From positions 45,374 through 109,373 of the forward strand of contig NZ_JACJST010000021.1 of NCBI RefSeq assembly GCF_014698305.1: a stretch of 64,000 nt of DNA. Reading direction: 5' to 3'. The notes under the pieces are model-generated. The model made no database searches. It was given only the letters and a program-made list of their open reading frames with translations, and was not told the DNA's origin. Each line of letters starts with the position of its first letter. Positions within the stretch are counted from its first letter, which is position 1. The position numbers and the translations under genes were made by a program. The DNA comes from Anabaena lutea FACHB-196. GTDB lineage: Bacteria > Cyanobacteriota > Cyanobacteriia > Cyanobacteriales > Nostocaceae. Positions 1 to 64,000 of this stretch are shown here, piece by piece.

Positions 1-201
1 ACAGCTACCCGTGCTATCCGTGCGTAAGGAGAGTTAGAAGTGTAGAATAACTTCATGAGAAACGTATACTAAAGTTTTTAATAGGGGTAGAAACCAGAGA
101 GAAAATCATAGCGATCGCTCATTTGATAGGTAGATATTCACGCAGAATTTGAGCGATCGCTGTAATTTCTCATTCTTTGGCTTTTTTAATAGAAATTGGT
201 T

Positions 202-1020
202 CTATTTTTCTTTCCAAGCAACTAAGGCTGTAATTGGCAGTTCTTCAGTAAATTCTCCAGAGGGTTCGACTTCTAGTAAGGAAGCTCTTAAATCTGCTTC
301 AAATTTCTCGCGGTTTTCACCAAAGAAAGAGGGTAAACCAAAGGCGGTGGAATAGATGTAGCCGATGTAAGAGTCTATCGTCCAATGTTGGGGAGATTTT
401 ATTTCGTAAGTTTCTAAACGAGAGAAAGAGGACTGCTTGAGGACTTCTTCATGGGGTACTGCTAAAGGTTTCCATTCACCTTCTCCACCTTTACCTGTGC
501 GTCTACGCTCCCCTAACCACCGTTTAACTACTGCGATCGCAGTTTGTTTCCAAAGATGATCGCTTTCCCAAGCGTTATCATTAGTCTTGAGGATGGCAAT
601 TCCACCACCATCAATTACTAGATTCTCTAGTTTGGAAAGTACCAATTCTCGCTCCATCCAGTGAAACGATCGCCCCATTGTCACTAATTGAAATTTACCT
701 AATTCCTCAGAAATTGACTCTGCACGGTCATGAACCCAGCGAATATTCGTTGCTCCCACTGCTGCGGCCTGTTCTTGGGCTTCTTTGAGCATTTCTGCAT
801 CTGGATCAAGTCCCACTACTTCCGCAAAACGATTATGAAAGGGAATCCCCACTAATCCCGCACCACAACCAAGGTCTAGCAATCTTCCCTGACCATCGAG
901 TTTAAACAAATCTGTTAGCAAGTCAAACAACGCTTGGGGATATTTCGAGCGATAACGGGCATAATACCAAGCAGCACCTTGAAATAAAGTTGAATCGTAG
1001 GTAGAAATAGTTGTAACCAT
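202..1020 (-). CDS. Class I SAM-dependent methyltransferase
   Basis: Small-molecule methyltransferase of the UbiE/Methyltransf_11 type, about 272 aa. Motif I is LLDLGCGAGLVGIPF near residue 50, followed by VVGLDPDAEML (motif II acidic residue), which bind S-adenosylmethionine. The N-terminal YARYRSKYPQALF block is typical of this subfamily. A longer frame begins at TTG 1035, but GGAG lies 9 nt before the ATG at 1020, so MVTT is the better start. It is divergent from the small ORF at 1345, and a shared dyad at 1187-1222 lies between them. The substrate is unknown; a sulfur-related role is inferred only from the neighbours. Confidence 0.8.
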   Translation of the reverse strand: MVTTISTYDSTLFQGAAWYYARYRSKYPQALFDLLTDLFKLDGQGRLLDLGCGAGLVGIPFHNRFAEVVGLDPDAEMLKEAQEQAAAVGATNIRWVHDRAESISEELGKFQLVTMGRSFHWMERELVLSKLENLVIDGGGIAILKTNDNAWESDHLWKQTAIAVVKRWLGERRRTGKGGEGEWKPLAVPHEEVLKQSSFSRLETYEIKSPQHWTIDSYIGYIYSTAFGLPSFFGENREKFEADLRASLLEVEPSGEFTEELPITALVAWKEK

Positions 1021-1186
1021 TAGTTTAAACTCCAAATTCTCATGAAACCCTCTTCTGTTTGGGAAAAATCACTACTATTTATCTTTTCAATACCAAAACA
1101 AACGCAGACATGACTGTAGACAGCCATCTGTGCATCACCCTAAATGGGTGTGGATAATTGATGGGCTTAATACTTGGGACAAAATA

Positions 1187-1222
1187 AAAACTACTCTTTG
1201 TTGACCGACTTAACGTAGATTA
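1187..1222. promoter_or_regulatory. Candidate operator, dyad copy 1
   Basis: Left arm AAAACTAC (1187-1194), 20-bp spacer, right arm GTAGATTA (1215-1222). Arms and spacing match copies at 1751, 7179, 8869 and 14801, and the spacer shares CGA at positions 12-14 with copies 2 and 5. It lies in the intergenic region between the divergent methyltransferase (start 1020) and the ORF at 1345, so it could serve either. TATGGC, 9 nt after the right arm, is a weak -10 candidate. Confidence 0.6.
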
Positions 1223-1344
1223 TTTTAGGAGTATGGCATGACTACGGGTAAAATTCAAGTCTTTTGACAATAAAATATTATGGCTGCCTAAACCTAAAGC
1301 TATCTAATTATTATAATTTCTAAATATACCAAAGAGAGATACCT

Positions 1345-1563
1345 ATGGCAAATGCAACTGCTACAATTCCCTACCGATTAGCGAGTAATGAGTACCAAAG
1401 TGTTATGGACGTTAGCCTTAACGCATCAATAAACTGTTATGGTGCATTACTACGGAAAAAGATAGCAGGTAGGATGCTTACCGCACAAGATAGGATAATT
1501 TACAGCACTTCCCGGTGTTATGAGGTACAAGAACCCCACCCCCGCAAGCGAGGAGGGGGCTAA
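1345..1563 (+). CDS. Small hypothetical protein, 3' end replaced by a MITE-like repeat
   Basis: A 72-aa frame starting MANATATIPYRLASNEYQ, with a purine-rich GAGAGA stretch about 6 nt before the ATG. It is not recognised. The first ~52 residues are unique sequence. The last ~20 residues and the stop codon are encoded by the inverted-repeat element at 1501-1594, so the natural C-terminus has probably been lost. The dyad 123 bp upstream suggests that it is, or was, a member of the local regulon. It may be a decaying gene. Confidence 0.4.
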   Translation: MANATATIPYRLASNEYQSVMDVSLNASINCYGALLRKKIAGRMLTAQDRIIYSTSRCYEVQEPHPRKRGGG

Positions 1564-1594
1564 GATGTACCTTATATAATTGGAAACTGCTGTA
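1501..1594. mobile_element. MITE-like element with 28-bp terminal inverted repeats
   Basis: The left end (1501-1528) begins TACAGCACTTCCC and finishes GAGGTAC. The right end (1567-1594), reverse-complemented, begins TACAGCAGTTTCC and finishes AAGGTAC; the two 28-nt ends align without gaps. The centre is a GC-rich hairpin (CCCCACCCCCGC / GCGAGGAGGGGG). TA at both outer ends fits the target duplication of IS630/Tc1-type elements. There is no ORF of its own. A related single end lies near 32990. Confidence 0.55.
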
Positions 1595-1965
1595 TTTCCA
1601 GGAGTTCCCTTAGCCTGAATAGCATTTTGATTGAAAAGTTTGGCTATATATTTAGCCTAGCTAACAATTAGCCATTAATAAATTTGGTTAAAGGTATATT
1701 TAATTGAATCCAGCACTTGTCTTCTCGCTAGAGTTATGTAATGATACTTGTAAACTACGCTAAATTGGTCGATAAATTGTAGATTATCTTTCAAGTAGAA
1801 TATCTGACAATTGCGATCGCACCCACCTTAGTATCAAATGCTTCGCTAATACTCACAATATCTACTCAGTACGAATTGGGCTTGAAATCTGTAATCACGA
1901 CTTACAGAAAGGTTTTCTAGAACCAATGAAAGAAATTATTCAGAAATTTAGAAATTTAATTACAG
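1595..1965. other. Intergenic promoter region of the sulfatase operon
   Basis: AT-rich and without a convincing gene. It carries dyad copy 2 (1751-1786) with TAGAAT 9 nt downstream of it. A 17-codon frame (1926-1979) starting MKEIIQKFRN overlaps the sulfatase start in another frame; whether it is a translated leader is unknown. No Shine-Dalgarno sequence precedes the sulfatase ATG. Confidence 0.5.
1751..1786. promoter_or_regulatory. Candidate operator, dyad copy 2 (sulfatase operon)
   Basis: Left arm TAAACTAC (1751-1758), 20-bp spacer with CGA at positions 12-14, right arm GTAGATTA (1779-1786). TAGAAT follows 9 nt downstream as a good -10 box, which would place the dyad at about -65 to -22, as expected for an activator. 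The ~75-bp context around it aligns with copy 5 at 14801. Confidence 0.65.
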
Positions 1966-3276
1966 ATGGTTTCTACTAACTTTGCTCTCAAACAGCGTCC
2001 TAATGTAGTCTTCATTTTAGCTGACGATTTAGGTTGGGGTGATCTGAGTATTGATGGACAAACAAACTATCAGACACCCCATTTAGACCAATTAGCAAAA
2101 GAGGGAATACGTTTTAGCCAAGCTTATTCTGATTCCCCAGTTTGTACACCCACCAGAATTGGTTTTTTTACAGGACGTTATCCAGGAAGACTAGCAATAG
2201 GAAATTATGAACCCTTACTAAGTTTTCAGCAAATAGGAGACACTGTTGGACTACCTCCAGAACATCCCACCATAGCCTCTTTATTAAAAGCAAATGATTA
2301 TGAAACAGCCTTAATTGGAAAATGGCATTGTGGTTATTTGCCCAAATATAGCCCATTAAAAAGTGGCTTTGATGAATTTTTTGGTAACTTTAGTGGAGCA
2401 ATTGATTACTTTCGTCATGTAGATACTAGTGGAGAACCTGACCTCTGGGAAGCTGACGTAAAAGTTGAGGAAATAGGCTACATCACAGACATATTTACTG
2501 AACGTGCTGTAGATTTTATCAAACTTCCTCGTAGCAATCCTTTTTATCTCAGCTTACATTACACTGCACCTCATTGGCCTTGGGAAGGGGCTGAAGATAT
2601 AGAACTAAGTAACGCTTTAATTGGTAGAGATAATCTACAAAATTGGGTTAACACAGGTACAGCAGAATCTTATGCAGCAGTTGTACAGAGTCTAGATCAT
2701 GGTGTTGGTAGAGTATTGCAAGCTTTAGAAGATACCGGAATAGCTGAAAATACCATCGTGATTTTTGCTAGTGATAATGGAGGGGAAAAGTTCTCTAATT
2801 TTGGGACTTTTCAAGGCAAAAAAGGAAATTTATATGAAGGTGGAATCCGAGTTCCTACCTTTATTCGTTGGACTGGAGTTATTGCCCCAAATCAAATAAG
2901 TGATCAAGTAATCATCACCCATGATATTACAGCTACAATTCTGGCAGCAACGCAAACTAATTCCGACCTTAATTATCCTTTGGATGGTGAAAATTTACTG
3001 CCTATTATTCAAGGTGAAATTCCTGCTCATGCTCGAACATTATTTTGGAGACATAAGGGAAATAACCGACCTGGTTTACCGCTCAGAGTTAAACAAGGTG
3101 CGGTTCGTAGTGGAGACTGGAAGTATTTGAAAGTGGGAAAAGATGAATATCTTTTTAATCTTGCTCATGATGAAAAAGAAGAAATTGATCTCCAAGTAGA
3201 ACATAGAGAAATATTTGAAGAATTAAGGTCTAAATATCAGACATGGGAATCTGAATTAGAACCTTATTTAGTTTGA
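1966..3276 (+). CDS. Sulfatase (arylsulfatase family)
   Basis: Type I sulfatase of the alkaline-phosphatase superfamily, 436 aa, hydrolysing sulfate esters to free sulfate. NVVFILADDLGWGD (residues 13-26) gives the metal-binding Asp20-Asp21. C60-T-P-T-R is the C-x-P-x-R signature whose Cys is converted to formylglycine. GKWH (118-121) and FASDNGG (Asp270, Asn271) supply further active-site and metal ligands. No signal peptide is visible, so it is probably cytoplasmic, or exported in a way not obvious here. It is the first gene of a run continuing through GNAT, flavoprotein and ferredoxin, with dyad copy 2 in its promoter. The substrate is not predictable. Confidence 0.92.
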   Translation: MVSTNFALKQRPNVVFILADDLGWGDLSIDGQTNYQTPHLDQLAKEGIRFSQAYSDSPVCTPTRIGFFTGRYPGRLAIGNYEPLLSFQQIGDTVGLPPEHPTIASLLKANDYETALIGKWHCGYLPKYSPLKSGFDEFFGNFSGAIDYFRHVDTSGEPDLWEADVKVEEIGYITDIFTERAVDFIKLPRSNPFYLSLHYTAPHWPWEGAEDIELSNALIGRDNLQNWVNTGTAESYAAVVQSLDHGVGRVLQALEDTGIAENTIVIFASDNGGEKFSNFGTFQGKKGNLYEGGIRVPTFIRWTGVIAPNQISDQVIITHDITATILAATQTNSDLNYPLDGENLLPIIQGEIPAHARTLFWRHKGNNRPGLPLRVKQGAVRSGDWKYLKVGKDEYLFNLAHDEKEEIDLQVEHREIFEELRSKYQTWESELEPYLV

Positions 3277-3291
3277 ATCAATGGCTTGAGT

Positions 3292-3786
3292 ATGAAATCA
3301 ATCAAAATTCGTGATTATCAGCCAGAGGATTTAGAGAATATTGTTCAACTTTGGTATGGAACATGGCATCAAACCTTTCCCCATCTCCAGCACCCACAAC
3401 CATATTCTGAATGGAAACAAAAATTTTATGAATTAGTAAAGGACGGGGATATTTTTGTTGCTGACGTTGAAAACAAAATTGCTGGTTTTGCAGTTATCCT
3501 GACGAAAGAACAATGTTTAAGCCAGCTTTTTGTAGATGAGAATTACCAAAATTTAGGTATTGGGTCAGCATTACTGAATCTTGCTAAAAGATTGTGTCCT
3601 CAAGGACTGAATCTTTACACATTACAAGAAAATATTAAGGCTCGTGCATTTTATGAAAAACACGGTTTTAAAGCGAGAACATTTTCAATTAATGAATTTA
3701 ACGGTCAACCGAATGTTGAATATTATTGGGAACCTGAACCTGTTTTAGCATCTTTATCTTTTAACAGTTTAGAAAAACATAGTTGA
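3292..3786 (+). CDS. GNAT family N-acetyltransferase
   Basis: About 164 aa. The acetyl-CoA binding motif is LFVDENYQNLGIGSALLNLAKR (Q-x-x-G-x-G/S type), and ARAFYEKHGFKA is the C-terminal GNAT strand-helix, so the fold is complete. A TTG at 3286 is in frame, but the ATG at 3292 is preferred. It lies 15 bp after the sulfatase, and its stop overlaps the upstream part of the flavoprotein frame, so it is operonic. The substrate is unknown, perhaps an amine-containing sulfur compound. Confidence 0.85.
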   Translation: MKSIKIRDYQPEDLENIVQLWYGTWHQTFPHLQHPQPYSEWKQKFYELVKDGDIFVADVENKIAGFAVILTKEQCLSQLFVDENYQNLGIGSALLNLAKRLCPQGLNLYTLQENIKARAFYEKHGFKARTFSINEFNGQPNVEYYWEPEPVLASLSFNSLEKHS

Positions 3787-3806
3787 CGAATCAGGAGGAC
3801 AAGGAA

Positions 3807-5468
3807 TTGATTACAGAAAATGAACTACAACTAACTGCTGACGTGCTGGTAATTGGTGGTGGCCCTGCCGCAGCTTGGGCAGCATCGGCCGCCGCATCTC
3901 AAGGTGTCAAAGTAATCATTGTTGATAAAGGCTTTCTCGGTACAAGTGGTGCTGCTGCGGCCAGTGGTAATGGCATCATGGCTCCTTCTCCTGAGAATTG
4001 GGAAAAAGTTGTATCAGAACGTTATCGTGTGGCCAAAGACCTCGCTAACTTGCGTTGGATCGAGCGTGTGGTCGAAAAAACTTGGCTGAGTTTGCCCTTA
4101 GTGGAAAGTTGGGGTTATCGCTTTCCTAAAGAAAACGGTGAATCAGTACGCCAAAGTTATTATGGCCCGGAATATATGCGAATCCTTCGCAAACACCTTT
4201 TGCGAGTGGGTGTGCAGATTCTAGATCAAAGTCCGGCTTTAGAACTGTTATTAGCTGAAGATGGCTCGGTAGCAGGTGCTAGAGGTGTGCAAAGACAACA
4301 TCATCGTGCCTATACTGTTCGCGCAGGTGCAGTAGTTTTAGCGAATGGCGGTTGTGCATTTTTGAGTAAAGCCTTGGGTTGCAATACCAACACAGGTGAT
4401 GGAATGCTGATGGCAGTAGAAGCCGGTGGTGAACTCTCCAGTATGGAAGCTTCAAATCACTATGCTATCTCCACCGCTTTCAATGCCACAGTGACAAGAG
4501 GCGTTCCTTTTGGCTGGGCTAGTTATACTGATGAAGAAGGTAATGATTTGGGTGGCTATATCAATGGTCGTCGAGATCCATCCTTCCTTCCCAACGCCTT
4601 GATGAAAGGCCCTGTTTATGCTCGTTTAGATCGAGCCAGTTCTGAAGTCAAGGCAGTGGTTGAAAAGTCTCATTTCATCGCTTTTCTACCTTATAAAAAA
4701 GCTGGCATTGATCCCTATACAGAAAGAGTTCCCGTGACCTTGGTGTTTGAAGGTACAGTCCGTGGTACAGGGGGAATTCGGATTATCAATGATAGTTGCG
4801 GTACAAAAGTGCCAGGACTTTACGCGGCTGGTGATGCGGCATCACGGGAGTTTTTAGCAGGTTTAGCTTCGGGAGGTGGTGGCCCTAATGCTGCTTGGGC
4901 AATTTCCACAGGACAATGGGCAGGAGAAGGTGCAGCTGCTTTTGCCAAGAGTCTGGGGATTCATGCAAATGAACGGGTAGTGCGTCCTGCTGGACAAGTG
5001 GGATTGCGATCGCCTATGGCGGGGCGTAGCCCATCGCAGTCTTCAACTTCAGAAACATTCGATAGTGAGGCGATCGCACGTGCTGTCCAATCTGAAATAT
5101 TCCCGTTAGAGAAGAATTACTTGCGTTCTGAGCAGAAACTTTTAGATTCCCTCGCCAAATTAGAAACACTGTGGCAACAGGTAAAAGGCAATCCAAAACA
5201 AGATACAGTGCGCGATATGGAATTTTCTCGGCGAGCGGCTGCTCTCACGGCAGTAGCACGTTGGGCTTATTTTAGTGCCTTACATCGTCAGGAAACCCGA
5301 AGCGAACATATTCGTGTGGACTATCCTGAAACCGATCCCAATCAGCTTTATTACCAAGCTACAGGAGGCTTAGATAGGCTTTGGGTTAGGCGTGATTGGA
5401 TTAAGGATGAAATCGGTACACCATCAGTATTAACCACTCAAACTACATACTCTGTATCCAAATCTTAA
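3807..5468 (+). CDS. FAD-binding oxidoreductase, AprA/fumarate-reductase flavoprotein-like
   Basis: Flavoprotein of the succinate dehydrogenase/fumarate reductase/adenylylsulfate reductase alpha superfamily. DVLVIGGGPAAAWAASAAASQG is the N-terminal Rossmann FAD site, and LYAAGDAASREFLAGLASGGG is the C-terminal FAD contact. The frame opens at TTG 3783, but AGGAGG (3793-3798) is spaced 8 nt from an in-frame TTG at 3807, the better start. A HIP1-containing repeat (about 5006-5038) is inserted in frame and encodes GLRSPMAGRSPSQ, probably a surface loop. The two-cluster ferredoxin follows 9 bp later, as AprB follows AprA. The true substrate is unknown; sulfite/APS chemistry is one option given the neighbours. 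Confidence 0.8.
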   Translation: MITENELQLTADVLVIGGGPAAAWAASAAASQGVKVIIVDKGFLGTSGAAAASGNGIMAPSPENWEKVVSERYRVAKDLANLRWIERVVEKTWLSLPLVESWGYRFPKENGESVRQSYYGPEYMRILRKHLLRVGVQILDQSPALELLLAEDGSVAGARGVQRQHHRAYTVRAGAVVLANGGCAFLSKALGCNTNTGDGMLMAVEAGGELSSMEASNHYAISTAFNATVTRGVPFGWASYTDEEGNDLGGYINGRRDPSFLPNALMKGPVYARLDRASSEVKAVVEKSHFIAFLPYKKAGIDPYTERVPVTLVFEGTVRGTGGIRIINDSCGTKVPGLYAAGDAASREFLAGLASGGGGPNAAWAISTGQWAGEGAAAFAKSLGIHANERVVRPAGQVGLRSPMAGRSPSQSSTSETFDSEAIARAVQSEIFPLEKNYLRSEQKLLDSLAKLETLWQQVKGNPKQDTVRDMEFSRRAAALTAVARWAYFSALHRQETRSEHIRVDYPETDPNQLYYQATGGLDRLWVRRDWIKDEIGTPSVLTTQTTYSVSKS

Positions 5469-5477
5469 CGGAAGATC

Positions 5478-5819
5478 ATGATCGAACTTGTCAGCCATAA
5501 ACTCTGTATTAATTGCAATCTCTGCGTCCAAGTTTGTCCTACCAATGTCTTTGATGCAGTTCCCAATCAACCACCTGCGATCGCCCGCAAGGAAGATTGT
5601 CAAACTTGTTTTATGTGTGAGGCATATTGTCCTGCGGATGCGCTTTATGTTGCACCGGAATCTCATACCGAGATTGCAGTCAATGAGGATGATTTAATTG
5701 CAAGTGGCATTATGGGTGAATATCGTCGGATCTTGGGTTGGGGATATGGCAAGAAAAACAATAGTGAGTTAGATACTGCTCATAAACTGCGTCAACTGCC
5801 CCGTCCTTATCAAAGTTAA
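5478..5819 (+). CDS. 2[4Fe-4S] ferredoxin (AprB-like electron carrier)
   Basis: 113 aa with two complete cluster motifs: CINCNLCVQVCP (residues 10-21) and CQTCFMCEAYCP in the next 30 residues, each C-x2-C-x2-C-x3-C-P. The C-terminal half is cluster-free and includes a GYGKKNN segment. It starts at ATG 5478, 9 bp after the flavoprotein stop. It most likely passes electrons to or from that flavoprotein's FAD. Confidence 0.88.
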   Translation: MIELVSHKLCINCNLCVQVCPTNVFDAVPNQPPAIARKEDCQTCFMCEAYCPADALYVAPESHTEIAVNEDDLIASGIMGEYRRILGWGYGKKNNSELDTAHKLRQLPRPYQS

Positions 5820-5833
5820 TTTGAGGCAACAAC

Positions 5834-6481
5834 ATGGGCAAAACAGAGTTCAAACTTGTAATTTTTGATTGTGATGGAGTGTTGGTTGATAGTGAACCAA
5901 TTATCAATCGCATTTTTGCAGAAACGCTCACTGAATTTGGTTTTCCTATCACCCATGCAGAAGTAACTCAAAAATTTATAGGAAAATCTCTCAAAACTTG
6001 TTTAGAGATTATCGAGCAATCCTACCAGAAACCATTGCCGAAAAATTTTATTGAACTTTGTAAGGAACGAGAATTCGCTGCAATGCAGCAAGAGTTACAG
6101 GCAGTTTCGGGCATTACCGAACTATTGGAGCAAATTACCTTACCAAAATGTGTAGCATCAAATAGTAGCCAACACCATATTCAATTTGTCTTGAAATTAA
6201 CAGGACTTCTACATCAATTTGAAGGAAAAATATATAGCTGTTATGATGTTTTGCGTCCTAAACCTTTTCCTGATGTATATCTCTATGCAGCCGAGCAAAT
6301 GAACACAAATCCAGAACATTGTGTTGTAATTGAAGACTCTGTACCGGGTGTGCAAGCTGCGTATGCGGCAGGAATGACCGTTTTTGGTTATGCCCAACAT
6401 AGCTATCCTACTGCTCTTACTGCTGCTGGAGCGAAAATAGTTTTTAATGATATGCGGCAACTTTCTCAACTGCTTCTTTAG
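5834..6481 (+). CDS. HAD-IA family phosphatase
   Basis: 215 aa, HAD subfamily IA (phosphoglycolate phosphatase/beta-phosphoglucomutase type). Motif I is VIFDCDGVLVDSEP with nucleophile Asp12, motif II is CVASNSS, the Lys sits in RPKPFPDVY, and motif III is VIEDSVPGVQAAYAAGM. A helical cap lies between motifs I and II. It is 14 bp downstream of the ferredoxin and probably in the same operon. The substrate is unknown: a small sugar phosphate or similar metabolite. Confidence 0.85.
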   Translation: MGKTEFKLVIFDCDGVLVDSEPIINRIFAETLTEFGFPITHAEVTQKFIGKSLKTCLEIIEQSYQKPLPKNFIELCKEREFAAMQQELQAVSGITELLEQITLPKCVASNSSQHHIQFVLKLTGLLHQFEGKIYSCYDVLRPKPFPDVYLYAAEQMNTNPEHCVVIEDSVPGVQAAYAAGMTVFGYAQHSYPTALTAAGAKIVFNDMRQLSQLLL

Positions 6482-6544
6482 CGTTGGGAAGCTAAAAATT
6501 ATGAACTCATCTCTAAAGAGTACGATGGCTGTGCGATATCACCT

Positions 6545-7132
6545 ATGGTTAGCCATAACAAACAACTCTCTATAAGACAAGTCAACATAGATGAAATTCC
6601 ACTCCTTCACCAAATCCTGATAGCTTGTGGTTTGAACTTAAAAGAACGGTTTGGTCTGAGTCACTGGATGCCACCAAATTATCCTCTTGAAGAAATGCTC
6701 AAGGATGCCATAGAACAGGATATCTATGCCGTCACAATTGGTAAAAACCTTGTTGGTACTTTCACGCTGGAAATGATGACAACTGTTCCATTGAGCTACA
6801 TGAGGTATGGAAACATTATTTGGCAAATACCAGAAGATGTTCCAGCAGTGTATGTCCATAAACTAGCAATTCTTCCAACTTGGCAAGGAAAAGGACTAGG
6901 AACTTGGTGTATGCAAACTATTGAGAAACTAACAATTAAACAAGGTTACTATGCTGTTCGGTTGGATGGAGTGAAGACACACCCAAAACTCTTGTTTTTC
7001 TATCAAAACCAAGGCTATCAGCAAGTGGGGGAACTAATTTACAACTCAGATATATGGGTTGATGCAATTGTCTTTGAGAAAGTTTTAAAGTTTTCTTCTC
7101 CAGGTATTGCATTTGGCAATAGCCTTGTTTGA
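6545..7132 (+). CDS. GNAT family N-acetyltransferase
   Basis: 195 aa. AILPTWQGKGLGTWCMQTIEK is the acetyl-CoA binding loop (Q-x-K-G-x-G), and VHKLAILP is the preceding strand. LLFFYQNQGYQQVGEL matches the C-terminal GNAT half. It is co-oriented, 63 bp after the HAD gene. It is not obviously related to the GNAT at 3292 outside the motifs. The substrate is unknown. Confidence 0.82.
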   Translation: MVSHNKQLSIRQVNIDEIPLLHQILIACGLNLKERFGLSHWMPPNYPLEEMLKDAIEQDIYAVTIGKNLVGTFTLEMMTTVPLSYMRYGNIIWQIPEDVPAVYVHKLAILPTWQGKGLGTWCMQTIEKLTIKQGYYAVRLDGVKTHPKLLFFYQNQGYQQVGELIYNSDIWVDAIVFEKVLKFSSPGIAFGNSLV

Positions 7133-7178
7133 GGTTTGATATCCGCAACCCTTTTCCCTTTTACACTTTGAAACTTGC

Positions 7179-7214
7179 AAAACTACGGTAATTTGATACA
7201 CTTGGCGTGGATTA
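7179..7214. promoter_or_regulatory. Candidate operator, dyad copy 3 (O-methyltransferase)
   Basis: Left arm AAAACTAC (7179-7186), identical to copy 1, then a 20-bp spacer and right arm GTGGATTA (7207-7214; one change from GTAGATTA). It is 57 bp upstream of the O-methyltransferase ATG. The spacer lacks the CGA of copies 1, 2 and 5. Confidence 0.5.
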
Positions 7215-7271
7215 GAGATGGAAAAATTGTTTAATTTACTTATTTTTTACCTACTATTGAGGAGATGAACT

Positions 7272-7949
7272 ATGACTCAGGAACAATGGAGCGCAGTTGA
7301 TCACTACATCACCAATCTGCTTGTGCCGTCCGATCCTGCCCTGGATGGGGCGCTGAAATTGAGTGATGAAGCTGGACTCCCACCACACAATGTTTCACCC
7401 AATCAAGGCAAACTACTGTTGCTGTTGGCGCAGATTCACGGGGCGAAGACAATCCTGGAAATTGGCACCCTAGGCGGTTATAGCACAATCTGGCTGGCGC
7501 GCTCGCTACCTGTTGATGGACACCTGATCACTCTAGAGGCTAACCCAAAGCACGCTGAAGTCGCCGACACCAACATCTCTCATGCTGGTCTATCTGACCG
7601 TGTTGAAATCCGTGTTGGACTGGCAGTGGAGACACTACAACAACTTGCCACAGAGAGGCGGACATTTGACCTGATTTTCATTGATGCTGACAAACCAAGC
7701 AATCCAGATTATTTTACGTGGGCGCTCAAGCTTTCTCGTCACGGTACTTTGATTATTGCCGATAATGTTGTCCGCAACGGGGCAGTAATTGATGCAGCTA
7801 GTGAAGATCCCAGTGTTCAGGGGGTGCGTCGCTTCAATGAATTACTTGCCAATGAGCCACGAGTGAGCGCCACGGCAATTCAGACAGTAGGTAGTAAAGG
7901 TTATGACGGCTTTGCTTTAGCTCTTGTTACCTCAATATCTGCATTGTAA
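7272..7949 (+). CDS. O-methyltransferase (CCoAMT/COMT-like family 3)
   Basis: 225 aa. ILEIGTLGGYSTIWLAR (SAM motif I), HLITLEANPKHAEVA (motif II) and FDLIFIDADKPSNPDYFTWAL (catalytic, metal-binding Asp) are hallmarks of the divalent-metal O-methyltransferase family, acting on catechol-like hydroxyls. A strong GAGGAG lies upstream of the ATG. Dyad copy 3 in the promoter links it to the sulfur island. The acceptor is unknown. Confidence 0.9.
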   Translation: MTQEQWSAVDHYITNLLVPSDPALDGALKLSDEAGLPPHNVSPNQGKLLLLLAQIHGAKTILEIGTLGGYSTIWLARSLPVDGHLITLEANPKHAEVADTNISHAGLSDRVEIRVGLAVETLQQLATERRTFDLIFIDADKPSNPDYFTWALKLSRHGTLIIADNVVRNGAVIDAASEDPSVQGVRRFNELLANEPRVSATAIQTVGSKGYDGFALALVTSISAL

Positions 7950-8012
7950 ACAATTAGATATGTTCTTAAAGCTACCTACTTAATCTGTTTTCGTGACGCA
8001 TAGGGAGGACGT

Positions 8013-8426
8013 GTGAGCAACATCAAAATAGCAGGTGAGGAGATCGAGATACTGCAATGTTTCCCCATCATCAAACAACTTCGTCCACATCTGACTGAGC
8101 AAGCATTTATTAAGCAGGTTCAGCGTCAGCGTGTTAAGTACGGTTATACACTCTGCTATCTAGAAGACTTAGGAAAATTACAGTGTGTTGCTGGGTTCAG
8201 AATATCAGAATGTTTGTGTGATGGGAAATATCTATATGTTGATGATTTAGTGACTGATGAGTTGCAGCGATCGCTTGGATACGGTGAAAAGGTATTTGAA
8301 TGGCTTGTCAACTATGCTCGTGTAAACGGCTGCAACGAGATTGGGCTTGAATCTGGAGTTCAAAGATTTGCTGCACATCGATTTTATATGAAGCAGAGAA
8401 TGCGTATCTCTAGCTCGGTTGCGTGA
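8013..8426 (+). CDS. GNAT acetyltransferase with clipped C-terminus
   Basis: Starts at GTG 8013 with GGGAGG 4 nt upstream. GKYLYVDDLVTDELQRSLGYGEKVFEWLVNYAR is the acetyl-CoA binding region, and FAAHRFYMKQRMRISS corresponds to the last GNAT helix-strand. The final residues after MRIS come from a different gene: around 8404 the sequence becomes the interior of an amidase in another frame. The protein is therefore close to full length, but its own tail and stop are gone. Activity is plausible but unproven. Confidence 0.75.
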   Translation: MSNIKIAGEEIEILQCFPIIKQLRPHLTEQAFIKQVQRQRVKYGYTLCYLEDLGKLQCVAGFRISECLCDGKYLYVDDLVTDELQRSLGYGEKVFEWLVNYARVNGCNEIGLESGVQRFAAHRFYMKQRMRISSSVA

Positions 8427-8606
8427 ACAAGGTGCTGTATTATTGGGCAAAACTACTACATCTGAATTTGGTTGGAAAGGTATTACAGATTCTCCCCTAA
8501 CTGGTATCACTCGTAACCCTTGGAATCTGGAACTCACGCCAGGAGGAAGTAGTGGTGGTGCAGCAGTTGCAGCCGCCTTGGGTTTGGGAACAATTCATTT
8601 AGGTAA
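8404..8606 (+). pseudogene. Amidase-signature family fragment
   Basis: From 8407 the reading SLARLREQGAVLLGKT runs on to a Trp-Lys, RNPWNLELTPGGSSGGAAVA and ALGLGTIHLG. This is the core of the amidase signature family, including the GGSSGG nucleophile loop. Only about 65 residues remain: the N-terminal Lys region is missing at the junction with the GNAT, and after 8606 the sequence turns into repeat-derived DNA. Non-functional. Confidence 0.8.
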
Positions 8607-9004
8607 GGAATACGTGGTTCATTTTTCCGTCACGACTTGCGAAAAATATCTCTCAAACCCTCATTACTCTGTGAACTCCGTGCCTCTGTGGTATGCTTTA
8701 CGGCACGCTACGCGTTAGCGGAGCTTAATGCCTCCGGCACGCTACGCGTAGCTTGCTTCCCGTAGGGTACGCTTTAGCGATACATTTTTCCGTGACTCGT
8801 GCGTAAGTCCTGATTATATTTAACATAAAATAAACAGATTTTTTAACCCATTAAAAATATAAAAATCTTATAATACGGTAAATCTATAGATTTTTAGTAG
8901 AATAGATGTTAATTTAGAATCACATCCTCTGGTATGTCGTTATGAACACATACCGAACAAGTGGACAAGTACGAAAACAGTCCTAATGGATTAAGAGAAT
9001 TCAC
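8607..9004. other. Repeat-rich intergenic region
   Basis: It contains tandem variants of the Nostoc repeat units CGCTACGCGTAGC and TAGGGTACGC (about 8690-8785), then AT-rich DNA with dyad copy 4. No gene is seen; a 99-aa frame running through it is the amidase fragment extended into repeats. Confidence 0.6.
8869..8904. promoter_or_regulatory. Candidate operator, dyad copy 4 (TauD operon)
   Basis: Left arm TATAATAC (8869-8876), 20-bp spacer, right arm GTAGAATA (8897-8904). The first nine spacer bases, GGTAAATCT, resemble GGCAAATCG of copy 5. It is the weakest left arm of the five. TAGAAT lies 10 nt downstream, the same placement as in copy 2. It is about 100 bp upstream of the TauD ATG. Confidence 0.45.
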
Positions 9005-9973
9005 ATGAGCAACAAATATATTGAAGTCAAACAAGTGGCTGGTTTCATTGGTGCAGAAATCAGTGGTGTAGACCTTTCACAACCACTACACGATGATGCG
9101 GTCAAAGAAATTCGTGAAGCACTGTTGAAGTGGAAAGTTATCTTCTTTCGTAATCAAAACATTGACCATGCAGCGCAGATTGCGTTTACAGCCCGCTTCG
9201 GGGAAGTAACTTACGCCCATCCCCACGAAGATGAGCCAATCGAAGGCTTCTCCCAAATCCTGCCCATTGACCGCAGCCGCTATGAGCGCCGTAACGGTTT
9301 GCGCCGTTCTAGCTACGAAAGCCGCTGGCACACCGATGTAACAGCAGCTATCAATCCACCTGCGGCTTCAATTTTGCGTGCAGTTAACGTTCCTAGTTTC
9401 GGCGGTGATACCCAATGGACTAATTTGGTTGCAGCTTACGAAGGTTTGTCAGCCCCCTTACGTGCATTGGCAGATACACTAAAAGCAGAACATCGTTTTA
9501 ATGCTCGGTTAAACATACCCAGCAACAGCAAACTTGCCCAGCGTATTGCTGCCAATCCCATAGTTTCCATCCACCCAGTAGTTAGGGTGCATCCAGAGAC
9601 AGGTGAACGCGCATTGTACGTGAACCCAGGTTTTACTTCCCATATCCTGGATGTGTCTCGCCAAGAAAGCGACCTGTTGCTGGAGTTGTTCTTTAATCAG
9701 ATCACCAAACCTGCTTATACCACCCGCTTCCGTTGGAATAACGGTGACATAGCCTTCTGGGACAACCGCGCTACCGCACATTTAGCTCCCCAAGACTTGG
9801 ATCATATAGAAGTTGAGCGTGTACTTTATCGCACCACTATTACAGGGGATGTTCCTGTTGGGGTAGATGGTTTCCGTTCTCAAATCGTTGAAGGTGAAGT
9901 TTTCAACAGTGAATTACCCACTGTTTTAAAGCAAACAGCCGAAAAGTTAGAACCAGAACTAGCTCTTTCATAA
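9005..9973 (+). CDS. TauD/TfdA-family 2-oxoglutarate-dependent dioxygenase
   Basis: 322 aa Fe(II)/2-oxoglutarate dioxygenase. RWHTDVT carries His109 and Asp111 of the facial triad, FWDNRATAH supplies the distal His near residue 259, and TTRFRWNNGDIAFWDNR holds the 2OG-binding region. Members of the family oxidise taurine, alkyl sulfates or alkanesulfonates to release sulfite or sulfate. The neighbours and dyad copy 4 support a sulfur-acquisition role, but the exact substrate (taurine, alkyl sulfate or other) cannot be read from sequence. It heads a run with the HAD and methyltransferase genes. Confidence 0.9.
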   Translation: MSNKYIEVKQVAGFIGAEISGVDLSQPLHDDAVKEIREALLKWKVIFFRNQNIDHAAQIAFTARFGEVTYAHPHEDEPIEGFSQILPIDRSRYERRNGLRRSSYESRWHTDVTAAINPPAASILRAVNVPSFGGDTQWTNLVAAYEGLSAPLRALADTLKAEHRFNARLNIPSNSKLAQRIAANPIVSIHPVVRVHPETGERALYVNPGFTSHILDVSRQESDLLLELFFNQITKPAYTTRFRWNNGDIAFWDNRATAHLAPQDLDHIEVERVLYRTTITGDVPVGVDGFRSQIVEGEVFNSELPTVLKQTAEKLEPELALS

Positions 9974-10035
9974 GCTAGAAAATAGTAAACTGGGCTGTGG
10001 TTAAATTCTGCAACCCGGTTTATGCAACATAATCT

Positions 10036-10899
10036 ATGAGCGACACAATCTATATTTCAGATTTAGACGGCACACTGCTCACCAAAAATGCGGTTTTGTC
10101 AGACTTCAGTAAAAGCAAGTTGCAAGAACTATTGCAAGATGGACTTCTGTTCACGGTTGCCAGCGCCCGTAGTGTAGTTTCTATGGGTGTAGCTTTGGAT
10201 GGGTTGAAACTACCTCTGCCGATTGTGGAGTTTAATGGAGCTTTTATTTCTGATTTAGAATCTGGTCGTCATGAGATTATCAATAGCATTGAGCCAGAAA
10301 TTATTGAAGATATTTATCAAATTATTTCTAGCTTTAAATGTGTCCCTTTTATTTCCAGTTTTAATGGTGCGGAAGATTGTTGTTATTACCAGGAAATAAT
10401 CAATGAAGGAATGGAGTGGTATCTTAATGATCGCCTATTTCATCAAGATAAACGATTACGATCGCTCACTAAGTTAACCGATTCCTTCCGCGACCAAATA
10501 GTTTGTCTTACCGTCATTAATAAAACTGAAATTCTATCTGAATTAGAAATTATCATCCGAGAAAGATATGGAGACAAAATCCAAACTTATCATTATGAAA
10601 ATAATTATGCTCCTGGCTGGCACTGGCTGACAATTCATAGTTATAAAGCAACAAAGGCTCAGGGCATCCTTACCCTACAAGAAATTTATGGATTAACCAG
10701 CAATAAATTGATTGTGTTCGGGGATCATAACAACGATATTGAAATGTTTAAAATTGCCGATTATGCAATTGCCGTTGATAACGCAACGGTGGAATTAAAG
10801 CGCCACGCAAATCATATCATTGAGTCCCATGAAGTCGATAGTGTTGTGCGATATATCTACCAAGATTGGAGTCAACAGACCTCGCTTAAATTAGTTTAG
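10036..10899 (+). CDS. Cof-type HAD-IIB phosphatase
   Basis: 287 aa. Motif I ISDLDGTLLTKN (Asp9, Asp11) is at the extreme N-terminus and motif III LIVFGDHNNDIEMFKIADYAIAV near the C-terminus, with a large IIB cap between them: the Cof/YbjI family of sugar-phosphate phosphatases. It lies 62 bp after TauD and 23 bp before the next methyltransferase, hence probably one operon. Substrate unknown. Confidence 0.85.
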   Translation: MSDTIYISDLDGTLLTKNAVLSDFSKSKLQELLQDGLLFTVASARSVVSMGVALDGLKLPLPIVEFNGAFISDLESGRHEIINSIEPEIIEDIYQIISSFKCVPFISSFNGAEDCCYYQEIINEGMEWYLNDRLFHQDKRLRSLTKLTDSFRDQIVCLTVINKTEILSELEIIIRERYGDKIQTYHYENNYAPGWHWLTIHSYKATKAQGILTLQEIYGLTSNKLIVFGDHNNDIEMFKIADYAIAVDNATVELKRHANHIIESHEVDSVVRYIYQDWSQQTSLKLV

Positions 10900-10922
10900 A
10901 TTACATCTTGGAGAGAAATACC

Positions 10923-11765
10923 ATGTCAGAATCATCTAAGATACAAAACTTGCTTGCAGATGAGGTGTTAGCTCATTACGAACTTGGTTTAGAAGCTCAA
11001 CGTTTATCTAAGCGGACAAATCCAATTGAATTAGCCCGTACCCAAGAAATTATCAGCCGCTACTTGCCTCCTCCACCCGCAGTCATTTTTGATGTTGGTG
11101 GCGGTTCTGGTATCTATGCTACTTGGCTTGCCCAGCAAGGCTATGAAGTTCATCTGATTGATCCAGTTCCCTTACATTTAGAGCAAGCGCGGAGTGCTTC
11201 CCAGGCTCAACCAGATCATCCAATTGCAAGTATTACATTTGGTGATGCTCGCCAATTAGATCGGGCAGATGCCAGTGTAGATGCTGTGCTTCTACTTGGG
11301 CCACTGTATCACTTGATTGAACAAAGCGATCGCCTTCAAGCTTTACGCGAAGCTAACCGGATTTTAAAAAGCGGAGGGCTGGTATTTGCCGTTGCCATTT
11401 CTCGTTTTTCTTCTCTAGTAGACGGGTTGTTTCGTGGATATCTGGATGACCCAGAATTTGTAGAAATTGTCAAAGGCGATTTAGCTAATGGCCAGCACCG
11501 TAATCCTACTAATAATCCAGCTTACTTTACGACCACTTTTTTCCATCATCCTGATGAACTCAAAGCAGAAGTAGAAGCAGCAGGTTTAGTTTGTGAACAT
11601 CTTTTAGGTATCGAAGGGCTAGGTAAATTACTACAGAATTTTGAGGAACATTGGAGTGACCCAAATCGCCGTGAAACGCTCCTACAAGCTATTCGCTGGC
11701 TGGAGGCTGAACCTTCCACATTAGGAATTAGCTCCCATATTTTGGCTGTTGCTAAAAAAGAGTAA
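10923..11765 (+). CDS. Class I SAM-dependent methyltransferase
   Basis: 280 aa. VIFDVGGGSGIYATWLAQQGY (motif I), VHLIDPVPLHLEQA (motif II) and VDAVLLLGPLYHLIEQSDRLQALREANRILKSGG (post-motif Leu/Gly block) identify a Methyltransf_11/25 protein. The frame opens at TTG 10908, but GGAGA 8 nt before the ATG at 10923 gives the better start. Substrate unknown. Confidence 0.85.
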   Translation: MSESSKIQNLLADEVLAHYELGLEAQRLSKRTNPIELARTQEIISRYLPPPPAVIFDVGGGSGIYATWLAQQGYEVHLIDPVPLHLEQARSASQAQPDHPIASITFGDARQLDRADASVDAVLLLGPLYHLIEQSDRLQALREANRILKSGGLVFAVAISRFSSLVDGLFRGYLDDPEFVEIVKGDLANGQHRNPTNNPAYFTTTFFHHPDELKAEVEAAGLVCEHLLGIEGLGKLLQNFEEHWSDPNRRETLLQAIRWLEAEPSTLGISSHILAVAKKE

Positions 11766-11793
11766 CAGTTCTCCCCAAAACGCATATATAGCA

Positions 11794-11888
11794 GGAGTCA
11801 GAAGTCAGGAGTCAGAAGTAAAGCCCTCTTGTAGTGGGAGTTTCATGAGCAATTGATGTCCTCACTACTCTGTCTACGGCTATATCAA
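11794..11888. repeat. Dispersed AGTCAGGAGTCAG / CTGTCTACGGCTAT repeat
   Basis: Begins with tandem GGAGTCAGAAGTCA units and ends ACTCTGTCTACGGCTATA. A second copy with the same ends lies at 18058-18171. Copies in the other orientation (ending CTGACTTCTGCTGTAT or CTGAATTCTGCTGTAT) lie at 14575-14675 and 27775-27875. It sits between convergent genes. Confidence 0.6.
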
Positions 11889-12024
11889 ACGAGTAATCAA
11901 AAGTATAAATTACTATTATATTTTCCGAAATAAACACTGCTCTATCAGTTAACTTGAAGCCAGAAAAATGCTCCTAAATGCCGCAGAATCCCCAGCGTCC
12001 AGTGTACGCTTTGTTGGGGTTCCT

Positions 12025-12777
12025 TTATGCAGGCTTTCTGCTGGCTTTTAAAAACAAAGGCCATTGCACTAATTTAGTTTTACCAGGCTCATTCCAGATT
12101 GTTTTCAATTTTATCTCCAGTTGGTCAACTGGGTCGTTTCCAAGTTCTGCTGAATAGCGTTTCACCGCAGACCAAGTACGGAAATACCCTAATAATTGCT
12201 GTAAATTCCACTCTACCTTCATTGAAAAATTTTTTGGGATGTTAATTTCATCAAACGGAAGGACTAAATCACGATAGCCATTTTTTACTTGGCGATTGCC
12301 GCTTGCCCAAAATCGGTCGATCGGCTCAAGTAAATTCTTAGTAATAGTTTCATCAATTTCGGGTTCAATTTCTAACCGACCATAACCCCAAACAGCTAAA
12401 ATACCTTTTGGTTTTAGTACTCGTTCTACTTCTTGAAAAAATTTTTCTTGGTCAAACCAGTGTATTGCCAAAGCTACCATAACCAAATCAAATAACTGGT
12501 TTTCAAATGGGGTATGTTCAGCAGGAGAAACACTGTAGTTTATCTTATGATGTGTGATGGAGTGTTGAATTTGCTCGACACTAATATCAGTTGCTTCAAC
12601 ATGTGAAAAAAATTTTGCACATGAGATGGCTGCTTGCCCATTTCCAGTTGCACAATCCCAGGCGCGGTCGTGATATTCGGAAATTTCGCTCAAAAATAAA
12701 AAAAGCTCATCGGGGTATTGAGGTCTATGTTTGGCATATTGTTCCGAATTGAGCGAAAAGCTTTGAATGTTGTTCAC
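12025..12777 (-). CDS. Class I SAM-dependent methyltransferase
   Basis: 250 aa Methyltransf_11 protein. RAWDCATGNGQAAISCAKFF is motif I, VEATDISVEQIQ motif II, and FDLVMVALAIHWFDQEKFFQEVERVLKPKGILAVWGYG the post-motif region. The N-terminal SEQYAKHRPQYPDELF block resembles that of the methyltransferase at 202-1020. It is the nearest gene downstream of the flavin monooxygenase on the same strand (85 bp gap), so the two may be cotranscribed. Substrate unknown. Confidence 0.85.
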   Translation of the reverse strand: MNNIQSFSLNSEQYAKHRPQYPDELFLFLSEISEYHDRAWDCATGNGQAAISCAKFFSHVEATDISVEQIQHSITHHKINYSVSPAEHTPFENQLFDLVMVALAIHWFDQEKFFQEVERVLKPKGILAVWGYGRLEIEPEIDETITKNLLEPIDRFWASGNRQVKNGYRDLVLPFDEINIPKNFSMKVEWNLQQLLGYFRTWSAVKRYSAELGNDPVDQLEIKLKTIWNEPGKTKLVQWPLFLKASRKPA

Positions 12778-12862
12778 TGTTACTCCGATAAAAAGAACTG
12801 GAAGCCCAACGGCTTAATTGAGCGGCAAGCGATCGCTTTTCAATTCTGTCTACGGTTATACA

Positions 12863-14236
12863 TTACCGAACAGACGTAGTTGCGGTCTGAAAAAAGCGAT
12901 TAGCAGGGCGTGTCAATCCCAGATTTTCCCGCAGCGTCTTACCTTCGTACTCTTGGCGAAAAATTCCCCGCCGTTGGAGTTCTGGAATCACTTTGTCCAC
13001 AAAATCATTTAGCCCTTCTGGCAGAAAAGGGAACATAATATTGAAGCCATCAGACCCTTCCTCAATCAGCCATTGTTCCATCTCGTCAGCAATGCTTTGG
13101 GGCGTACCCACAAAGGCCAGTCCACCATAACTACCGATGCGTTGCGCCAACTGACGAATTGTTAGATTTTCCCGTTGCGCCATTGCAATCACTCGTTCTC
13201 GTGAAGTTTTTCCGGCGTTAGTAGGGGGGATTTCCGGTAAATAACCATCGGGGTCAAAATGGGAAACGTCGTAGCCAAGTGCGCTATTTAAACTAGCAAT
13301 ACCACTTTCATAGTGTACTAGGCTATCCAAGTGAACTCGCTTGGCACGTGCTTCGGCAACGGTTTCACCCACAACGACTAAAGCTCCAGGAAGAATTTTA
13401 ATACTATCTGGATCTCGTCCGAGCGATGGCGCAAAGCGCCCGCCGGAAGGCGATCGCACACGACCCTTAATATCAGCATAGAACGCCTTACCCATCTCCA
13501 GATTGCCAGCTGATGCAAACACGACCTCGGCAGTGGCAGCAGCCAGTTGACGACCTGCTTCAGAAGCTCCTGCTTGGACTATCACTGGCCAACCTTGAAC
13601 AGGTCTAGCGATGTTCAATGGCCCCCGCACCGACAGGTGTTTTCCTTGATGATTGAGAACGTGAATTTTTTCGGGATCAAAATAAATTCCTGATTCCACA
13701 TCTCGAACAAAAGCATCGTCCGCAAAGGAATCCCAAAGACCAGTGACGACTTCATAAAATTCTCTCGCTCGCACGTAGCGTTCATCATGCTCTATCTGCT
13801 CTTCTAATCCAAAGTTAAGTGCTGCATCTGGATTAGCTGTGGTGACGATGTTCCAACCAGCACGACCGCCACTGATATGGTCAAGAGACGCAAAGCGGCG
13901 AGCAATGTGGTAAGGCTGGTCATAAGTCGTGGAAGCAGTAGCTACCAGTCCAATGTGTTCGGTGACGCTGGCGAGAGCAGAAAGCAGAGTGAATGGCTCG
14001 AAGGAGGTAACAGTATGACTGCGTTTGAGGGCGTTAATGGGCATATTCAGCACTGCTAAATGATCAGCCATGAAGAATGCATCGAACTTCCCTTGTTCTA
14101 GTTTCTGAATGAATCGTTTCAGTGCTGGGAAGTTAAAATTAGCGTCAGGTAAAGCCCCAGGATAACGCCAAGCACCTGTGTGTATACTGACAGGTCGCAT
14201 AAAAGCACCTAACTTTAACTGCTTTGATCCACTCAT
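12863..14236 (-). CDS. LLM flavin-dependent monooxygenase, NtaA/SnaA/DszA type
   Basis: 457 aa bacterial-luciferase-like TIM barrel, at the length usual for the NtaA/DszA group. GAWRYPGALPDANFNF at the N-terminus, FDAFFMADHLAVL, TYDQPYHIARRFASLDHISGGRAGWNIVTT and QAGASEAGRQLAAATAEVVF are the FMN and structural motifs of this group. Members use FMNH2 and oxygen to cleave C-N or C-S bonds (nitrilotriacetate, sulfones, alkylsulfonates). The context favours an organosulfur substrate. No flavin reductase partner is in the window. No dyad copy was found upstream. Confidence 0.88.
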   Translation of the reverse strand: MSGSKQLKLGAFMRPVSIHTGAWRYPGALPDANFNFPALKRFIQKLEQGKFDAFFMADHLAVLNMPINALKRSHTVTSFEPFTLLSALASVTEHIGLVATASTTYDQPYHIARRFASLDHISGGRAGWNIVTTANPDAALNFGLEEQIEHDERYVRAREFYEVVTGLWDSFADDAFVRDVESGIYFDPEKIHVLNHQGKHLSVRGPLNIARPVQGWPVIVQAGASEAGRQLAAATAEVVFASAGNLEMGKAFYADIKGRVRSPSGGRFAPSLGRDPDSIKILPGALVVVGETVAEARAKRVHLDSLVHYESGIASLNSALGYDVSHFDPDGYLPEIPPTNAGKTSRERVIAMAQRENLTIRQLAQRIGSYGGLAFVGTPQSIADEMEQWLIEEGSDGFNIMFPFLPEGLNDFVDKVIPELQRRGIFRQEYEGKTLRENLGLTRPANRFFQTATTSVR

Positions 14237-14328
14237 TCTTCCTCCGTATAAATTCAGGGTAAATTTTTATAAAAGGTAAGTATTCAAACTCTTTAATATG
14301 GGCTGTTAATCGAAATTTTGTATAACTT

Positions 14329-14427
14329 CTAGCTGGCTATTGCTTCACTTTCTACTGTTAACGCCCGCACTCTTGGTATAATTTCCACCGCAAAACGCTC
14401 TATTTCTGTGGCAAAGGGCTGGAATTG
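14329..14427 (-). pseudogene. C-terminal remnant of a luciferase-like monooxygenase
   Basis: Read on the minus strand, the segment gives MQFQPFATEIERFAVEIIP followed by RVRALTVESEAIAS and a stop. I-E-R-F-A-x-E-I-I-P is the usual C-terminal helix of LLM flavin monooxygenases. The rest of the gene is absent, so this is probably a relic of a second monooxygenase upstream of the intact one. Confidence 0.5.
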
Positions 14428-14574
14428 CATTCAGATAAAAATACGGCAAGTCAATAGGTTTACTGTAGTATTTTACTCATATTTGCACAAATGAACAGAA
14501 AAAGCAAGTGGGTATTGTGACTTAAACATTTTTGAAGAAGAAAAAAGTGTAATACAGAATCAAAATTAAAACCT

Positions 14575-14680
14575 ATACACCAAGCCAGTTTTACTCCTGA
14601 CTCCGGTTGGTGCATCTCGACTACGCTCGATAACCGCGAAGTCGAACCACTGACTCCTGACTTCTGCTGTATAGCCAAAC
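14575..14680. repeat. Dispersed ACACCAAGCCAGTTTTACTC repeat
   Basis: Shares its left end with the segment at 27775-27875 (ACCAAGCCAGTTTTACTCCT) and its right end (CTGACTTCTGCTGTAT) with the reverse complement of the repeats at 11794 and 18058. The frames crossing it are not genes. Confidence 0.6.
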
Positions 14681-14800
14681 TAATCAAAACAAGGTCAAAG
14701 TCCCTTTGGATATATATTTGAGGCGATTTTATTGGTGTTTTTCCCTAAGTCCCATAAATCTGCTACTTGTCATTTAGCCAGAGTTATGTCATTATACTAA

Positions 14801-14836
14801 TAATCTACGGCAAATCGCTCGACAAACAGTAGATTA
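14801..14836. promoter_or_regulatory. Candidate operator, dyad copy 5 (amidohydrolase)
   Basis: Left arm TAATCTAC (14801-14808) and right arm GTAGATTA (14829-14836) form a perfect 8-bp inverted repeat around a 20-bp spacer with CGA at positions 12-14. It is the best copy of the five. The preceding GAGTTATGT and following CTGACA are also shared with copy 2. It is about 215 bp upstream of the amidohydrolase ATG. Confidence 0.68.
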
Positions 14837-15051
14837 ACCAAAGGCAGAGTGGCTGACAGATAAATTATTCATAACGTTGGATACATAATGCCAAAATCCT
14901 TACCCAAATTTAGGTATTGCATTGGTTTATTGGTCGTAGTTAATAGACTGCAACATAGATTTTGATATCAATTTATCTGCTCCCAGTTCTGCTCGTTGAA
15001 GGCTTACGGCAAAGCAACGTCAAGTAATCGCATCATTGTGGAGAAATAATT

Positions 15052-16536
15052 ATGACTATTGCCCTTGAGCGTCCCACAAAAAAATCCCGTTCTGCACAAA
15101 TTCGTGAGCAATTAGGTTATCCCATCATTGATACTGATGTGCATACCCAGGAATTTGAGCCTGCTTTTCTTGACTATTTAGAGCAGGTGGGTGGTTCTCA
15201 GATTGTTGATAAATTCAAAGAGCAGTTACCCGGTGCTGGACGTTTTCGTTGGTTTCAACAAACTCCAGAAGAACGTTATGCTTACCGTACTGCTCGTCCT
15301 CCTTTCTGGGGTCGGCCAACAAAAGACACTTTAAGTCTAGCTACAGTTAGCTTACCAAAGCTATTGCATGAGCGTCTGCAAGAAGCAGGGACAGATTTTG
15401 CCATCCTTTACCCCAATTTGGCAACTTTAGCACCGCAAATTAAGAATGATGAAATGCGGAGAGCAGTTTGCCGTGCAGCGAACCTATATCATGCAGATAT
15501 CTTCCGTCCCTACTCTGACAGGCTAACTCCTATTGCGACTATTCCTTTGAATACACCAGAGGAAGGGATTGAAGAATTAGAATATGCGGTCAAAGTCTTG
15601 GGTTTAAAAGCTATTCAAATTCCTGGGTATGTGACTCGGACTATTCCTGCTTTTGAGAAATACCCGGAAGAGGTGCAACGAGAAGCAACTTGGATTGATA
15701 ATTTTGCTTTAGACAGTGCTTATGATTATGATCCTTTCTGGGCTAAGTGTGTAGAACTGAAAGTAGTACCTACAACTCATGCTTCTGGTATGGGTTGGAC
15801 TCCTCGACGTTCGATTTCCAATTATCAATATAATCATATTGGACACTTTGCCTCAGCGGCTGAAGCATTCTGCAAAGCTCTGTTTTTTGGTGGTGTTACC
15901 TATCGTTTCCCGACTTTGAAGTTTGCCTTTCTAGAAGGTGGTTCAGCTTGGGGTGCTAGTTTGTATACAGATTTAATCTGGCATTGGGAAACCCGTAATC
16001 CTGAGATTTTACAAAATAATCATCCTGGTAATATCAACAGAGAAGAATTGCGCGAATTGTTTGCTCTTTATGGTGGGCCAGAAATCAAAGATAGATTTGA
16101 AGAATTAGGCAGTGGTTTAGGATTCCACGGTAAATATTTTGCACCAGAAGACCCTGGTGATTTGAATGAATTTGCAGCCGCAGGAATTACTAAAGCTGAA
16201 GATGTACGCGATCGCTTTTTGAATCATTTTTACTTTGGCACAGAATCAGATGATATTCGTGTTGCCTACGCTTACTACCAAAAAGCCAATCCCTTTGGTG
16301 ACAGAGTAAAAGCCTTTTTAGGTTCTGATTCCGGTCACTGGGATGTACCTGATATTACTGCTGTTACTTCCAATGCTTATAGCTTCGTCGAACGGGGTAT
16401 TTTCAGTGAAGATGATTTACGTCATTTTCTATCTACTTACCCACTAGAGTTATACACCAGCCTCAATCGTGATTTCTTCAAGGGTACAGCGATTGAAAAA
16501 GACGCTGAAGCATATTTAGCTAGTGTAGGTCGTTAG
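15052..16536 (+). CDS. Amidohydrolase-2 family metal hydrolase/decarboxylase
   Basis: 494 aa. PIIDTDVHTQEF near residue 30 takes the place of the usual N-terminal H-x-H metal motif (D-V-H variant). PTTHASGMGW, FAFLEGGSAWG and LGSDSGHWDVPD give the downstream His and Asp ligands of the TIM-barrel amidohydrolase-2 (ACMSD-like) family. GGAG precedes the ATG. Members hydrolyse or decarboxylate small organic acids. A dyad copy upstream and the sulfonate-binding lipoprotein downstream place it in the sulfur island. The substrate is unknown. Confidence 0.82.
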   Translation: MTIALERPTKKSRSAQIREQLGYPIIDTDVHTQEFEPAFLDYLEQVGGSQIVDKFKEQLPGAGRFRWFQQTPEERYAYRTARPPFWGRPTKDTLSLATVSLPKLLHERLQEAGTDFAILYPNLATLAPQIKNDEMRRAVCRAANLYHADIFRPYSDRLTPIATIPLNTPEEGIEELEYAVKVLGLKAIQIPGYVTRTIPAFEKYPEEVQREATWIDNFALDSAYDYDPFWAKCVELKVVPTTHASGMGWTPRRSISNYQYNHIGHFASAAEAFCKALFFGGVTYRFPTLKFAFLEGGSAWGASLYTDLIWHWETRNPEILQNNHPGNINREELRELFALYGGPEIKDRFEELGSGLGFHGKYFAPEDPGDLNEFAAAGITKAEDVRDRFLNHFYFGTESDDIRVAYAYYQKANPFGDRVKAFLGSDSGHWDVPDITAVTSNAYSFVERGIFSEDDLRHFLSTYPLELYTSLNRDFFKGTAIEKDAEAYLASVGR

Positions 16537-16570
16537 AGGATATCTGGCAAGTATCAGAATTGATAGAGAT

Positions 16571-16600
16571 CCCCCCAACCCCCTTAAAAAGGGGGATTAA
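16571..16600. terminator. CCCCC/GGGGG hairpin after the amidohydrolase
   Basis: CCCCC (16579-16583), loop TTAAAAA, GGGGG (16591-16595), then ATTAAAATC. It may act as a terminator for the amidohydrolase. The same sequence type (CCCCCCAACCCCCTT) occurs as a dispersed repeat elsewhere, so its role is uncertain. Confidence 0.4.
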
Positions 16601-16792
16601 AATCTTCTGTATTTTAATACAGTTCAGTTAACAATTTGTTGATCTCTTTTCTCTGTGTTCTCCCTGCCTCTGTGGTTTGTTATAAAAGAGATTTTGCGGA
16701 TTAACTGAACCGTATTGCTCTATATTCCACAGCATTTAAATTTTGTCGTGTTCATTGTCTTCTCAGCCCTCCCCGGTAACTGAAAAAATATT

Positions 16793-17887
16793 ATGGTTGC
16801 AACAGTCAAAACCCAAAAACTGAGTGTATTTCGTCGTTTGAAGTTGGTTCTATTGCCGGGATTGTTAGCAATAACAACCTCGGTAACAATAGCTGGTTGT
16901 TCTGGAACAAATGAAAAAGCAGCTAATCCCACATCAGAATCAGATCAACAGGCTTTGGACGTAAATCAGTCTCAAATTAAAACCAAAGTTTTGCGGATGG
17001 GATATCAACAAGCAGGAGATTTAATCAGGATTACAAAAGTTTTAGAAAAACGTCTTGAACCGTTGGGTGTTAAGGTCGAATGGGCGCAATTTGCCCAAGG
17101 ACCGCAACTAATGGAAGCGATGAATGTCGGCAAACTTGATTTGGGTTCTGTGGGTGAAACTCCACCTATTTTTGCTCAAGCTGCTGGCGCACAAATAGCT
17201 TACGTAGTAGGGCGACGCACAACAGAAAAAACAGGTAGAGGAAGTGCGATCACTGTTCCACCTAATTCTCCCATCAATACTGTTAAAGACATCAAAGGAC
17301 AAACCGTAGTATTCCAAAAAGCTTCTGCTTCCCATTATTTTATCCTCCGAGCTTTGGAAGAAGTAGGTTTAAAATATAGCGATATTAAAGTCCAAAGTTT
17401 ACCGAATGTAGAAGCTAGTAGTGCCTTTTTGGAAGGGAAAATACCCGTTTGGGTAACAGGTGATCCTCATCTAGCTAGAGCAGAAAAAGCAGGTAAAGCA
17501 AAGGTAATTAGAACTGCTCAAGGTATTGGATCTCCTGGTGGATACTATATTTCTAACAAGCAATTTGCAATTGACAATCCAGAACTGCTGCGAATAGTCA
17601 TTGAAGAAATTGATAAAATCGAACGTTGGGCAGAAAAGCATCCCCAAGAGACTGCTAAATTAATTGCACCTTATCAGAAATTACCTCCTGATGTGATGGA
17701 TTTGGTAATTAGTCGTCGTAGTTATGGATTAAGAGCTATTTCTCCCGACTTGATTAGTGATCAACAGCGTGTTGCAGATTATTTCTATCAAAATGGTTTG
17801 ATTCCTAAACCTGTTAATGTTCAAGAAGCTATGTTGACATCTCAACAGTATGCAGCTATTACTCCTCCTACAATCAGTCAAAAATAA
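16793..17887 (+). CDS. Aliphatic sulfonate ABC transporter substrate-binding lipoprotein (SsuA-like)
   Basis: 364 aa. The N-terminus has a basic region, a hydrophobic stretch and lipobox VTIAGC (Cys about residue 35), so the mature protein is a lipid-anchored periplasmic protein. LRMGYQQAGDLIRITKVLEKRLEPLGVKVEWAQFAQGPQLMEAMNVGKLDLGSVGETPPIFAQAAG is characteristic of SsuA-type binding proteins for alkanesulfonates. The ATPase and permease (SsuB/SsuC) are not adjacent, so it must use a transporter encoded elsewhere or be an additional receptor. No dyad was found directly upstream; it may be read through from the amidohydrolase. Confidence 0.9.
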   Translation: MVATVKTQKLSVFRRLKLVLLPGLLAITTSVTIAGCSGTNEKAANPTSESDQQALDVNQSQIKTKVLRMGYQQAGDLIRITKVLEKRLEPLGVKVEWAQFAQGPQLMEAMNVGKLDLGSVGETPPIFAQAAGAQIAYVVGRRTTEKTGRGSAITVPPNSPINTVKDIKGQTVVFQKASASHYFILRALEEVGLKYSDIKVQSLPNVEASSAFLEGKIPVWVTGDPHLARAEKAGKAKVIRTAQGIGSPGGYYISNKQFAIDNPELLRIVIEEIDKIERWAEKHPQETAKLIAPYQKLPPDVMDLVISRRSYGLRAISPDLISDQQRVADYFYQNGLIPKPVNVQEAMLTSQQYAAITPPTISQK

Positions 17888-18057
17888 CAAACATAAGATT
17901 TTTGAGATTAACAATTAAGCAATTAGGTAGCACGAAAGATTGCTAAAATAAATTCTTCAATTCCTGTCAGGTGGGTTAAGTTTTCATTAATCCGCCATCT
18001 TTTCTTAATGAAACAATATGATTTAGGATTGCTATAGCCATCAAGATTAGGACGTAT

Positions 18058-18171
18058 AGCAGAAGTCAGGAGTCAGGAGTAAAACCGTCTTTTAGTTTTA
18101 GTAGAAGTTTCATGAATGGCTTCCGCCAACCTGCGCTAATATGTCCTAACTACTCTGTCTACGGCTATAAT
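18058..18171. repeat. Dispersed AGTCAGGAGTCAG repeat, second copy
   Basis: Starts GCAGAAGTCAGGAGTCAGGA and ends ACTCTGTCTACGGCTATA, like 11794-11888, with the shared internal word GTTTCATGA. The internal length differs between copies. Confidence 0.6.
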
Positions 18172-18285
18172 TCAAGGTTTAACCTAATATAACTGGTGTA
18201 CAAAAACCTGCTCACCTTAATTAAGTAAGTCAACCTAAAAAAACATCAAATAAACCTAACCCCCCAACCCCCTTCCCTATTAGGC

Positions 18286-18365
18286 TATCCATTACCCACA
18301 TCTTTCTTAACATGGCGAAAAAGTAGATAAGGCATAACTCAAATTTTTCGCTTTTTTAATGGATA
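18286..18365. repeat. Nested inverted repeat with U-run
   Basis: Outer arms are TATCCATTA (18286-18294) and TAATGGATA (18357-18365). Inner arms are GCGAAAAA (18315-18322) and TTTTTCGC (18344-18351), followed by TTTTTT. It could be a MITE-like palindrome or a plus-strand terminator; no transcript is assigned to it. Confidence 0.45.
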
Positions 18366-18801
18366 AAGGTACTCGACTTATCCATTTCCTGTTTGATATT
18401 AATTTTAAATTACTTTCACTATGCCTGATGGATTTCTATTTAGTAGTTCAAGGGAAAATTATGTCTGTATTATTACGGCAATAATTAAGTATTTCTACTT
18501 AATGTTCTATGCTGCTTATGATATTTGTATATGTACTACAATTTGAAGTGCGGAATGTGGGATTTAAAAAATCAAATATTATTCCTATATATGTGTCTAA
18601 TTATAGATAAGATTATCATCAAAACTGTTTCTAGCTATAGATGATATTTAAATATATTAATTACAAAATAAAGTACAAATGATACTAATACTCATAGAGA
18701 AGGAGCTTAATACTAATAAAAATATTATCTCTCCTCTCCAAAAAACCTTAGCAATATCTGAGTCGATTTTTACTTATTTTATTTGAATAAAAAAGGAAAA
18801 T

Positions 18802-18957
18802 ATGTTCAATCTCATCTGGACTGCTGTTGTTGTGCTGTTTCTTCTTTGGTTGTTAGGATTTTCAATTAATCTTGGCGGCAGCTTAATTCACCTGCTTTTG
18901 ATTTTGGCGGTGATTGGCATTGTCTACAACTTATTAATAGGGCGACGGATTGTTTAA
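18802..18957 (+). CDS. Small lmo0937-family membrane protein
   Basis: 51 aa. The product has two hydrophobic segments (LIWTAVVVLFLLWLLGF and LIHLLLILAVIGIVYNLLIG) separated by SINLGGS and ends in GRRIV. This is the pattern of the short lmo0937/DUF5670 family of two-helix membrane proteins, often stress-induced. AAGGAAAA lies just before the ATG. The function is not known. Confidence 0.75.
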   Translation: MFNLIWTAVVVLFLLWLLGFSINLGGSLIHLLLILAVIGIVYNLLIGRRIV

Positions 18958-19192
18958 TAACTGTTTTACATTGGCTTGCAAGCCGACCTAAAAAAACTCT
19001 GGCTTGCAAACCAGTCAAAGCGATCGCAATATGCAAAACACCAAATAACAAACACGATGACAAATTTATCTAGAAAACCTGTCTCTTTTTGAATTGAATT
19101 AACCCTTGCAACAACCTATCTGTCCGTTGAAAATAGTGTTGCGGTGGATGTGGCGATAGCAGGCGGTGGCAAGGACTTGGAGATCATCAAAA

Positions 19193-20275
19193 ATGCTAAT
19201 TAAGACCAGAGTAGATATGCTATTGCCAGTTATCAAAATATGTAGTTATGAAGAGGCAGAGCAACATTTTAATCGGCTTCTGATGCTGGAAAATTTAGAC
19301 GAACAGGTAAAAAGACAACCTGACCTAATTAAAAATTTTGAAGAATTTTTCTCTTTAGCATTAACAGAAGCATACACAGAAAACTCGAAAGCCGAATTAG
19401 CAAAGGGGTTTTTACAACGCTTACTTTATCGAATCAATCGCCTCAAATTATTTTGGTATGATGCTTTGCATTCGTATACAAATGAGCGATCTAGTTATGT
19501 AAAAAAGGTGCGCCATCGCATCGAGTCAATCTGGCAAACATGGGAATTAACCCAATTAGATGTTGAAAAAATACAATCCTTAAACGTTAAACAAGCTTTG
19601 CAAAAACGAGCAAATGTAGACTTAAATCCTCCCTTATCAGCAGCAAAACGTTATCTACAAGAAGACATGAACTTAGAGGGCTATCGGTTATTATTAGCGA
19701 TCGCCTCCTTAGATGGATTAGTAGAAGCTAGTCGTCTTTCTCGTATTTTGGGAGGTGCAAGTAACGAAATTCAGGCAACCTTAATTCGGGTACTTTTAGA
19801 AGAATATGGCAACGGTCGTCTATCACGAAAACACTCTACTTTTTTTGCCCAAATGATGGCTGAATTAGGACTAAAGACTGAACCAGAAGCTTATTTCGAC
19901 CTTGTACCTTGGCAAGTTTTAGCAAGTATCAATCACAACTTTTTACTGACAGAGCGGAAACGACATTTTCTCCGCTATAACGGCGGGCTGACCTATTTTG
20001 AAATAGCTGGACCAGCAATTTATACAGATTATATGCAAGCCGCAAAACGATTGCAACTTTCCGATGCAGCTATGGGTTATTGGGAGTTACACATTCGTGA
20101 AGATGAACGACATGGCCAGTGGATGTTAACTGATGTTGCTCTACCTTTAGCAGACAAGTATCCCCATGATGCTTGGGAATTAATACTTGGTTATGACCAA
20201 GAGAAACTAATTAGCGATCGCGCTGCATCTGCGGTCATGGTTTTAATTCAAAATGCTAAATCAATCCAAATTTAA
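19193..20275 (+). CDS. Haem-oxygenase-like iron-containing redox enzyme family protein
   Basis: About 360 aa and largely helical. The C-terminal third has YWELHIREDERHGQWML, the E-x-x-x-x-D-E-x-x-H type metal motif of haem-oxygenase-like dimetal oxidases (HDO superfamily), and earlier ALTEAY and ERKRHFLRYNGGLTYFEIAG fit the same fold. The frame extends to 19166, but GGAG upstream of the ATG at 19193 favours MLIKTRVDM. It is the first of three tightly spaced genes (14-bp gaps) with DUF3891 and a methyltransferase. HDO enzymes typically oxidise or cleave amino-acid or fatty-acid substrates; the reaction here is unknown. Confidence 0.75.
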   Translation: MLIKTRVDMLLPVIKICSYEEAEQHFNRLLMLENLDEQVKRQPDLIKNFEEFFSLALTEAYTENSKAELAKGFLQRLLYRINRLKLFWYDALHSYTNERSSYVKKVRHRIESIWQTWELTQLDVEKIQSLNVKQALQKRANVDLNPPLSAAKRYLQEDMNLEGYRLLLAIASLDGLVEASRLSRILGGASNEIQATLIRVLLEEYGNGRLSRKHSTFFAQMMAELGLKTEPEAYFDLVPWQVLASINHNFLLTERKRHFLRYNGGLTYFEIAGPAIYTDYMQAAKRLQLSDAAMGYWELHIREDERHGQWMLTDVALPLADKYPHDAWELILGYDQEKLISDRAASAVMVLIQNAKSIQI

Positions 20276-20289
20276 ACATAAAGCAATCT

Positions 20290-21027
20290 ATGATTGTCAA
20301 TCTAGCTAAAGATGGCTGGGATGTAATTTATCATCGCGCCCATGCACTACTAGCCGCTCAATTAGGCGGTCAATGGCAACGGAATAATTCTCCTGTTCGC
20401 CTTTACGAAACTATCGCTGCTATCTCCCATCATGATGATTTAGAAAGAGAGTGGAAGGGCAATCACTTAACTTCAAGTGGCGCTCCTCTTGACTTTACAC
20501 TAGGAGAAGCATCGCCAGAAGCCTCTTTAGAAACTTTTAAAAAACACCTAGAAGATTCACTTTATCGTGGTCGATGGGTAACATTATTAACTTCTATGCA
20601 CGTGTGTTTTCTGAATCAAGACAAAAGAGAAATATCGGAAGATTGGCGGAGTTTTCTAGAAACCCAAGTGCATAACCAGGAACAGTGGGCAAAAGAGTTG
20701 GGTATAGCCAAGGAGGACGCAGATCGCAGTTATCAGTTTATGCAATGGTGCGATCGCCTGTCGTTAATCTTAGCACAACAGCAAATACCAGATGATGGTC
20801 GAGCTTTGGAGATTACCCACGGTATTGATCAGCAGCGTTACGATCTCCGTCGTTTGGAAAATGGAAATTTAACCGTAGAGCCTTGGCCTTTTGAGAACGA
20901 TGAATTTACGGTTAATGTAGAATCTTCCCACTTATCAGAACTAAAATATGATAGCAATGATGCTCTAACTACTGCCCTCAAACAAGCCCCGATCAAAATT
21001 CTGGAATGGACATTTACTAAACAGTAA
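20290..21027 (+). CDS. DUF3891 family protein
   Basis: 245 aa. IYHRAHALLAAQLGGQW near the N-terminus, AAISHHDDLEREW with a His-His-Asp-Asp cluster, and MQWCDRLSLIL resemble a metal-dependent HD-like helical fold; the whole matches the DUF3891 family. The conserved His/Asp residues suggest a metal enzyme, but the activity is uncharacterised. It lies 14 bp after the HDO gene and 14 bp before the methyltransferase, implying a shared pathway. Confidence 0.8.
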   Translation: MIVNLAKDGWDVIYHRAHALLAAQLGGQWQRNNSPVRLYETIAAISHHDDLEREWKGNHLTSSGAPLDFTLGEASPEASLETFKKHLEDSLYRGRWVTLLTSMHVCFLNQDKREISEDWRSFLETQVHNQEQWAKELGIAKEDADRSYQFMQWCDRLSLILAQQQIPDDGRALEITHGIDQQRYDLRRLENGNLTVEPWPFENDEFTVNVESSHLSELKYDSNDALTTALKQAPIKILEWTFTKQ

Positions 21028-21041
21028 TAAACGAGGTTTAA

Positions 21042-21800
21042 ATGAATAAGTCTTTATTACATTCTCAAAAATTAGTTAATACCTATCTAGCAGATTGTAT
21101 ACCCAAAAAAATATTTGTTTGTCCTGAAGAATCACTGTTTTATTCTCAATGTCTAGAGAGAATGGTTTTGAACGGCTGTGACGAGTTCAGTTACATTATG
21201 GAATTTGGAGCCGGGGATGGTAGTCCGGTTATCAATAGCTTACTAAAGAGTCAATTTAATGGCTTAATTAATGGCTATGAGTTAAATTCTCACGCTTGTA
21301 AAATTGCAAATTTACAAATTGAAAGCTATAATCTTAGACATAAATATATTGTCCATAATTCTTGCTTTTTTAATAGAAATTGGCAACCCCAGGCAAACTG
21401 TTTAATCGCTAACCCTCCTTATTTGCCAGCGATTAGTAATGATTTGTATATGCCTTCTTTGCATGGTGGAATAGATGGATCATCTATAACTAAGCGACTC
21501 TTATCCATGAATTGCCAAAGCGCAATGTTAATGATTTCCGCCTATTCTGACCCAGTCGGAACAATTGAGTATGCGATCGCTCAAGGTTATCAAGTTGATG
21601 ACTTTATTACTTCACCCATGAATTTTGGATACTATAGTTCCGAACCCAAGGTAAAACAGAGAATAGCCGAATTAAGAAAGTATCGCAAAGCTTTCTATTC
21701 CTCAAATATCTATATTCTTGCAGGTATTCTTTTTAAAAAGCGCCACAGATTGAAAGCAGATTTATCTAAAGAATTGATTAAGACAATGACCGCATTATAA
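21042..21800 (+). CDS. SAM-dependent methyltransferase with NPPY motif
   Basis: 252 aa. YIMEFGAGDGSPVINSLL is SAM motif I, GYELNSHACKIANLQIESYN motif II, and LIANPPYLPA the N-P-P-Y motif of methyltransferases acting on planar nitrogens (PrmC/HemK-like or base-modifying). It is short and not part of a restriction system; no endonuclease is nearby. GAGG lies before the ATG. It is the last gene of the three-gene cassette. Confidence 0.8.
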   Translation: MNKSLLHSQKLVNTYLADCIPKKIFVCPEESLFYSQCLERMVLNGCDEFSYIMEFGAGDGSPVINSLLKSQFNGLINGYELNSHACKIANLQIESYNLRHKYIVHNSCFFNRNWQPQANCLIANPPYLPAISNDLYMPSLHGGIDGSSITKRLLSMNCQSAMLMISAYSDPVGTIEYAIAQGYQVDDFITSPMNFGYYSSEPKVKQRIAELRKYRKAFYSSNIYILAGILFKKRHRLKADLSKELIKTMTAL

Positions 21801-21890
21801 AGTGAGTTTTAAAATCCACATTTTCTCCACTGGACTAAGTTTGCTCGTCATCTCCGTGTTTGTATAAACGCCGAAAAAGAGATTAATTCA

Positions 21891-22163
21891 ATGGAAAATA
21901 CATTATTTGATCAAGTGTTCCGGGACAGCGAAGGCAAAATAGTTGTAGCTCAAATACCAAATCTACCACTCATTGTCTGGATTGTAGCTAGTTTATTAAA
22001 AATAATTTTTACAACAGGTAAAATTAATCTAGGATTGGAACTATTAGCTTTTGGCTCCTTATTTACTTGGGCTTGGGAAGAATTATTTCAAGGTGTTAAT
22101 TACTTCCGCAGAGCATTAGGTCTTCTTGTGCTTGTTGGTCTGATGGCGTGGAAAATTCAATAA
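21891..22163 (+). CDS. Small hypothetical membrane protein
   Basis: 90 aa with hydrophobic segments (LPLIVWIVASLLKIIF and ALGLLVLVGLMAW) and a central Trp-rich LFTWAWEELFQGVNYFRR. It is not recognised as a named family. It is co-oriented after the methyltransferase and followed by a hairpin at 22171-22187. Probably a real inner-membrane protein. Confidence 0.6.
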   Translation: MENTLFDQVFRDSEGKIVVAQIPNLPLIVWIVASLLKIIFTTGKINLGLELLAFGSLFTWAWEELFQGVNYFRRALGLLVLVGLMAWKIQ

Positions 22164-22170
22164 AAAATAA

Positions 22171-22198
22171 GGTAGGCAATGCCCACCCTAAGCTTTTT
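22171..22198. terminator. Hairpin between convergent genes
   Basis: GGTAGGC (22171-22177), loop AAT, GCCCACC (22181-22187), then CTAAGC and a run of seven T. It lies between the 90-aa gene and the end of the Mrp operon. The motif GGCAATGCC is also a common interspersed palindrome. Confidence 0.5.
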
Positions 22199-22235
22199 TT
22201 CTTTGCCCGAAACCTCCTAACTTCCAAACTCAAAA

Positions 22236-22898
22236 CTACAACAAACCCCGATAACGAATAAAAATCAAAACCACAGCCCAAGAACCCAACGCCACCTTAA
22301 CAGCAACTAAGATATTTAATATCGGCAAAATTCCCCCACTAAATAGCGTTCCTAACTCCCCATGTGGTAACTCTATTCCCGATAAAGTTATTACTGATAA
22401 AACAATGAAAACCAACACCGAAACCTTCTCCCAAGTAGCAGCGTGCCAACGTTGATAAATATCCTGCATCCACGAGTATGAAGAAGTAATTGCTATTAAA
22501 CCTATCGCTGTTCCACCCGCTACACCAGCAGCAAAACCACCCCCAGGACTTAAATGTCCTCTAATTGCTAATTCAATCCCTACTAACGCCGCAATTGTTG
22601 CCCCCAGACGAGCTAAAATGATAGATGGTTGATCTTTGAATTGATAAATAGTGCAGGAAGGAGTTTCATTAGCTAATAAAAAATTACATCCTAAAATAGC
22701 AATTGTAAATACAATCACTTCAAAAATAGTATCATACAGGCGATTTCTGAAAATAATACCTGATACTGCATTGACAACACCACTTTCTTTAACTACTGTT
22801 TCCGTAATAGAAATATCTCCTAAGTCTGGTGCTGAATCAGGCATAATCAGCATTTTTACAAACAGTGCTATTCCTGCTAAAATATAAACCCATTTCAT
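22236..22898 (-). CDS. mrpB: Mrp antiporter subunit B (MnhB-like, N-terminally extended)
   Basis: 220 aa membrane protein. LARLGATIAALVGIELAIRGHLSPGGGFAAGVAGGTAIGLIAI is the MnhB domain (GHxSPGGGFxxG signature). The N-terminal half, VVNAVSGIIFRNRLYDTIFEVIVFTIAILG, resembles the short MbhE/MrpA C-terminal piece fused in front. It is the last gene of the Mrp operon and overlaps the preceding gene by 4 bp. It is part of a multisubunit Na+(or K+)/H+ antiporter in the plasma membrane. Confidence 0.85.
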   Translation of the reverse strand: MKWVYILAGIALFVKMLIMPDSAPDLGDISITETVVKESGVVNAVSGIIFRNRLYDTIFEVIVFTIAILGCNFLLANETPSCTIYQFKDQPSIILARLGATIAALVGIELAIRGHLSPGGGFAAGVAGGTAIGLIAITSSYSWMQDIYQRWHAATWEKVSVLVFIVLSVITLSGIELPHGELGTLFSGGILPILNILVAVKVALGSWAVVLIFIRYRGLL

Positions 22899-23461
22899 GA
22901 ATGCTTCTCCCCAGAATCTAAAACATTGACATAGTTTAAACTTGTGTTTGGCGATGAAAGTTCGCTTTCTACAATGTTATAAATACGCTGTACTCTAATC
23001 GCAGTTTGGTAATTTTCTTGTGTTTGATTATTTGCTGCTAATGGCACACAAGTAGCATGAACTTCTTTTGACATTAATGCCTCTTGCAAGGTTTGGATAT
23101 TCGTATAAGGTACGAGTTCAAGACGCATATAATGTTTTTTAAAAATGCTGCGAAAATCGTTGATAAGTTCTTGGAAATTGCTATCTTGATTATTTTCTAT
23201 TGACTGATTTTCCATCACACCCAAACGCAAAACTAAGGATGAACGAACAGCGATCGCACAGAGAGTGGTAGATAACATTGTTCCCATTAATGCTTCTGTT
23301 AAAGCTACATCTGCCGCCCCTAAAACTGCATCTACCAGTGCTGCTATTGCACCCAATACCCCACGCAAAACTAACGCATGATAGGGGTTAACTTGAGTTA
23401 CTAACATCCCCGCAGTTAAGGGTAACAAAGCAATAATTAGATACAGATAAGAATCATTCAT
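22895..23461 (-). CDS. DUF4040 subunit (truncated MrpA-type)
   Basis: 188 aa. VRGVLGAIAALV-type membrane helices and LGAADVALTEALMGTMLSTTLCAIA match DUF4040 (G-A-x-D-V-A-L-T-E-A), a small piece of standard MrpA/MbhD. The C-terminal ~95 residues (from VMENQSIENNQD) are soluble and may form a regulatory tail. The large NuoL-like part of MrpA is absent, as in other cyanobacterial Mrp operons. It overlaps mrpG by 8 bp and mrpB by 4 bp. Confidence 0.82.
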   Translation of the reverse strand: MNDSYLYLIIALLPLTAGMLVTQVNPYHALVLRGVLGAIAALVDAVLGAADVALTEALMGTMLSTTLCAIAVRSSLVLRLGVMENQSIENNQDSNFQELINDFRSIFKKHYMRLELVPYTNIQTLQEALMSKEVHATCVPLAANNQTQENYQTAIRVQRIYNIVESELSSPNTSLNYVNVLDSGEKHS

Positions 23462-23732
23462 TTTTCGCCTCTTCAGTTGAACAATATGCTATTACATAAC
23501 CAAGCATGGTATTCCAAATTGCTAAGGAAATAAGTCCCAAAATCAGTAATGGCCATTCACTGGGGATTTTTAGTAATAGTCCGACAATAATCAGCATCGA
23601 ACCCAATGTATCAGCAACAGAAAGGCCGTGTAATTTAAACAATACTGATTTGTTACTGACTAAATGAGATGTTCCCCAAAACCAAAAGAAGATACCAATA
23701 CCTATTAAGGTATAACTAATAATATTAATCAT
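23454..23732 (-). CDS. mrpG: Mrp antiporter subunit G
   Basis: 92 aa with three hydrophobic helices. The LFKLHGLSVADTLGSMLIIVGLLL stretch is the MnhG/PhaG signature (R/K-x-H-x2-x2-D-T-L-G). It overlaps mrpF by 4 bp and the DUF4040 gene by 8 bp. Structural subunit of the cation/proton antiporter. Confidence 0.88.
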   Translation of the reverse strand: MINIISYTLIGIGIFFWFWGTSHLVSNKSVLFKLHGLSVADTLGSMLIIVGLLLKIPSEWPLLILGLISLAIWNTMLGYVIAYCSTEEAKNE

Positions 23733-23986
23733 GCTTCATTTAACCTTCTTAAAATATGTGCTAATAACATGAAGCCGGCATTGCCAACACTCAACATAAT
23801 TGCTGCTACTACACCTATCATCCAATCATCACGCAAAACGGAAATGACTAAAATAATGATAGCTGATTTGCTAGAAGCACTGCCAAAAGCTAACATCATC
23901 TGCCAAGTATCATCTGTTTTCCAAGCTTCATAAATGGGAATGAGCAAAGCTGCAATCATGGCGATTAAAACTATTTCTAAATTCAT
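23729..23986 (-). CDS. mrpF: Mrp antiporter subunit F
   Basis: 85 aa membrane protein of MnhF/PhaF length in the usual position after mrpE (2-bp gap) and before mrpG (4-bp overlap). Helices are IVLIAMIAALLIPIYEAW, SAIIILVISVL and WMIGVVAAIMLSVGNAGFMLLAHIL. The family motif is weaker than in plant or Bacillus MrpF, and the assignment leans on gene order. Confidence 0.75.
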   Translation of the reverse strand: MNLEIVLIAMIAALLIPIYEAWKTDDTWQMMLAFGSASSKSAIIILVISVLRDDWMIGVVAAIMLSVGNAGFMLLAHILRRLNEA

Positions 23987-23988
23987 GA

Positions 23989-24387
23989 TTATTTACCTCT
24001 AGGTTTAATGTAGTGGACTTCATAAGATCCTTCTTCTTCGTGGTGTCTTACAACTATGGTTTTAGGTGTAAAAGTAATGAGAAATATATCTATGAAAACT
24101 AGAAGGGGAGAACGCTTCAGCTTCACTGTTTCCATGATAATTTCTTCTTGCTTATGGGGACGCAATATTATTTCAAATGCTTCCTTATAAGCCACTAAAA
24201 TTGCAACCAAGATTTGACTGATAACTTTGACCCATTCTGTTAATTTTTCCCTTGATGTGTAACCACGTGGTAAGAGAATGGCAATAGCTACGCCGATGAT
24301 AATATTTATCAAACTCACATCAGAGGTGAGTAAAAACCAAATTGATAGTCTTAATATCAAATTTCCAATCATGCTAATGCCATCCAA
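23989..24387 (-). CDS. mrpE: Mrp antiporter subunit E
   Basis: 132 aa. LRLSIWFLLTSDVSLINIIIGVAIAILLP and ISQILVAILVAYKEAFEIILRP are MnhE helices, with the family-typical VKLKRSPLLVFIDIFLITFTPKTIVV stretch. It overlaps mrpD by 19 bp. Accessory membrane subunit. Confidence 0.88.
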   Translation of the reverse strand: MDGISMIGNLILRLSIWFLLTSDVSLINIIIGVAIAILLPRGYTSREKLTEWVKVISQILVAILVAYKEAFEIILRPHKQEEIIMETVKLKRSPLLVFIDIFLITFTPKTIVVRHHEEEGSYEVHYIKPRGK

Positions 24388-25802
24388 AACAGCAGGATTA
24401 TAGTTAGACTCATCACACCAACTAAATGTTCAAATTCCTCAAATACACGGGGTAGATATATTGCTAACCGTTTGAAAATCAAATGATATGCTAACCAGCC
24501 TACAGAGATAGTAATAATCGCTTTGATCATATCAGCAACGTTATAAGCCTGGAAATAGACAACATTTGCCACAACTAAACCAGTGAGTAAGAATATTACT
24601 GCTAACCAAAAACCGGGTTTTGCTTTTTGTTCTTCGTCTTTTTTATGGGGTAAAAAGATAAATTTAGCAAAGGATATAGCCGTGCCTACGGCAGCAATAT
24701 TCATGGCTATAACTTGCCAAGATTCTATATTTTTTATGGTTAAAACTTTTGCTCCAAAACCTGCCAACAAAGGAAAACCAGAAATTGATAAACTAGCTAT
24801 AACTAAGGGTATCCAAATGGTTGTATTAATAGGTTTATATTGCAGTTCTTTAAAATTGCGACTGGGTAAAGAACCCGCAGTCAAAAATAAAGATGATTTG
24901 ACTAATCCATGTGTGAGTGTATAAAACCCTCCTACCGCTGGTGCAGCCAAAATAAAGCCTAATTGGGAAATAGTATGAAAAGCCAACATCCGTTTTGTAT
25001 CTTTTTCTAAAACGGCATAGGATACACCCATCAACGCCGTTCCTACACCAAAAATTCTGACTATCAAATCAATTTCTTCAGAAATGCCAGCACAACGCAA
25101 CAAAGGTAAAACACTGGCTTTAACGACAATACCTGAAAGCAACGCAGAAACTGGCGTTTCCGATTCTGAATGTGTTAAAGGTAGCCATAAACCGGATACA
25201 AAAATTCCCGCTTTAATTAATAGTCCTAGAAAAATTAATGCTAATGCTTCTGGTGGTGATCCCTTTAAACCTGCAAAACTAAAAGAATGATGTGTTTGAT
25301 AAACTAGCACTGCACCAACCAGGTAAAACAACATGGCAGTGTTGCTAATAAATAGATAGCGTAAACCTACCCAAATTGAGCGATCGCTGCGAGGATAAGC
25401 AATTAATAAAAAAGCTGCAATCCCGCTGACTTCTAAAGCTACATATAAACTCATGAAATCTGCACAGATAAAAGCAGCATTTAAACTACCATGAACAATA
25501 ATAGTTTGGGCAAAGAAAAAAGCTGTTTTATCACTATTCCAACAGTAAATAATTACCGCAGCTGTAACCAGGGCATTTGTTAAAATAAAGTAGCTGCTTA
25601 ACTGATCAGCTACTAATGTGATCCCAAAACTATCAAGTAAATTCAGTTTTATAGGTGATGGTTCTAGAAATAGTTGCACTGCATAAGCAGCAGAAGCAAT
25701 AGCCCCCCAAAGTGTCAAATGCCGGTTAAGTTTGGGGACTAAAAAAATGAGGAACCCTAGAAAAAATGGAATCGCAACCCAAGCAATGGTAATAGTATTC
25801 AT
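24369..25802 (-). CDS. mrpD: Mrp antiporter subunit D (NuoM/NuoN-like proton channel)
   Basis: 477 aa, about 14 transmembrane helices, proton-conducting transporter family. VALEVSGIAAFLLIAYPR contains the key membrane Glu of TM5, and FVSGLWLPLTHSESETPVSALLSGIVVKASVLPLLR and KRMLAFHTISQLGFILAA are the conserved Lys/His regions of antiporter-like subunits. Only one D-type gene is present. It overlaps mrpC by 4 bp (ATGA). Confidence 0.92.
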   Translation of the reverse strand: MNTITIAWVAIPFFLGFLIFLVPKLNRHLTLWGAIASAAYAVQLFLEPSPIKLNLLDSFGITLVADQLSSYFILTNALVTAAVIIYCWNSDKTAFFFAQTIIVHGSLNAAFICADFMSLYVALEVSGIAAFLLIAYPRSDRSIWVGLRYLFISNTAMLFYLVGAVLVYQTHHSFSFAGLKGSPPEALALIFLGLLIKAGIFVSGLWLPLTHSESETPVSALLSGIVVKASVLPLLRCAGISEEIDLIVRIFGVGTALMGVSYAVLEKDTKRMLAFHTISQLGFILAAPAVGGFYTLTHGLVKSSLFLTAGSLPSRNFKELQYKPINTTIWIPLVIASLSISGFPLLAGFGAKVLTIKNIESWQVIAMNIAAVGTAISFAKFIFLPHKKDEEQKAKPGFWLAVIFLLTGLVVANVVYFQAYNVADMIKAIITISVGWLAYHLIFKRLAIYLPRVFEEFEHLVGVMSLTIILLFWMALA

Positions 25803-26134
25803 GGCGTGTTATTTTTCTCAATCTCGCTGCTTTCTAATGTGGGATTATCCTTTGCTAATTTCATGACACCAACAAGCATCAAAGCCTGAATCGAAAAACC
25901 GATGACTATCGCTGTTAAAATTACTGCTTGGGGAACGGGATCGGCATAAGCAGCTTTTTTTACCTCGGAAATAATGGGAGTAAATAAACCCTCTCGTGAT
26001 GCAATTAGTACATAAAAGGCAATTACCCCCGTACTCATCACATCCATTGAGACAATCTTCATTACCAGGTTTTTTTTGAGAATGATGCCGAAAAAACCGC
26101 ACAGTATTGTTGCTAGTACGCACGCTTCTAACAC
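25799..26134 (-). CDS. mrpC: Mrp antiporter subunit C (NuoK-like)
   Basis: 111 aa with three helices. ILCGFFGIILKKNLVMKIVSMDVMSTGVIAFYVLIA and DPVPQAVILTAIVIGFSIQALMLVGVMKLA match MnhC/NuoK (D-P-x-P-Q-A-x-x-L-T-A-I-V-I signature). First gene of the operon; the 185-bp region upstream carries palindromes and a Fur-like box. Confidence 0.92.
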   Translation of the reverse strand: MLEACVLATILCGFFGIILKKNLVMKIVSMDVMSTGVIAFYVLIASREGLFTPIISEVKKAAYADPVPQAVILTAIVIGFSIQALMLVGVMKLAKDNPTLESSEIEKNNTP

Positions 26135-26242
26135 GGGAATTGCCTATTGAATAAGGGATAGAGAATATATACCCGACTTGTTTAAGCAGCCGGGGAACTG
26201 GGGATTAATTTTTTGTACTTATTTAAAGTGTTAAATTATTAT

Positions 26243-26307
26243 TAGCACGAATCTTTAGTGCTAATTACAGAAAAGCACTAAATTATTCTAATGATAATCA
26301 TAATTAC
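26243..26307. promoter_or_regulatory. Palindrome cluster and Fur-box-like sequence
   Basis: TTAGCAC and GTGCTAA (about 26243-26265, 9-bp spacer), then TTTAGTGCT paired with AAGCACTAAA a few bases on. AATGATAATCAT (26290-26301) matches 12 consecutive central bases of the 19-bp Fur box and about 15 of 19 overall. It lies between the divergent mrpC and AAA-ATPase genes and is a candidate operator for one or both. Confidence 0.45.
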
Positions 26308-26319
26308 ACTTAATGATTT

Positions 26320-27447
26320 ATGTTTTCCCTAACTGTGCCAACTACAACCAGAGACGAGAAACCCGTGAACTTGGATTTATCTACTTCTTTACAGTTAATT
26401 GGGCGTTCCCTGGAATTTCAACGTATTGTAGAAATACTTGCCCAGGATGGTGATTTGCTGATTACTGGAGTACCTGGAAGTGGAAGACGGACTTTAGTCA
26501 GGGTTGCAGCGCAGGAAGTTGGTGCTGTTGTCTTGGAAATAGACTGCATTCGTGCTACAGATGGGGAGAGATTTGTGCAATTATTAGCAGAAGCAATTAG
26601 CCAAAACTGGGAAGCAAAAAAAATTGAAAATTGGGTGAACCAAACTGCAAGTGAGTTTTTTATATTCACTACAGAAAGTAAAATTAAATTATTGCGTTCT
26701 CTGAATCAAAAACAACTATGGCAAGCATTTATTATTTTACTGGAACTATTGCAAATTATGGCTGCTGATTTAGATCAGCGAATAGTTTTAATTTTACAGA
26801 GTTTTCCTCATATTCGTTCTTGGGATCGTAATAGTTTATGGGAATCAACTTTTAGACAAGAAGTTAAAGCCCATCCTCATGTTAGTTATGTTTTGCTGGC
26901 GACAATTGGGGAGACAAGCAACCATCAATATGACAATAACTATCCGATAGAAACAATTCAATTAGCTCCTTTAGCCAAGGATGTTTTAGCATTGTGGGCA
27001 AGAGAAGTTTTGCATACAGAAAATCTTAAATTTGATTCTCGCTCTAGAGCATTACAAATCTTCTTAGATGCAGTCCAAGGAAACATTGGCGATGCGATGG
27101 CATTAATTCGCCGATTGTTAACTTTGCCTCATCTTCAAGGGTTAATTACTGAACAAGAAGTACAGCAGGTAATTGAAGGAATGCTCAAAGATTTATCTAT
27201 AACGTATGAATCTTTATTGATGTTACTTCCTGCTAGTCAAATACATCTTTTAGAATGTTTGGCAGTTGATCCTACAGATAAACCACAAAGTAAAGAATAT
27301 ATTCAAAAACATGGACTTTCTCGAGGTGGTAGTTTGCAAGGTGCTTTAACTGGTTTACAACACAAAGGTTTAATTTATAGTGCTGAACAGGGTTATCGGT
27401 TGGCTTTACCTTTATTGGCTTTGTGGCTAAAACAACGGTTGAGTTGA
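26320..27447 (+). CDS. AAA-type ATPase with C-terminal winged-helix
   Basis: 375 aa. LLITGVPGSGRRTLVRV (residues 46-62) is the Walker A P-loop, a hydrophobic RIVLILQSFPHI strand stands in for Walker B, and the C-terminal ~80 residues (SKEYIQKHGLSRGGSLQGALTGLQHKGLI) look like a winged helix. This resembles the archaeal-type ATPase/MNS signalling ATPases. Divergent from the Mrp operon. The role is unknown, perhaps regulatory. Confidence 0.7.
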   Translation: MFSLTVPTTTRDEKPVNLDLSTSLQLIGRSLEFQRIVEILAQDGDLLITGVPGSGRRTLVRVAAQEVGAVVLEIDCIRATDGERFVQLLAEAISQNWEAKKIENWVNQTASEFFIFTTESKIKLLRSLNQKQLWQAFIILLELLQIMAADLDQRIVLILQSFPHIRSWDRNSLWESTFRQEVKAHPHVSYVLLATIGETSNHQYDNNYPIETIQLAPLAKDVLALWAREVLHTENLKFDSRSRALQIFLDAVQGNIGDAMALIRRLLTLPHLQGLITEQEVQQVIEGMLKDLSITYESLLMLLPASQIHLLECLAVDPTDKPQSKEYIQKHGLSRGGSLQGALTGLQHKGLIYSAEQGYRLALPLLALWLKQRLS

Positions 27448-27993
27448 AGTCGGAATCAGGATTTTCAGGATTTAACCATTGAATTTGTACACTTGGTTAG
27501 CTCAACTTAAAATGCGGTTAAAGTGATCGCTAAAGGTAATGTCACAGAAAATTCCCACAAAAATTTATAGCGACAATGGCCGCTAGGCAATACAAACCAA
27601 GCAGTTTCAAACTTTTGCTTGTTCTAGAGAAGTTGATCTCGCAATTGCCAGACAATGATTCGATTATAAGTGAATCATGGGACTTCATCTTGAAAAGTAG
27701 TGTTTTTTTACAAATTCATAACAGAGTTATAGCAACGGACAGGGCGGTTAGGACACCAAGTCATTATCAAACCTAGACACCAAGCCAGTTTTACTCCTGA
27801 ACCGGAGGTCTGCGAAGCGTCTCCTGAACCGGAGGTCTGCGAAGCGTCTCCTGACTCCTGAATTCTGCTGTATCTATTCATTCATGCACAAAATAAATTA
27901 GGAGCGATCGCAACCTGGAAATATTGCGTAGCAAAACCTAAAAAGAAAACATCCTGATTCATTTCAACTCAACTCACGAATTTTGATCACACA
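27448..27993. other. Intergenic region with repeats
   Basis: Holds the dispersed repeat at 27775-27875, including a 25-bp unit beginning CCGGAGGTCTGCGAAG present twice in tandem. A 66-codon frame (27576-27776) has no Shine-Dalgarno sequence and no recognised content. Otherwise nothing is seen. Confidence 0.5.
27775..27875. repeat. Dispersed repeat with tandem CCGGAGGTCTGCGAAG units
   Basis: Left end ACACCAAGCCAGTTTTACTC is as at 14575, and the right end is CTGACTCCTGAATTCTGCTG. The unit GAACCGGAGGTCTGCGAAGC occurs twice in tandem. A related stretch is at 29170-29218. Confidence 0.6.
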
Positions 27994-28881
27994 ATGGCTA
28001 AAACACCTTTATTTTTAAGAAATACTTGGTACTATGCATTACCGAGTAAGCAACTAAAACCTGGACAAATACTTGCAAAAACCCTCTTAAACGAGTTAAT
28101 AGTTTTTAGTCGCGATCGCTCAGGAACAGTCTTTGCCAAGCTAAATGAAACAAAAAGTTATCCAATACAAGAGGCGCAAGGAAATATTTGGATTTATATG
28201 TCCAATGATGAGACTTCTTTAATACTAGAAGACATCCCCAGAATCCCTAACTTTGGTGACCAATCCCACCAAGCGCTTGAGTCCATCCGCCTTCCCTGTG
28301 ATGTTGATCACGCCGTAGTAGGATTAATCGATCCTGCTCATATTGCTTTCGTTCACCAGGCGTGGTGGTGGCGTTCCCCAGCAACACTAAAGGAGGTAGT
28401 CAAAACCTTTGACCCATCTTTATACGGTTTTACTATGCGAAAGCATCAACTAGAGCAACAAACCTTTTTCTATCGCTTGATTGGACCCAATCCACAGATC
28501 GAAATCTCATTCCGCTTACCGGGGATTCGGATTGAGAGTGTGTCTACTGAAAAACACATGGTCTATAATTTGACGGCAATTACTCCCATTTCCCAAACTG
28601 AGACCGAGGAAACAACAATGTTCTACACAACTTTACCTTGGTTTTCCATTCTTACGCCATTGTTGCTATGGTTTACACGGAGTTTTCTCAATCAAGATCG
28701 AGAAATTTTGCTTAAACAACAAATCGGTTTAAAACGTAATCCTCCCTTAACTTTAGTTGGAGATGCCGATGCTCAGGCGCGTTGGTATTATAGATTGAAA
28801 GCAGAATTTACTCGGTCTCAAATACAGGGGGGTTCTTTCGTTAACCCAATTAAAGAAAAGACACTTCGATGGCGTAGTTAG
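27994..28881 (+). CDS. Rieske-type oxygenase alpha subunit lacking the Rieske domain
   Basis: 295 aa. The N-terminus, FLRNTWYYALPSKQLKPGQ through TLLNELIVFSRDRSGTVFA (residues 7-48), is the start of an aromatic-ring-hydroxylating/PaO-like oxygenase. From residue 54, KSYPIQEAQGNIWIYM is the stretch that normally follows the [2Fe-2S] domain. The C-x-H...C-x2-H ligand region expected between them is missing in frame, leaving KLNET. The catalytic non-haem iron site, D113-P-A-H116-x4-H121, is intact. Without its Rieske cluster it cannot receive electrons in the normal way, so it is either inactive or repurposed. Confidence 0.8.
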   Translation: MAKTPLFLRNTWYYALPSKQLKPGQILAKTLLNELIVFSRDRSGTVFAKLNETKSYPIQEAQGNIWIYMSNDETSLILEDIPRIPNFGDQSHQALESIRLPCDVDHAVVGLIDPAHIAFVHQAWWWRSPATLKEVVKTFDPSLYGFTMRKHQLEQQTFFYRLIGPNPQIEISFRLPGIRIESVSTEKHMVYNLTAITPISQTETEETTMFYTTLPWFSILTPLLLWFTRSFLNQDREILLKQQIGLKRNPPLTLVGDADAQARWYYRLKAEFTRSQIQGGSFVNPIKEKTLRWRS

Positions 28882-29257
28882 ATTTTAAGTAGGTAGGCGG
28901 AGGAAACCCGAAGTATGTAATTCATAATTCGTAATTCGTAATTCGTAATAATACCGACCGCAGGCTACGCTAACGTAATTAAGTTTTGCAACAGGGATTT
29001 AAACCCTACCGCAAAACTTGCCGCTTGATAGTTGCTATGAAACTTAAACCGTAAGTATTCATGATAGAGAATACATAAGTCAAGAGAATAAAGGCTTTTC
29101 GAGTCAACTTTGATGATTTTGAGAAAATATAACTTCTCTATATTCCTGATTTCATAAGCATTCTGAACAAAAGGTCTGCGAAGCGTCTCCAGACTCCAGA
29201 CTCCAGACTCCTGAATTCTTACCTTAAACCTACGAAACTCGGTTAAAAAATTAAAAT
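28882..29257. other. Intergenic region between convergent genes
   Basis: Contains AATTCGT heptamer repeats (28918-28950), a palindromic AGGGATTTAAACCCT (about 28987-29001), and CCAGACT tandem units near 29190-29210. A minus-strand 98-codon frame overlaps these repeats and is not accepted. No RNA gene is seen. Confidence 0.5.
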
Positions 29258-30454
29258 TCATTCACTTACTTGAATATCTGGAGAGGAGATAGAAAATTTA
29301 TCAGCTTGCAATTTCACCCAAACAAAGAAAGGAATTGCCAGAAGTTGAGTCATTGAAGAAAAGACAACTAATAACATAATAGAGTGATCATATAAAATTC
29401 CTATCAAAGCACTACCCAAGAACCAAGATAAACCATAGCCAGTGCTGAAAATACCGTAAGCTGTAGCTCGTTTGTTTTTAGGAACCATACCAGCTACTGC
29501 CGCTTTGAGAATTGATTCTTGCGCCCCCATACCAATGCCCCAAAATGCCATTCCTAAAAGAGCAAAACGCGCATCTCCAAAAAATACCAAAGGTGCAAAC
29601 AAAGATGAAATAAAAGCCGCAATTATCAAAATAGAAATACCAATCTTGTCAAAGAAATATCCAAATATAAGTGCTGCTATAGCATCTACTCCCATTGCCC
29701 AAGCATAAAATAAAGGAATTGTTTGCCCAGAAGCAATTTCTCCCTTTTGAAAATGAAAAGCAATTAGTGGAAAGTCCGCATATCCAGCCGCAATAATTGC
29801 CACCGCACCCAAATAAATCCAAAATATGCTTGGCAATTTTTCTCCTTCATTTGCCACAGTTTCTACTTCAAAATCACTGGGATTTGGATACAGAAATTGC
29901 AAAATCAACAATACAATTAATCCTAATACCGCAGGCACAATTAAAACTGTAAATGCATTGCGATATTCTCCCTGGAAATAAACCATTGCAGCTACAGCCA
30001 AAGGCCCCATAACTGCACCTGTTTGATCCATTGCTTCATGTAAACCAAAGCCAAAACCACTGCCAATTCGACTCACACCATGAGACAGCAGGGCATCTCG
30101 TGGGGGAGTACGCACCGCTTTACCCGTGCGTTCAGCCATCATCAAACCTGCGGCTACTTCCCATCTTCCTGCTAAAGCTAAAAATGGTACAACTGCGGTA
30201 TTCAAAATGTAACCTAAAGTTGTGATTCCCCAGTATTTACCTGTTTTGTCACTAAGATAACCAATAACTAAGCGGAAGCCATAACCAATTAGTTCACCAA
30301 AGCCAGCTACTAGACCCACCACAGTGCCATTAGCTCCCAAAACCTCTAAATAAGCCCCCGTAATGCTACGCGCCCCTTCATAAGTAGCATCGGCACAAAG
30401 GCTAACAAACCCAAGCAAAATCACAAACTTCAAAGCAGCAGCTTTTTGTGACAT
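29258..30454 (-). CDS. MFS transporter
   Basis: 398 aa, 12 predicted helices. FVILLGFVSLCADATYEGARSITGAYLEVLGANGTVVGLVAGFGELIGYGFRLVIGYLSDKTGKYW holds the MFS signature loop (GYLSDKTGK), and MAERTGKAVRTPPRDALLSHG is the cytoplasmic loop after TM4. The substrate is not predictable. Monocistronic, with queD 112 bp upstream on the same strand. Confidence 0.85.
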   Translation of the reverse strand: MSQKAAALKFVILLGFVSLCADATYEGARSITGAYLEVLGANGTVVGLVAGFGELIGYGFRLVIGYLSDKTGKYWGITTLGYILNTAVVPFLALAGRWEVAAGLMMAERTGKAVRTPPRDALLSHGVSRIGSGFGFGLHEAMDQTGAVMGPLAVAAMVYFQGEYRNAFTVLIVPAVLGLIVLLILQFLYPNPSDFEVETVANEGEKLPSIFWIYLGAVAIIAAGYADFPLIAFHFQKGEIASGQTIPLFYAWAMGVDAIAALIFGYFFDKIGISILIIAAFISSLFAPLVFFGDARFALLGMAFWGIGMGAQESILKAAVAGMVPKNKRATAYGIFSTGYGLSWFLGSALIGILYDHSIMLLVVFSSMTQLLAIPFFVWVKLQADKFSISSPDIQVSE

Positions 30455-30566
30455 AACCCCTATCTTTTAATTACTACCTCAGCAATTAAAACACGGGATA
30501 CGACGAAAAAAGGGTTAGCTTTGAGCTTTCTCAGGTACAAATTACGAATTAATTACGAATTACGAA

Positions 30567-30959
30567 TTATTCATCATCCTCATACTCTACCCAAGAATTA
30601 GGAGTTTCTGATACTGCAACCTTGAGTTTTACATCTGCTGGTAATCGCTTTTTGGTTTCATCATAAATATATTTAGCAATCATCTCAGCAGTTGTTTCAT
30701 ATTCAGGTGGTAAAACTTCATTGAGAACACAATGATCTAGTCCTCCCTGAGTCACATCTTTTTTAGCCCAACGTAAGCTTCTAAAATCAGCAACCATAAC
30801 TGGGTGCGGACAGTATTCAGAAGAATGCAACTGTGATGAGTTTGCTTCTATTTTGACTTTATAAGTATGACCGTGCATTCTCCCACAAGGACCTTTATAG
30901 TCTTTTATGTAGTGGGCGCTATCAAACGTGAATTCTGTTAAGAGTTTCCATTTGGGCAT
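30567..30959 (-). CDS. queD: 6-carboxytetrahydropterin synthase (QueD/PTPS family)
   Basis: 130 aa. FDSAHYIKDYKGPCGRMHGHTYKVKIE carries the zinc-binding His residues and the catalytic Cys of the PTPS fold, and the C-terminal VAVSETPNSWVEYEDDE has the pterin-anchoring Glu. QueD converts dihydroneopterin triphosphate to 6-carboxytetrahydropterin in queuosine/7-deazaguanine biosynthesis. Other que genes are not in the window. Confidence 0.92.
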   Translation of the reverse strand: MPKWKLLTEFTFDSAHYIKDYKGPCGRMHGHTYKVKIEANSSQLHSSEYCPHPVMVADFRSLRWAKKDVTQGGLDHCVLNEVLPPEYETTAEMIAKYIYDETKKRLPADVKLKVAVSETPNSWVEYEDDE

Positions 30960-31509
30960 CTTGATATCACCTCAAAGCCAATTTTTCAACCAAAACGTAT
31001 TGATCATAAAAAAGCAGTTACAGCAGAATCTATTAATATAATTACTCCTCAAATATTCACAATAAAAATGTACCTAACACAAGATTTAACTTTGAGAAAC
31101 TCTTTTATCAGAAGATCCAATAGTTTTGGCTACATAAGGGTAGGAAAAGCTTAACCTAAATTTGTACCAATGTTAACTCAATCTTTGCTCATACTGTATG
31201 TGTTAGTAAGAAGATTGTGACCAGAGAAGAATCAAATACAAGATATCTATCGGGCTATAGATGTATCATTTCCGTCCCCTCATTATCCAAAACAACATGG
31301 TAGTCCATCAACCGTTGGTGTTCAGTGTAATGAAAAAATAGAAATTCACCAAACTGCGACTTCTCTACCGAAATAGATTTTGAGCAGAAACAAGTAAAGC
31401 CGCTTGGATGTAGTAATTCAGGAATGCTTAACTACGCCATAACCTTGTTGGGTATGAATTTTGAATTCTTTTTTCTGTGAAATTTTTCCATCAAACTTAA
31501 GGAGTACAA
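30960..31509. other. Intergenic region without recognised gene
   Basis: 550 bp, AT-rich, between queD (leftward) and the His-box membrane protein (rightward). No repeat arrays, tRNA or convincing small ORF were seen. AAGGAG (31498-31503) precedes the ATG at 31510. Confidence 0.5.
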
Positions 31510-32025
31510 ATGCTTAAGGCTATCGCTGTTACTTGGTTATTACTGTTTTTTGGCGATTTCCTTTCGACTTTTTTTTACCATGTCCCTGAGCATGTTTTTG
31601 GTAGCCTCCACCTGACAACACACCACTCCTGGAAGAAGGACTTCCGCCACTACGCTATTCTAACATTTAATCCCCAAGTGCTTTTAGATGGAATCTTGGG
31701 CGCTCTACCGTACCTACTTGTAGCTGTCTTTCTGTGGTCGTTTTCTCCCATTGGTGTTGTCTGTGGTTTACTGTTTGGTCAGTTTCATGTATGGTGGCGA
31801 CACATCACATCTTTAGGGTGGAAAACTTCAAAACCTGTGACTTTTGTGTGTCGGTTGTTATTTATCACCACTCCTGAACAACACTGGCTACATCATCAAA
31901 AAACTAACCTAGGTTTCGGCGATATTTTTACATTCTTTGAGCAACCAGCAAAAACTTGGATGCGTTGGTTACGTTTATTTAGACTTCATGTGCGTGAGTC
32001 TTCGGTAACTCGCGTTTCTGGCTAG
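31510..32025 (+). CDS. Membrane protein with His-box clusters (fatty acid hydroxylase-like)
   Basis: 171 aa, about four helices. Histidine clusters H-x3-H (HVPEH), HLTTHHSWKKDFRH, QFHVWWRH and PEQHWLHHQ are placed like the diiron ligands of the fatty-acid hydroxylase/sterol desaturase superfamily, although the protein is shorter than usual (about 200-300 aa). AAGGAG precedes the ATG. It probably modifies a lipid or carotenoid; the substrate is unknown. Confidence 0.7.
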   Translation: MLKAIAVTWLLLFFGDFLSTFFYHVPEHVFGSLHLTTHHSWKKDFRHYAILTFNPQVLLDGILGALPYLLVAVFLWSFSPIGVVCGLLFGQFHVWWRHITSLGWKTSKPVTFVCRLLFITTPEQHWLHHQKTNLGFGDIFTFFEQPAKTWMRWLRLFRLHVRESSVTRVSG

Positions 32026-33427
32026 TAAATTGAGACTGGAGCAGTATATCTCAAAAATAGGCGTTGCTTAAAACAGGGATGAATTATTGAACCGCAAAGA
32101 CGCGTTCACGTTAGCGAAGCTTGGCGTTAGCCATAGTGTCCCGTAGGGATAGTACGCGACGAAGTGAGATTTTTTCGTTTACAAAAATTCAAAAACATCC
32201 CGCAAATATGCAACGCCCAAAAATAAATGCAAACACGAGGGGACATGGAGACGCTCTGGGATAGAGGTGAATCGACTGCACCTTTAATAGTTTTCAACTA
32301 CTTAAGAATCTCTGCGCCTGTCTTCCCAGAGAGAGGTCAAGAACTATCAATAGACGGATTGTAGAAGTCGGAAAAAGGGGAAGGGGGAAATGCTAAAGAT
32401 ATAAATTCTCGCCCTTTCCCCCTTTAACTTTTTACTAAAATTAAATAAAATTAAATAGAATTAAATATGCGTTAGTTGGAACCCTTGTAGAAACCTGACC
32501 TGGGTAGGGATACACGGCTCTACATTTTTCCCATCAGAGGTCTATTAGCTGAAAGCTGCTGTATCTTGACTCACATCAAAGAATGTATCAATAAAATAGT
32601 TTATATTTTTATAGGCAATACAGTCGTTTCTGAAGTAGAGAATTTCCAAGCAAATGAGTGATGAGGAATAAATATCAAAAAATACAAGAGAGGTTTAACC
32701 TGTATACAATCAGGTTGGGACAAGGCATAGGCTATTAATTCTCTTACCTAAACCCGTAAATACATCATAATTTTTCTTAGGTGTTTAATTTTATTCTCAG
32801 TGTTGAGTTCAGAAAAACTAGGTTAAAGTTACCACATAGGTAGATTTTGTTAAAATTGCTCCTGAATTAAAACAATAGGTTAGAAATTTTCACCGCAACC
32901 CAGACTCAAGCAAAGGGCGACTCATTCCCGAATGTCAATTTCTGGAAACATATAGCAATCCTAAATCATTCATGGAAAACCTGTTAAGAGTTACAGCACT
33001 TCTCGGTGTCATGAGGTACAAATATAGCAGTCAAGATACTTACACCACAAGAGTTTCATTATTCAGGCTTGTACCTGCTAACGGCGAAATCCGCTGTAAG
33101 AGTTACCTGTTAAAAGCTTTCACGAGTAAGTATGACTACGTCATGCCAGCTATCAACACGCAATTAACGAAGGCAGGAGGCAGGAGGCAGAAGGCCGTTT
33201 TTGTAACGGGGATTTATGCCCCGCTCCAAAAACTTTTCGCCTTAAAAGGCGAGGTTTTAGACCCGATTGTTTCGATAAAATTGCTATCTAGGTCAAATCT
33301 TATACACACACATAGCGAAAAAGTTTATGGATCAGCTTTTGGAGACAATATCCTCTGAAAATCAGGACTTATAAAATCCGTATTTTGGCAGGACAGATCA
33401 ATAGACATGAGAATTTAAGGAAGAGGT
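32026..33427. other. 1.4-kb non-coding, repeat-bearing region
   Basis: Includes Nostoc-type repeats (CGCGTTCACGTTAGCGAAGC and variants, about 32100-32165), a MITE half-end resembling that at 1501 (about 32990-33016), AGGAGGC tandem units (about 33174-33192) and GCCTTAAAAGGC-type palindromes (about 33238-33250). A 128-codon frame (32972-33358) runs through these repeats and is not accepted as a gene. Confidence 0.6.
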
Positions 33428-36085
33428 ATGCCAGGAAACGACCGGGAAAAAATACGCCACTTATTGGTCGTCCAAGACATGGAAGGACAGCGAACAATCC
33501 CTCTGCTAGAGACTACCTACTCTCTGGGACGGGATGCCAGAAACGCTATTGTTCTCAATTCTCGGTCTGTATCGAGGCAGCACGCAATTCTATTGCGGGT
33601 TCTGATTCCTGACACTGAACAATATGGTTTTCGGATAGTGGATGGTAACTTTAAAGGTAAAAGAAGTACGAATGGCTTATTTATTAATGGCACTAAATGT
33701 TTTTCTCATAACCTCCAAAATGGAGACTTGATCGCTTTTGGCAGTTCGCACGCTCAAGCTCAATACTATGCTATTTCCAATCTGTCAGAGGAAGCATTTA
33801 GAGAATCTTATACAGCATCAGACCTGTCTCTTTTTCTGTCGGATCAAGGAAATCCCGCTAATCCTTTTGAAACAATTATCTCTGATCCCAGTGTTGAAGG
33901 AGCTAATGATGCTGCCTTAACTCGCCTTGCCTCTTTTCCAGAACTGATTCCCAATCCCATTATCGAAATGGATTTAGCGGGAACGGTGACATATTTTAAT
34001 CCAGCGGCAGCAAATAAGTTTCCTAGAATCAGAGAAATCGGCCAAAACCACCCTATTTTGGCACAGTTGCTCAGTGCAGTGAAAAATCAAACAGGCAATT
34101 CTTTTGTGCGAGAGGTGGAAGTGAGCGGAGAGATTTTTGAACAATCCGTTCATTATTTACCAGAAAGCGATTTAATTAGAACTTTTATTATTAGAGAAAT
34201 TACTGAACAAAAGCAAGCTGAAGCAGAATTAAGGCAACGCGATCGCTTGCTTCAAGCAGTGGCTGAAGCCGCCAATTACTTATTGGCAGAAATGAACTAT
34301 GAAATAGCCATAGAAAAAGCACTCGCTACTTTTGGGGAAGCCGCTAATGGCGATCGCGTTTACCTCTTCCAAAACCATTCCCATTCAGTTACAGGAGAAA
34401 TCGCAGTAAGTCTGCAATTTGAATGGATAAAATCTGGTCTGAAACCATCTCACCATCATTGGCAAAATCAATCTTATCAAACTTCTGGGTTGGGACGCTG
34501 GTATACTACCCTCTCTGGGGGACAGCCCATTAGTGGACTCATCCAAGAATTTCCCACCACAGAAAAAGAACTCCTGAGTCGAGACAACATTCAGTCTCTC
34601 CTACTTGTACCCTTGCGATTAGAAGAAGATTTTTGGGGCTACCTGGGGTTAGCAGATTGTACCTCCCCACGGCGTTGGTCAAGGCATGAAGAATCTAGTC
34701 TCTTGACTATGGCCGCTATCATTAGTGGCGCTCGTCAGCGTCAACAAGTAGAAGAAAAGATTCGCTATCAAGCCCTTCATGATCTGCTCACTGGGTTGCC
34801 CAATCGTTTACAGTTTAACGATCTACTGGACAAAGCTATACAAACAGCTGTTCAGACCCCAGACAGTTTAGCTGTCATGTTCTTGGATTTAGATCGCTTC
34901 AAGATGATCAATGATACCTTGGGACACACCCTGGGAGACGAATTATTACAAAGCGTAGCTCAAAGATTGAGAGATTCCCTCAGGCCAGGAGACACCATTG
35001 CCCGTTGGGGAGGTGATGAATTTACTATCCTGCTGCCCCAAATTCGGGATATAGATGAAGTAACCCAGGTAGCACTAAGAATTTTACAAGCCTTAGAAAA
35101 TGCTTTTTATCTGCAAGAACATGAACTTTATATCAGTTCCAGCATTGGCATTGCCCTGCTAAATGAACATAGTCCTGATGCTGAAACCCTGATCCAGCAC
35201 GCGGATACGGCTTTATATTACGCCAAAGACAAAGGCAGAAATAATTACAAATTCTACAAAGTATCTTTAAATTCCAAAGCTCCCGAACTTCTGAGTTTGG
35301 AAAAGAGTCTGCGCCATGCTTTAGAACGAGACGAATTCCTATTATACTACCAGCCGCGAGTCAACATCATTTCTGGAGAAATTACTGGCATGGAGGCTCT
35401 GTTGCGCTGGCATCATCCTGACATGGGAATAGTTGCCCCCAATGTCTTCATTCCCTTAGCTGAAGCTAGTGGATTAATTATCCCTTTGGGCGAATGGGTA
35501 CTCCAGAAAGCTTGTACTCAAAATAAAGTTTGGCAAGATGCGGGTTTTCCACCCATAACGATTGCAGTTAATCTTTCTCCCAAGCAATTCCGCCAACCTA
35601 AGTTAGTGGAAAAAGTCGCCGAGATTTTAGAAGCCACTGGACTTGAAGCGCAATTTTTAGAGTTAGAGATTACAGAAACAACGGCGATTGAGGATCTCAA
35701 TTTTGCCAGAACTGTACTGAAAAATTTGGAGCAAATGGGCTTACTCCTGTCTATTGATGATTTTGGTACGGGTCATTCGGCTCTTTCCCGCTTACAGGCG
35801 TTACCACTTCACAATCTGAAAATCGATAGATCATTCATCAAAGAATTAACCATAGATAATACAAATAACAAAGTAGCCCATATCATCACGGCGATAGTTG
35901 CTTTGGGACGCAGTTTGGGTTTAAGACTAATTGCTGAAGGAGTAGAAAAACCAGAGGAACTAGAATTTTTAAAGTCAATTAACTGCGATGATGTGCAAGG
36001 ATATTTTTTCTATCGACCACTCTCTGTGCAACAAGCTACAGAAGTTATTACCAGTAAATGGAACATCTCACAAGGCTTGAGGTAG
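33428..36085 (+). CDS. FHA-PAS-GAF-GGDEF-EAL cyclic-di-GMP signalling protein
   Basis: 885 aa. The N-terminal FHA domain has SLGRDARNAIVLNSRSVSRQHAILL and GKRSTNGLFINGTK (phosphothreonine-binding Arg, Ser-x-x-His and Asn). A PAS domain follows (about 165-260), then GAF (about 270-430). In GGDEF (about 445-605), RPGDTIARWGGDEF has both the active site and an intact RxxD inhibitory site. EAL (about 620-880) retains MEALLRW, EITETTAIED, DDFGTG, KIDRSFI and AEGVE, so both cyclase and phosphodiesterase look competent. GGAAGAGG precedes the ATG. The FHA module suggests coupling to a Ser/Thr kinase such as the CHASE2 kinase nearby. Confidence 0.93.
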   Translation: MPGNDREKIRHLLVVQDMEGQRTIPLLETTYSLGRDARNAIVLNSRSVSRQHAILLRVLIPDTEQYGFRIVDGNFKGKRSTNGLFINGTKCFSHNLQNGDLIAFGSSHAQAQYYAISNLSEEAFRESYTASDLSLFLSDQGNPANPFETIISDPSVEGANDAALTRLASFPELIPNPIIEMDLAGTVTYFNPAAANKFPRIREIGQNHPILAQLLSAVKNQTGNSFVREVEVSGEIFEQSVHYLPESDLIRTFIIREITEQKQAEAELRQRDRLLQAVAEAANYLLAEMNYEIAIEKALATFGEAANGDRVYLFQNHSHSVTGEIAVSLQFEWIKSGLKPSHHHWQNQSYQTSGLGRWYTTLSGGQPISGLIQEFPTTEKELLSRDNIQSLLLVPLRLEEDFWGYLGLADCTSPRRWSRHEESSLLTMAAIISGARQRQQVEEKIRYQALHDLLTGLPNRLQFNDLLDKAIQTAVQTPDSLAVMFLDLDRFKMINDTLGHTLGDELLQSVAQRLRDSLRPGDTIARWGGDEFTILLPQIRDIDEVTQVALRILQALENAFYLQEHELYISSSIGIALLNEHSPDAETLIQHADTALYYAKDKGRNNYKFYKVSLNSKAPELLSLEKSLRHALERDEFLLYYQPRVNIISGEITGMEALLRWHHPDMGIVAPNVFIPLAEASGLIIPLGEWVLQKACTQNKVWQDAGFPPITIAVNLSPKQFRQPKLVEKVAEILEATGLEAQFLELEITETTAIEDLNFARTVLKNLEQMGLLLSIDDFGTGHSALSRLQALPLHNLKIDRSFIKELTIDNTNNKVAHIITAIVALGRSLGLRLIAEGVEKPEELEFLKSINCDDVQGYFFYRPLSVQQATEVITSKWNISQGLR

Positions 36086-36170
36086 AAAATTTGTGATTGT
36101 GGCGTACATCCACTATCATGCCAGCTGTTTAACCTATAAATATAGTTATTTCCATACAGAGGATGAAAAG

Positions 36171-36461
36171 ATGAGGGTTTGGCTTGCCTGTTTTTTTGTA
36201 TTATTCGCCTTGGCGGAATTCTTTGACTGGGTGAAAGCATTATCTTTGCCTTTACCTATCTATATTTTAGGAGGAGCATTTTTAGCTGTTGCTTCTAATT
36301 ACGATAAAATTGTTGGTTCTCAGCTAGAAAGTGTCAAGGGCGAAATATCAACCGAACTACCCCCTGAACTACTTAAGTTAGAGGCATCCACTCAATCAAC
36401 TCCAATCGACTTGTCCATGCTCACTCCTGTGGTAGAGGTTCAAAAATCTCAACACGAATAA
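36171..36461 (+). CDS. Small hypothetical membrane protein
   Basis: About 96 aa from ATG 36171 (GAGGATGAAAAG upstream); a longer frame from 36093 has no better signal. Two hydrophobic stretches (LACFFVLFALAEFFDWV and LPIYILGGAFLAVASNY) are followed by a soluble tail rich in Glu, Ser and Pro. Not recognised. It lies 85 bp after the c-di-GMP protein, possibly cotranscribed. Confidence 0.6.
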   Translation: MRVWLACFFVLFALAEFFDWVKALSLPLPIYILGGAFLAVASNYDKIVGSQLESVKGEISTELPPELLKLEASTQSTPIDLSMLTPVVEVQKSQHE

Positions 36462-36499
36462 ATTGCCGCATACAACTTACGCAAAACTACAAGGCTGTC

Positions 36500-36521
36500 G
36501 GGGTAATTCATGAATTGCCCC
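36500..36521. repeat. Palindrome GGGGTAATTCATGAATTGCC
   Basis: Near-perfect 22-bp palindrome centred on TTCATGAA, ending CCCC, with one mismatch pair. It is an interspersed Nostoc-type palindrome, and could also terminate the upstream unit, though no U-run follows. Confidence 0.5.
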
Positions 36522-36654
36522 TACGTAAATAAAGCGCAGCCTCACATAGAATTAGTATTACAGGATTTTTCATTTTAATAGACTACAAAAACGAAACCTA
36601 ATAGACATCTCCAATAGATAAAGGAGAAAGTCAGTAGGCAAAAGGTCTATTTAT

Positions 36655-38955
36655 TTGCAAATCGCTGTAGATTTCAGTTGTGCAACATCTACCACATCAG
36701 GCTACCGCAGCATTACCGTGATTAATGGACTTTTAGCAAAATTCCGTGCAGTTATCATTAAAGATCAAGGTTCCCGGCTCACTTTTACTATCCATAATTG
36801 CTTGTCAATCATTCTCCTGAGTAGTCTGGGAGTGACTGCTTTAGTCTGGGGAATGCGTGAACTGAAATGGTTACAAGCTGGAGAGTTAAGCATTTATGAC
36901 CAGATGTTGCGATCGCGTCATATCTCCCCAAAATCCCGTCCTGAAGAACCTCTTGATCGGCGAATTCTATTAGTTACAATTACTCAGGATGATCTGATAC
37001 AGGAGAAATGGCCATTGTCAGATCAAACTATCAACAATTTATTAGCAAAACTAGAATCTTATCAACCCAGTGTTATTGGTTTAAATATTTACCTACCAAA
37101 TCAAAAAAACTTAGCAACTCATCTACAACATCAAGATAACATCATTATTACTTGCTTGTTAAGCAATACTGGTAGAACAGAAGTTACACCACCCAGCAAT
37201 TTTCCTATGGAAAATATTGGATTTGATGATATTGTCACTGACAATTCTACTGATCAAATTCTGCGCCGGAGTTTATTATTTACCGATGTTACACATACAG
37301 ATAATAAATGTCAAACACGATTTTCTTTTGCAGCTTTATTAGCTATTACTTATTTGCAAAAACAAGGTATCGAATATGATTTTACTGAAAATGGAGAATT
37401 TAAAATAGGTCAAACTTTATTTCCCCGTCTAGACTCTAATGCGGGCAATTATCAGCAAACAGATGCCTATGGCTATCAAATCCTGTTAAATTACCGTCAC
37501 CCAAATTACCTCGCCCAACAAGTCACCTTGACGCAGGTTCTCAAGGGTCAAGTAAACCCTAATTGGATTAAGGATCGTCTGGTCATTATTGGTACTACAG
37601 CAAGTTCTGTACATTCTGGTTTCTATACACCCTATAGCGCTTTATCAGACCAGTCTCCAAGAATGCCTCGTGTTTTTATTCATGCACAAGTAGCAAGTCA
37701 AATTCTGAGTACAGTCCTAGATGGACGACCTCTCATGTCCTATTGGCCTGACTGGGCTGAATTTTTGTGGATTTGGGGTTGTTCGTTGGTAGGTGGTGCT
37801 TTAGCATGGCAATGGCGACATCCTTTGCTGTTACTAGTGGTGGAAGGTTTTGTGTTATTGGGTTTAGTGGGAATCGCTGCTGGTTTTTATCTGCAAGCGA
37901 TATGGATACCACTATTTTCACCTGCCTTGGCTTTAGTAATAAATATTTTTGCTGTCATGGGTTATATTACTTACCGAACTCAGCAAGAAAATCAAGCGAT
38001 TATTCTGCAAGTTGAAAAACAACAAGAAGCGATCGCACAATTAAGCCTACTATTTGATCAAACAACATTTGTTCCATCTCTAGGCTCTCAACTAAATTGG
38101 TCATCTGAAATCTCCACAGTTAATACTGGTGGGTTTGTTTTAGGTGGACGTTACAAAATTTCCAAAATCCTTGGTGCTGGTGGATTTGGTCGCACTTATT
38201 TAGCAGCAGATACACAACGACCTGGTAATCCTATCTGTGTAGTTAAACAGTTAATGCCAGCCCGTAATGATACAAAATTTTTGCAAATTGCCCGGAGATT
38301 ATTTAATACTGAAGCGGAAATTTTAGAAGTTTTAGGCAAACATCGTCAGATTCCTGAACTATTTGCTTATTTTGAAGATAATCAAGAATTTTACTTGGTG
38401 CAAGAATATATTACTGGTCATACTTTAAATGCAGAATTACCACCAGAACAAGGGGTAAAGAGTGAAGCATTTGTGATTGCGATGCTCAAAGAAATTTTAG
38501 AAATTTTAGTATTTATACATCAACGCCGTGTAATTCATCGAGATATTAAACCAACTAATATTATTAGATGTACTGAAGATAATCGACTGGTATTAATAGA
38601 CTTTGGTGCAGTCAAATTGATTCAACCACGTCAAGCGGAAGAAACAGAATTAGCCACAGTAGCTATTGGGACGCGGGGTTATTCTCCCCCAGAACAGTTC
38701 GCAGGACATCCACGTTTATGTAGTGATATTTATGCTTTAGGCATGATTGGGATTCAAGCTATCACTGGTATACCACCGCAGGAACTTCAGCCAAATCCAG
38801 ACACTGGTAATATTATGTGGCAGTCAACAGTGACAGTCAGTACTGAACTAGCCACAATTTTAGATAAGATGGTTTGTTATCATTTTAGCGATCGCTATCA
38901 ATCCGCTACAGCTGTTCTTCAAGATTTGAAATCATTGATAATTCGTAATTCGTAA
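36655..38955 (+). CDS. CHASE2-domain serine/threonine protein kinase
   Basis: 766 aa membrane sensor kinase. One helix (about 52-70) is followed by an extracytoplasmic CHASE2 sensor (about 75-365, ending DRLVIIGTTASSVHSGFYTPYS). Three helices follow (about 370-440), then a cytoplasmic kinase (about 500-765): glycine loop GAGGFGRTYLA, VVKQL Lys, catalytic HRDIKPTNI and DFGAVK, activation loop GTRGYSPPEQF. All key kinase residues are present. It opens at TTG 36655 with AAGG about 9 nt upstream; a later start is possible. It could phosphorylate targets read by the nearby FHA protein. Confidence 0.9.
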   Translation: MQIAVDFSCATSTTSGYRSITVINGLLAKFRAVIIKDQGSRLTFTIHNCLSIILLSSLGVTALVWGMRELKWLQAGELSIYDQMLRSRHISPKSRPEEPLDRRILLVTITQDDLIQEKWPLSDQTINNLLAKLESYQPSVIGLNIYLPNQKNLATHLQHQDNIIITCLLSNTGRTEVTPPSNFPMENIGFDDIVTDNSTDQILRRSLLFTDVTHTDNKCQTRFSFAALLAITYLQKQGIEYDFTENGEFKIGQTLFPRLDSNAGNYQQTDAYGYQILLNYRHPNYLAQQVTLTQVLKGQVNPNWIKDRLVIIGTTASSVHSGFYTPYSALSDQSPRMPRVFIHAQVASQILSTVLDGRPLMSYWPDWAEFLWIWGCSLVGGALAWQWRHPLLLLVVEGFVLLGLVGIAAGFYLQAIWIPLFSPALALVINIFAVMGYITYRTQQENQAIILQVEKQQEAIAQLSLLFDQTTFVPSLGSQLNWSSEISTVNTGGFVLGGRYKISKILGAGGFGRTYLAADTQRPGNPICVVKQLMPARNDTKFLQIARRLFNTEAEILEVLGKHRQIPELFAYFEDNQEFYLVQEYITGHTLNAELPPEQGVKSEAFVIAMLKEILEILVFIHQRRVIHRDIKPTNIIRCTEDNRLVLIDFGAVKLIQPRQAEETELATVAIGTRGYSPPEQFAGHPRLCSDIYALGMIGIQAITGIPPQELQPNPDTGNIMWQSTVTVSTELATILDKMVCYHFSDRYQSATAVLQDLKSLIIRNS

Positions 38956-39531
38956 TTCGTAATTCTTTATTTTCCCTGTGTCCCCGCGCTCACAAGGGTA
39001 GGTATTTTACATTGTCGTGAGGGCAAGACTTGGGGGACAAGGAAGGACAGTGGACAAGGGAGGAAACACGTACAAAATCATATTCTCTTAGTAACAAAAA
39101 GACCATTGTGCGGAGAAAATCTTCCTTGTCTACTTTCCCTCCTTGTCTTCCTAGTCCTGCCTTAACAGATAATATTAAAAACCTACCCTTGTCAGGTGTC
39201 CCCGCGTCCCCAGTGATGTAATTTTTGATATTTAATTATGTAAATAATGCATAACTAAATAATTAGTTGTGCAATTAGCAGCTATAATCAGGATTATTTT
39301 TTTGTTAAAGTTTCCCAAAAAATTAAAGTTGAGTAACTTTCAAGACAGAAATAGTATCAAAATCTACGGAAACTACTTAAGTAAAGTCAAAGAAGAGGCA
39401 AGGAAAGGGAGAGTCGGTGGAGAAATACCGATAGGGCTTGATACCCTTCGCTACGCTCTACGGCAAAGGGGAAGAGTAACATTCCTCCTGCTTCTTCTGG
39501 TCAAGTAATTGGTGCATAGGAACAAAAACAA
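38956..39531. other. Intergenic region upstream of amt
   Basis: Begins with AATTCGT heptamers (38938-38962), then GGGGACAAGG-type low-complexity sequence. The last 300 bp are AT-rich and presumably hold the amt promoter. No GTA-N8-TAC NtcA site was found by eye. Two short plus-strand frames here are repeat-derived. Confidence 0.5.
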
Positions 39532-40920
39532 GTGCTGAAGAAATTTTTCATAGTTGGGGTTTTTACCCTATTTCTAATGTTCGGGGTGCTAACTGGCAAT
39601 GCTTTTGCTCAAGAATCTGCCACTCCGCCCGCTCCTGATACTGGAGATACAGCATTTATGCTGATTTCGTCAGCACTAGTATTGCTGATGACACCGGGAT
39701 TGGCTTTCTTTTATGGTGGATTTGTGCGATCGCGCAATATCCTCAACACCTTAATGATGAGTTTCGTGTTGATGGCGATTGTGGGAGTAACCTGGATTCT
39801 CTGGGGTTATAGCCTATCTTTTGCCCCTGGTTTGCCCTTCATCGGTGGCTTACAGTGGTTAGGGTTAAATGGTGTTGGTTTAGAAACCACAGGTTATCTG
39901 GAAGGTTCAGTCCCTGAGGAAGTTGTTTCCTATGCGGGAACAATACCTCATCAAGCCTTCATGATCTATCAAGCCATGTTTGCAATTATCACCCCAGCTT
40001 TAATTTCTGGGGCGATCGCAGAACGGATGAGTTTCCGCGCCTATTGTCTATTTGTGCTATTGTGGTCAACCTTTATCTACACACCCTTAGCACACATGGT
40101 CTGGGCTAAAGGGGGATTTTTAGGATTATATGGCGGTTTAGGCGCTCTGGACTTTGCCGGTGGGACAGTCGTACATATCAGTTCTGGAGTTTCTGCACTG
40201 GTAGCAGCCATCGTCCTCGGACCCAGGAAAAACCACCCAGATCGTCTGAGTCCTCCCCACAACGTCCCCTTTATTTTGTTGGGTGCTGGCTTACTTTGGT
40301 TTGGTTGGTTCGGCTTTAATGCTGGTAGCGCTTTATCTGCTGGTGGTGTGGCTACAGTAGCCTTTGTTGCTACCAATACATCCGCAGCGGCTGGTGCTTT
40401 AATGTGGCTGATTCTAGAAGCCAGTTTACGTGGCAAACCCACCGCCGTTGGTGCAGCCACCGGTGCCGTAGCTGGTTTAGTTGGTATTACCCCAGCCGCA
40501 GGATTTGTCACCCCTTTATCAGCAATTTTAATTGGTTTCCTTACCGCCGTCGTCTGCTTCTATGCGGTAAGTTTCAAGCATAAGCTCAATGTTGATGATG
40601 CCTTAGATACCTTTCCTGTACATGGTGTGGGTGGAACATTAGGGGCAATTTTAACCGCCATTTTTGCCACCACCGAAGTCAACTCCGGCGGTAAAAATGG
40701 GGTATTGCGTGGTAATTTCGGGGAATTATTCGTAGAACTAGGAGCGATCGCCATAGCTTATATAATTGCTGCGGTTGGTACTTGGGTAATTCTGAAAATT
40801 ATCGCCGCTACCATCGGCCTGCGAGTGAAAGAAGAAATGGAAAACCAAGGACTAGATATCAACGAACACGGAGAAGAAGGTTATAACTCCGAGTTTGGCG
40901 ATCGCATTAATGTTTCTTAG
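39532..40920 (+). CDS. amt: Ammonium transporter
   Basis: 462 aa. GTG start with an N-terminal signal sequence (FIVGVFTLFLMFGVLTGNAFAQE), then 11 helices of the Amt/MEP/Rh fold. DTAFMLISSALVLLMTPGLAFFYGGFVRSRN is the family N-terminal signature, DFAGGTVVHISSGVSALVAA carries the first pore His, and VHGVGGTLGAILTAIF the second. Imports ammonium across the plasma membrane, usually controlled by NtcA/PII in cyanobacteria. Confidence 0.96.
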   Translation: MLKKFFIVGVFTLFLMFGVLTGNAFAQESATPPAPDTGDTAFMLISSALVLLMTPGLAFFYGGFVRSRNILNTLMMSFVLMAIVGVTWILWGYSLSFAPGLPFIGGLQWLGLNGVGLETTGYLEGSVPEEVVSYAGTIPHQAFMIYQAMFAIITPALISGAIAERMSFRAYCLFVLLWSTFIYTPLAHMVWAKGGFLGLYGGLGALDFAGGTVVHISSGVSALVAAIVLGPRKNHPDRLSPPHNVPFILLGAGLLWFGWFGFNAGSALSAGGVATVAFVATNTSAAAGALMWLILEASLRGKPTAVGAATGAVAGLVGITPAAGFVTPLSAILIGFLTAVVCFYAVSFKHKLNVDDALDTFPVHGVGGTLGAILTAIFATTEVNSGGKNGVLRGNFGELFVELGAIAIAYIIAAVGTWVILKIIAATIGLRVKEEMENQGLDINEHGEEGYNSEFGDRINVS

Positions 40921-40958
40921 TCATTAGACATCTGGTGAAAACTATCAAACCTTTGCAG

Positions 40959-41327
40959 TTAGGATTTTCTTGGGGAGCGATCGCCTCTCGAAATCCTAAA
41001 TACGAAGGTTTGATAAGGCTTAAACCCAATGGATTCATAAGTATGGCGAGCCACATTGTTCCCATTGATCACCATGATTCCTGCGAAGGTATGCTGCTGC
41101 GATTGACCTTTCTCTAGCAATGCCCTGAGTAATGCTTTGCCAAAGCCCCGCCCCCGCGCCTCTGGCAAAACGGCAACATTTTCAATAATCCAGGAAGCTT
41201 GGGGTGTGAGGAAAAAGGGTTGCAAATCGCCTCCCCAAAGTTCCATATAGCGATTATGAAAGGCTGTTGTAGTTTTTGGAGACCACTTCAACTCCTGCGC
41301 GATCGCCTCTAGACGAGACAGGCGCAA
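40959..41327 (-). CDS. GNAT acetyltransferase, 5' end unclear
   Basis: Conserved core IIENVAVLPEARGRGFGKALLRALLEKG is the acetyl-CoA loop (R-G-R-G-F-G), and NVARHTYESIGFKPYQTF is the C-terminal part. The frame stays open about 24 codons upstream of TTG 41327 (reading ...NNSPEYQSILVLRYSEDYCPLR) to a TAA near 41401, with no ATG or GTG. The natural start may have been lost. It is convergent with amt. Probably a decaying gene. Confidence 0.6.
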   Translation of the reverse strand: MRLSRLEAIAQELKWSPKTTTAFHNRYMELWGGDLQPFFLTPQASWIIENVAVLPEARGRGFGKALLRALLEKGQSQQHTFAGIMVINGNNVARHTYESIGFKPYQTFVFRISRGDRSPRKS

Positions 41328-41649
41328 CGGGCAGTAGTCCTCTGAATAGCGAAGAACCAGAATTGATTGATATTCAGGGGAATTATTGGTCTGCGTGACT
41401 TAAGCTACTCTAAATATCTTCACTAAACGAATTAAATGTTATGTAAATATGCGCTCTGATACAAGCTTTTCCCTTTGCCAAGTTACGACTTTAAGGCACA
41501 AAACTCCCATCAGTATATTGTCCCAACCTATCGGGCAACTGCCATAAATCAAAATTGCTAAAGTTTGTTAGCCTGATGTACATTTAACTTACTCGCCATC
41601 AGACTGACGACAAAAGTCATTTTGATTTTTTTATTTTTTATTTTTAGTC

Positions 41650-42516
41650 GTGTCCACTCCTGTAAAAACATTTCCTGTCTGGGGATTTTTCTTACTGATC
41701 ACCAATGGCATCCTGATGTTGTCCGTCATCCTGCTGATTTGGCGACAGCAGAAATTGACCACTGCGTTTGCAACCACAACTTCCCCAACACCAGTCAACC
41801 TCAACAGTACAACCCAATCTGCACCAGAATTAGGCCCCCGACATAAACTCAATTATCGGCAATGGTTAGATATCCTCAAACAAGAAGCAAAGGTAGCTGA
41901 GTCTAAACCTTCTCAGCATTTGACCATACTGGCTGGGGATTCTCTGAGTTTGTGGTTTCCACCTAAGTTATTACCCGAAGACAGAACTTGGCTAAATCAG
42001 GGCATATCCGGTGAAACTAGTGATGGACTATTGAAAAGATTAGATTTATTTGACCGCACTCAGCCAGAGACTATTTTAGTCATGATTGGTATTAATGACC
42101 TGATTCGAGGAGTAGGGGATGAGGAAATTTTAGCCAATCAGCGACGAATTATCCGTTATCTGCGAAGGAGACACCCCCAATCACAAATCTTTGTGCAGTC
42201 GATTTTACCTCACGGGGGAGAGGAAGCAACTTGGGAAGGAAGGGAGAAATTGCTGGCTATTCCCAATAGTCGCATCCGTCAGTTGAATGAAGAACTACAA
42301 AAAATAGCAAATAGACAAAATGTCAAATATCTCGATTTACATCCTTTATTCACCAATAAGCAAGGTAATCTCAACCAAGAATTGACTACCGACGGCTTAC
42401 ATCTCAATCCTCAAGGCTATCTAGTCTGGCGGACTGCATTGCAGATTTATAACAACAAGCAATTAGCACCCCAGCCGCAAGAAAGTCAGTTAAGAAATAG
42501 TCGAGAGAGGATTTAA
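41650..42516 (+). CDS. SGNH/GDSL hydrolase, membrane anchored
   Basis: 288 aa with a GTG start. One N-terminal helix (FFLLITNGILMLSVILLIW) is followed by a periplasmic SGNH domain. ILAGDSLSLWF has the nucleophile Ser (block I GDS), LNQGISGETSDGLL block II Gly, MIGINDLIRG block III Asn, and TDGLHLNPQGY block V Asp-x-x-His. It is a likely esterase or acyl hydrolase on cell-wall, polysaccharide or lipid substrates. Confidence 0.88.
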   Translation: MSTPVKTFPVWGFFLLITNGILMLSVILLIWRQQKLTTAFATTTSPTPVNLNSTTQSAPELGPRHKLNYRQWLDILKQEAKVAESKPSQHLTILAGDSLSLWFPPKLLPEDRTWLNQGISGETSDGLLKRLDLFDRTQPETILVMIGINDLIRGVGDEEILANQRRIIRYLRRRHPQSQIFVQSILPHGGEEATWEGREKLLAIPNSRIRQLNEELQKIANRQNVKYLDLHPLFTNKQGNLNQELTTDGLHLNPQGYLVWRTALQIYNNKQLAPQPQESQLRNSRERI

Positions 42517-42700
42517 TATCGTGTCCGCTTGAATATTTATCATTATGGCTGACGCGGAAGGGGACACGGGGACGCGGAGATGCGGAGATGCAAAGACAGG
42601 GGGAGACGGAGAGTTGTTTTAACTGATAACTGATTTACCCTTCTAAATCGACCCTTCGCGCGAGAAAATAAGAAAAAGTAATTTTAGTGGCAAAACCTAA

Positions 42701-43909
42701 ATGGATACCAAAGCTTTTAAACGTAGCCTCCAACATTCAGAAAATTACAATCGCAAAGGGTTTGGTCATCAAGCAGAAGTCGCCACCCAGTTACAGTCTG
42801 AGTATCAAAGCAACTTGATTCAGCAAATACGCGATCGCAACTACACTCTCCAAAGAGGTGATGTCACCATCCGACTAGCGCAAGCTTTTGGCTTTTGTTG
42901 GGGTGTAGAACGTGCAGTCGCCATGGCCTATGAAACTCGTCAACACTTCCCCACAGAACGCATTTGGATTACCAATGAAATTATTCACAATCCTTCTGTG
43001 AATCAGCGAATGCAGGAAATGGAAGTACAATTTATCCCTGTAGAAGCCAATATAAAGGATTTTTCTGTTGTTGATATAGGTGATGTGGTCATCTTACCCG
43101 CCTTTGGTGCCAGCGTTCAAGAAATGCAGATTTTGCATGATAAAGGCTGCAAAATAGTTGACACTACTTGTCCTTGGGTTTCCAAAGTTTGGAATACAGT
43201 TGAAAAGCACAAAAAAGGCGAATACACTTCCATTATTCACGGTAAATATAAGCACGAGGAAACCGTCGCCACTAGTTCCTTTGCAGGGAAATATCTGATT
43301 GTGCTGAATTTACAAGAAGCAGAATATGTGACTAACTATATTCTCAATGGTGGCAACCGTGAGGAATTTTTAGCGAAATTTGCTAAAGCTTGTTCCCCTG
43401 GATTTGATCCTGATCAAGATTTAGAACGGGTGGGTATCGCTAATCAAACTACTATGCTCAAAGGTGACACCGAAAAAATTGGTAAGCTGTTTGAGCGGAC
43501 TATGATGCAAAAATATAGTCCCACCGAATTAAACCAGCATTTTCAAAGTTTCAATACCATCTGTGACGCAACTCAAGAACGTCAAGATGCTATGTTGGAA
43601 TTAGTAGAACAAAATCTCGATTTAATGGTAGTAATTGGTGGGTTTAATTCATCAAATACCACTCAATTGCAACAAATTGCTTTTGACTGGAATATTCCTT
43701 CCTATCACATTGATAGTGTTGCGCGGATTAAATCAGTTGATGCCATCGAACATCGTCAATTAACAGGAGAATTGGTGATCACCGAAAACTGGTTACCAAA
43801 AGGAGAAATAGTTGTGGGCATAACTTCTGGTGCTTCAACACCCGATAAAGTCGTAGAAGATATCATTGAGAAAATTTTCGCTCTCAAAGGTACAGCAGCT
43901 TTAGTTTAA
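42701..43909 (+). CDS. ispH: 4-hydroxy-3-methylbut-2-enyl diphosphate reductase
   Basis: 402 aa, the long cyanobacterial/plastid form. [20 protein letters not shown] holds the first cluster Cys, [12 protein letters not shown] the second, and [14 protein letters not shown] the third; [10 protein letters not shown] and [17 protein letters not shown] bind substrate. It catalyses the last step of the MEP isoprenoid pathway, giving IPP and DMAPP, using a [4Fe-4S] cluster reduced by ferredoxin. Confidence 0.97.
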
Positions 43910-43964
43910 TCAGTTTAAGTCTGCCGATTTAGTTTTTCTATTCCCTTGATTTGGCAAAAATAAA

Positions 43965-43985
43965 GGACGGGATAAATACCCGTCC
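43965..43985 (-). terminator. GGACGGG/CCCGTCC hairpin
   Basis: Perfect 7-bp stem, 7-nt loop. On the minus strand it is followed by TTTATTTTT, so it would work as a terminator for leftward transcripts. On the plus strand no U-run follows, so it is not a clear ispH terminator. Confidence 0.5.
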
Positions 43986-44212
43986 GCACTAATAGCTTGA
44001 AAGTGGTAATACACCTTGGAATACGGAACAAAAATAACACACATAAAATTCAATAGGTTGTCAGGATTGCAAATGAAATCAACAATAATAACGTCGATTT
44101 AGCTCGTAATAATTGTTTTTATTCATGATCAATCCTTACCATTTTGATTACGGTAACACAGATATTTTCTCATTTTCTGCCAAAGTGCCAAATTCCAAAA
44201 AACAAACAAAAA

Positions 44213-44232
44213 AGACGGAGCAAAGTCCGTCT
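44213..44232 (-). terminator. AGACGGA/TCCGTCT hairpin
   Basis: Perfect 7-bp stem with 6-nt loop. On the minus strand it is followed by TTTTTTGTTTG, a rho-independent terminator shape. No leftward gene upstream was recognised; it may end an unannotated transcript. Confidence 0.5.
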
Positions 44233-44540
44233 GTGGTATAAAAATTAAAAACATCTTGGTAATTTCTGCAATATATCAAGCTACTGTAATAGATAACTGC
44301 CAAAATGCCAAATACCCACCAATCATAGTGTCAACAATACCGCTCGGTGTTTTGTTCCTGAAAGTTTTAACCTGGGAAATGTTTAAGGTTAAAGGTTAAA
44401 AATGTTTTCTTATACTTTCCCCTTAGCCCTTAAAAGTAAAACTCCACAAGTATTAAAAGTGTCAATAGTCTTCTATTTGCAACCCTAACCATAAGTTGGC
44501 TTTTTGTGAATGGTAAAACAGAACCAGAATAGAATTTTCT

Positions 44541-44709
44541 TCCTAGCATCTTGTTAACTTTCAAGGTATAGTACCCTATCAGCTTTCTGGATATTTGTAC
44601 ACATCCTATGGGAAGATGCTTCAGCAAAACAAGACAGGTTAAATTTGTTTGGGATGTTGTTATGCACTGGATTTAGTACGAAGGTTTGGTGGCTAACCAA
44701 ACCTTTTTT
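44541..44709 (+). ncRNA. Candidate small RNA
   Basis: No convincing ORF lies here, yet the segment ends in an excellent terminator: AAGGTTTGGT (44681-44690), loop GGCTA, ACCAAACCTT (44696-44705), TTTT. A TAGAAT -10-like box lies near 44529-44534, giving a transcript of roughly 170 nt. It is not matched to a known RNA by eye. The start is a guess. Confidence 0.45.
44681..44709 (+). terminator. Strong rho-independent terminator
   Basis: Perfect 10-bp stem AAGGTTTGGT/ACCAAACCTT, 5-nt loop, then a T run. It lies 770 bp from the nearest upstream gene end (ispH), so it more probably ends a separate short transcript. Confidence 0.8.
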
Positions 44710-45142
44710 ATATTTATTTTTACCTGGCATAAAATCTTTGATATCTGGGTGTCATTAATATCATGTCCGGTTAAAGACTTATCATTAGGACTGACGCTCA
44801 AGAAACGGGGACGCGGGGACGGGTCGAGTTTTTTTGATAAGCAATTAGCCGGACTTGATATAAAGTCCTATTTGATTAAAAAAAATCCGTAAACTCTGTC
44901 TTTGTGAATGTAATATCGTTTCGCTTACAGGTTGATAAATATAGACAGCAGGGAAACAGGGGGCTTTTCGGGAAATGCAGTTACAGCAATTTTCGGTCAA
45001 GATTTATAACTGAGGATAATTAGACTTTTTTTGTAAAATGTCAAAATTTAAACTTAACAATTATGGGCAACTTTCCAAAGTAGGGGTATAAAAGAAAAAA
45101 TATCCAGCTCAAAAAGATTCTCCAGATTGACTGAAAACTAAG

Positions 45143-47494
45143 ATGGCAAAGCACTCGCGGAAGCTGACGCAAAAAGTTGATCGCATCAATCAGCCTCGTA
45201 CAGGTGCGATCCAGAAAAGAGCTAAAAAATTTCAGAAACAGCCTCGATGGCGCAGTTGGTTGTTGTCAACCTTAGCACTGACTATTTTGTTAGGTAGTGC
45301 TGGTATAATTGTAGCTTCTGGCTGGATTAGTATTCTCTTCATATTGAACCCAGAACAGGTTAGCTGGCTAAATGAAATTTTACCAGAATGGGGGCAACTT
45401 CCTCTGAGTAAGAGCGATCGCCCCCAAACTCTCTCAGCCATTCAACTCAGCTTGAGTCAAAAAAACCGCATAGCTGGGGAAACGATATATTTAGATGATC
45501 AGCAACAGAAGTCATTTCTATTGCCAGTTTTCCAAAAACGTGCTAATTGTCAGTCTAATTGCCAAGAACTGATAGAACTGAGGGTTTATCAGCGCTCAAA
45601 GTCCTTAGAGTTCCAATTACAGCGAGAAAAATACTATAATCTAGTCACTCAAATGTCTGTGACTGGTCTGACAGAATCCTTTGTGACAGCCCCTTTTGGC
45701 GAAACCGCATCAGATGCCAATAATCAAGAGGGAAAGAAGCAGTTATCTTTCACTGAGGTAAAAGCTTTTGAAGACTCCACACTCTCACCAGGTTTCTGGT
45801 TTTATTTGCGAGGGGAACACAAACAAGAAGATAGTTCTATAGTCTACGGTCAAATTTATTATTACAATCCTGGCAATAGCAGCTTACAGCAAATGTTATC
45901 CTGGAAAAACCCAAATGGGCAACTACCTAGATGGCAGCAAGTAACTGGTAGTGCAGCAAAAGAGTTAGTTATCGATCAGACAGTAGGTTTAGAACCTCAT
46001 CTGCAAGTTTACCAAGTCAAATCTGGCCAGTTAGCCAGTAATTCCTTGATACTGGAAGAAATTAATCTCCAATCAGTATTTGAGGATTTTGGTTATCAAA
46101 AATCTCTATTATTAGCCCGAAATGGAATGTGGTCTCCAGCGTTGGCTTGGTTGATCTCTCTCCAGAAAAATCCTCAAAAACCTTTTCCAGAGGCTGTACA
46201 GGCGCAAATCGATTTAATTCGCCTTCATTCCCAACTCACTAAAAGCCAAGCTGACAAAATTTGGGCTAGTCCCAGTCAACAAGTGCTGACAGATTTAATT
46301 GATGGTCGCTGGGAGAAGGCTTTACAGATATTTACAGCATCTTCTCAAAATGCTCAAGAAATTGCTACCCTGCTGAAAGCAGATAGAGGCAGGTTATGGA
46401 ATCGTACAGCTGTGGCGTTGCGACTCAACCCCAATAGACAATCAGTGTTAGCTTGGACATATCTGATGTTAGCCTTACAACGGGGAGAACAACGTGCTAC
46501 TTCTTGGTTGCAGGAACAACCAAACATCAATCAGAAAAACCTCACCTATTATCAAGATTTGTTAGCAAAACTCAATTACGAGGTGACAACCACTCATCTA
46601 AGTCAAATTATTGGTGGAGTACAACAAATTACCGTGATTAATGATGCTGATTGGGTACTCATCCCTGGAACAGCAGATTTAAAGATTACGGATAACCAGG
46701 TATGGTATCAGGTAGAGGTAAGTGCATTTCATAATCATGTCAGTTGGCTGAGTTCCCCGTTTACTAATTTAAACCCACCAAAAACTCAGTCTAGCCAATT
46801 TTGGGCAAAAATATTGGGAATCAGTACCGATCCCACTATCCAAATAATTGTCTGGTTAAAGAATGGAGAACAGCAAATAAATCCGGCTACTATCAAAGCC
46901 GTGCAACTGCGGAATGGGGTTTTGCGGCTTTTAGCTGTTGGTGCGGCTATTCCTCAAACTCAAAATAATTCTCTCCAACCGAAACCTTTAGCTCTCACGC
47001 CGGCAGCATTGGAATGGGTACAACCATCTCCTATTACTGTCCAAGAACTCTATCAACAAAATCCCCAAGTAGTGCGGGTAATGCTAGAAAATGTGTGGCG
47101 TGCTTTGCAACAGTCTGGTGATATGCCCCTTAGTGGTGCTGTTCCCAAATTCCCAGAGATGCAGGTAAAAATGGGTGATTGGCCTGTACAACTGATTGAT
47201 GTCACTAATGACGGTAATCTGGACGTAGTTCTGACTATTTCAGGTGCAGCGATAGAATCATTGAATCAGTCTGCGTCTATCAAGGGGGGGAATGTAGAAG
47301 CTCAAAAACGTCCTCGGACTCTGATTTTCTCGAATACTGGTAAGGTTATCTATAATGACTTTAGCCCAAAATCACAGCAAGCTTTAAGTGCGATCGCTCA
47401 TTTGGCAAATGACCCATCTTTAACTTTACTGGTTGAAAATCCTCATAAATATAGCTTAAAGCGCTGGTCAGAAGCTAATCAGCGCTTTGAATAG
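45143..47494 (+). CDS. Large hypothetical membrane-anchored protein
   Basis: 783 aa. A basic N-terminus is followed by one helix (WLLSTLALTILLGSAGIIVASGWISILFIL, about 39-68), then a long presumably periplasmic region. The middle (about 310-450) is helical and repeat-like (QKSLLLARNGMWSPALAWLISLQ, RDLWNRTAVALRLNP-type segments) and could be TPR-related. Near the C-terminus, VQLIDVTNDGNLDVVLTISG resembles an FG-GAP/VCBS calcium-binding turn. No named family is recognised. It is a cell-envelope protein by inference. Confidence 0.75.
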   Translation: MAKHSRKLTQKVDRINQPRTGAIQKRAKKFQKQPRWRSWLLSTLALTILLGSAGIIVASGWISILFILNPEQVSWLNEILPEWGQLPLSKSDRPQTLSAIQLSLSQKNRIAGETIYLDDQQQKSFLLPVFQKRANCQSNCQELIELRVYQRSKSLEFQLQREKYYNLVTQMSVTGLTESFVTAPFGETASDANNQEGKKQLSFTEVKAFEDSTLSPGFWFYLRGEHKQEDSSIVYGQIYYYNPGNSSLQQMLSWKNPNGQLPRWQQVTGSAAKELVIDQTVGLEPHLQVYQVKSGQLASNSLILEEINLQSVFEDFGYQKSLLLARNGMWSPALAWLISLQKNPQKPFPEAVQAQIDLIRLHSQLTKSQADKIWASPSQQVLTDLIDGRWEKALQIFTASSQNAQEIATLLKADRGRLWNRTAVALRLNPNRQSVLAWTYLMLALQRGEQRATSWLQEQPNINQKNLTYYQDLLAKLNYEVTTTHLSQIIGGVQQITVINDADWVLIPGTADLKITDNQVWYQVEVSAFHNHVSWLSSPFTNLNPPKTQSSQFWAKILGISTDPTIQIIVWLKNGEQQINPATIKAVQLRNGVLRLLAVGAAIPQTQNNSLQPKPLALTPAALEWVQPSPITVQELYQQNPQVVRVMLENVWRALQQSGDMPLSGAVPKFPEMQVKMGDWPVQLIDVTNDGNLDVVLTISGAAIESLNQSASIKGGNVEAQKRPRTLIFSNTGKVIYNDFSPKSQQALSAIAHLANDPSLTLLVENPHKYSLKRWSEANQRFE

Positions 47495-47511
47495 TATTTA
47501 AATTTGTTAGT

Positions 47512-47715
47512 TTATTCTTCGTGGTCGCAAGATTCTAGCCTTTGACTCTTGAGGTTCTGTAACTTTTGCAGTAAGGAATCTACCTCTGCTTGTAAATCCA
47601 TAAATTTCTCTTGCTGGTCGTCTCGATAATAAGCTTTAGTCAGTTTCTTGACTAATTCGCTATGAGATTCGCAACTGGCAACACTGGATGACAAATTGGA
47701 CATGGTTATACTCAT
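47512..47715 (-). CDS. Small hypothetical coiled-coil protein
   Basis: About 67 aa, starting at ATG 47715 (or ATG 47703). After a Ser-rich start, VKKLTKAYYRDDQQEKFMDLQAEVDSLLQKLQNLKSQ forms an amphipathic coiled coil, ending in the acidic DHEE. It is convergent with the 783-aa gene. Conserved-looking but of unknown function. Confidence 0.6.
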   Translation of the reverse strand: MSITMSNLSSSVASCESHSELVKKLTKAYYRDDQQEKFMDLQAEVDSLLQKLQNLKSQRLESCDHEE

Positions 47716-47941
47716 TTGCAAACTTAACTCACACCGTTCGAGATATTATAATAGTGTTATCTTAAGCTTTCTTAAATCATTGTATACTTTTAATCACATA
47801 ATCTAATAAATCCTAGGGTTAATCATAAGCAAATAGGATGATGGATGATCAGTACCACAGACCATTTCTTGTGCTTTATAGTTGGCACATTTAGGCAATA
47901 GAGGGGCTTTCTAGAAAAAGCACAGGTTTGAAAGGAGAATC

Positions 47942-48010
47942 ATGCAATTTGTAGGCGCGGCAGCTGAAGATCGCCATCAGCGTGCTAAAGTTATTGACAC
48001 CATAAAATAA
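47942..48010 (+). CDS. Possible 22-aa small ORF upstream of thrC
   Basis: Reads MQFVGAAAEDRHQRAKVIDT then IK and stop. AAAGGAGAA lies 4 nt before the ATG, the best Shine-Dalgarno sequence nearby. It could be a translated leader of thrC or the relic of a lost gene. It has no Thr or Ile codon run, so classic attenuation is not supported. Confidence 0.35.
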   Translation: MQFVGAAAEDRHQRAKVIDTIK

Positions 48011-48058
48011 AAGACAATTTTCGCATCTTAAATCCTTAGTTAAGAAGTTTTGAATCCC

Positions 48059-49150
48059 GTGACTTTGAGCTTGTCTGTTGCTAAATCTCATCGCCAACCC
48101 TGGCCTGGACTGATAGAAGCCTATCGTGAATACTTGCCTGTCAGTGAAAGCACTCCAGTTGTTACCTTGTTGGAAGGTAACACACCCTTGATACCAGTGC
48201 CAGCGATCGCAGAACGCATTGGCAGACAGGTCAAGGTATTTGTCAAATATGATGGTCTTAACCCTACCGGCAGTTTCAAAGACCGGGGAATGACCATGGC
48301 CATTACCAAAGCCAAGGAAGCAGGGGCGAAGGCGGTAATTTGTGCGAGTACAGGTAATACTTCTGCCGCAGCCGCAGCTTATGCTCGCCGTGGGGGGATG
48401 AAACCGTTTGTGTTGATTCCTGACGGTTATGTGGCTTTGGGTAAGTTAGCACAAGCGTTACTGTATGGGGCTGAGGTATTAGCAATTAAAGGCAATTTTG
48501 ACCAGGCGCTGGAAATTGTCCGGGAAATGGCAGATAGTTATCCAATTACGTTAGTGAATTCTGTCAACCCCTACCGCTTGGAAGGACAGAAAACAGGAGC
48601 ATTTGAAGTTGTCGATGCCTTGGGTAATGCTCCCGATTGGTTATGTATTCCTGTGGGAAATGCGGGAAATATCACAGCATATTGGATGGGATTTTGTCAA
48701 TATCATCAAATCGGTAAATGCGATCGCTTGCCGAAAATGATGGGCTTTCAAGCTGCGGGTGCTGCACCCTTGGTAAATGGTAAACCAGTAGCACATCCTG
48801 AAACCTTAGCCACTGCAATTAGAATTGGTAATCCTGCTAGTTGGGATAAAGCGATCGCCGCCCAATCAGCCAGTCAAGGAAGCTTCAACGCCGTCACAGA
48901 CGAAGAAATCCTTGATGCTTACAGACTCTTAGCATCATCAGAAGGTATTTTTTGTGAACCTGCTAGTGCGGCTTCTGTAGCAGGATTATTAAAGGTAAAA
49001 GACCAAGTTCCAACAGGTGCAACAGTAGTTTGTGTCCTCACCGGCAACGGTCTTAAAGACCCAGATACAGCAATTAAGCACAGTCACAGTCAATTTAAAC
49101 AAGGTATTGCCGCAGAAGTTAAAGCCGTAGCTGAAGCAATGGGATTTTAG
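48059..49150 (+). CDS. thrC: Threonine synthase
   Basis: About 363 aa PLP enzyme. [15 protein letters not shown] carries the Schiff-base Lys, [19 protein letters not shown] binds the PLP phosphate, and [15 protein letters not shown] and [18 protein letters not shown] are family motifs. Converts O-phosphohomoserine to threonine. The frame begins at TTG 48050; GTG 48059 fits the family start ([17 protein letters not shown]) better. Confidence 0.95.
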
Positions 49151-49390
49151 GGAACGCGGGGAAGTCGGGACGCGGAGACACGGAGATGGGGAGATGGGGA
49201 GATGGGGTGACGCGGGGATGGGGAGATGGGGAGATGGGGAGATGGGGAGAAATAATTACTTCCTGCCTCCTGCCTCCTGCCTCCTGCCTCCTGCCTCCTG
49301 CCTCCTGCCTATTGATTCCCTGTTCCCTGTTCCCTGTTCCCTGTTGCCTGTTCCCTGTTTACGAATTACGAATTACGAATTACGAATTAT
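49151..49390. repeat. Arrays of four different heptamer repeats
   Basis: In order: GGAGATG units (about 49181-49250), CCTCCTG units (about 49261-49308), CCCTGTT units (about 49319-49355) and AATTACG units (about 49360-49388). These are short tandemly repeated repetitive (STRR) sequences typical of heterocystous cyanobacteria. Frames through them are not genes. Confidence 0.85.
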
Positions 49391-50422
49391 TTAAATTTTT
49401 TCCACCAAAGTCCAGAAATAGCCATCTGGTGCAACAAAGGAAAAACTCAATTCTCCAAATTCATTATTCACAATATCAGTCAAATTTTTGGCATTACTTG
49501 CCCGAATGCGGTCAAAATAAGTGTGTATTTCGCTGACGTGATAAGTGTAAAGGCACATTCCCAAACTTCCTGGTTGGGCTGATTCAAAGCGCGATTCCAA
49601 CCTGATATGCTCTGGAAAGCGAATGATGTAAAGTCTACCACTGCGTGCTGCCATAAAATCAGACTTGGAAGAACGCGGATCATCAAAAGCCGTAACTATA
49701 AACTTTTCCCCAGGATTAAGTTCAAACAAATCTCGACCAGCTAAAGAAGATTCATAGGTAGTTTCTACATCATCACGCACACGCAACAAACCCAAAACTT
49801 CTTCATAAAAGCGTAGAGTTTCTTTGCTATCATCCTGAACAATCATCCCCATGTGGGTAAACTGACTAGTGGCTAAAGCCCCATTGTGATTGATTTTTCC
49901 ATAATGAGGCATCACATAACCAAAACGTTGAAATAGCACCTGTCGCGTCAATGGTTGCAGCAACATCATTTCTCGCACCCCAACAGCAGCATCTATAAAA
50001 GGACGGCTTTTTTTGTCCTTGTCATAAATCACTTCCCAGTAAGGGTGCGAGTACCTGATAGTCGAACCTGCGGCTTTGGCATTTTCTGCATGATTTAAAA
50101 TTCCTAACAAATCAGCAGTTAAAGCAGTACCCCAACGATTACCCTTAACTTTCATCGAACTGATACCCAATCCTTGATTTGTCGGATTTTCCCAAATCAT
50201 CAGCCGAATTAAACCATGATCTGCGTCTTGGTGGTAAAGACGAATCGCTTTTAAAGGAGAATTCACCTTGTATAATTGGTAAGCCTCATCTGCACTTAAT
50301 TCTCCCATTTGCCCAATGCGATAGCCAAATTGCTGCCAATATTGAATTGCTGAAATTGGATCAGGAACGCCAATACAGACTTCATAAATACCTTCAATAG
50401 CAGTATTTGTCCCTTGAGTCAT
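49391..50422 (-). CDS. VOC/glyoxalase superfamily protein
   Basis: About 343 aa from ATG 50422; a longer frame to 50443 has no better signal. Two or more VOC modules: IYEVCIGVPDPISAIQYWQQFGY (N-terminal) and FTHMGMIVQDDSKETLRFYEEVLGLLRVRDDV with the C-terminal FSFVAPDGYFWTLVEKI. His and Glu at the module edges could bind a metal. Function unknown; family members include dioxygenases, isomerases and resistance proteins. Confidence 0.78.
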   Translation of the reverse strand: MTQGTNTAIEGIYEVCIGVPDPISAIQYWQQFGYRIGQMGELSADEAYQLYKVNSPLKAIRLYHQDADHGLIRLMIWENPTNQGLGISSMKVKGNRWGTALTADLLGILNHAENAKAAGSTIRYSHPYWEVIYDKDKKSRPFIDAAVGVREMMLLQPLTRQVLFQRFGYVMPHYGKINHNGALATSQFTHMGMIVQDDSKETLRFYEEVLGLLRVRDDVETTYESSLAGRDLFELNPGEKFIVTAFDDPRSSKSDFMAARSGRLYIIRFPEHIRLESRFESAQPGSLGMCLYTYHVSEIHTYFDRIRASNAKNLTDIVNNEFGELSFSFVAPDGYFWTLVEKI

Positions 50423-50604
50423 AGGATTTTTTGTCCTTATCAAAATATTTTTGTCAGAGTAAGTAGGTGGGCGTTAAAAATTGTCATTATGACAAGGGAA
50501 CAGGTCACAGGTTACAGGTAATGCTTAATTTCCCCGTGTCTCCGCGTCCCTGCATCCCCGTGTCAGTCTAATTAGTTGGGTTTTTAATTTTTAATTTTTA
50601 ATTT
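50423..50604. other. Short intergenic repeat region
   Basis: Contains CGTGTCTCCGCGTCCC low-complexity sequence and tandem TTTTTAA units just after the dnaE stop. No gene is seen. Confidence 0.5.
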
Positions 50605-53235
50605 TTACTGTGGCAAATTCTGCACCTTTAACAAATCCAAACCTCGTTCAAAAATATCATCAATTGGCAACATTTCCCCCGCAGTAGTCATAAATTTATG
50701 GTCTTTTGTGGCGCGAATTGTTGAACCATCATCTAAACAATATTCATACAATTCCTGTATTCCCCGGTTATGCCATTGTGCTATTGGTTGAGTGTAAATA
50801 TTTCCATTTTTATCAACACTGAACACACTACAATCAATGCGTTTTTCGACAATTTCTCCCATAGCCATCAAACCATATTCAACAGTTAAAACTTCCGTAT
50901 CGTAACTTAAACAATATTCAGCAAACTTCAACATATCCGCAAATAGTTGTTCAGCTACTTGCTTTTTCACGCCATTTTTCATTGCCCCATCAATAAACTT
51001 TTCTTCCTGCTTCTGCATTTCAGAAACTTTCTTTTTACCCATAGCCCGACGCAGCAAGTCAGCTTGTCCTAAAGAATACCCAGCCATATCTTGAGCAATT
51101 TTCATAATTTGCTCTTGATAGACCATAATTCCATAGGTTTCATTTAATATTGGTTCTAAAATACCTGTTTCATATTCAATTTGTTCTCGTCCATGTTTAC
51201 GGTTAATAAACTTAGGAATCAATCCCGCATCTAATGGGCCTGGTCGATAAAGTGCCAAGATAGAAGAAATATCTTCAATATTAGAAGGCTTCAAATCTCT
51301 AACTATTTGCTTCATTCCCGAAGACTCTAATTGAAATATTCCTTCTAATTCACCAGATTCTAATAATTCATAAGCTTTCTGCACTTCTTTGGGTAAGGTG
51401 CTATGTTGACCTTTTGCTAATATATGTTGTGCTTTTCTTTCTTGACCTGTAATTTCATCGGGGTCAATTTTATAACCCTTAGTTTCTTCAATTAAATCAA
51501 TAGTTTTTTGAATTAAGGTGAGGTTTCGCAAACCTAAGAAATCCATTTTTAACAAACCCAATGATTCCAAATCTTCCATGAAATATTGGGTAATTACAGA
51601 ACCATCATTATTGCGTTGTAGGGGGACAATTTCATCAAGAGGGTCAGCAGAAATTACCACACCAGCAGCGTGAACACCAAAGGTTTTGTTAGTACCTTCA
51701 ATTCGCATGGCCATATCCAACCAATGGCGAACGTTCGGGTCATTATCATATTTATCTTTAAACTCTTGTGCTGGTGTTTCATCAGAAACCATAACTTTAA
51801 GTTTGGTTGGTTTCCCTCGCACCACAGGTATTAATTTCGCCATTTTATCAGCGTCACCATAGGGAATATTTAACACCCTAGCGACATCTTTTAAAACTGC
51901 TTTCGATGTTAATCGGTTAAAAGTAATAATTTGGGCAACTCTATCAGCGCCATATTTATCAGTTACATATTCAATCACTTGATCCCGTTTTTCAATGCAG
52001 AAATCCGTATCAATATCCGGCATTGATTTCCGTTCTGGGTTCAAAAAACGCTCAAATAGTAAGCCATGATGTACAGGGTCAATATTGGTAATTCGCATTG
52101 CGTAAGCAACCAAAGAACCAGCCGCTGAACCCCGACCTGGCCCCACAGGAATATTATTATCTCGTGCAAATTTGATGTAGTCCCACACAACTAAAAAGTA
52201 TGTAGAAAAACCCATTTTTTGCAGCATTTTTAATTCATATTCTAATCTTTCTTTATAAACCTGATCTACTTCGCTGCGGGATTTGCGATTTAATCTTTCT
52301 AAAAGTCCTTGCCAAGCAATTTCTTCTGTATAAGTGTCAGGAGTGTGACCCGACGGAATTGGAGGAGTAGGAATTTTCGGCTCATCCATGATGTGGTAAG
52401 GCTCGACTTTATCCGCTACTTCGACCGTTGTGGCTATAGCTTCAGCAATGACATCATCAGTTAAATGGTCACGAAATAGCATCCTCATTTCTTCAGCAGA
52501 TTTGAGATATTCTGTGCCGCTATATCGCATTCTTTTATCTTCGCTAATTAGCTGTCCTGTTTGAATACATAGCAAAGCATCATGTGCTTCTACGTCAAAA
52601 CAAGAAATATAATGGGAATCATTGGTAGCAATAAATTTAATTCCTAATTCACGGGCTATTTTGACAATTTCAACATTAACAATTCTGTCTTCTTGGGAAC
52701 CGTGGTCTTGAATTTCTAAATAAAAATCTTCACCAAATACTTCTTTATACCATTTAGCAACTTTTCGGGCTGCATCTGGTCTATTACTAAGAATTGCTTG
52801 GGGAATTTCTCCACCTAAACAGGCACTGGTGACTATTAAACCTTCATGATATTGTTTGAGCAAATCTTTATTAATACAAGGACGAGAAAAAATACCTTTA
52901 CCTTGGACACCTTGAAGGTGAGAAATGGTGGTGATTTTAACTAAGTTTTTATAGCCTTTGGTATTTTTAGCTAAAACAACTTGATGATATTTAGGACGGC
53001 GTTCTTGTTTTTCAATATCACCGTTAATGATATACATTTCATTGCCAATAATTGGCTTAATATTCTTACTGCGGCAAATTTTTATTAATTCTACTGCACC
53101 ATACATGACACCATGATCTGTGAGTGCGATCGCTTTCATCCCCAGTGCGATCGCTCTATCCACTAACTCTGGTAACTGACTGGCCCCATCAAGCAAACTA
53201 TAGTCACTATGAATATGCAAAGGAACAAAAGACAT
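50605..53235 (-). CDS. dnaE-N: DNA polymerase III alpha subunit, N-terminal half with split-intein N-part
   Basis: 876 aa. Residues 1-774 are the N-terminal part of the replicative polymerase: PHP domain ([24 protein letters not shown]), then the catalytic palm with PDIDTDF and [14 protein letters not shown]. The extein stops at FAEY, and residues 775-876 (DNA 50608-50913) are the 102-aa N-intein, starting [15 protein letters not shown] with block [12 protein letters not shown]. The protein joins a separate DnaE-C in trans by protein splicing. The C-half is not in this window. Confidence 0.97.
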
Positions 53236-53399
53236 ATAATTTTAGATTTTATATTTTGGATTTTAGATTTTAGATTGACTTTACCAATCCGGGATACAAG
53301 TTTAACAGTTTTTACCCTCAATGACTGCTTTACTGTTCCCGGAATTTTCATCGCTACTGGTGATGTTTTAATAGTTACAGCCATTTCATAGCATTTAGC

Positions 53400-54692
53400 A
53401 TGAGCGAAACAAAGAATACTAATTCACCCGCAACCGAAAACCGCCCGTGGTGGCAGTGGATTCCGCTCACGTTACAAATTATCATTGCCTTATTGCTTGC
53501 AGTCATTTTAGGCATTTCTCTAGGTGCGGGTAATCCCAATCCCAGCAACGCCATCTTCATTACTAATTTAGCAATTCCTGCCGAATTAATCCTCAAGGCA
53601 CTCCGCGCCCTGGCTACACCGCTGATTTTAGTAGCGGTACTGCATACATTTATGACTACCAATATCCCCAGTAAAACAGGCAGGCAGTTAGCAGTAATAC
53701 TTTTAACTAACACCTCAGTAGCTATTATGGTTGGGCTTTTAGTTGCCAACGTCCTGCGTCCTGGGACTTGGGGGAGTTTAGCGGTTCCAGTCCCCATAAA
53801 AATTCCTGTTCAAAGTTTCGACCCTTGGAGACTATTTAAAGATGCTGTCCCACAAGCAATCCTCCAGCCACTGGTTGATAATAACGTTATTCAATTAATT
53901 GTCATTGCTATCAGCTTTGGACTGGTTCTGCGGGGCTTAAAATCAGAACAAATCGACCAAGGCAAAAAAGAATATCAGTCTACTGAGAATGTTATCGCTA
54001 CATTATTTGACGCAATCATCCGCATCTTAAACTGGGTGATTGCTTTAGTACCTTTAGCTGTTTTTGGCATTGTCGCTCAAATTATTGCCGAAAGAGGCTT
54101 TGTACCATTTCAATCTTTAGCGGCGTTTATTGTGGCAGTTTTGTTAGCGCTGTTTTTGCAAGCTTGCTATTACCTCATCAGAGTTAAAATCGGTTCTTGG
54201 GTAAACCCACGTCAGTTCTTAGTTGGCGGTGCTGATGCATTTTTGACGGCTTTTTCAACTTCTTCCTCCACGGTGACAATGCCCATTACCTTTGAAGTTT
54301 TGCAGACAAAAATCGGCTTAAGAGAATCCTCTGCTTCTTTAGGTGCATTAGTTGGCTCCAATTTCAACCATGATGGAACTGCATTGTATGAAGCGATGTC
54401 TGCGTTGTATATTTCCCAAGTGATCGGGCAACATTTGAGTTTAGGACAGCAATTAGTTGTAGTTCTTACGTCTATTTTTGCTTCGGTGGGTGCAGCAGGT
54501 ATTCCCAATGCTGGACTGGTGACAATGACTTTGGTATTTACTTCTGTGGGCTTACCGACAGAATATATAGCGTTGCTAGTAACTGTAGACTGGTTTTTAG
54601 ATCGTTGCCGCACGGCAATTAATGTCATGGGAGATATGACTGTGAGTGCTTTACTTGATAGCAAAAAGCCCCGTTCTGTAGACGAGGCTTAA
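53400..54692 (+). CDS. Dicarboxylate/amino acid:cation symporter (DAACS)
   Basis: 430 aa, about eight helices plus re-entrant loops. LIRALATPLILVAVLHTF-type helix and AFSTSSSTVTMPITFEVLQ (serine-rich re-entrant hairpin HP1), LVGSNFNHDGTALYEAMSALYISQ and DWFLDRCRTAINVMGD are the GltP/DctA-family motifs for Na+/H+-coupled uptake of glutamate or dicarboxylates. Divergent from dnaE with 164 bp between. Confidence 0.92.
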   Translation: MSETKNTNSPATENRPWWQWIPLTLQIIIALLLAVILGISLGAGNPNPSNAIFITNLAIPAELILKALRALATPLILVAVLHTFMTTNIPSKTGRQLAVILLTNTSVAIMVGLLVANVLRPGTWGSLAVPVPIKIPVQSFDPWRLFKDAVPQAILQPLVDNNVIQLIVIAISFGLVLRGLKSEQIDQGKKEYQSTENVIATLFDAIIRILNWVIALVPLAVFGIVAQIIAERGFVPFQSLAAFIVAVLLALFLQACYYLIRVKIGSWVNPRQFLVGGADAFLTAFSTSSSTVTMPITFEVLQTKIGLRESSASLGALVGSNFNHDGTALYEAMSALYISQVIGQHLSLGQQLVVVLTSIFASVGAAGIPNAGLVTMTLVFTSVGLPTEYIALLVTVDWFLDRCRTAINVMGDMTVSALLDSKKPRSVDEA

Positions 54693-54857
54693 GTAGTCCG
54701 GTGTGTTGTTGGGAGAAGGGTGCAGGGGGAGACGCGGGGACACGGAGACACGGAGACGCGGAGAAATTAAGAATTACCTGTCACCTGTCACCTGTTCCCT
54801 GTTCCCTGTTCCCTGTTCCCTGTTCCCTGTTCCCTGTTTACGAATTATTTTGATTAA
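54693..54857. repeat. STRR heptamer arrays
   Basis: GGGGACACGGAGACACGGAG low-complexity sequence, then CACCTGT units and CCCTGTT units (about 54775-54840), ending ACGAATTA. Same families as at 49151. Confidence 0.8.
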
Positions 54858-55037
54858 CTAATGTTGTTGAGGTCCTTTAGCGTCGGAATGTTTAGCCAAG
54901 CACCTTTCTAAAAGTTCAATTCGCCAGACTAGCGCGAAACGGTGAGGATTCCAAATTAATTTAGTATCACGGCTAAATAAGGGCTGGTTCAAATAATGCC
55001 AAAGAGGAAATTGAATTTTTGTGTGTTTGGGAGCCAT
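54858..55037 (-). CDS. Small conserved-looking hypothetical protein
   Basis: 59 aa reading MAPKHTKIQFPLWHYLNQPL, then FSRDTKLIWNPHRFALVWRI and ELLERCLAKHSDAKGPQQH. Aromatic- and basic-rich, soluble. No Shine-Dalgarno sequence is evident. The compact composition and coding-like codon use argue for a real gene; function unknown. Confidence 0.55.
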   Translation of the reverse strand: MAPKHTKIQFPLWHYLNQPLFSRDTKLIWNPHRFALVWRIELLERCLAKHSDAKGPQQH

Positions 55038-55193
55038 GGGAGGAATAAAATACTATAAAATAGCTTTGGCAGTAGCTGGCATTTTATTAAAAAAGTCAAC
55101 TATCAATACCTTTATAATTAAAGATTAAACTAGGATCAGGTAATTGTCTTGGTGGCAATTGCGGAATTTAAGAAAATGTTACTTTTGCCTTTT

Positions 55194-56273
55194 TTAAAAA
55201 ACTGCGAACAAATCCTGGGCTTCTCTCTGATTTGAATACTGTAAAGGCTGAACACTGAAAAGAAAATTTTGATATGCCATAGACATTTGTCTAGCCACTT
55301 CATCAACTGGGACACTACCAGGACTAGTTCCCAAACCAGGAACAACAACTGTATTTATTTGTTTTTGTAAACAATTACAGTAGGTTTGGTTATGTTTGCG
55401 AATGGCTAAAAGAGTTGACCACAGTCCTTGATAAACATGATCTTTGCCAGCCATTGACATCTGCATTCTCAAAGTGGGACTATGGGCAATAAATGGATGT
55501 AAAATATGATTTGTTTCTACTATTAAAGATGTTCCTATAGGTTGATCTCCTAAATACTCTTCTTGAATACGTTGTTGTAATAATGTTTCTACATCTTTAC
55601 CAAAAAAATTGAGTACTGTAGCATCAATACTATTGGCGGAATTTAAGGAACTAGCCGCAGTAACTATGCAATCAAAAAAAGGTAGTTCTTCAAAAGTGCC
55701 ATTGACTATTTTTACATTGGGTAAGCCTTCAAAATAATCTGCAAAAGCTCTACATAGGAAAGCTTTACTATCTATTAAGATTAGTTTTAATGGTATGTCA
55801 TAACTCCATGTTTGACAGGTATCTATGTTATTAATTTTGGCTTTATAGTTTGATTTGTCAATCAGAAAAAGTAAATGAGAATTGAGGAGGGTAAAAATAG
55901 CGTCAAGATTCAAAGTAATATTAGCTACTTTTTCCGCTGTCAAACCATCAGGAGTTTTAATTTCTATAACTAATCTTTTGAGTGCATGATAAATATCTAA
56001 GAATAATATTCGTAGAGGTTCATCGGCAATAATCGGATAACGAAGTAATTTTAGACAATCTTCTAAACGATATACAATTTTTTGCATACTAGTAAATCCT
56101 AGCATAGCCGCACCACCTTTCATACTAAAGGTAGCCCGGAACAATTCATTTAATTTATCTCTGTCATCAATTGTATTTTGTAAATTGAGTAAACCTTTGT
56201 AGATTGTGTTGAGATGATCGTATGATTCTTCAACAAAGTAGCCTATAATTCTTTGAAATTGTTCTGGTGTCAT
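55194..56273 (-). CDS. Degenerate Hpt domain fused to macro-domain-like module
   Basis: 359 aa. The N-terminal ~130 residues are an Hpt-like helical bundle. RATFSMKGGAAMLGF (residues 46-60) aligns with the R-x-x-H-x-x-K-G phosphotransfer motif, but Phe49 replaces the phospho-accepting His. Residues ~163-339 look like a macro domain: FDCIVTAASSLNSANSIDA, FFGKDVETLLQQRIQEEYLGDQPIGTSLIVET, HPFIAHSPTLRM and VVVPGLGTSPGSVPVDEVARQM follow the macro order of strands and loops. The usual glycine-rich NANS/GGGVDG loop is altered, so ADP-ribose binding is uncertain. The role is unknown. Confidence 0.65.
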   Translation of the reverse strand: MTPEQFQRIIGYFVEESYDHLNTIYKGLLNLQNTIDDRDKLNELFRATFSMKGGAAMLGFTSMQKIVYRLEDCLKLLRYPIIADEPLRILFLDIYHALKRLVIEIKTPDGLTAEKVANITLNLDAIFTLLNSHLLFLIDKSNYKAKINNIDTCQTWSYDIPLKLILIDSKAFLCRAFADYFEGLPNVKIVNGTFEELPFFDCIVTAASSLNSANSIDATVLNFFGKDVETLLQQRIQEEYLGDQPIGTSLIVETNHILHPFIAHSPTLRMQMSMAGKDHVYQGLWSTLLAIRKHNQTYCNCLQKQINTVVVPGLGTSPGSVPVDEVARQMSMAYQNFLFSVQPLQYSNQREAQDLFAVF

Positions 56274-56649
56274 GGCTGTTATAATTGTTGTATTTTTATA
56301 ATGTAGAAAATTACAAAAATTTAGCGTTACTATATATAGTTCTATTTGACTTTCAGGGCTATTTCATTCTCACCTATAAGTAGTCCTGCAAAATAAATTG
56401 TATATTTAGGGGAGGAAATAGGAAATAGGCAACAGTCAACAGTAGAGGAATACAGAGATTTTTATTTTTTGGCAAAATGTATAATTAATTTTGCTGAGAT
56501 ACTTACAACTGTTCCTCAGTCAAGACATGGCTTGATCTGACACTGTGTTTAGAATACCCACTTTTAACTTGATTCATATCGTATGATGCCAAAATAAAAC
56601 CACCTTGAGTAAGAACTAAGGTGGTTATTTAATTTATACCTTTCGGTAA
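56274..56649. other. Intergenic region
   Basis: Lies between the Hpt-macro gene and flv1. It holds the flv1 terminator (56598-56626) and a GGAAATAGG tandem near 56412. No other gene is seen. Confidence 0.5.
56598..56626 (-). terminator. Rho-independent terminator of the flavodiiron pair
   Basis: On the minus strand, AACCACCTT, an 11-nt loop, AAGGTGGTT, then TTATTTT. It lies about 24 bp after the Flv1-like stop codon. Confidence 0.8.
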
Positions 56650-58446
56650 TTAATAATGTGTGCCTGTTTTGCGGTGGTTGATAGCAGTCATCGCATCAGC
56701 CTTGAGTAATTTACCGTTATCGACGGTTGCATATACTACCCAATGATCGCCGCATTCAAGACGTTGGCTAACAGAACATTCCAGATAAGCTGATGCGTCG
56801 GTGAGGATTGTACAACCGTTGTCTGCTTCTACAGTCTGGAAGTTAGCGAATCTATTTTCTCCGGGGGCGAAATTCTTGCGGAAATGCTTCATGTAATCTA
56901 CATGAACACCTTCTGGGAGAATGTTGAGAGCAAATTTCCCACCAGGATACATAAGAGATTCTACTGCTCGGTCTTTAGCGATCGCAACGGTAATTCCTGG
57001 TGGGTTAAAAGTAGCCTGAGAAACCCAAGCCCCAAGCATTCCTGTAGAAACTTCTCCTTGCTTGGCTGTAACTACACAAACAGAACCAATAATCCGGCCT
57101 ACAGCTTGTTCTGTTGGGGTAGCGGCTTGTTGGGGTACACGGATTTTTCTAGCTTTTTTCAAGCCTTGAGCGAAATCTGTACCAATTTCTTCACACAATT
57201 TGAGTGTGACTTCATCAGGCTTAAATTTTACCTTCAGGGTATCAAAGCCAAACCGATATCCAGCATCTCGGAGTTTACCTTCAACTAAATCTAAGGCTTC
57301 ACCACTCCAACCGTAGGAACCAAATACCCCAGCGAGTTTGCTGTTGTCTCCAGTAGCGAGAACAATACCCAAAGCGGTGTGAATAGGAGTAGGTGCATGA
57401 CCACCTATGGTGGGAGTACCGATAATAAAAGCATCTGCTTTTTCTACAGTATTACGAATGTCATCAGGTAGGGCAAATTCACAGTTAATTGATTGAACTG
57501 CAACCCCACCTTTGGTAAGTCCCAACGCCATAGCCTGTGCTAAAATTGCCGTATTGCCATAGGCTGAAGCGTAAAGTAACGCCACGGAAATTTCCCGATT
57601 CTTTTGAGAAACACTCCATTCTCCATAGGCTTTTGTCAGTTCAATTAAGCCGCTGCGAATTAACGGCCCGTGACCTACAGCATACATTCTCACTTGCAAA
57701 TCTGAGATTTTCTCCAAAGCTGCTTCTACGTGGATTGCATGGGGAGCCATCAAGCAATTAAAGTAGTAACGCTGGTCTTCTTTGAAGGTTTCTGAGTTGT
57801 CATCAAATACGTCATCTCCACAGATATGCACTCCAAATAATTTATCTGTGTAGAGAATTTGGGTTTGTTGATCGTAGGTACAAAGTGCTTCTGGCCAACG
57901 GGGACTAGGTGTAGGTAAGAATTTTAAAACATGACCTTTACCCAAATCTAAATTTTCTTTCCCTTTCATGACCAAAACTTTGATATCTTGGTCTAGGAAA
58001 GCTGCTCGTAAATTAGCAGATGCAGGCAGAGAACAAACAAAAGTTATTTGTGGTGCAACTTCTAACAGGGCTTTTAAAGTTGGTATACGGTTGGGACTAA
58101 AATGACCCAAAATTACATAATCCAACTTTCTGAAGTTAACTGTATTCTGTAATGCTTCCAGATAAATTGCGGTGAAACTTTCCCCTGGAGGATCAATCAA
58201 TGCAGTTTTATCGGCTTCTATTAAATAGCAATTGGAGGTAGTTCCTCTTTCAAGTGCATATTCAATTTCAAACCTTAGACGTGACGCACTTCTGGCTCTG
58301 AGAACTTTTGTGTTGGTAGCAATAGGTAGAATTTGTACGTCGCGTGGTTTGGAATTGCTCATAGGTGTTTGTTGTGGAGAAAAAACTTGTGACAACCAGT
58401 TTTTAGCAGATTCAAAAGCGTTAGAAAGAGGATCTGGGAAGCTCAT
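56650..58446 (-). CDS. Flavodiiron protein, Flv1-like (ligand-poor)
   Basis: About 598 aa from ATG 58446 (MSFPDPLSNAFESAKNW); the frame extends to 58494. Three modules: metallo-beta-lactamase-like (about 50-290), flavodoxin (SVALLYASAYGNTAILAQAMA, about 300-440) and a C-terminal flavin reductase (AVGRIIGSVCVVTAKQ... to the end). The diiron motif H-x-E-x-D-H reads HFSPNR, so three ligands are lost, as in cyanobacterial Flv1/Flv2. It works with the Flv3-like partner (71 bp upstream in the same operon) in NAD(P)H-dependent oxygen reduction to water. Confidence 0.93.
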   Translation of the reverse strand: MSFPDPLSNAFESAKNWLSQVFSPQQTPMSNSKPRDVQILPIATNTKVLRARSASRLRFEIEYALERGTTSNCYLIEADKTALIDPPGESFTAIYLEALQNTVNFRKLDYVILGHFSPNRIPTLKALLEVAPQITFVCSLPASANLRAAFLDQDIKVLVMKGKENLDLGKGHVLKFLPTPSPRWPEALCTYDQQTQILYTDKLFGVHICGDDVFDDNSETFKEDQRYYFNCLMAPHAIHVEAALEKISDLQVRMYAVGHGPLIRSGLIELTKAYGEWSVSQKNREISVALLYASAYGNTAILAQAMALGLTKGGVAVQSINCEFALPDDIRNTVEKADAFIIGTPTIGGHAPTPIHTALGIVLATGDNSKLAGVFGSYGWSGEALDLVEGKLRDAGYRFGFDTLKVKFKPDEVTLKLCEEIGTDFAQGLKKARKIRVPQQAATPTEQAVGRIIGSVCVVTAKQGEVSTGMLGAWVSQATFNPPGITVAIAKDRAVESLMYPGGKFALNILPEGVHVDYMKHFRKNFAPGENRFANFQTVEADNGCTILTDASAYLECSVSQRLECGDHWVVYATVDNGKLLKADAMTAINHRKTGTHY

Positions 58447-58565
58447 AATAATTATGAAATACTTGCAGGAAAATATCTGTGCATTGCAATTCAAAATTTT
58501 AAAATGTGTAATTCATAATTCATAATGAGATTTTTAATTACGAATTACGAATTACAAATTACGAA

Positions 58566-60284
58566 TTAGTAGTAATTCCCTACTTTGCGATGGCGTACTG
58601 CTGTGATTCCATCAGGCTTGGAAACACGTCCATCTTCGACTGTGCAGTATAAAATCCAATGGTCGCTACATTCCATGCTGCTGACAACTTCACATTCCAT
58701 GTATGCGAGTGCGTCTGTAAGAATGGGTGAACCGTTTTTGGCGGTTTGGGTTTTCACGCCGGCAAATCTATCCGCACCGGGATGTAAACGCTTGAGGAAG
58801 TGCTTTTTCAGGTCTTGATAGTTTCCTTCTTCCAGGACATTAAGAACAAAGCGATCGCCTAATTGGAGTAAGTTATCAATAGCCCGGTCTTTAGCCACGG
58901 CAATTGTGAACCCTAAAGGCTGTAAACTAGCTTGTGTCACCCAGGAAGCGATCATTGCTCCACTCATATCACCTTTTTTGGCGGTGACAATATACAAGCC
59001 GCTGCTAATTCTACCCAACGCTTTTTCCATGTTCACGTCGAGGGACTTGATTTGTTTGATGTTGCGTTCTCGCATAATCAATTGTCCCAAGTCTGTACCA
59101 GCTTCTCCACAAAGTTGGTAGGTTGATGCACTGGGAACTTCTTTAATGCGAATTGCGGGGAAGCCTTCTTTGACACCTAAGTCAATAAATTTACGGCGTA
59201 GGGTATCAATGGGTTCATCATCGCCACCATAACATTCAAATAGTCCTACTACTTGCTTATTTTTGGCGACTGATAGCAATGAACTCATCCCAGCTTGAGC
59301 CGTTACGGAGGTACTGGGAGGCATTCCGATAATAATACCCGATGCTCTACCTGCTAGTTCTTGAATTTCTTGGAGTTCTGCTGTGTTGAGATCTATGACT
59401 TCTACTCCAACTCCAGCTTTTTGGATACCTTCAGAAATGGCCATAGCCAAGCGATCGCTATATCCATATTCTGAGACATAGAATAAACCAACTACAGTCT
59501 CTGCTGTAGCTTGTTTTTGGCTCCAGTTTTGGTAACACTCTGTCAGCAGATCTAGGTTATGATGCAGTAATGGGCCATGTCCGTTAGCAATTATTTTGAT
59601 TTTGCCAAGTTCACCCATTCTCTTCATTGCATTCAATAGAGAACGAGCATTAGGACCCATTAAGCAATCGTAATAAAATCGGAAGTCGGCTTCAATCGCT
59701 TCTAAGTCTTCATCAAAGGTGCGATTGTCGCAGAAATGCATTCCAAATGCATCACAGGTATAGAGGATTTGGGTTTGGCGATCAAAGCTGAAAATGGTGT
59801 CAGGCCAGTGTAAATTGGGCGCACTGACGAATTCGATTTCATGTCCTTTACCAATATCGATGCGATCGCCACTTTTGACAATTCGCTTGGAAAAAGGATC
59901 ATGTACCAAGCCTTCTAAAAACTGAAGCGCAACTTTAGAAGCTAAAACAGTTGCTCTCGGCGCTAACTGTAATACGTCTTCTACCAAACCACTATGATCT
60001 GGTTCTGTGTGGCTGACAATAATGTAATCAATGGTCTTGGGGTTAACAATACCTTTTAAAGTTTCTAAATACAGGTCACGAAACTTCTGGTGAGAAGTAT
60101 CAATCAAAACTGTTTGTTCACCCCTAATTAAATATGAATTATAGGTTGTGCCGTTTTGCAGTCCAAATTCAATATCAAAACGATCTCGATCCCAATCAAG
60201 AGAGCGAATCGCCGTGGTGTTAGGGGCAATTTCTACAGTTTGTATAGTTAACCGGGGCTGAACTTTCTCTGAGATCGCTACCAT
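58566..60284 (-). CDS. Flavodiiron protein, Flv3-like (canonical diiron site)
   Basis: 572 aa with the same three-module layout. The diiron motif is intact: H92-T-E94-P-D96-H97 (SHTEPDHSGL). The flavodoxin module starts VGLFYVSEYGYSDRLAMAIS, and the C-terminal reductase GRISSGLYIVTAKKGDMSGAMIASWVTQ. It precedes the Flv1-like gene in one operon. Adjacent Flv3-Flv1 order recalls the heterocyst pair flv3B-flv1B, which protects nitrogenase from oxygen, but the A/B paralogue cannot be settled here. Confidence 0.94.
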   Translation of the reverse strand: MVAISEKVQPRLTIQTVEIAPNTTAIRSLDWDRDRFDIEFGLQNGTTYNSYLIRGEQTVLIDTSHQKFRDLYLETLKGIVNPKTIDYIIVSHTEPDHSGLVEDVLQLAPRATVLASKVALQFLEGLVHDPFSKRIVKSGDRIDIGKGHEIEFVSAPNLHWPDTIFSFDRQTQILYTCDAFGMHFCDNRTFDEDLEAIEADFRFYYDCLMGPNARSLLNAMKRMGELGKIKIIANGHGPLLHHNLDLLTECYQNWSQKQATAETVVGLFYVSEYGYSDRLAMAISEGIQKAGVGVEVIDLNTAELQEIQELAGRASGIIIGMPPSTSVTAQAGMSSLLSVAKNKQVVGLFECYGGDDEPIDTLRRKFIDLGVKEGFPAIRIKEVPSASTYQLCGEAGTDLGQLIMRERNIKQIKSLDVNMEKALGRISSGLYIVTAKKGDMSGAMIASWVTQASLQPLGFTIAVAKDRAIDNLLQLGDRFVLNVLEEGNYQDLKKHFLKRLHPGADRFAGVKTQTAKNGSPILTDALAYMECEVVSSMECSDHWILYCTVEDGRVSKPDGITAVRHRKVGNYY

Positions 60285-60876
60285 GATTCGTCTCCGAGTC
60301 CAAATAATATTCTTTTCTCTTCCCCATTTTCTTCTTAAATTCTTTTTAAAGTTGTAATCAAGAATATATTTCGGTAAATTTAACTTGTATCAATTCATGC
60401 TCTTTTTCAGCATATTTTATGACTAGAAAAATATACTAATTATGGAATATGTCTAATGCAATACGACTTAAATATTTATTTTTCTTGGCATAATTTAAAA
60501 TCCTTAAACCATCATACAGATATTCGCTTTTCTTGACAAATAATTTGTCAACATAATTCGTAATTCGTAGTTACAATCAATGGGGGCTTGTACCCTCTTT
60601 AATTACGTTCGCGTAGCGTTTCCGCAGGAAATAAGTAGAAAGGCACAAAAAAACCGTAGACGCGTAGCGGCTTCTCGAAGAGTACTATGTAACTAAACGT
60701 AAAGTTGCCCAAAAACCTCTTTCCTCCTGCCTCCTGCCCTCTGCCTCCTGCCTTGTCATAACGACAATTTTTAACGCCAACCTACTTATTACAAATTACG
60801 AATTAGTAATTATTTCGTCAATTCTTTTTGAAATCTGATTCTATGCAACTTCATATTAATTTGCTTTGAATCCTTC
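60285..60876. other. Intergenic region with repeats
   Basis: The flv operon promoter lies in the AT-rich 60300-60550. After that come AATTCGT heptamers, CGCGTAGCGTTTCCGCAGG-type repeats (about 60608-60700) and CCTCCTG/CTGCCTC units (about 60722-60752). No gene is recognised. Confidence 0.55.
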
Positions 60877-62104
60877 TTATCGAGTAATGCGGAGAATTTT
60901 ATCCCGCTGTGGAGGACAATTTCCCCGTCCATCACAGTTACTGGTGGTGACATATAATTCACCATCTGTCCCCATAATCGCCTCTCGCAGTCGTCCATAT
61001 TGACCTTGCAAATACACCTCATGACGCTCAACTTGTTGGGGAGACTGGGGGTTGAAAACAACGCGCTGCAAGTGTTGAGAACGGAGGGTGGCAATAATTA
61101 AGCTACCTTTCCACTCAGGAATAGAATTGCCAGTATAAATTGCTGCCCCACCAGGAGGTAAAGCTTCACGCCAAACAATTGACGGAGTAACCATTCCTTT
61201 CTTTGATTCACAACGGTAGATAGTAGGCCAGCCCATATTGTCTCCTGCTTTTGCTAAACTGAGTTCATCGTGACCCCTTCTTCCCAAATCCCCACTAGGT
61301 CCGTGGTCTGTTACCCAGAGTGTCGATTTATCCAGCCAATCAAACCCCTGAGTGTTGCGAATCCCAGTTATATAGACAGGATTGTTAGCAAACGGATTAT
61401 CTGGTGGCACTTGTCCGTCAGGTGTCACACGCAGAATTTTACCAGCAAGGCTATTAACATCCTGGGAACTTTGCGGTTCTTCTGGCATCACCCGTGCCAA
61501 TGTAAAGCATTCTATCTGGTCCAAAGCGAATACGACCACCATTATGAAATTGTGCTACGGGAATATTGTCAACAATTACCCGATCTGGTGAAGCAGTAAG
61601 TCCATTCTCAGATAGTCGCCATCTTTCCACACGATTAACCTGTGATCCATTTTTATCAGCAGTGTAGTAAATGTAAAAAAATCGGTTTTTGGCAAAGTTA
61701 GGATGAGTGGCAATACCCAGTAAACCATCTTCACCGCTTTCTGTTACGTTGATAGTAGCTACTGGTTGAGAAATAAGTTTACCACCCCGCACGAGGCGAA
61801 CTCGTCCCGGTCGTTCGGTAACTAACATATCTTGATTGGGCAGAAAAGCTATTCCCCAAGGAACTTCCAAACCTGTTACCACTTCTTCTACCCGTAGTTT
61901 TACCTGTCCTTGGGAACCGAAGCCATTTTCTACTAAAGTACAGGCTTGATTTTTAGTAGCAGTTTCTTGGCTGACTTGTTGGGCTGTTTGTGTTTGTTGA
62001 TTGTTAGTGTTTGTGGACTCAGTTGTGGGTAAGTTGCAAGCTGAAATTCCTACTAAAACCATGCCAAAAAGTAATTTGGCTGCAAAAGTTTTTGTCTGTT
62101 TCAT
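60877..62104 (-). pseudogene. PQQ-type sugar (glucose/sorbosone) dehydrogenase, frameshifted
   Basis: The reading from ATG 62104 is a lipoprotein (LVLVGISAC-type lipobox within FGMVLVGISACNLP) followed by the beta-propeller start VEEVVTGLEVPWGIAFLPNQDMLVTERPGRV and GEDGLLGIATHPNFAKN. At about 61484 an extra A shifts the frame: ...LYIGTGDAR should continue EPQSSQDVNSLAGKILR, which is found in the next frame to 60877 (GDNMGWPTIYRCE, LREAIMGTDGELYVTTSNCDGRG). Both halves are otherwise intact. It is a recent mutation or a sequencing error. Confidence 0.85.
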
Positions 62105-62439
62105 TATTTGTTCTGTCCAAACAATCGCTGCCTGCATGATCTTGAAAATGGCTAATAAATAATTTATTTTTATAATTTATTGCCAATTTAGTATAAAGGT
62201 AATTGGCAGCTTGGTTTTTTATTTACTATCAAAACCATATACAATATCTGTAGTTTAATTTAACTACATCTATCCACGGACTTATTTAACAATTGGTGGT
62301 TTTGGCTGTGAAGCTGTACCTATGAAAAAAAAGTGATTTTTAGCCTAAATTTATTTCTGGGGACATAGCTGCCTTCTTAATTCCATCAACAAAATATTGT
62401 AAGTAGATAGGTGGGCTTTAAAAAATATAAGATAGACCT

Positions 62440-62545
62440 AACCCCCCAGCCCCCTTCCCTACCAGGGAAGTGGGAGTCAAAGCCTCTCCATTATTAAGAG
62501 TTATTCCTTTTCCCTCTCCTTGTAGGAGAGGGTTAGGGAGAGGTT
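62440..62545. repeat. CCCTCTCC...GGAGAGGG interspersed palindromic repeat
   Basis: CCCCCCAGCCCCCTTCCCTA followed by CCAGGGAAGTGGG, then CCCTCTCCTTGTAGGAGAGGG and TTAGGGAGAGG. Shorter relatives are at 16571 and about 18260. Confidence 0.6.
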
Positions 62546-62808
62546 TTATATTTAATTGCGCCAAGCTACTTAGGTAGGCAGAATAAAACCCTTTTTCCCC
62601 ATCCCAACGACAATTTTTAATGCCAATCTACTTATACCAGATTAATATGAAGCTGCATAGAATAATTGTAGCTTGCTTCCGGTAGGGTACGCGGATGTAC
62701 GCAGATAAACGCGGATAAAGACAGATAAATCAATGGATTTTAGAATTATGTGCAACTTCACATAAAATTGGTATTAGCAGGCTATTCTGAATATTTGCCG
62801 ACAAACAT

Positions 62809-62852
62809 AAAAACTCAAAACTGCTTTCTTTTCAAGGCAATTTTGAGTTTTT
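62809..62852 (-). terminator. Terminator of the M50 protease gene
   Basis: AAAAACTCAAAA (62809-62820) and TTTTGAGTTTTT (62841-62852) form a perfect 12-bp stem with a 20-nt loop. On the minus strand the second arm ends in a T run. It lies 20 bp after the stop codon. Confidence 0.75.
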
Positions 62853-62871
62853 ATTTGGAGAATTGAAGAGA

Positions 62872-63852
62872 TTATGCAAATTTTGTTTGTACTTTCTTCT
62901 GAAGTAAGTTGATGATTGCAGCCTTTTGTAAAATTCCGACTAACAATCCATTGTCACGAATTACAGCCAGTGCTGATAATTTTTGTGTTTCGAGTAACTG
63001 TACTACTTCTAGCAACGGTTTATCCGATTGTACAGTGCTAGACTGCTCGATTGGTTTCATCACATGGAGGACTTGAGTTTCTGCCCATAGTGTATTCGGG
63101 ATGGTTCGCAAGTCATCAACTGATATCGCTCCTAGCAATTGTCCTTGCTCATCTGTCACCAAGAAACGACGGTATTCCTGAGCATTTAAGAGATGTTGAT
63201 CAGCAAACTCTCTTAAACTCAAATTCGCTTTGACAATTGGGCTATCGTTGTTTACAGCATCCGCTGCTGTTAAACCTGTGAGTTTCTCTTGCACTCTAGC
63301 AAATTGGGCAGCATTACCAGCATTTTGCAGCAAGAATAAGCCAATTAACAAGTTCCAGACGTTAACAAAGCTACCAAACAATAGTAAAGGAATTAAACCA
63401 GATGCGATCGCTAACCAACCAAAGATTTGTCCAATTCGGCTGGCAACAACCACTCCTTTATAGGATTTACCAGTAATTTTCCAAACTATTGCTTTAAGTA
63501 TATTTCCTCCGTCCAAAGGTAAGCCAGGAATGAGGTTAAATAGAGCTAATGTCAAATTAACAGAAGCTAGTAGACCCAATATAGCTGCCAATGGTCCTGA
63601 TGCGGCAGTTGCAAAACCAACTGCGGTCGCTGTAGCGAATAGTATCAAACTAACTATTGGTCCAGCAATGGCTACCCAAAAAGCTTCTCCCGGAGTTTGT
63701 GATTCTTTTTCTAAGCTGGCCAGTCCACCAAATATAAACAGCGTGATTGATTTAACATCAATTCCTTGGCGAATAGCGACAAAGCTGTGTCCTAATTCAT
63801 GGGCGACAACTGAACCAAATAACAATAGCGCCGTCATCAATCCTAGTACCAA
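62872..63852 (-). CDS. Site-2 protease family (M50) with CBS pair, 5' end unclear
   Basis: 326 aa as opened by TTG 63852. VVAHELGHSFVA is the zinc-binding H-E-x-x-H in a membrane helix, NLIPGLPLDGGNI the second metal site (N-x-x-P-G-x-x-L-D-G-G). The C-terminal ~125 residues form two CBS domains (ADQHLLNAQEYRRFLVTDEQGQLLGAISVDDLR and AVIRDNGLLVGILQKAAI). In-frame sequence upstream still looks like family protein (NLAAQQLSSGLAAQFPQLGGG), but a TAG at 63943-63945 interrupts it and no ATG or GTG lies between. The gene is either N-terminally damaged or starts at TTG. Confidence 0.8.
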   Translation of the reverse strand: MVLGLMTALLLFGSVVAHELGHSFVAIRQGIDVKSITLFIFGGLASLEKESQTPGEAFWVAIAGPIVSLILFATATAVGFATAASGPLAAILGLLASVNLTLALFNLIPGLPLDGGNILKAIVWKITGKSYKGVVVASRIGQIFGWLAIASGLIPLLLFGSFVNVWNLLIGLFLLQNAGNAAQFARVQEKLTGLTAADAVNNDSPIVKANLSLREFADQHLLNAQEYRRFLVTDEQGQLLGAISVDDLRTIPNTLWAETQVLHVMKPIEQSSTVQSDKPLLEVVQLLETQKLSALAVIRDNGLLVGILQKAAIINLLQKKVQTKFA

Positions 63853-64000
63853 AGGTAATCCCCCACCTAATTGGGGAAATTGTGCCGCTAGTCCACTGCT
63901 AAGCTGTTGTGCAGCTAGATTGTATAATAGAGAATTAAGTAACTAAGCGATAGCTTCTGAGTTATGCCAGCAAAAAACCATCTGTCTAAAGAACAGAGAG

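Follow-up and report, generated by a model that had tools for sequence, protein, structure and literature searches.

A 36-bp palindrome at sulfur genes of Anabaena lutea and other cyanobacteria is a candidate operator of a CymR-like Rrf2 repressor

Results and discussion

A 36-bp palindrome, TAAACTACGGTAAnTCGATCGAnTTACCGTAGTTTA, recurs in front of genes for sulfur scavenging and sulfate uptake, both across the genome of Anabaena lutea FACHB-196 and in many other cyanobacteria. The leading explanation, which we rate at about even odds, is that a CymR-like Rrf2 repressor uses this palindrome as its operator; a copy stands at the repressor's own gene, with cysK next in line. For the response of filamentous cyanobacteria to sulfur starvation, this defines a candidate operator with its set of targets and puts forward two candidate regulators; in the parts of the open-licence literature that were searched, no such regulator or motif was found for this response.

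The palindrome in the window

The stretch of DNA analysed (the window) is 64,000 nt long. A first-pass annotation had claimed five dyads with 8-nt arms and a 20-nt spacer, starting at 1187, 1751, 7179, 8869 and 14801. All five are present, and they are the outer arms of the 36-bp palindrome (Table 1). The arms match the consensus exactly at 1187, 1751 and 14801, with one mismatch at 7179 (GTGGATTA) and with three at 8869 (TATAATAC / GTAGAATA). Allowing at most one mismatch, the window contained 6 strand matches, against a mean of 0.01 and a maximum of 1 in 100 dinucleotide shuffles. At up to three mismatches, the threshold required for the copy at 8869 to count, there were 10 matches against 2.57 in shuffles (maximum 8), and this copy is therefore weak under the 8-20-8 pattern; the full 36-bp matrix, for which it was itself a training site, gives it 31.9. 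The 20-bp spacer was the best of spacings 8–31 at up to two mismatches (7 matches; runner-up 2). The CGA noted at spacer positions 12–14 of copies 1, 2 and 5 is indeed common to them and belongs to the palindrome core, TCGATCGA; in the matrix, conservation falls into outer, middle and central blocks.

Table 1. Operator copies and associated genes in the window
Feature	Position	Strand	Evidence
Operator copy 1	1187..1222	.	exact arms; matrix 33.2
Operator copy 2, upstream of sulfatase operon	1751..1786	.	exact arms; matrix 35.0
Operator copy 3, upstream of O-methyltransferase	7179..7214	.	1 arm mismatch; matrix 33.9
Operator copy 4, upstream of tauD	8869..8904	.	3 arm mismatches; matrix 31.9
Operator copy 6, upstream of divergent NtaA/DmoA-type monooxygenase	14437..14472	.	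five-copy matrix 24.0
Operator copy 5, upstream of amidohydrolase and SsuA-type genes	14801..14836	.	arms exact on both strands; matrix 37.5
Sulfatase	1966..3276	+	PF00884 1.2e-62
FAD oxidoreductase, fumarate reductase/adenylylsulfate reductase superfamily	3783..5468	+	PF00890 1.7e-22
Ferredoxin-like 4Fe-4S protein	5478..5819	+	PF00037, PF14697
O-methyltransferase	7272..7949	+	PF01596 3.8e-43
TauD-family dioxygenase	9005..9973	+	PF02668 5.1e-58
NtaA/DmoA-family FMN-dependent monooxygenase	12863..14236	-	TIGR03860 554 bits, above cut-off
Amidohydrolase	15052..16536	+	PF04909 2.9e-11
SsuA-family aliphatic-sulfonate ABC transporter substrate-binding protein	16793..17887	+	TIGR01728 193 bits, cut-off 163.5 passed

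A sixth copy, absent from the first-pass annotation, lies upstream of the monooxygenase gene. It was picked up by a mismatch pattern and scored 24.0 with a matrix trained on the original five only, under which random sequence yielded 0 matches per 2 Mb at a score of 18 or more. That pattern, CTACGGTAA-N10-TTACCGTAG, was dropped (8 matches against 5 in the control), as was a shorter form of it (37 against 38). Such patterns were too blunt, and matrices and a sequence-only profile were therefore used.

The TauD-family protein reached 253 bits with the taurine dioxygenase model, under its cut-off of 313, and the NCBIfam matches listed for the FAD oxidoreductase all fell far under cut-off. Copy 1 may serve the divergent methyltransferase (202–1035) or a gene since lost; the ORF at 1345–1563 had no other convincing match among the loci of its own genome that were searched. 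The operator also offers a starting point for studying some genes whose function is obscure, namely a PF25937 protein, the amidohydrolase and the FAD oxidoreductase–ferredoxin pair.

The surroundings of copy 1 share 74% identity over 193 bp with a promoter on another contig (L036:11139), and a wider context was, as first described, common to 1751 and 14801 (78% over 72 bp). Shared promoter sequence thus forms two groups, {1187, L036:11139} and {1751, 14801, L026:8741}, which match each other less strongly, and not all copies are therefore independent. An origin as a repeat or mobile element was rejected: outside the two groups, matches among the 19 contexts compared were short, at about motif length.

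Spread of the motif

Twenty-three sites were found in the A. lutea genome at E<0.004 (22 of these served in the model), and at 12 of the 23 the operon contains genes with an obvious link to sulfur. Sulfate-uptake genes are also among the predicted targets. The proposed sulfur-scavenging regulon is supported. It is not a local one as had been suggested, the sites being spread over five contigs and the motif being present in at least 99 of the 242 genomes of the class in filtered scans. A chance pattern match taken as a control locus (L023) scored 20.7 with the matrix and is possibly an additional site.

A CymR-like regulator with cysK

The window holds no match to the LysR, Rrf2 or Crp families, the three searched, which is consistent with the earlier remark that it encodes no regulator. 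Two candidate regulators, an Rrf2 and a Crp protein, have the motif at their own genes, both on a contig other than that of the window. The Rrf2 gene (G000:C12:458918-459397, a 160-aa ORF) is succeeded by cysK. Among named Nostocales loci (the best 80 of 555 candidates), 78/80 carried the motif (score >15) between -300 and +36 of the Rrf2 gene, using a matrix trained without rrf2-promoter sites, against 0/80 in reversed sequence. In the same best 80 of 555, cysK directly follows in 65 and the protein ends in MYYI in 77, as it does in 20/20 of a smaller sample.

The protein has an Rrf2 domain (PF02082, 1.8e-33). Its nearest solved relatives are 4cic (E 6.7e-20), deposited as T. potens IscR and also ending in MYYI, and CymR 2y75 (E 6.7e-17), which were also the top matches in a fold search; the one structure model had a mean pLDDT of 79.8, with the last three residues below 50. 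CymR was the best equivalog model, aligned to its last position at 93 bits, under the curated cut-off (NF047409, 195 bits). The protein contains a single Cys and therefore lacks an Fe-S triad.

Passages of the published work describe CymR as a repressor that forms a complex with CysK, the sensor of O-acetylserine (PMC2940859), as binding no Fe-S cluster (PMC9338935), and as sharing a C-terminal Ile with other CysK partners (PMC12895370, PMC4961446). Passages on the Synechocystis Rrf2 protein Slr0846 are silent on sulfur control (PMC7058544, PMC8066212, PMC8205485). The proteins described here resemble CymR–CysK of Bacillus subtilis and Staphylococcus aureus in an Rrf2 fold without Fe-S cysteines, an aromatic-Ile tail, sulfur and cysteine targets, and CysK as the putative partner enzyme. 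They differ in having cysK directly after the regulator gene in most loci, a 36-bp palindrome as the putative operator, and predicted targets comprising sulfatases, sulfonate and taurine use, and sulfate transport, as well as in falling short of the curated CymR model.

The Rrf2 protein would bind the palindrome, probably as two dimers in view of the length of the site. With ample cysteine and little O-acetylserine, CysK would attach to the MYYI tail and keep the repressor bound to the DNA, as reported for CymR of B. subtilis; when sulfur runs short, O-acetylserine would free CysK from the tail and the repressor would leave. This would derepress the operons for sulfatase, TauD, Ssu, the monooxygenase and sulfate transport, along with the genes for the CymR-like protein, CysK and the Crp protein. 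The last of these, which has an aromatic-x-Ile tail as well, would be co-induced as a second regulator and might be an activator. Should CysK read the cysteine supply here as it does in Bacillus, this moonlighting role would reach a further phylum.

Rrf2 paralogues

The motif follows the phylogeny of the regulator: in a tree of 82 Rrf2 proteins, its presence at the promoter required 3 changes, against 23.5 when shuffled. Counted without regard to the relatedness of the genomes, it was found in 23/27 of a first clade, 5/6 of a second and 0/48 of a housekeeping clade (one row outside these lacked it), and in filtered scans of the 242 genomes a CymR-like gene was present in all of the at least 99 motif genomes and the motif in 0/40 genomes without such a gene. 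Three families belonging to other orders have a second Rrf2 paralogue (58–63% identical), which bears the motif in 4/4 fetched cases; none of the fetched paralogues at 45–48% identity exceeded 15, one reaching 13.8.

The housekeeping operon (own copy G000:C31:3315) has the same CymR-like and cysK genes and an MYYI tail, its regulator being 46–47% identical, but lacks the 36-mer. A different palindrome, RYCCC-N11-GGGRY (mostly ACCCC-N11-GGGGT), was found in 16/54 promoters without the 36-mer, where it abuts a TATACT/TATAAT box; the A. lutea housekeeping copy has no match to it. The recognition-helix region is nearly identical in the motif-type and housekeeping-type proteins.

Several observations were counted against the Rrf2 protein. 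Four first-clade members lack the motif at their own promoter. Forty-nine of the 99 motif genomes have a single CymR-like gene (E<=1e-25), and in four of them (G143, G157, G297, G172) it belongs to the housekeeping clade, with RYCCC-N11-GGGRY at its promoter. In G112, which belongs to the order and has the motif, no Rrf2 protein was matched at E<=1e-20, and the CymR cut-off was missed. A regulator that is a mere target could also be expected to have the motif at its gene. That the Rrf2 protein is the sole reader was our first view; confidence in it was lowered because the Crp-family gene bears the motif too.

The Crp-family protein

The palindrome could instead be read by this Crp-family protein, encoded near rrf2 (L032:14984-15574), with the Rrf2–cysK pair as one of its targets. 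We hold this to be possible but on the doubtful side, and the protein to be a serious rival to a CymR-like reader. It has a Crp helix-turn-helix (PF13545, 6.2e-14), and among curated models it comes closest to PtrA and NtcA, without reaching either cut-off. In Synechococcus elongatus, CysR is required for the sulfur-starvation genes, and the srp genes of plasmid pANL are CysR-dependent. The protein described here is a probable counterpart of CysR.

The motif (>13) lies within -350 to +60 of the crp start in 51/52 named loci with the gene in the fetched stretch. It also lies at 13/21 other crp ORFs, including those of genomes with one CymR-like gene (L252/G143, L246/G157, L254/G140, L297/G240, L303/G202), a point likewise counted against Rrf2. 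However, the remaining 8/21 have no site, among them L306/G004 and L313/G164, each with one CymR-like gene, and where crp and rrf2 are divergent (such as L041, L049 and L232) one site can serve either gene. All 120 Crp homologues listed end in YYEI or YYQI.

The comparison with CysR and pANL of S. elongatus PCC 7942 extends beyond a Crp-type regulator, here with the motif at its gene. The best 36-mer in the 46 kb of pANL (18.0, against 7.6 in the reversed control) sits in its sulfur cluster, 30 bp before an Rrf2 gene whose product ends in MFYI, and the related genes there encode Rrf2, CysK, a chromate transporter, carbonic anhydrase and MgtC. Unlike in A. lutea, it is the only strong site. The geometry speaks against a Crp reader: one Crp dimer covers about 22 bp, so that 36 bp is long for a single dimer; positions -7 to -5 from the dyad are A, A, n and not GTA, despite an NtcA-like recognition helix; and -10 boxes do not keep the fixed distance from the site that class II activation would require.

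Two regulators on one palindrome

It is also conceivable, if improbable, that both regulators are at work, the CymR-like repressor competing with the Crp protein for one palindrome or for stretches of it that overlap. Both genes bear a site, crp lies close to rrf2 in 52/80 named loci (the best 80 of 555), and the palindrome is unusually long, with its three conserved blocks; against this, we know of no case of Rrf2 and Crp proteins on one dyad axis. A wider scheme, which we offer as speculative and rather unlikely, is that cyanobacterial sulfur scavenging is run by a duplicated CymR-like Rrf2 protein and an unrelated Crp protein, with one 36-bp operator at both genes. Aromatic-Ile tails would let CysK read the cysteine pool for both, and the older CymR–CysK pair would keep its different operator.

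An unrelated regulator and promoter geometry

A reader of some other kind, LysR-type or otherwise, is highly improbable, even though the palindrome is long and LysR proteins are described in passages of PMC2940859 as controlling sulfur genes in other bacteria. None of the 6 LysR genes of A. lutea is within 30 kb of any site on the same contig. Moreover, in a survey of 104 proteins beside motif sites at 46/52 loci (leaving out L082, L083, L085, L090, L095 and L104, four of which hold an Rrf2 gene), 154 Pfam families were represented; the 25 most frequent included no LysR domain, whereas the Crp domain was among them, with 2 proteins.

The TAGAAT reported 9–10 nt downstream is present at copies 1751 and 8869 but is not a general rule: among 189 oriented flanks, TAnnnT occurred 6 times at 9 nt and 4 times at 10 nt, where the mean was 3.4, and downstream it was most frequent at 4 nt (13 flanks) and 14 nt (12 flanks). 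The activation by a LysR-type protein that had first been proposed was therefore rejected, on both gene distance and the lack of fixed -10 spacing. Some sites abut the start codon, with gaps of 0, 11 and 14 nt at L038:9970, L033:9493 and L033:9935. Since no fixed -10 distance was seen at 9–10 nt and sites run up to start codons, their placement appears repressor-like.

The dyads and a longer palindrome

All five dyads that the first-pass annotation had placed in the window are present, three exactly, the one at 7179 with one mismatch and the one at 8869 with three. Allowing at most one mismatch, the dyad gives six strand matches in the window against a shuffle mean of 0.01, and when spacings of 8 to 31 were compared, a spacing of 20 gave the most matches. 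The dyad arms are the outer edges of a longer palindrome, whose middle was seen first at sites on another contig in a search of the own genome with the first-pass pattern. Taken together, 22 own-genome sites give the consensus 36-mer TAAACTACGGTAAnTCGATCGAnTTACCGTAGTTTA, which contains the blocks CTAC/GTAG, GGTAA/TTACC and TCGATCGA. A matrix trained solely on the original five sites identified a sixth in the window (see table) and found none scoring at least 18 in 2 Mb of random sequence. Run on own loci preselected through pattern hits, it gave 16 places above 20 and 19 of at least 18.6 outside the window; these include the promoter of rrf2-cysK (a CymR-like Rrf2-family regulator gene beside cysK), with 25.9 and 24.6, and the nearby Crp-family gene, crp, with 19.0.

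Features of the palindrome, its neighbouring genes and the candidate regulators (C, own-genome contig; L, fetched locus; pANL, Synechococcus elongatus plasmid)
Feature	Location	Context	Score
Sixth motif site	window 14437-14472	upstream of divergent monooxygenase	24.0
72-aa ORF	window 1345-1563	3′ of copy 1	
Amidase fragment	window 8419-8718	model positions 87-149 of 445 only	
Short repeats	window, about 8700-8790	adjoin amidase fragment	
DOPA-dioxygenase-like gene	L036:10639-11007		
149-aa membrane-like protein	L038:9520-9969, minus strand	own genome; operator directly at start; PF25937 by homologue list	
Histidine kinase-phosphonate-binding domain fusion	L037:10405-12558 (C1)	downstream of weak motif copy	E 2.18
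Weaker operator copy	C34:75908	96 bp upstream of chromate transporter (L112:8618-9811)	
Motif site	C34:258642	no clear sulfur neighbour	
ORFs of 439-479 aa	L098:1-1320, L102:125-1501, L107:2-1438	strong motif sites adjoining	
Rrf2 gene	C12:458918-459397	two motif copies at start; cysK 22 bp behind	
Crp-type protein, 196 aa	L032:14984-15574	start 1.6 kb from rrf2 start	17.4
pANL 36-mer		30 bp upstream of Rrf2 gene with tail MFYI	18.0
pANL 36-mer		upstream of gene run with ABC transporter	9.8
pANL 36-mer		within unrelated gene	9.4
pANL 36-mer		upstream of copper-binding protein gene	8.7
pANL 36-mer		upstream of carbonic anhydrase	8.4
Housekeeping element	L203	upstream of 1504	
Housekeeping element	L206, L207, L210, L217, others		
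Own housekeeping copy	L113	upstream of 3321; no match to RYCCC-N11-GGGRY	

A class-wide sulfur regulon motif

The sequence-only 36-mer profile matched 23 places in the own genome (6.06 Mb) at E<0.004, the next match lying at 0.047; 150 of 2593 candidates were scored, and 22 of the 23 places were in the profile itself. Genes assigned by Pfam beside motif sites comprise sulfatases, a sulfatase-modifying enzyme, a rhodanese and three TauD genes, together with Ssu-type transporters, two sulfate-binding proteins with a permease, two TauE genes and a porin, as well as monooxygenases, GSTs and nitroreductases. An O-acetylhomoserine sulfhydrylase, the Rrf2 regulator and cysK also adjoin sites. By our own reading of the Pfam tables, 12 of the 23 places lie at an operon with a plainly sulfur-related gene family; most of the others adjoin genes of these clusters that encode an oxidoreductase, a GST or a methyltransferase, and one has no clear sulfur neighbour.

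Several further genes lie near motif copies (see table). The pANL sulfur cluster, too, contains a chromate transporter, and relatives of the membrane-like protein have TauE or CymR as neighbours in a number of further genomes. A search of own loci turned up nothing convincingly related to the 72-aa ORF beside copy 1. Since the copy 1 promoter is similar to the one in front of the DOPA-dioxygenase-like gene, copy 1 may have lost the gene that it first served. The amidase fragment looks like a gene remnant.

Within the order, the profile matched 46 of 120 genomes at E≤0.01. The profile led to 29 loci outside the own genome; 15 of them hold sulfur-specific relatives of own-regulon proteins and two more have cysteine dioxygenase or PAPS reductase, whereas the remaining 12 had generic ABC/kinase matches only, one hydrolase, or none. 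Chance loci treated in the same way gave a sulfur-specific match in 0/20 and a generic ABC ATPase/kinase only in 5/20. Across the class, the motif occurs in 99 of 242 genomes under strict filters, with 28 candidates scored per genome. A renewed search covered 24 of the 49 motif genomes having a single CymR-like gene, and a sulfur-gene match was present at 17 of the 23 loci that this added, a count that includes an SsuB (56%) and an SsuA (24%). The motif is a real, class-wide sulfur regulon motif; of the local sulfur-scavenging regulon first proposed, the sulfur assignment is supported but the local one is not. Strong sites also adjoin ORFs without a Pfam match in three genomes.

The CymR-like Rrf2 protein as putative reader

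A matrix trained without the own two rrf2 sites, and independent of the loci searched, placed a site at rrf2 in 78 of 80 named Nostocales loci (reversed control 0/80). These 80 loci are related to one another and rank highest among 555 candidates; cysK lies downstream in 65 and the C-terminal tail is MYYI in 77. Judged by this gene, Anabaena catenula FACHB-362, whose Rrf2 protein is 99% identical, is the closest named relative of the window's genome. Among solved structures, those most closely related to the Rrf2 protein are CymR 2y75 and 4cic, the latter deposited as T. potens IscR; of the equivalog models, that of CymR scores best, though below its cut-off. CymR is described as a repressor that CysK, a sensor of O-acetylserine, keeps on DNA (PMC2940859) and that does not bind an Fe-S cluster (PMC9338935); a C-terminal Ile is common to CysK partners, CymR included (PMC12895370; PMC4961446). 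This kind of regulator is known already; the accessible parts of the open-licence literature yielded no description of this operator, its targets or the double-regulator arrangement.

Rrf2 proteins, 82 in all, were placed on a tree that was built quickly from few columns and leaves many forks open; on it, the promoter motif occurs in 23/27 and 5/6 members of two clades and in 0/48 of the housekeeping clade, one further row also lacking it; this requires 3 changes compared with 23.5 for shuffled labels. A CymR-like gene is present in 99/99 motif genomes, and the motif in 0/40 genomes without one (Fisher 9e-11, relatedness uncorrected). Genomes with at least two CymR-like genes average 7.7 motif matches, both strands counted, against 1.5, and any match is found in 50/69 against 49/133. 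Within the order, an Rrf2 match at E≤1e-20 occurs in 45/46 motif genomes versus 30/74 others.

Judging from sequence, we would give an even chance that the CymR-like Rrf2 protein reads the palindrome, because the promoter motif tracks its clade, its gene is paired with cysK, site placement is repressor-like and the palindrome fits Crp geometry poorly. Some sites lie 0, 11 or 14 nt from start codons, as we read them. A -10 box (TAGAAT) 9-10 nt downstream, noted for two copies by the first-pass annotation, did not generalise: 189 oriented flanks from 136 nonredundant sites have no -10-like peak there. Counts of TAnnnT reach 13 at 4 nt and 12 at 14 nt, above a mean of 3.4, and TAnnnT also occurs inside the palindrome arms.

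Housekeeping-type CymR-like/cysK promoters often carry another palindrome, RYCCC-N11-GGGRY (near-invariant form AAACCCCAGTGGAGAACCGGGGTATACT), found in 16/54 promoters without the 36-mer and 0/28 with it, where 0.008 per promoter is expected. Its commonest form, ACCCC-N11-GGGGT, abuts a -10-like box. Both these ACCCC arms and the inner GGTAA arms of the 36-mer lie 6-10 bases from the dyad, which fits one Rrf2 geometry. However, the two kinds of arm have different letters although the recognition-helix region is nearly identical in motif-type and housekeeping-type Rrf2, and this speaks against such a reading.

The Crp-family regulator

A Crp-family protein is a serious, though less likely, alternative reader: the motif stands at its own gene, even where only a housekeeping-type CymR is seen, but the palindrome suits Crp geometry badly. 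The own protein has Crp domains, and its site lay outside the training set. Among the best 80 of 555 candidates, crp lies within the fetched stretch at 52 named loci, 51 with a site above 13 near its start; at other loci, 13 of 21 crp ORFs have such a site and 8 do not. In the divergent crp/rrf2 arrangement, one site is common to both genes. Joint action of the two proteins at the palindrome is unlikely, and that some other regulator reads it is very improbable. Genomes G143, G157, G140, G202 and G240, with a single CymR-like gene, have crp with a site; G004 and G164 have crp with no site nearby. The own Crp protein ends in YYEI and all 120 listed homologues in YYEI or YYQI, a tail resembling those of CysK partners, though the protein family differs.

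The Crp protein may be a counterpart of CysR, to which, as well as to sulfur, the srp genes of pANL respond. In the 46,366 bases of pANL, the best 36-mer adjoins an Rrf2 gene, and the next four barely exceed the reversed control of 7.6 (see table).
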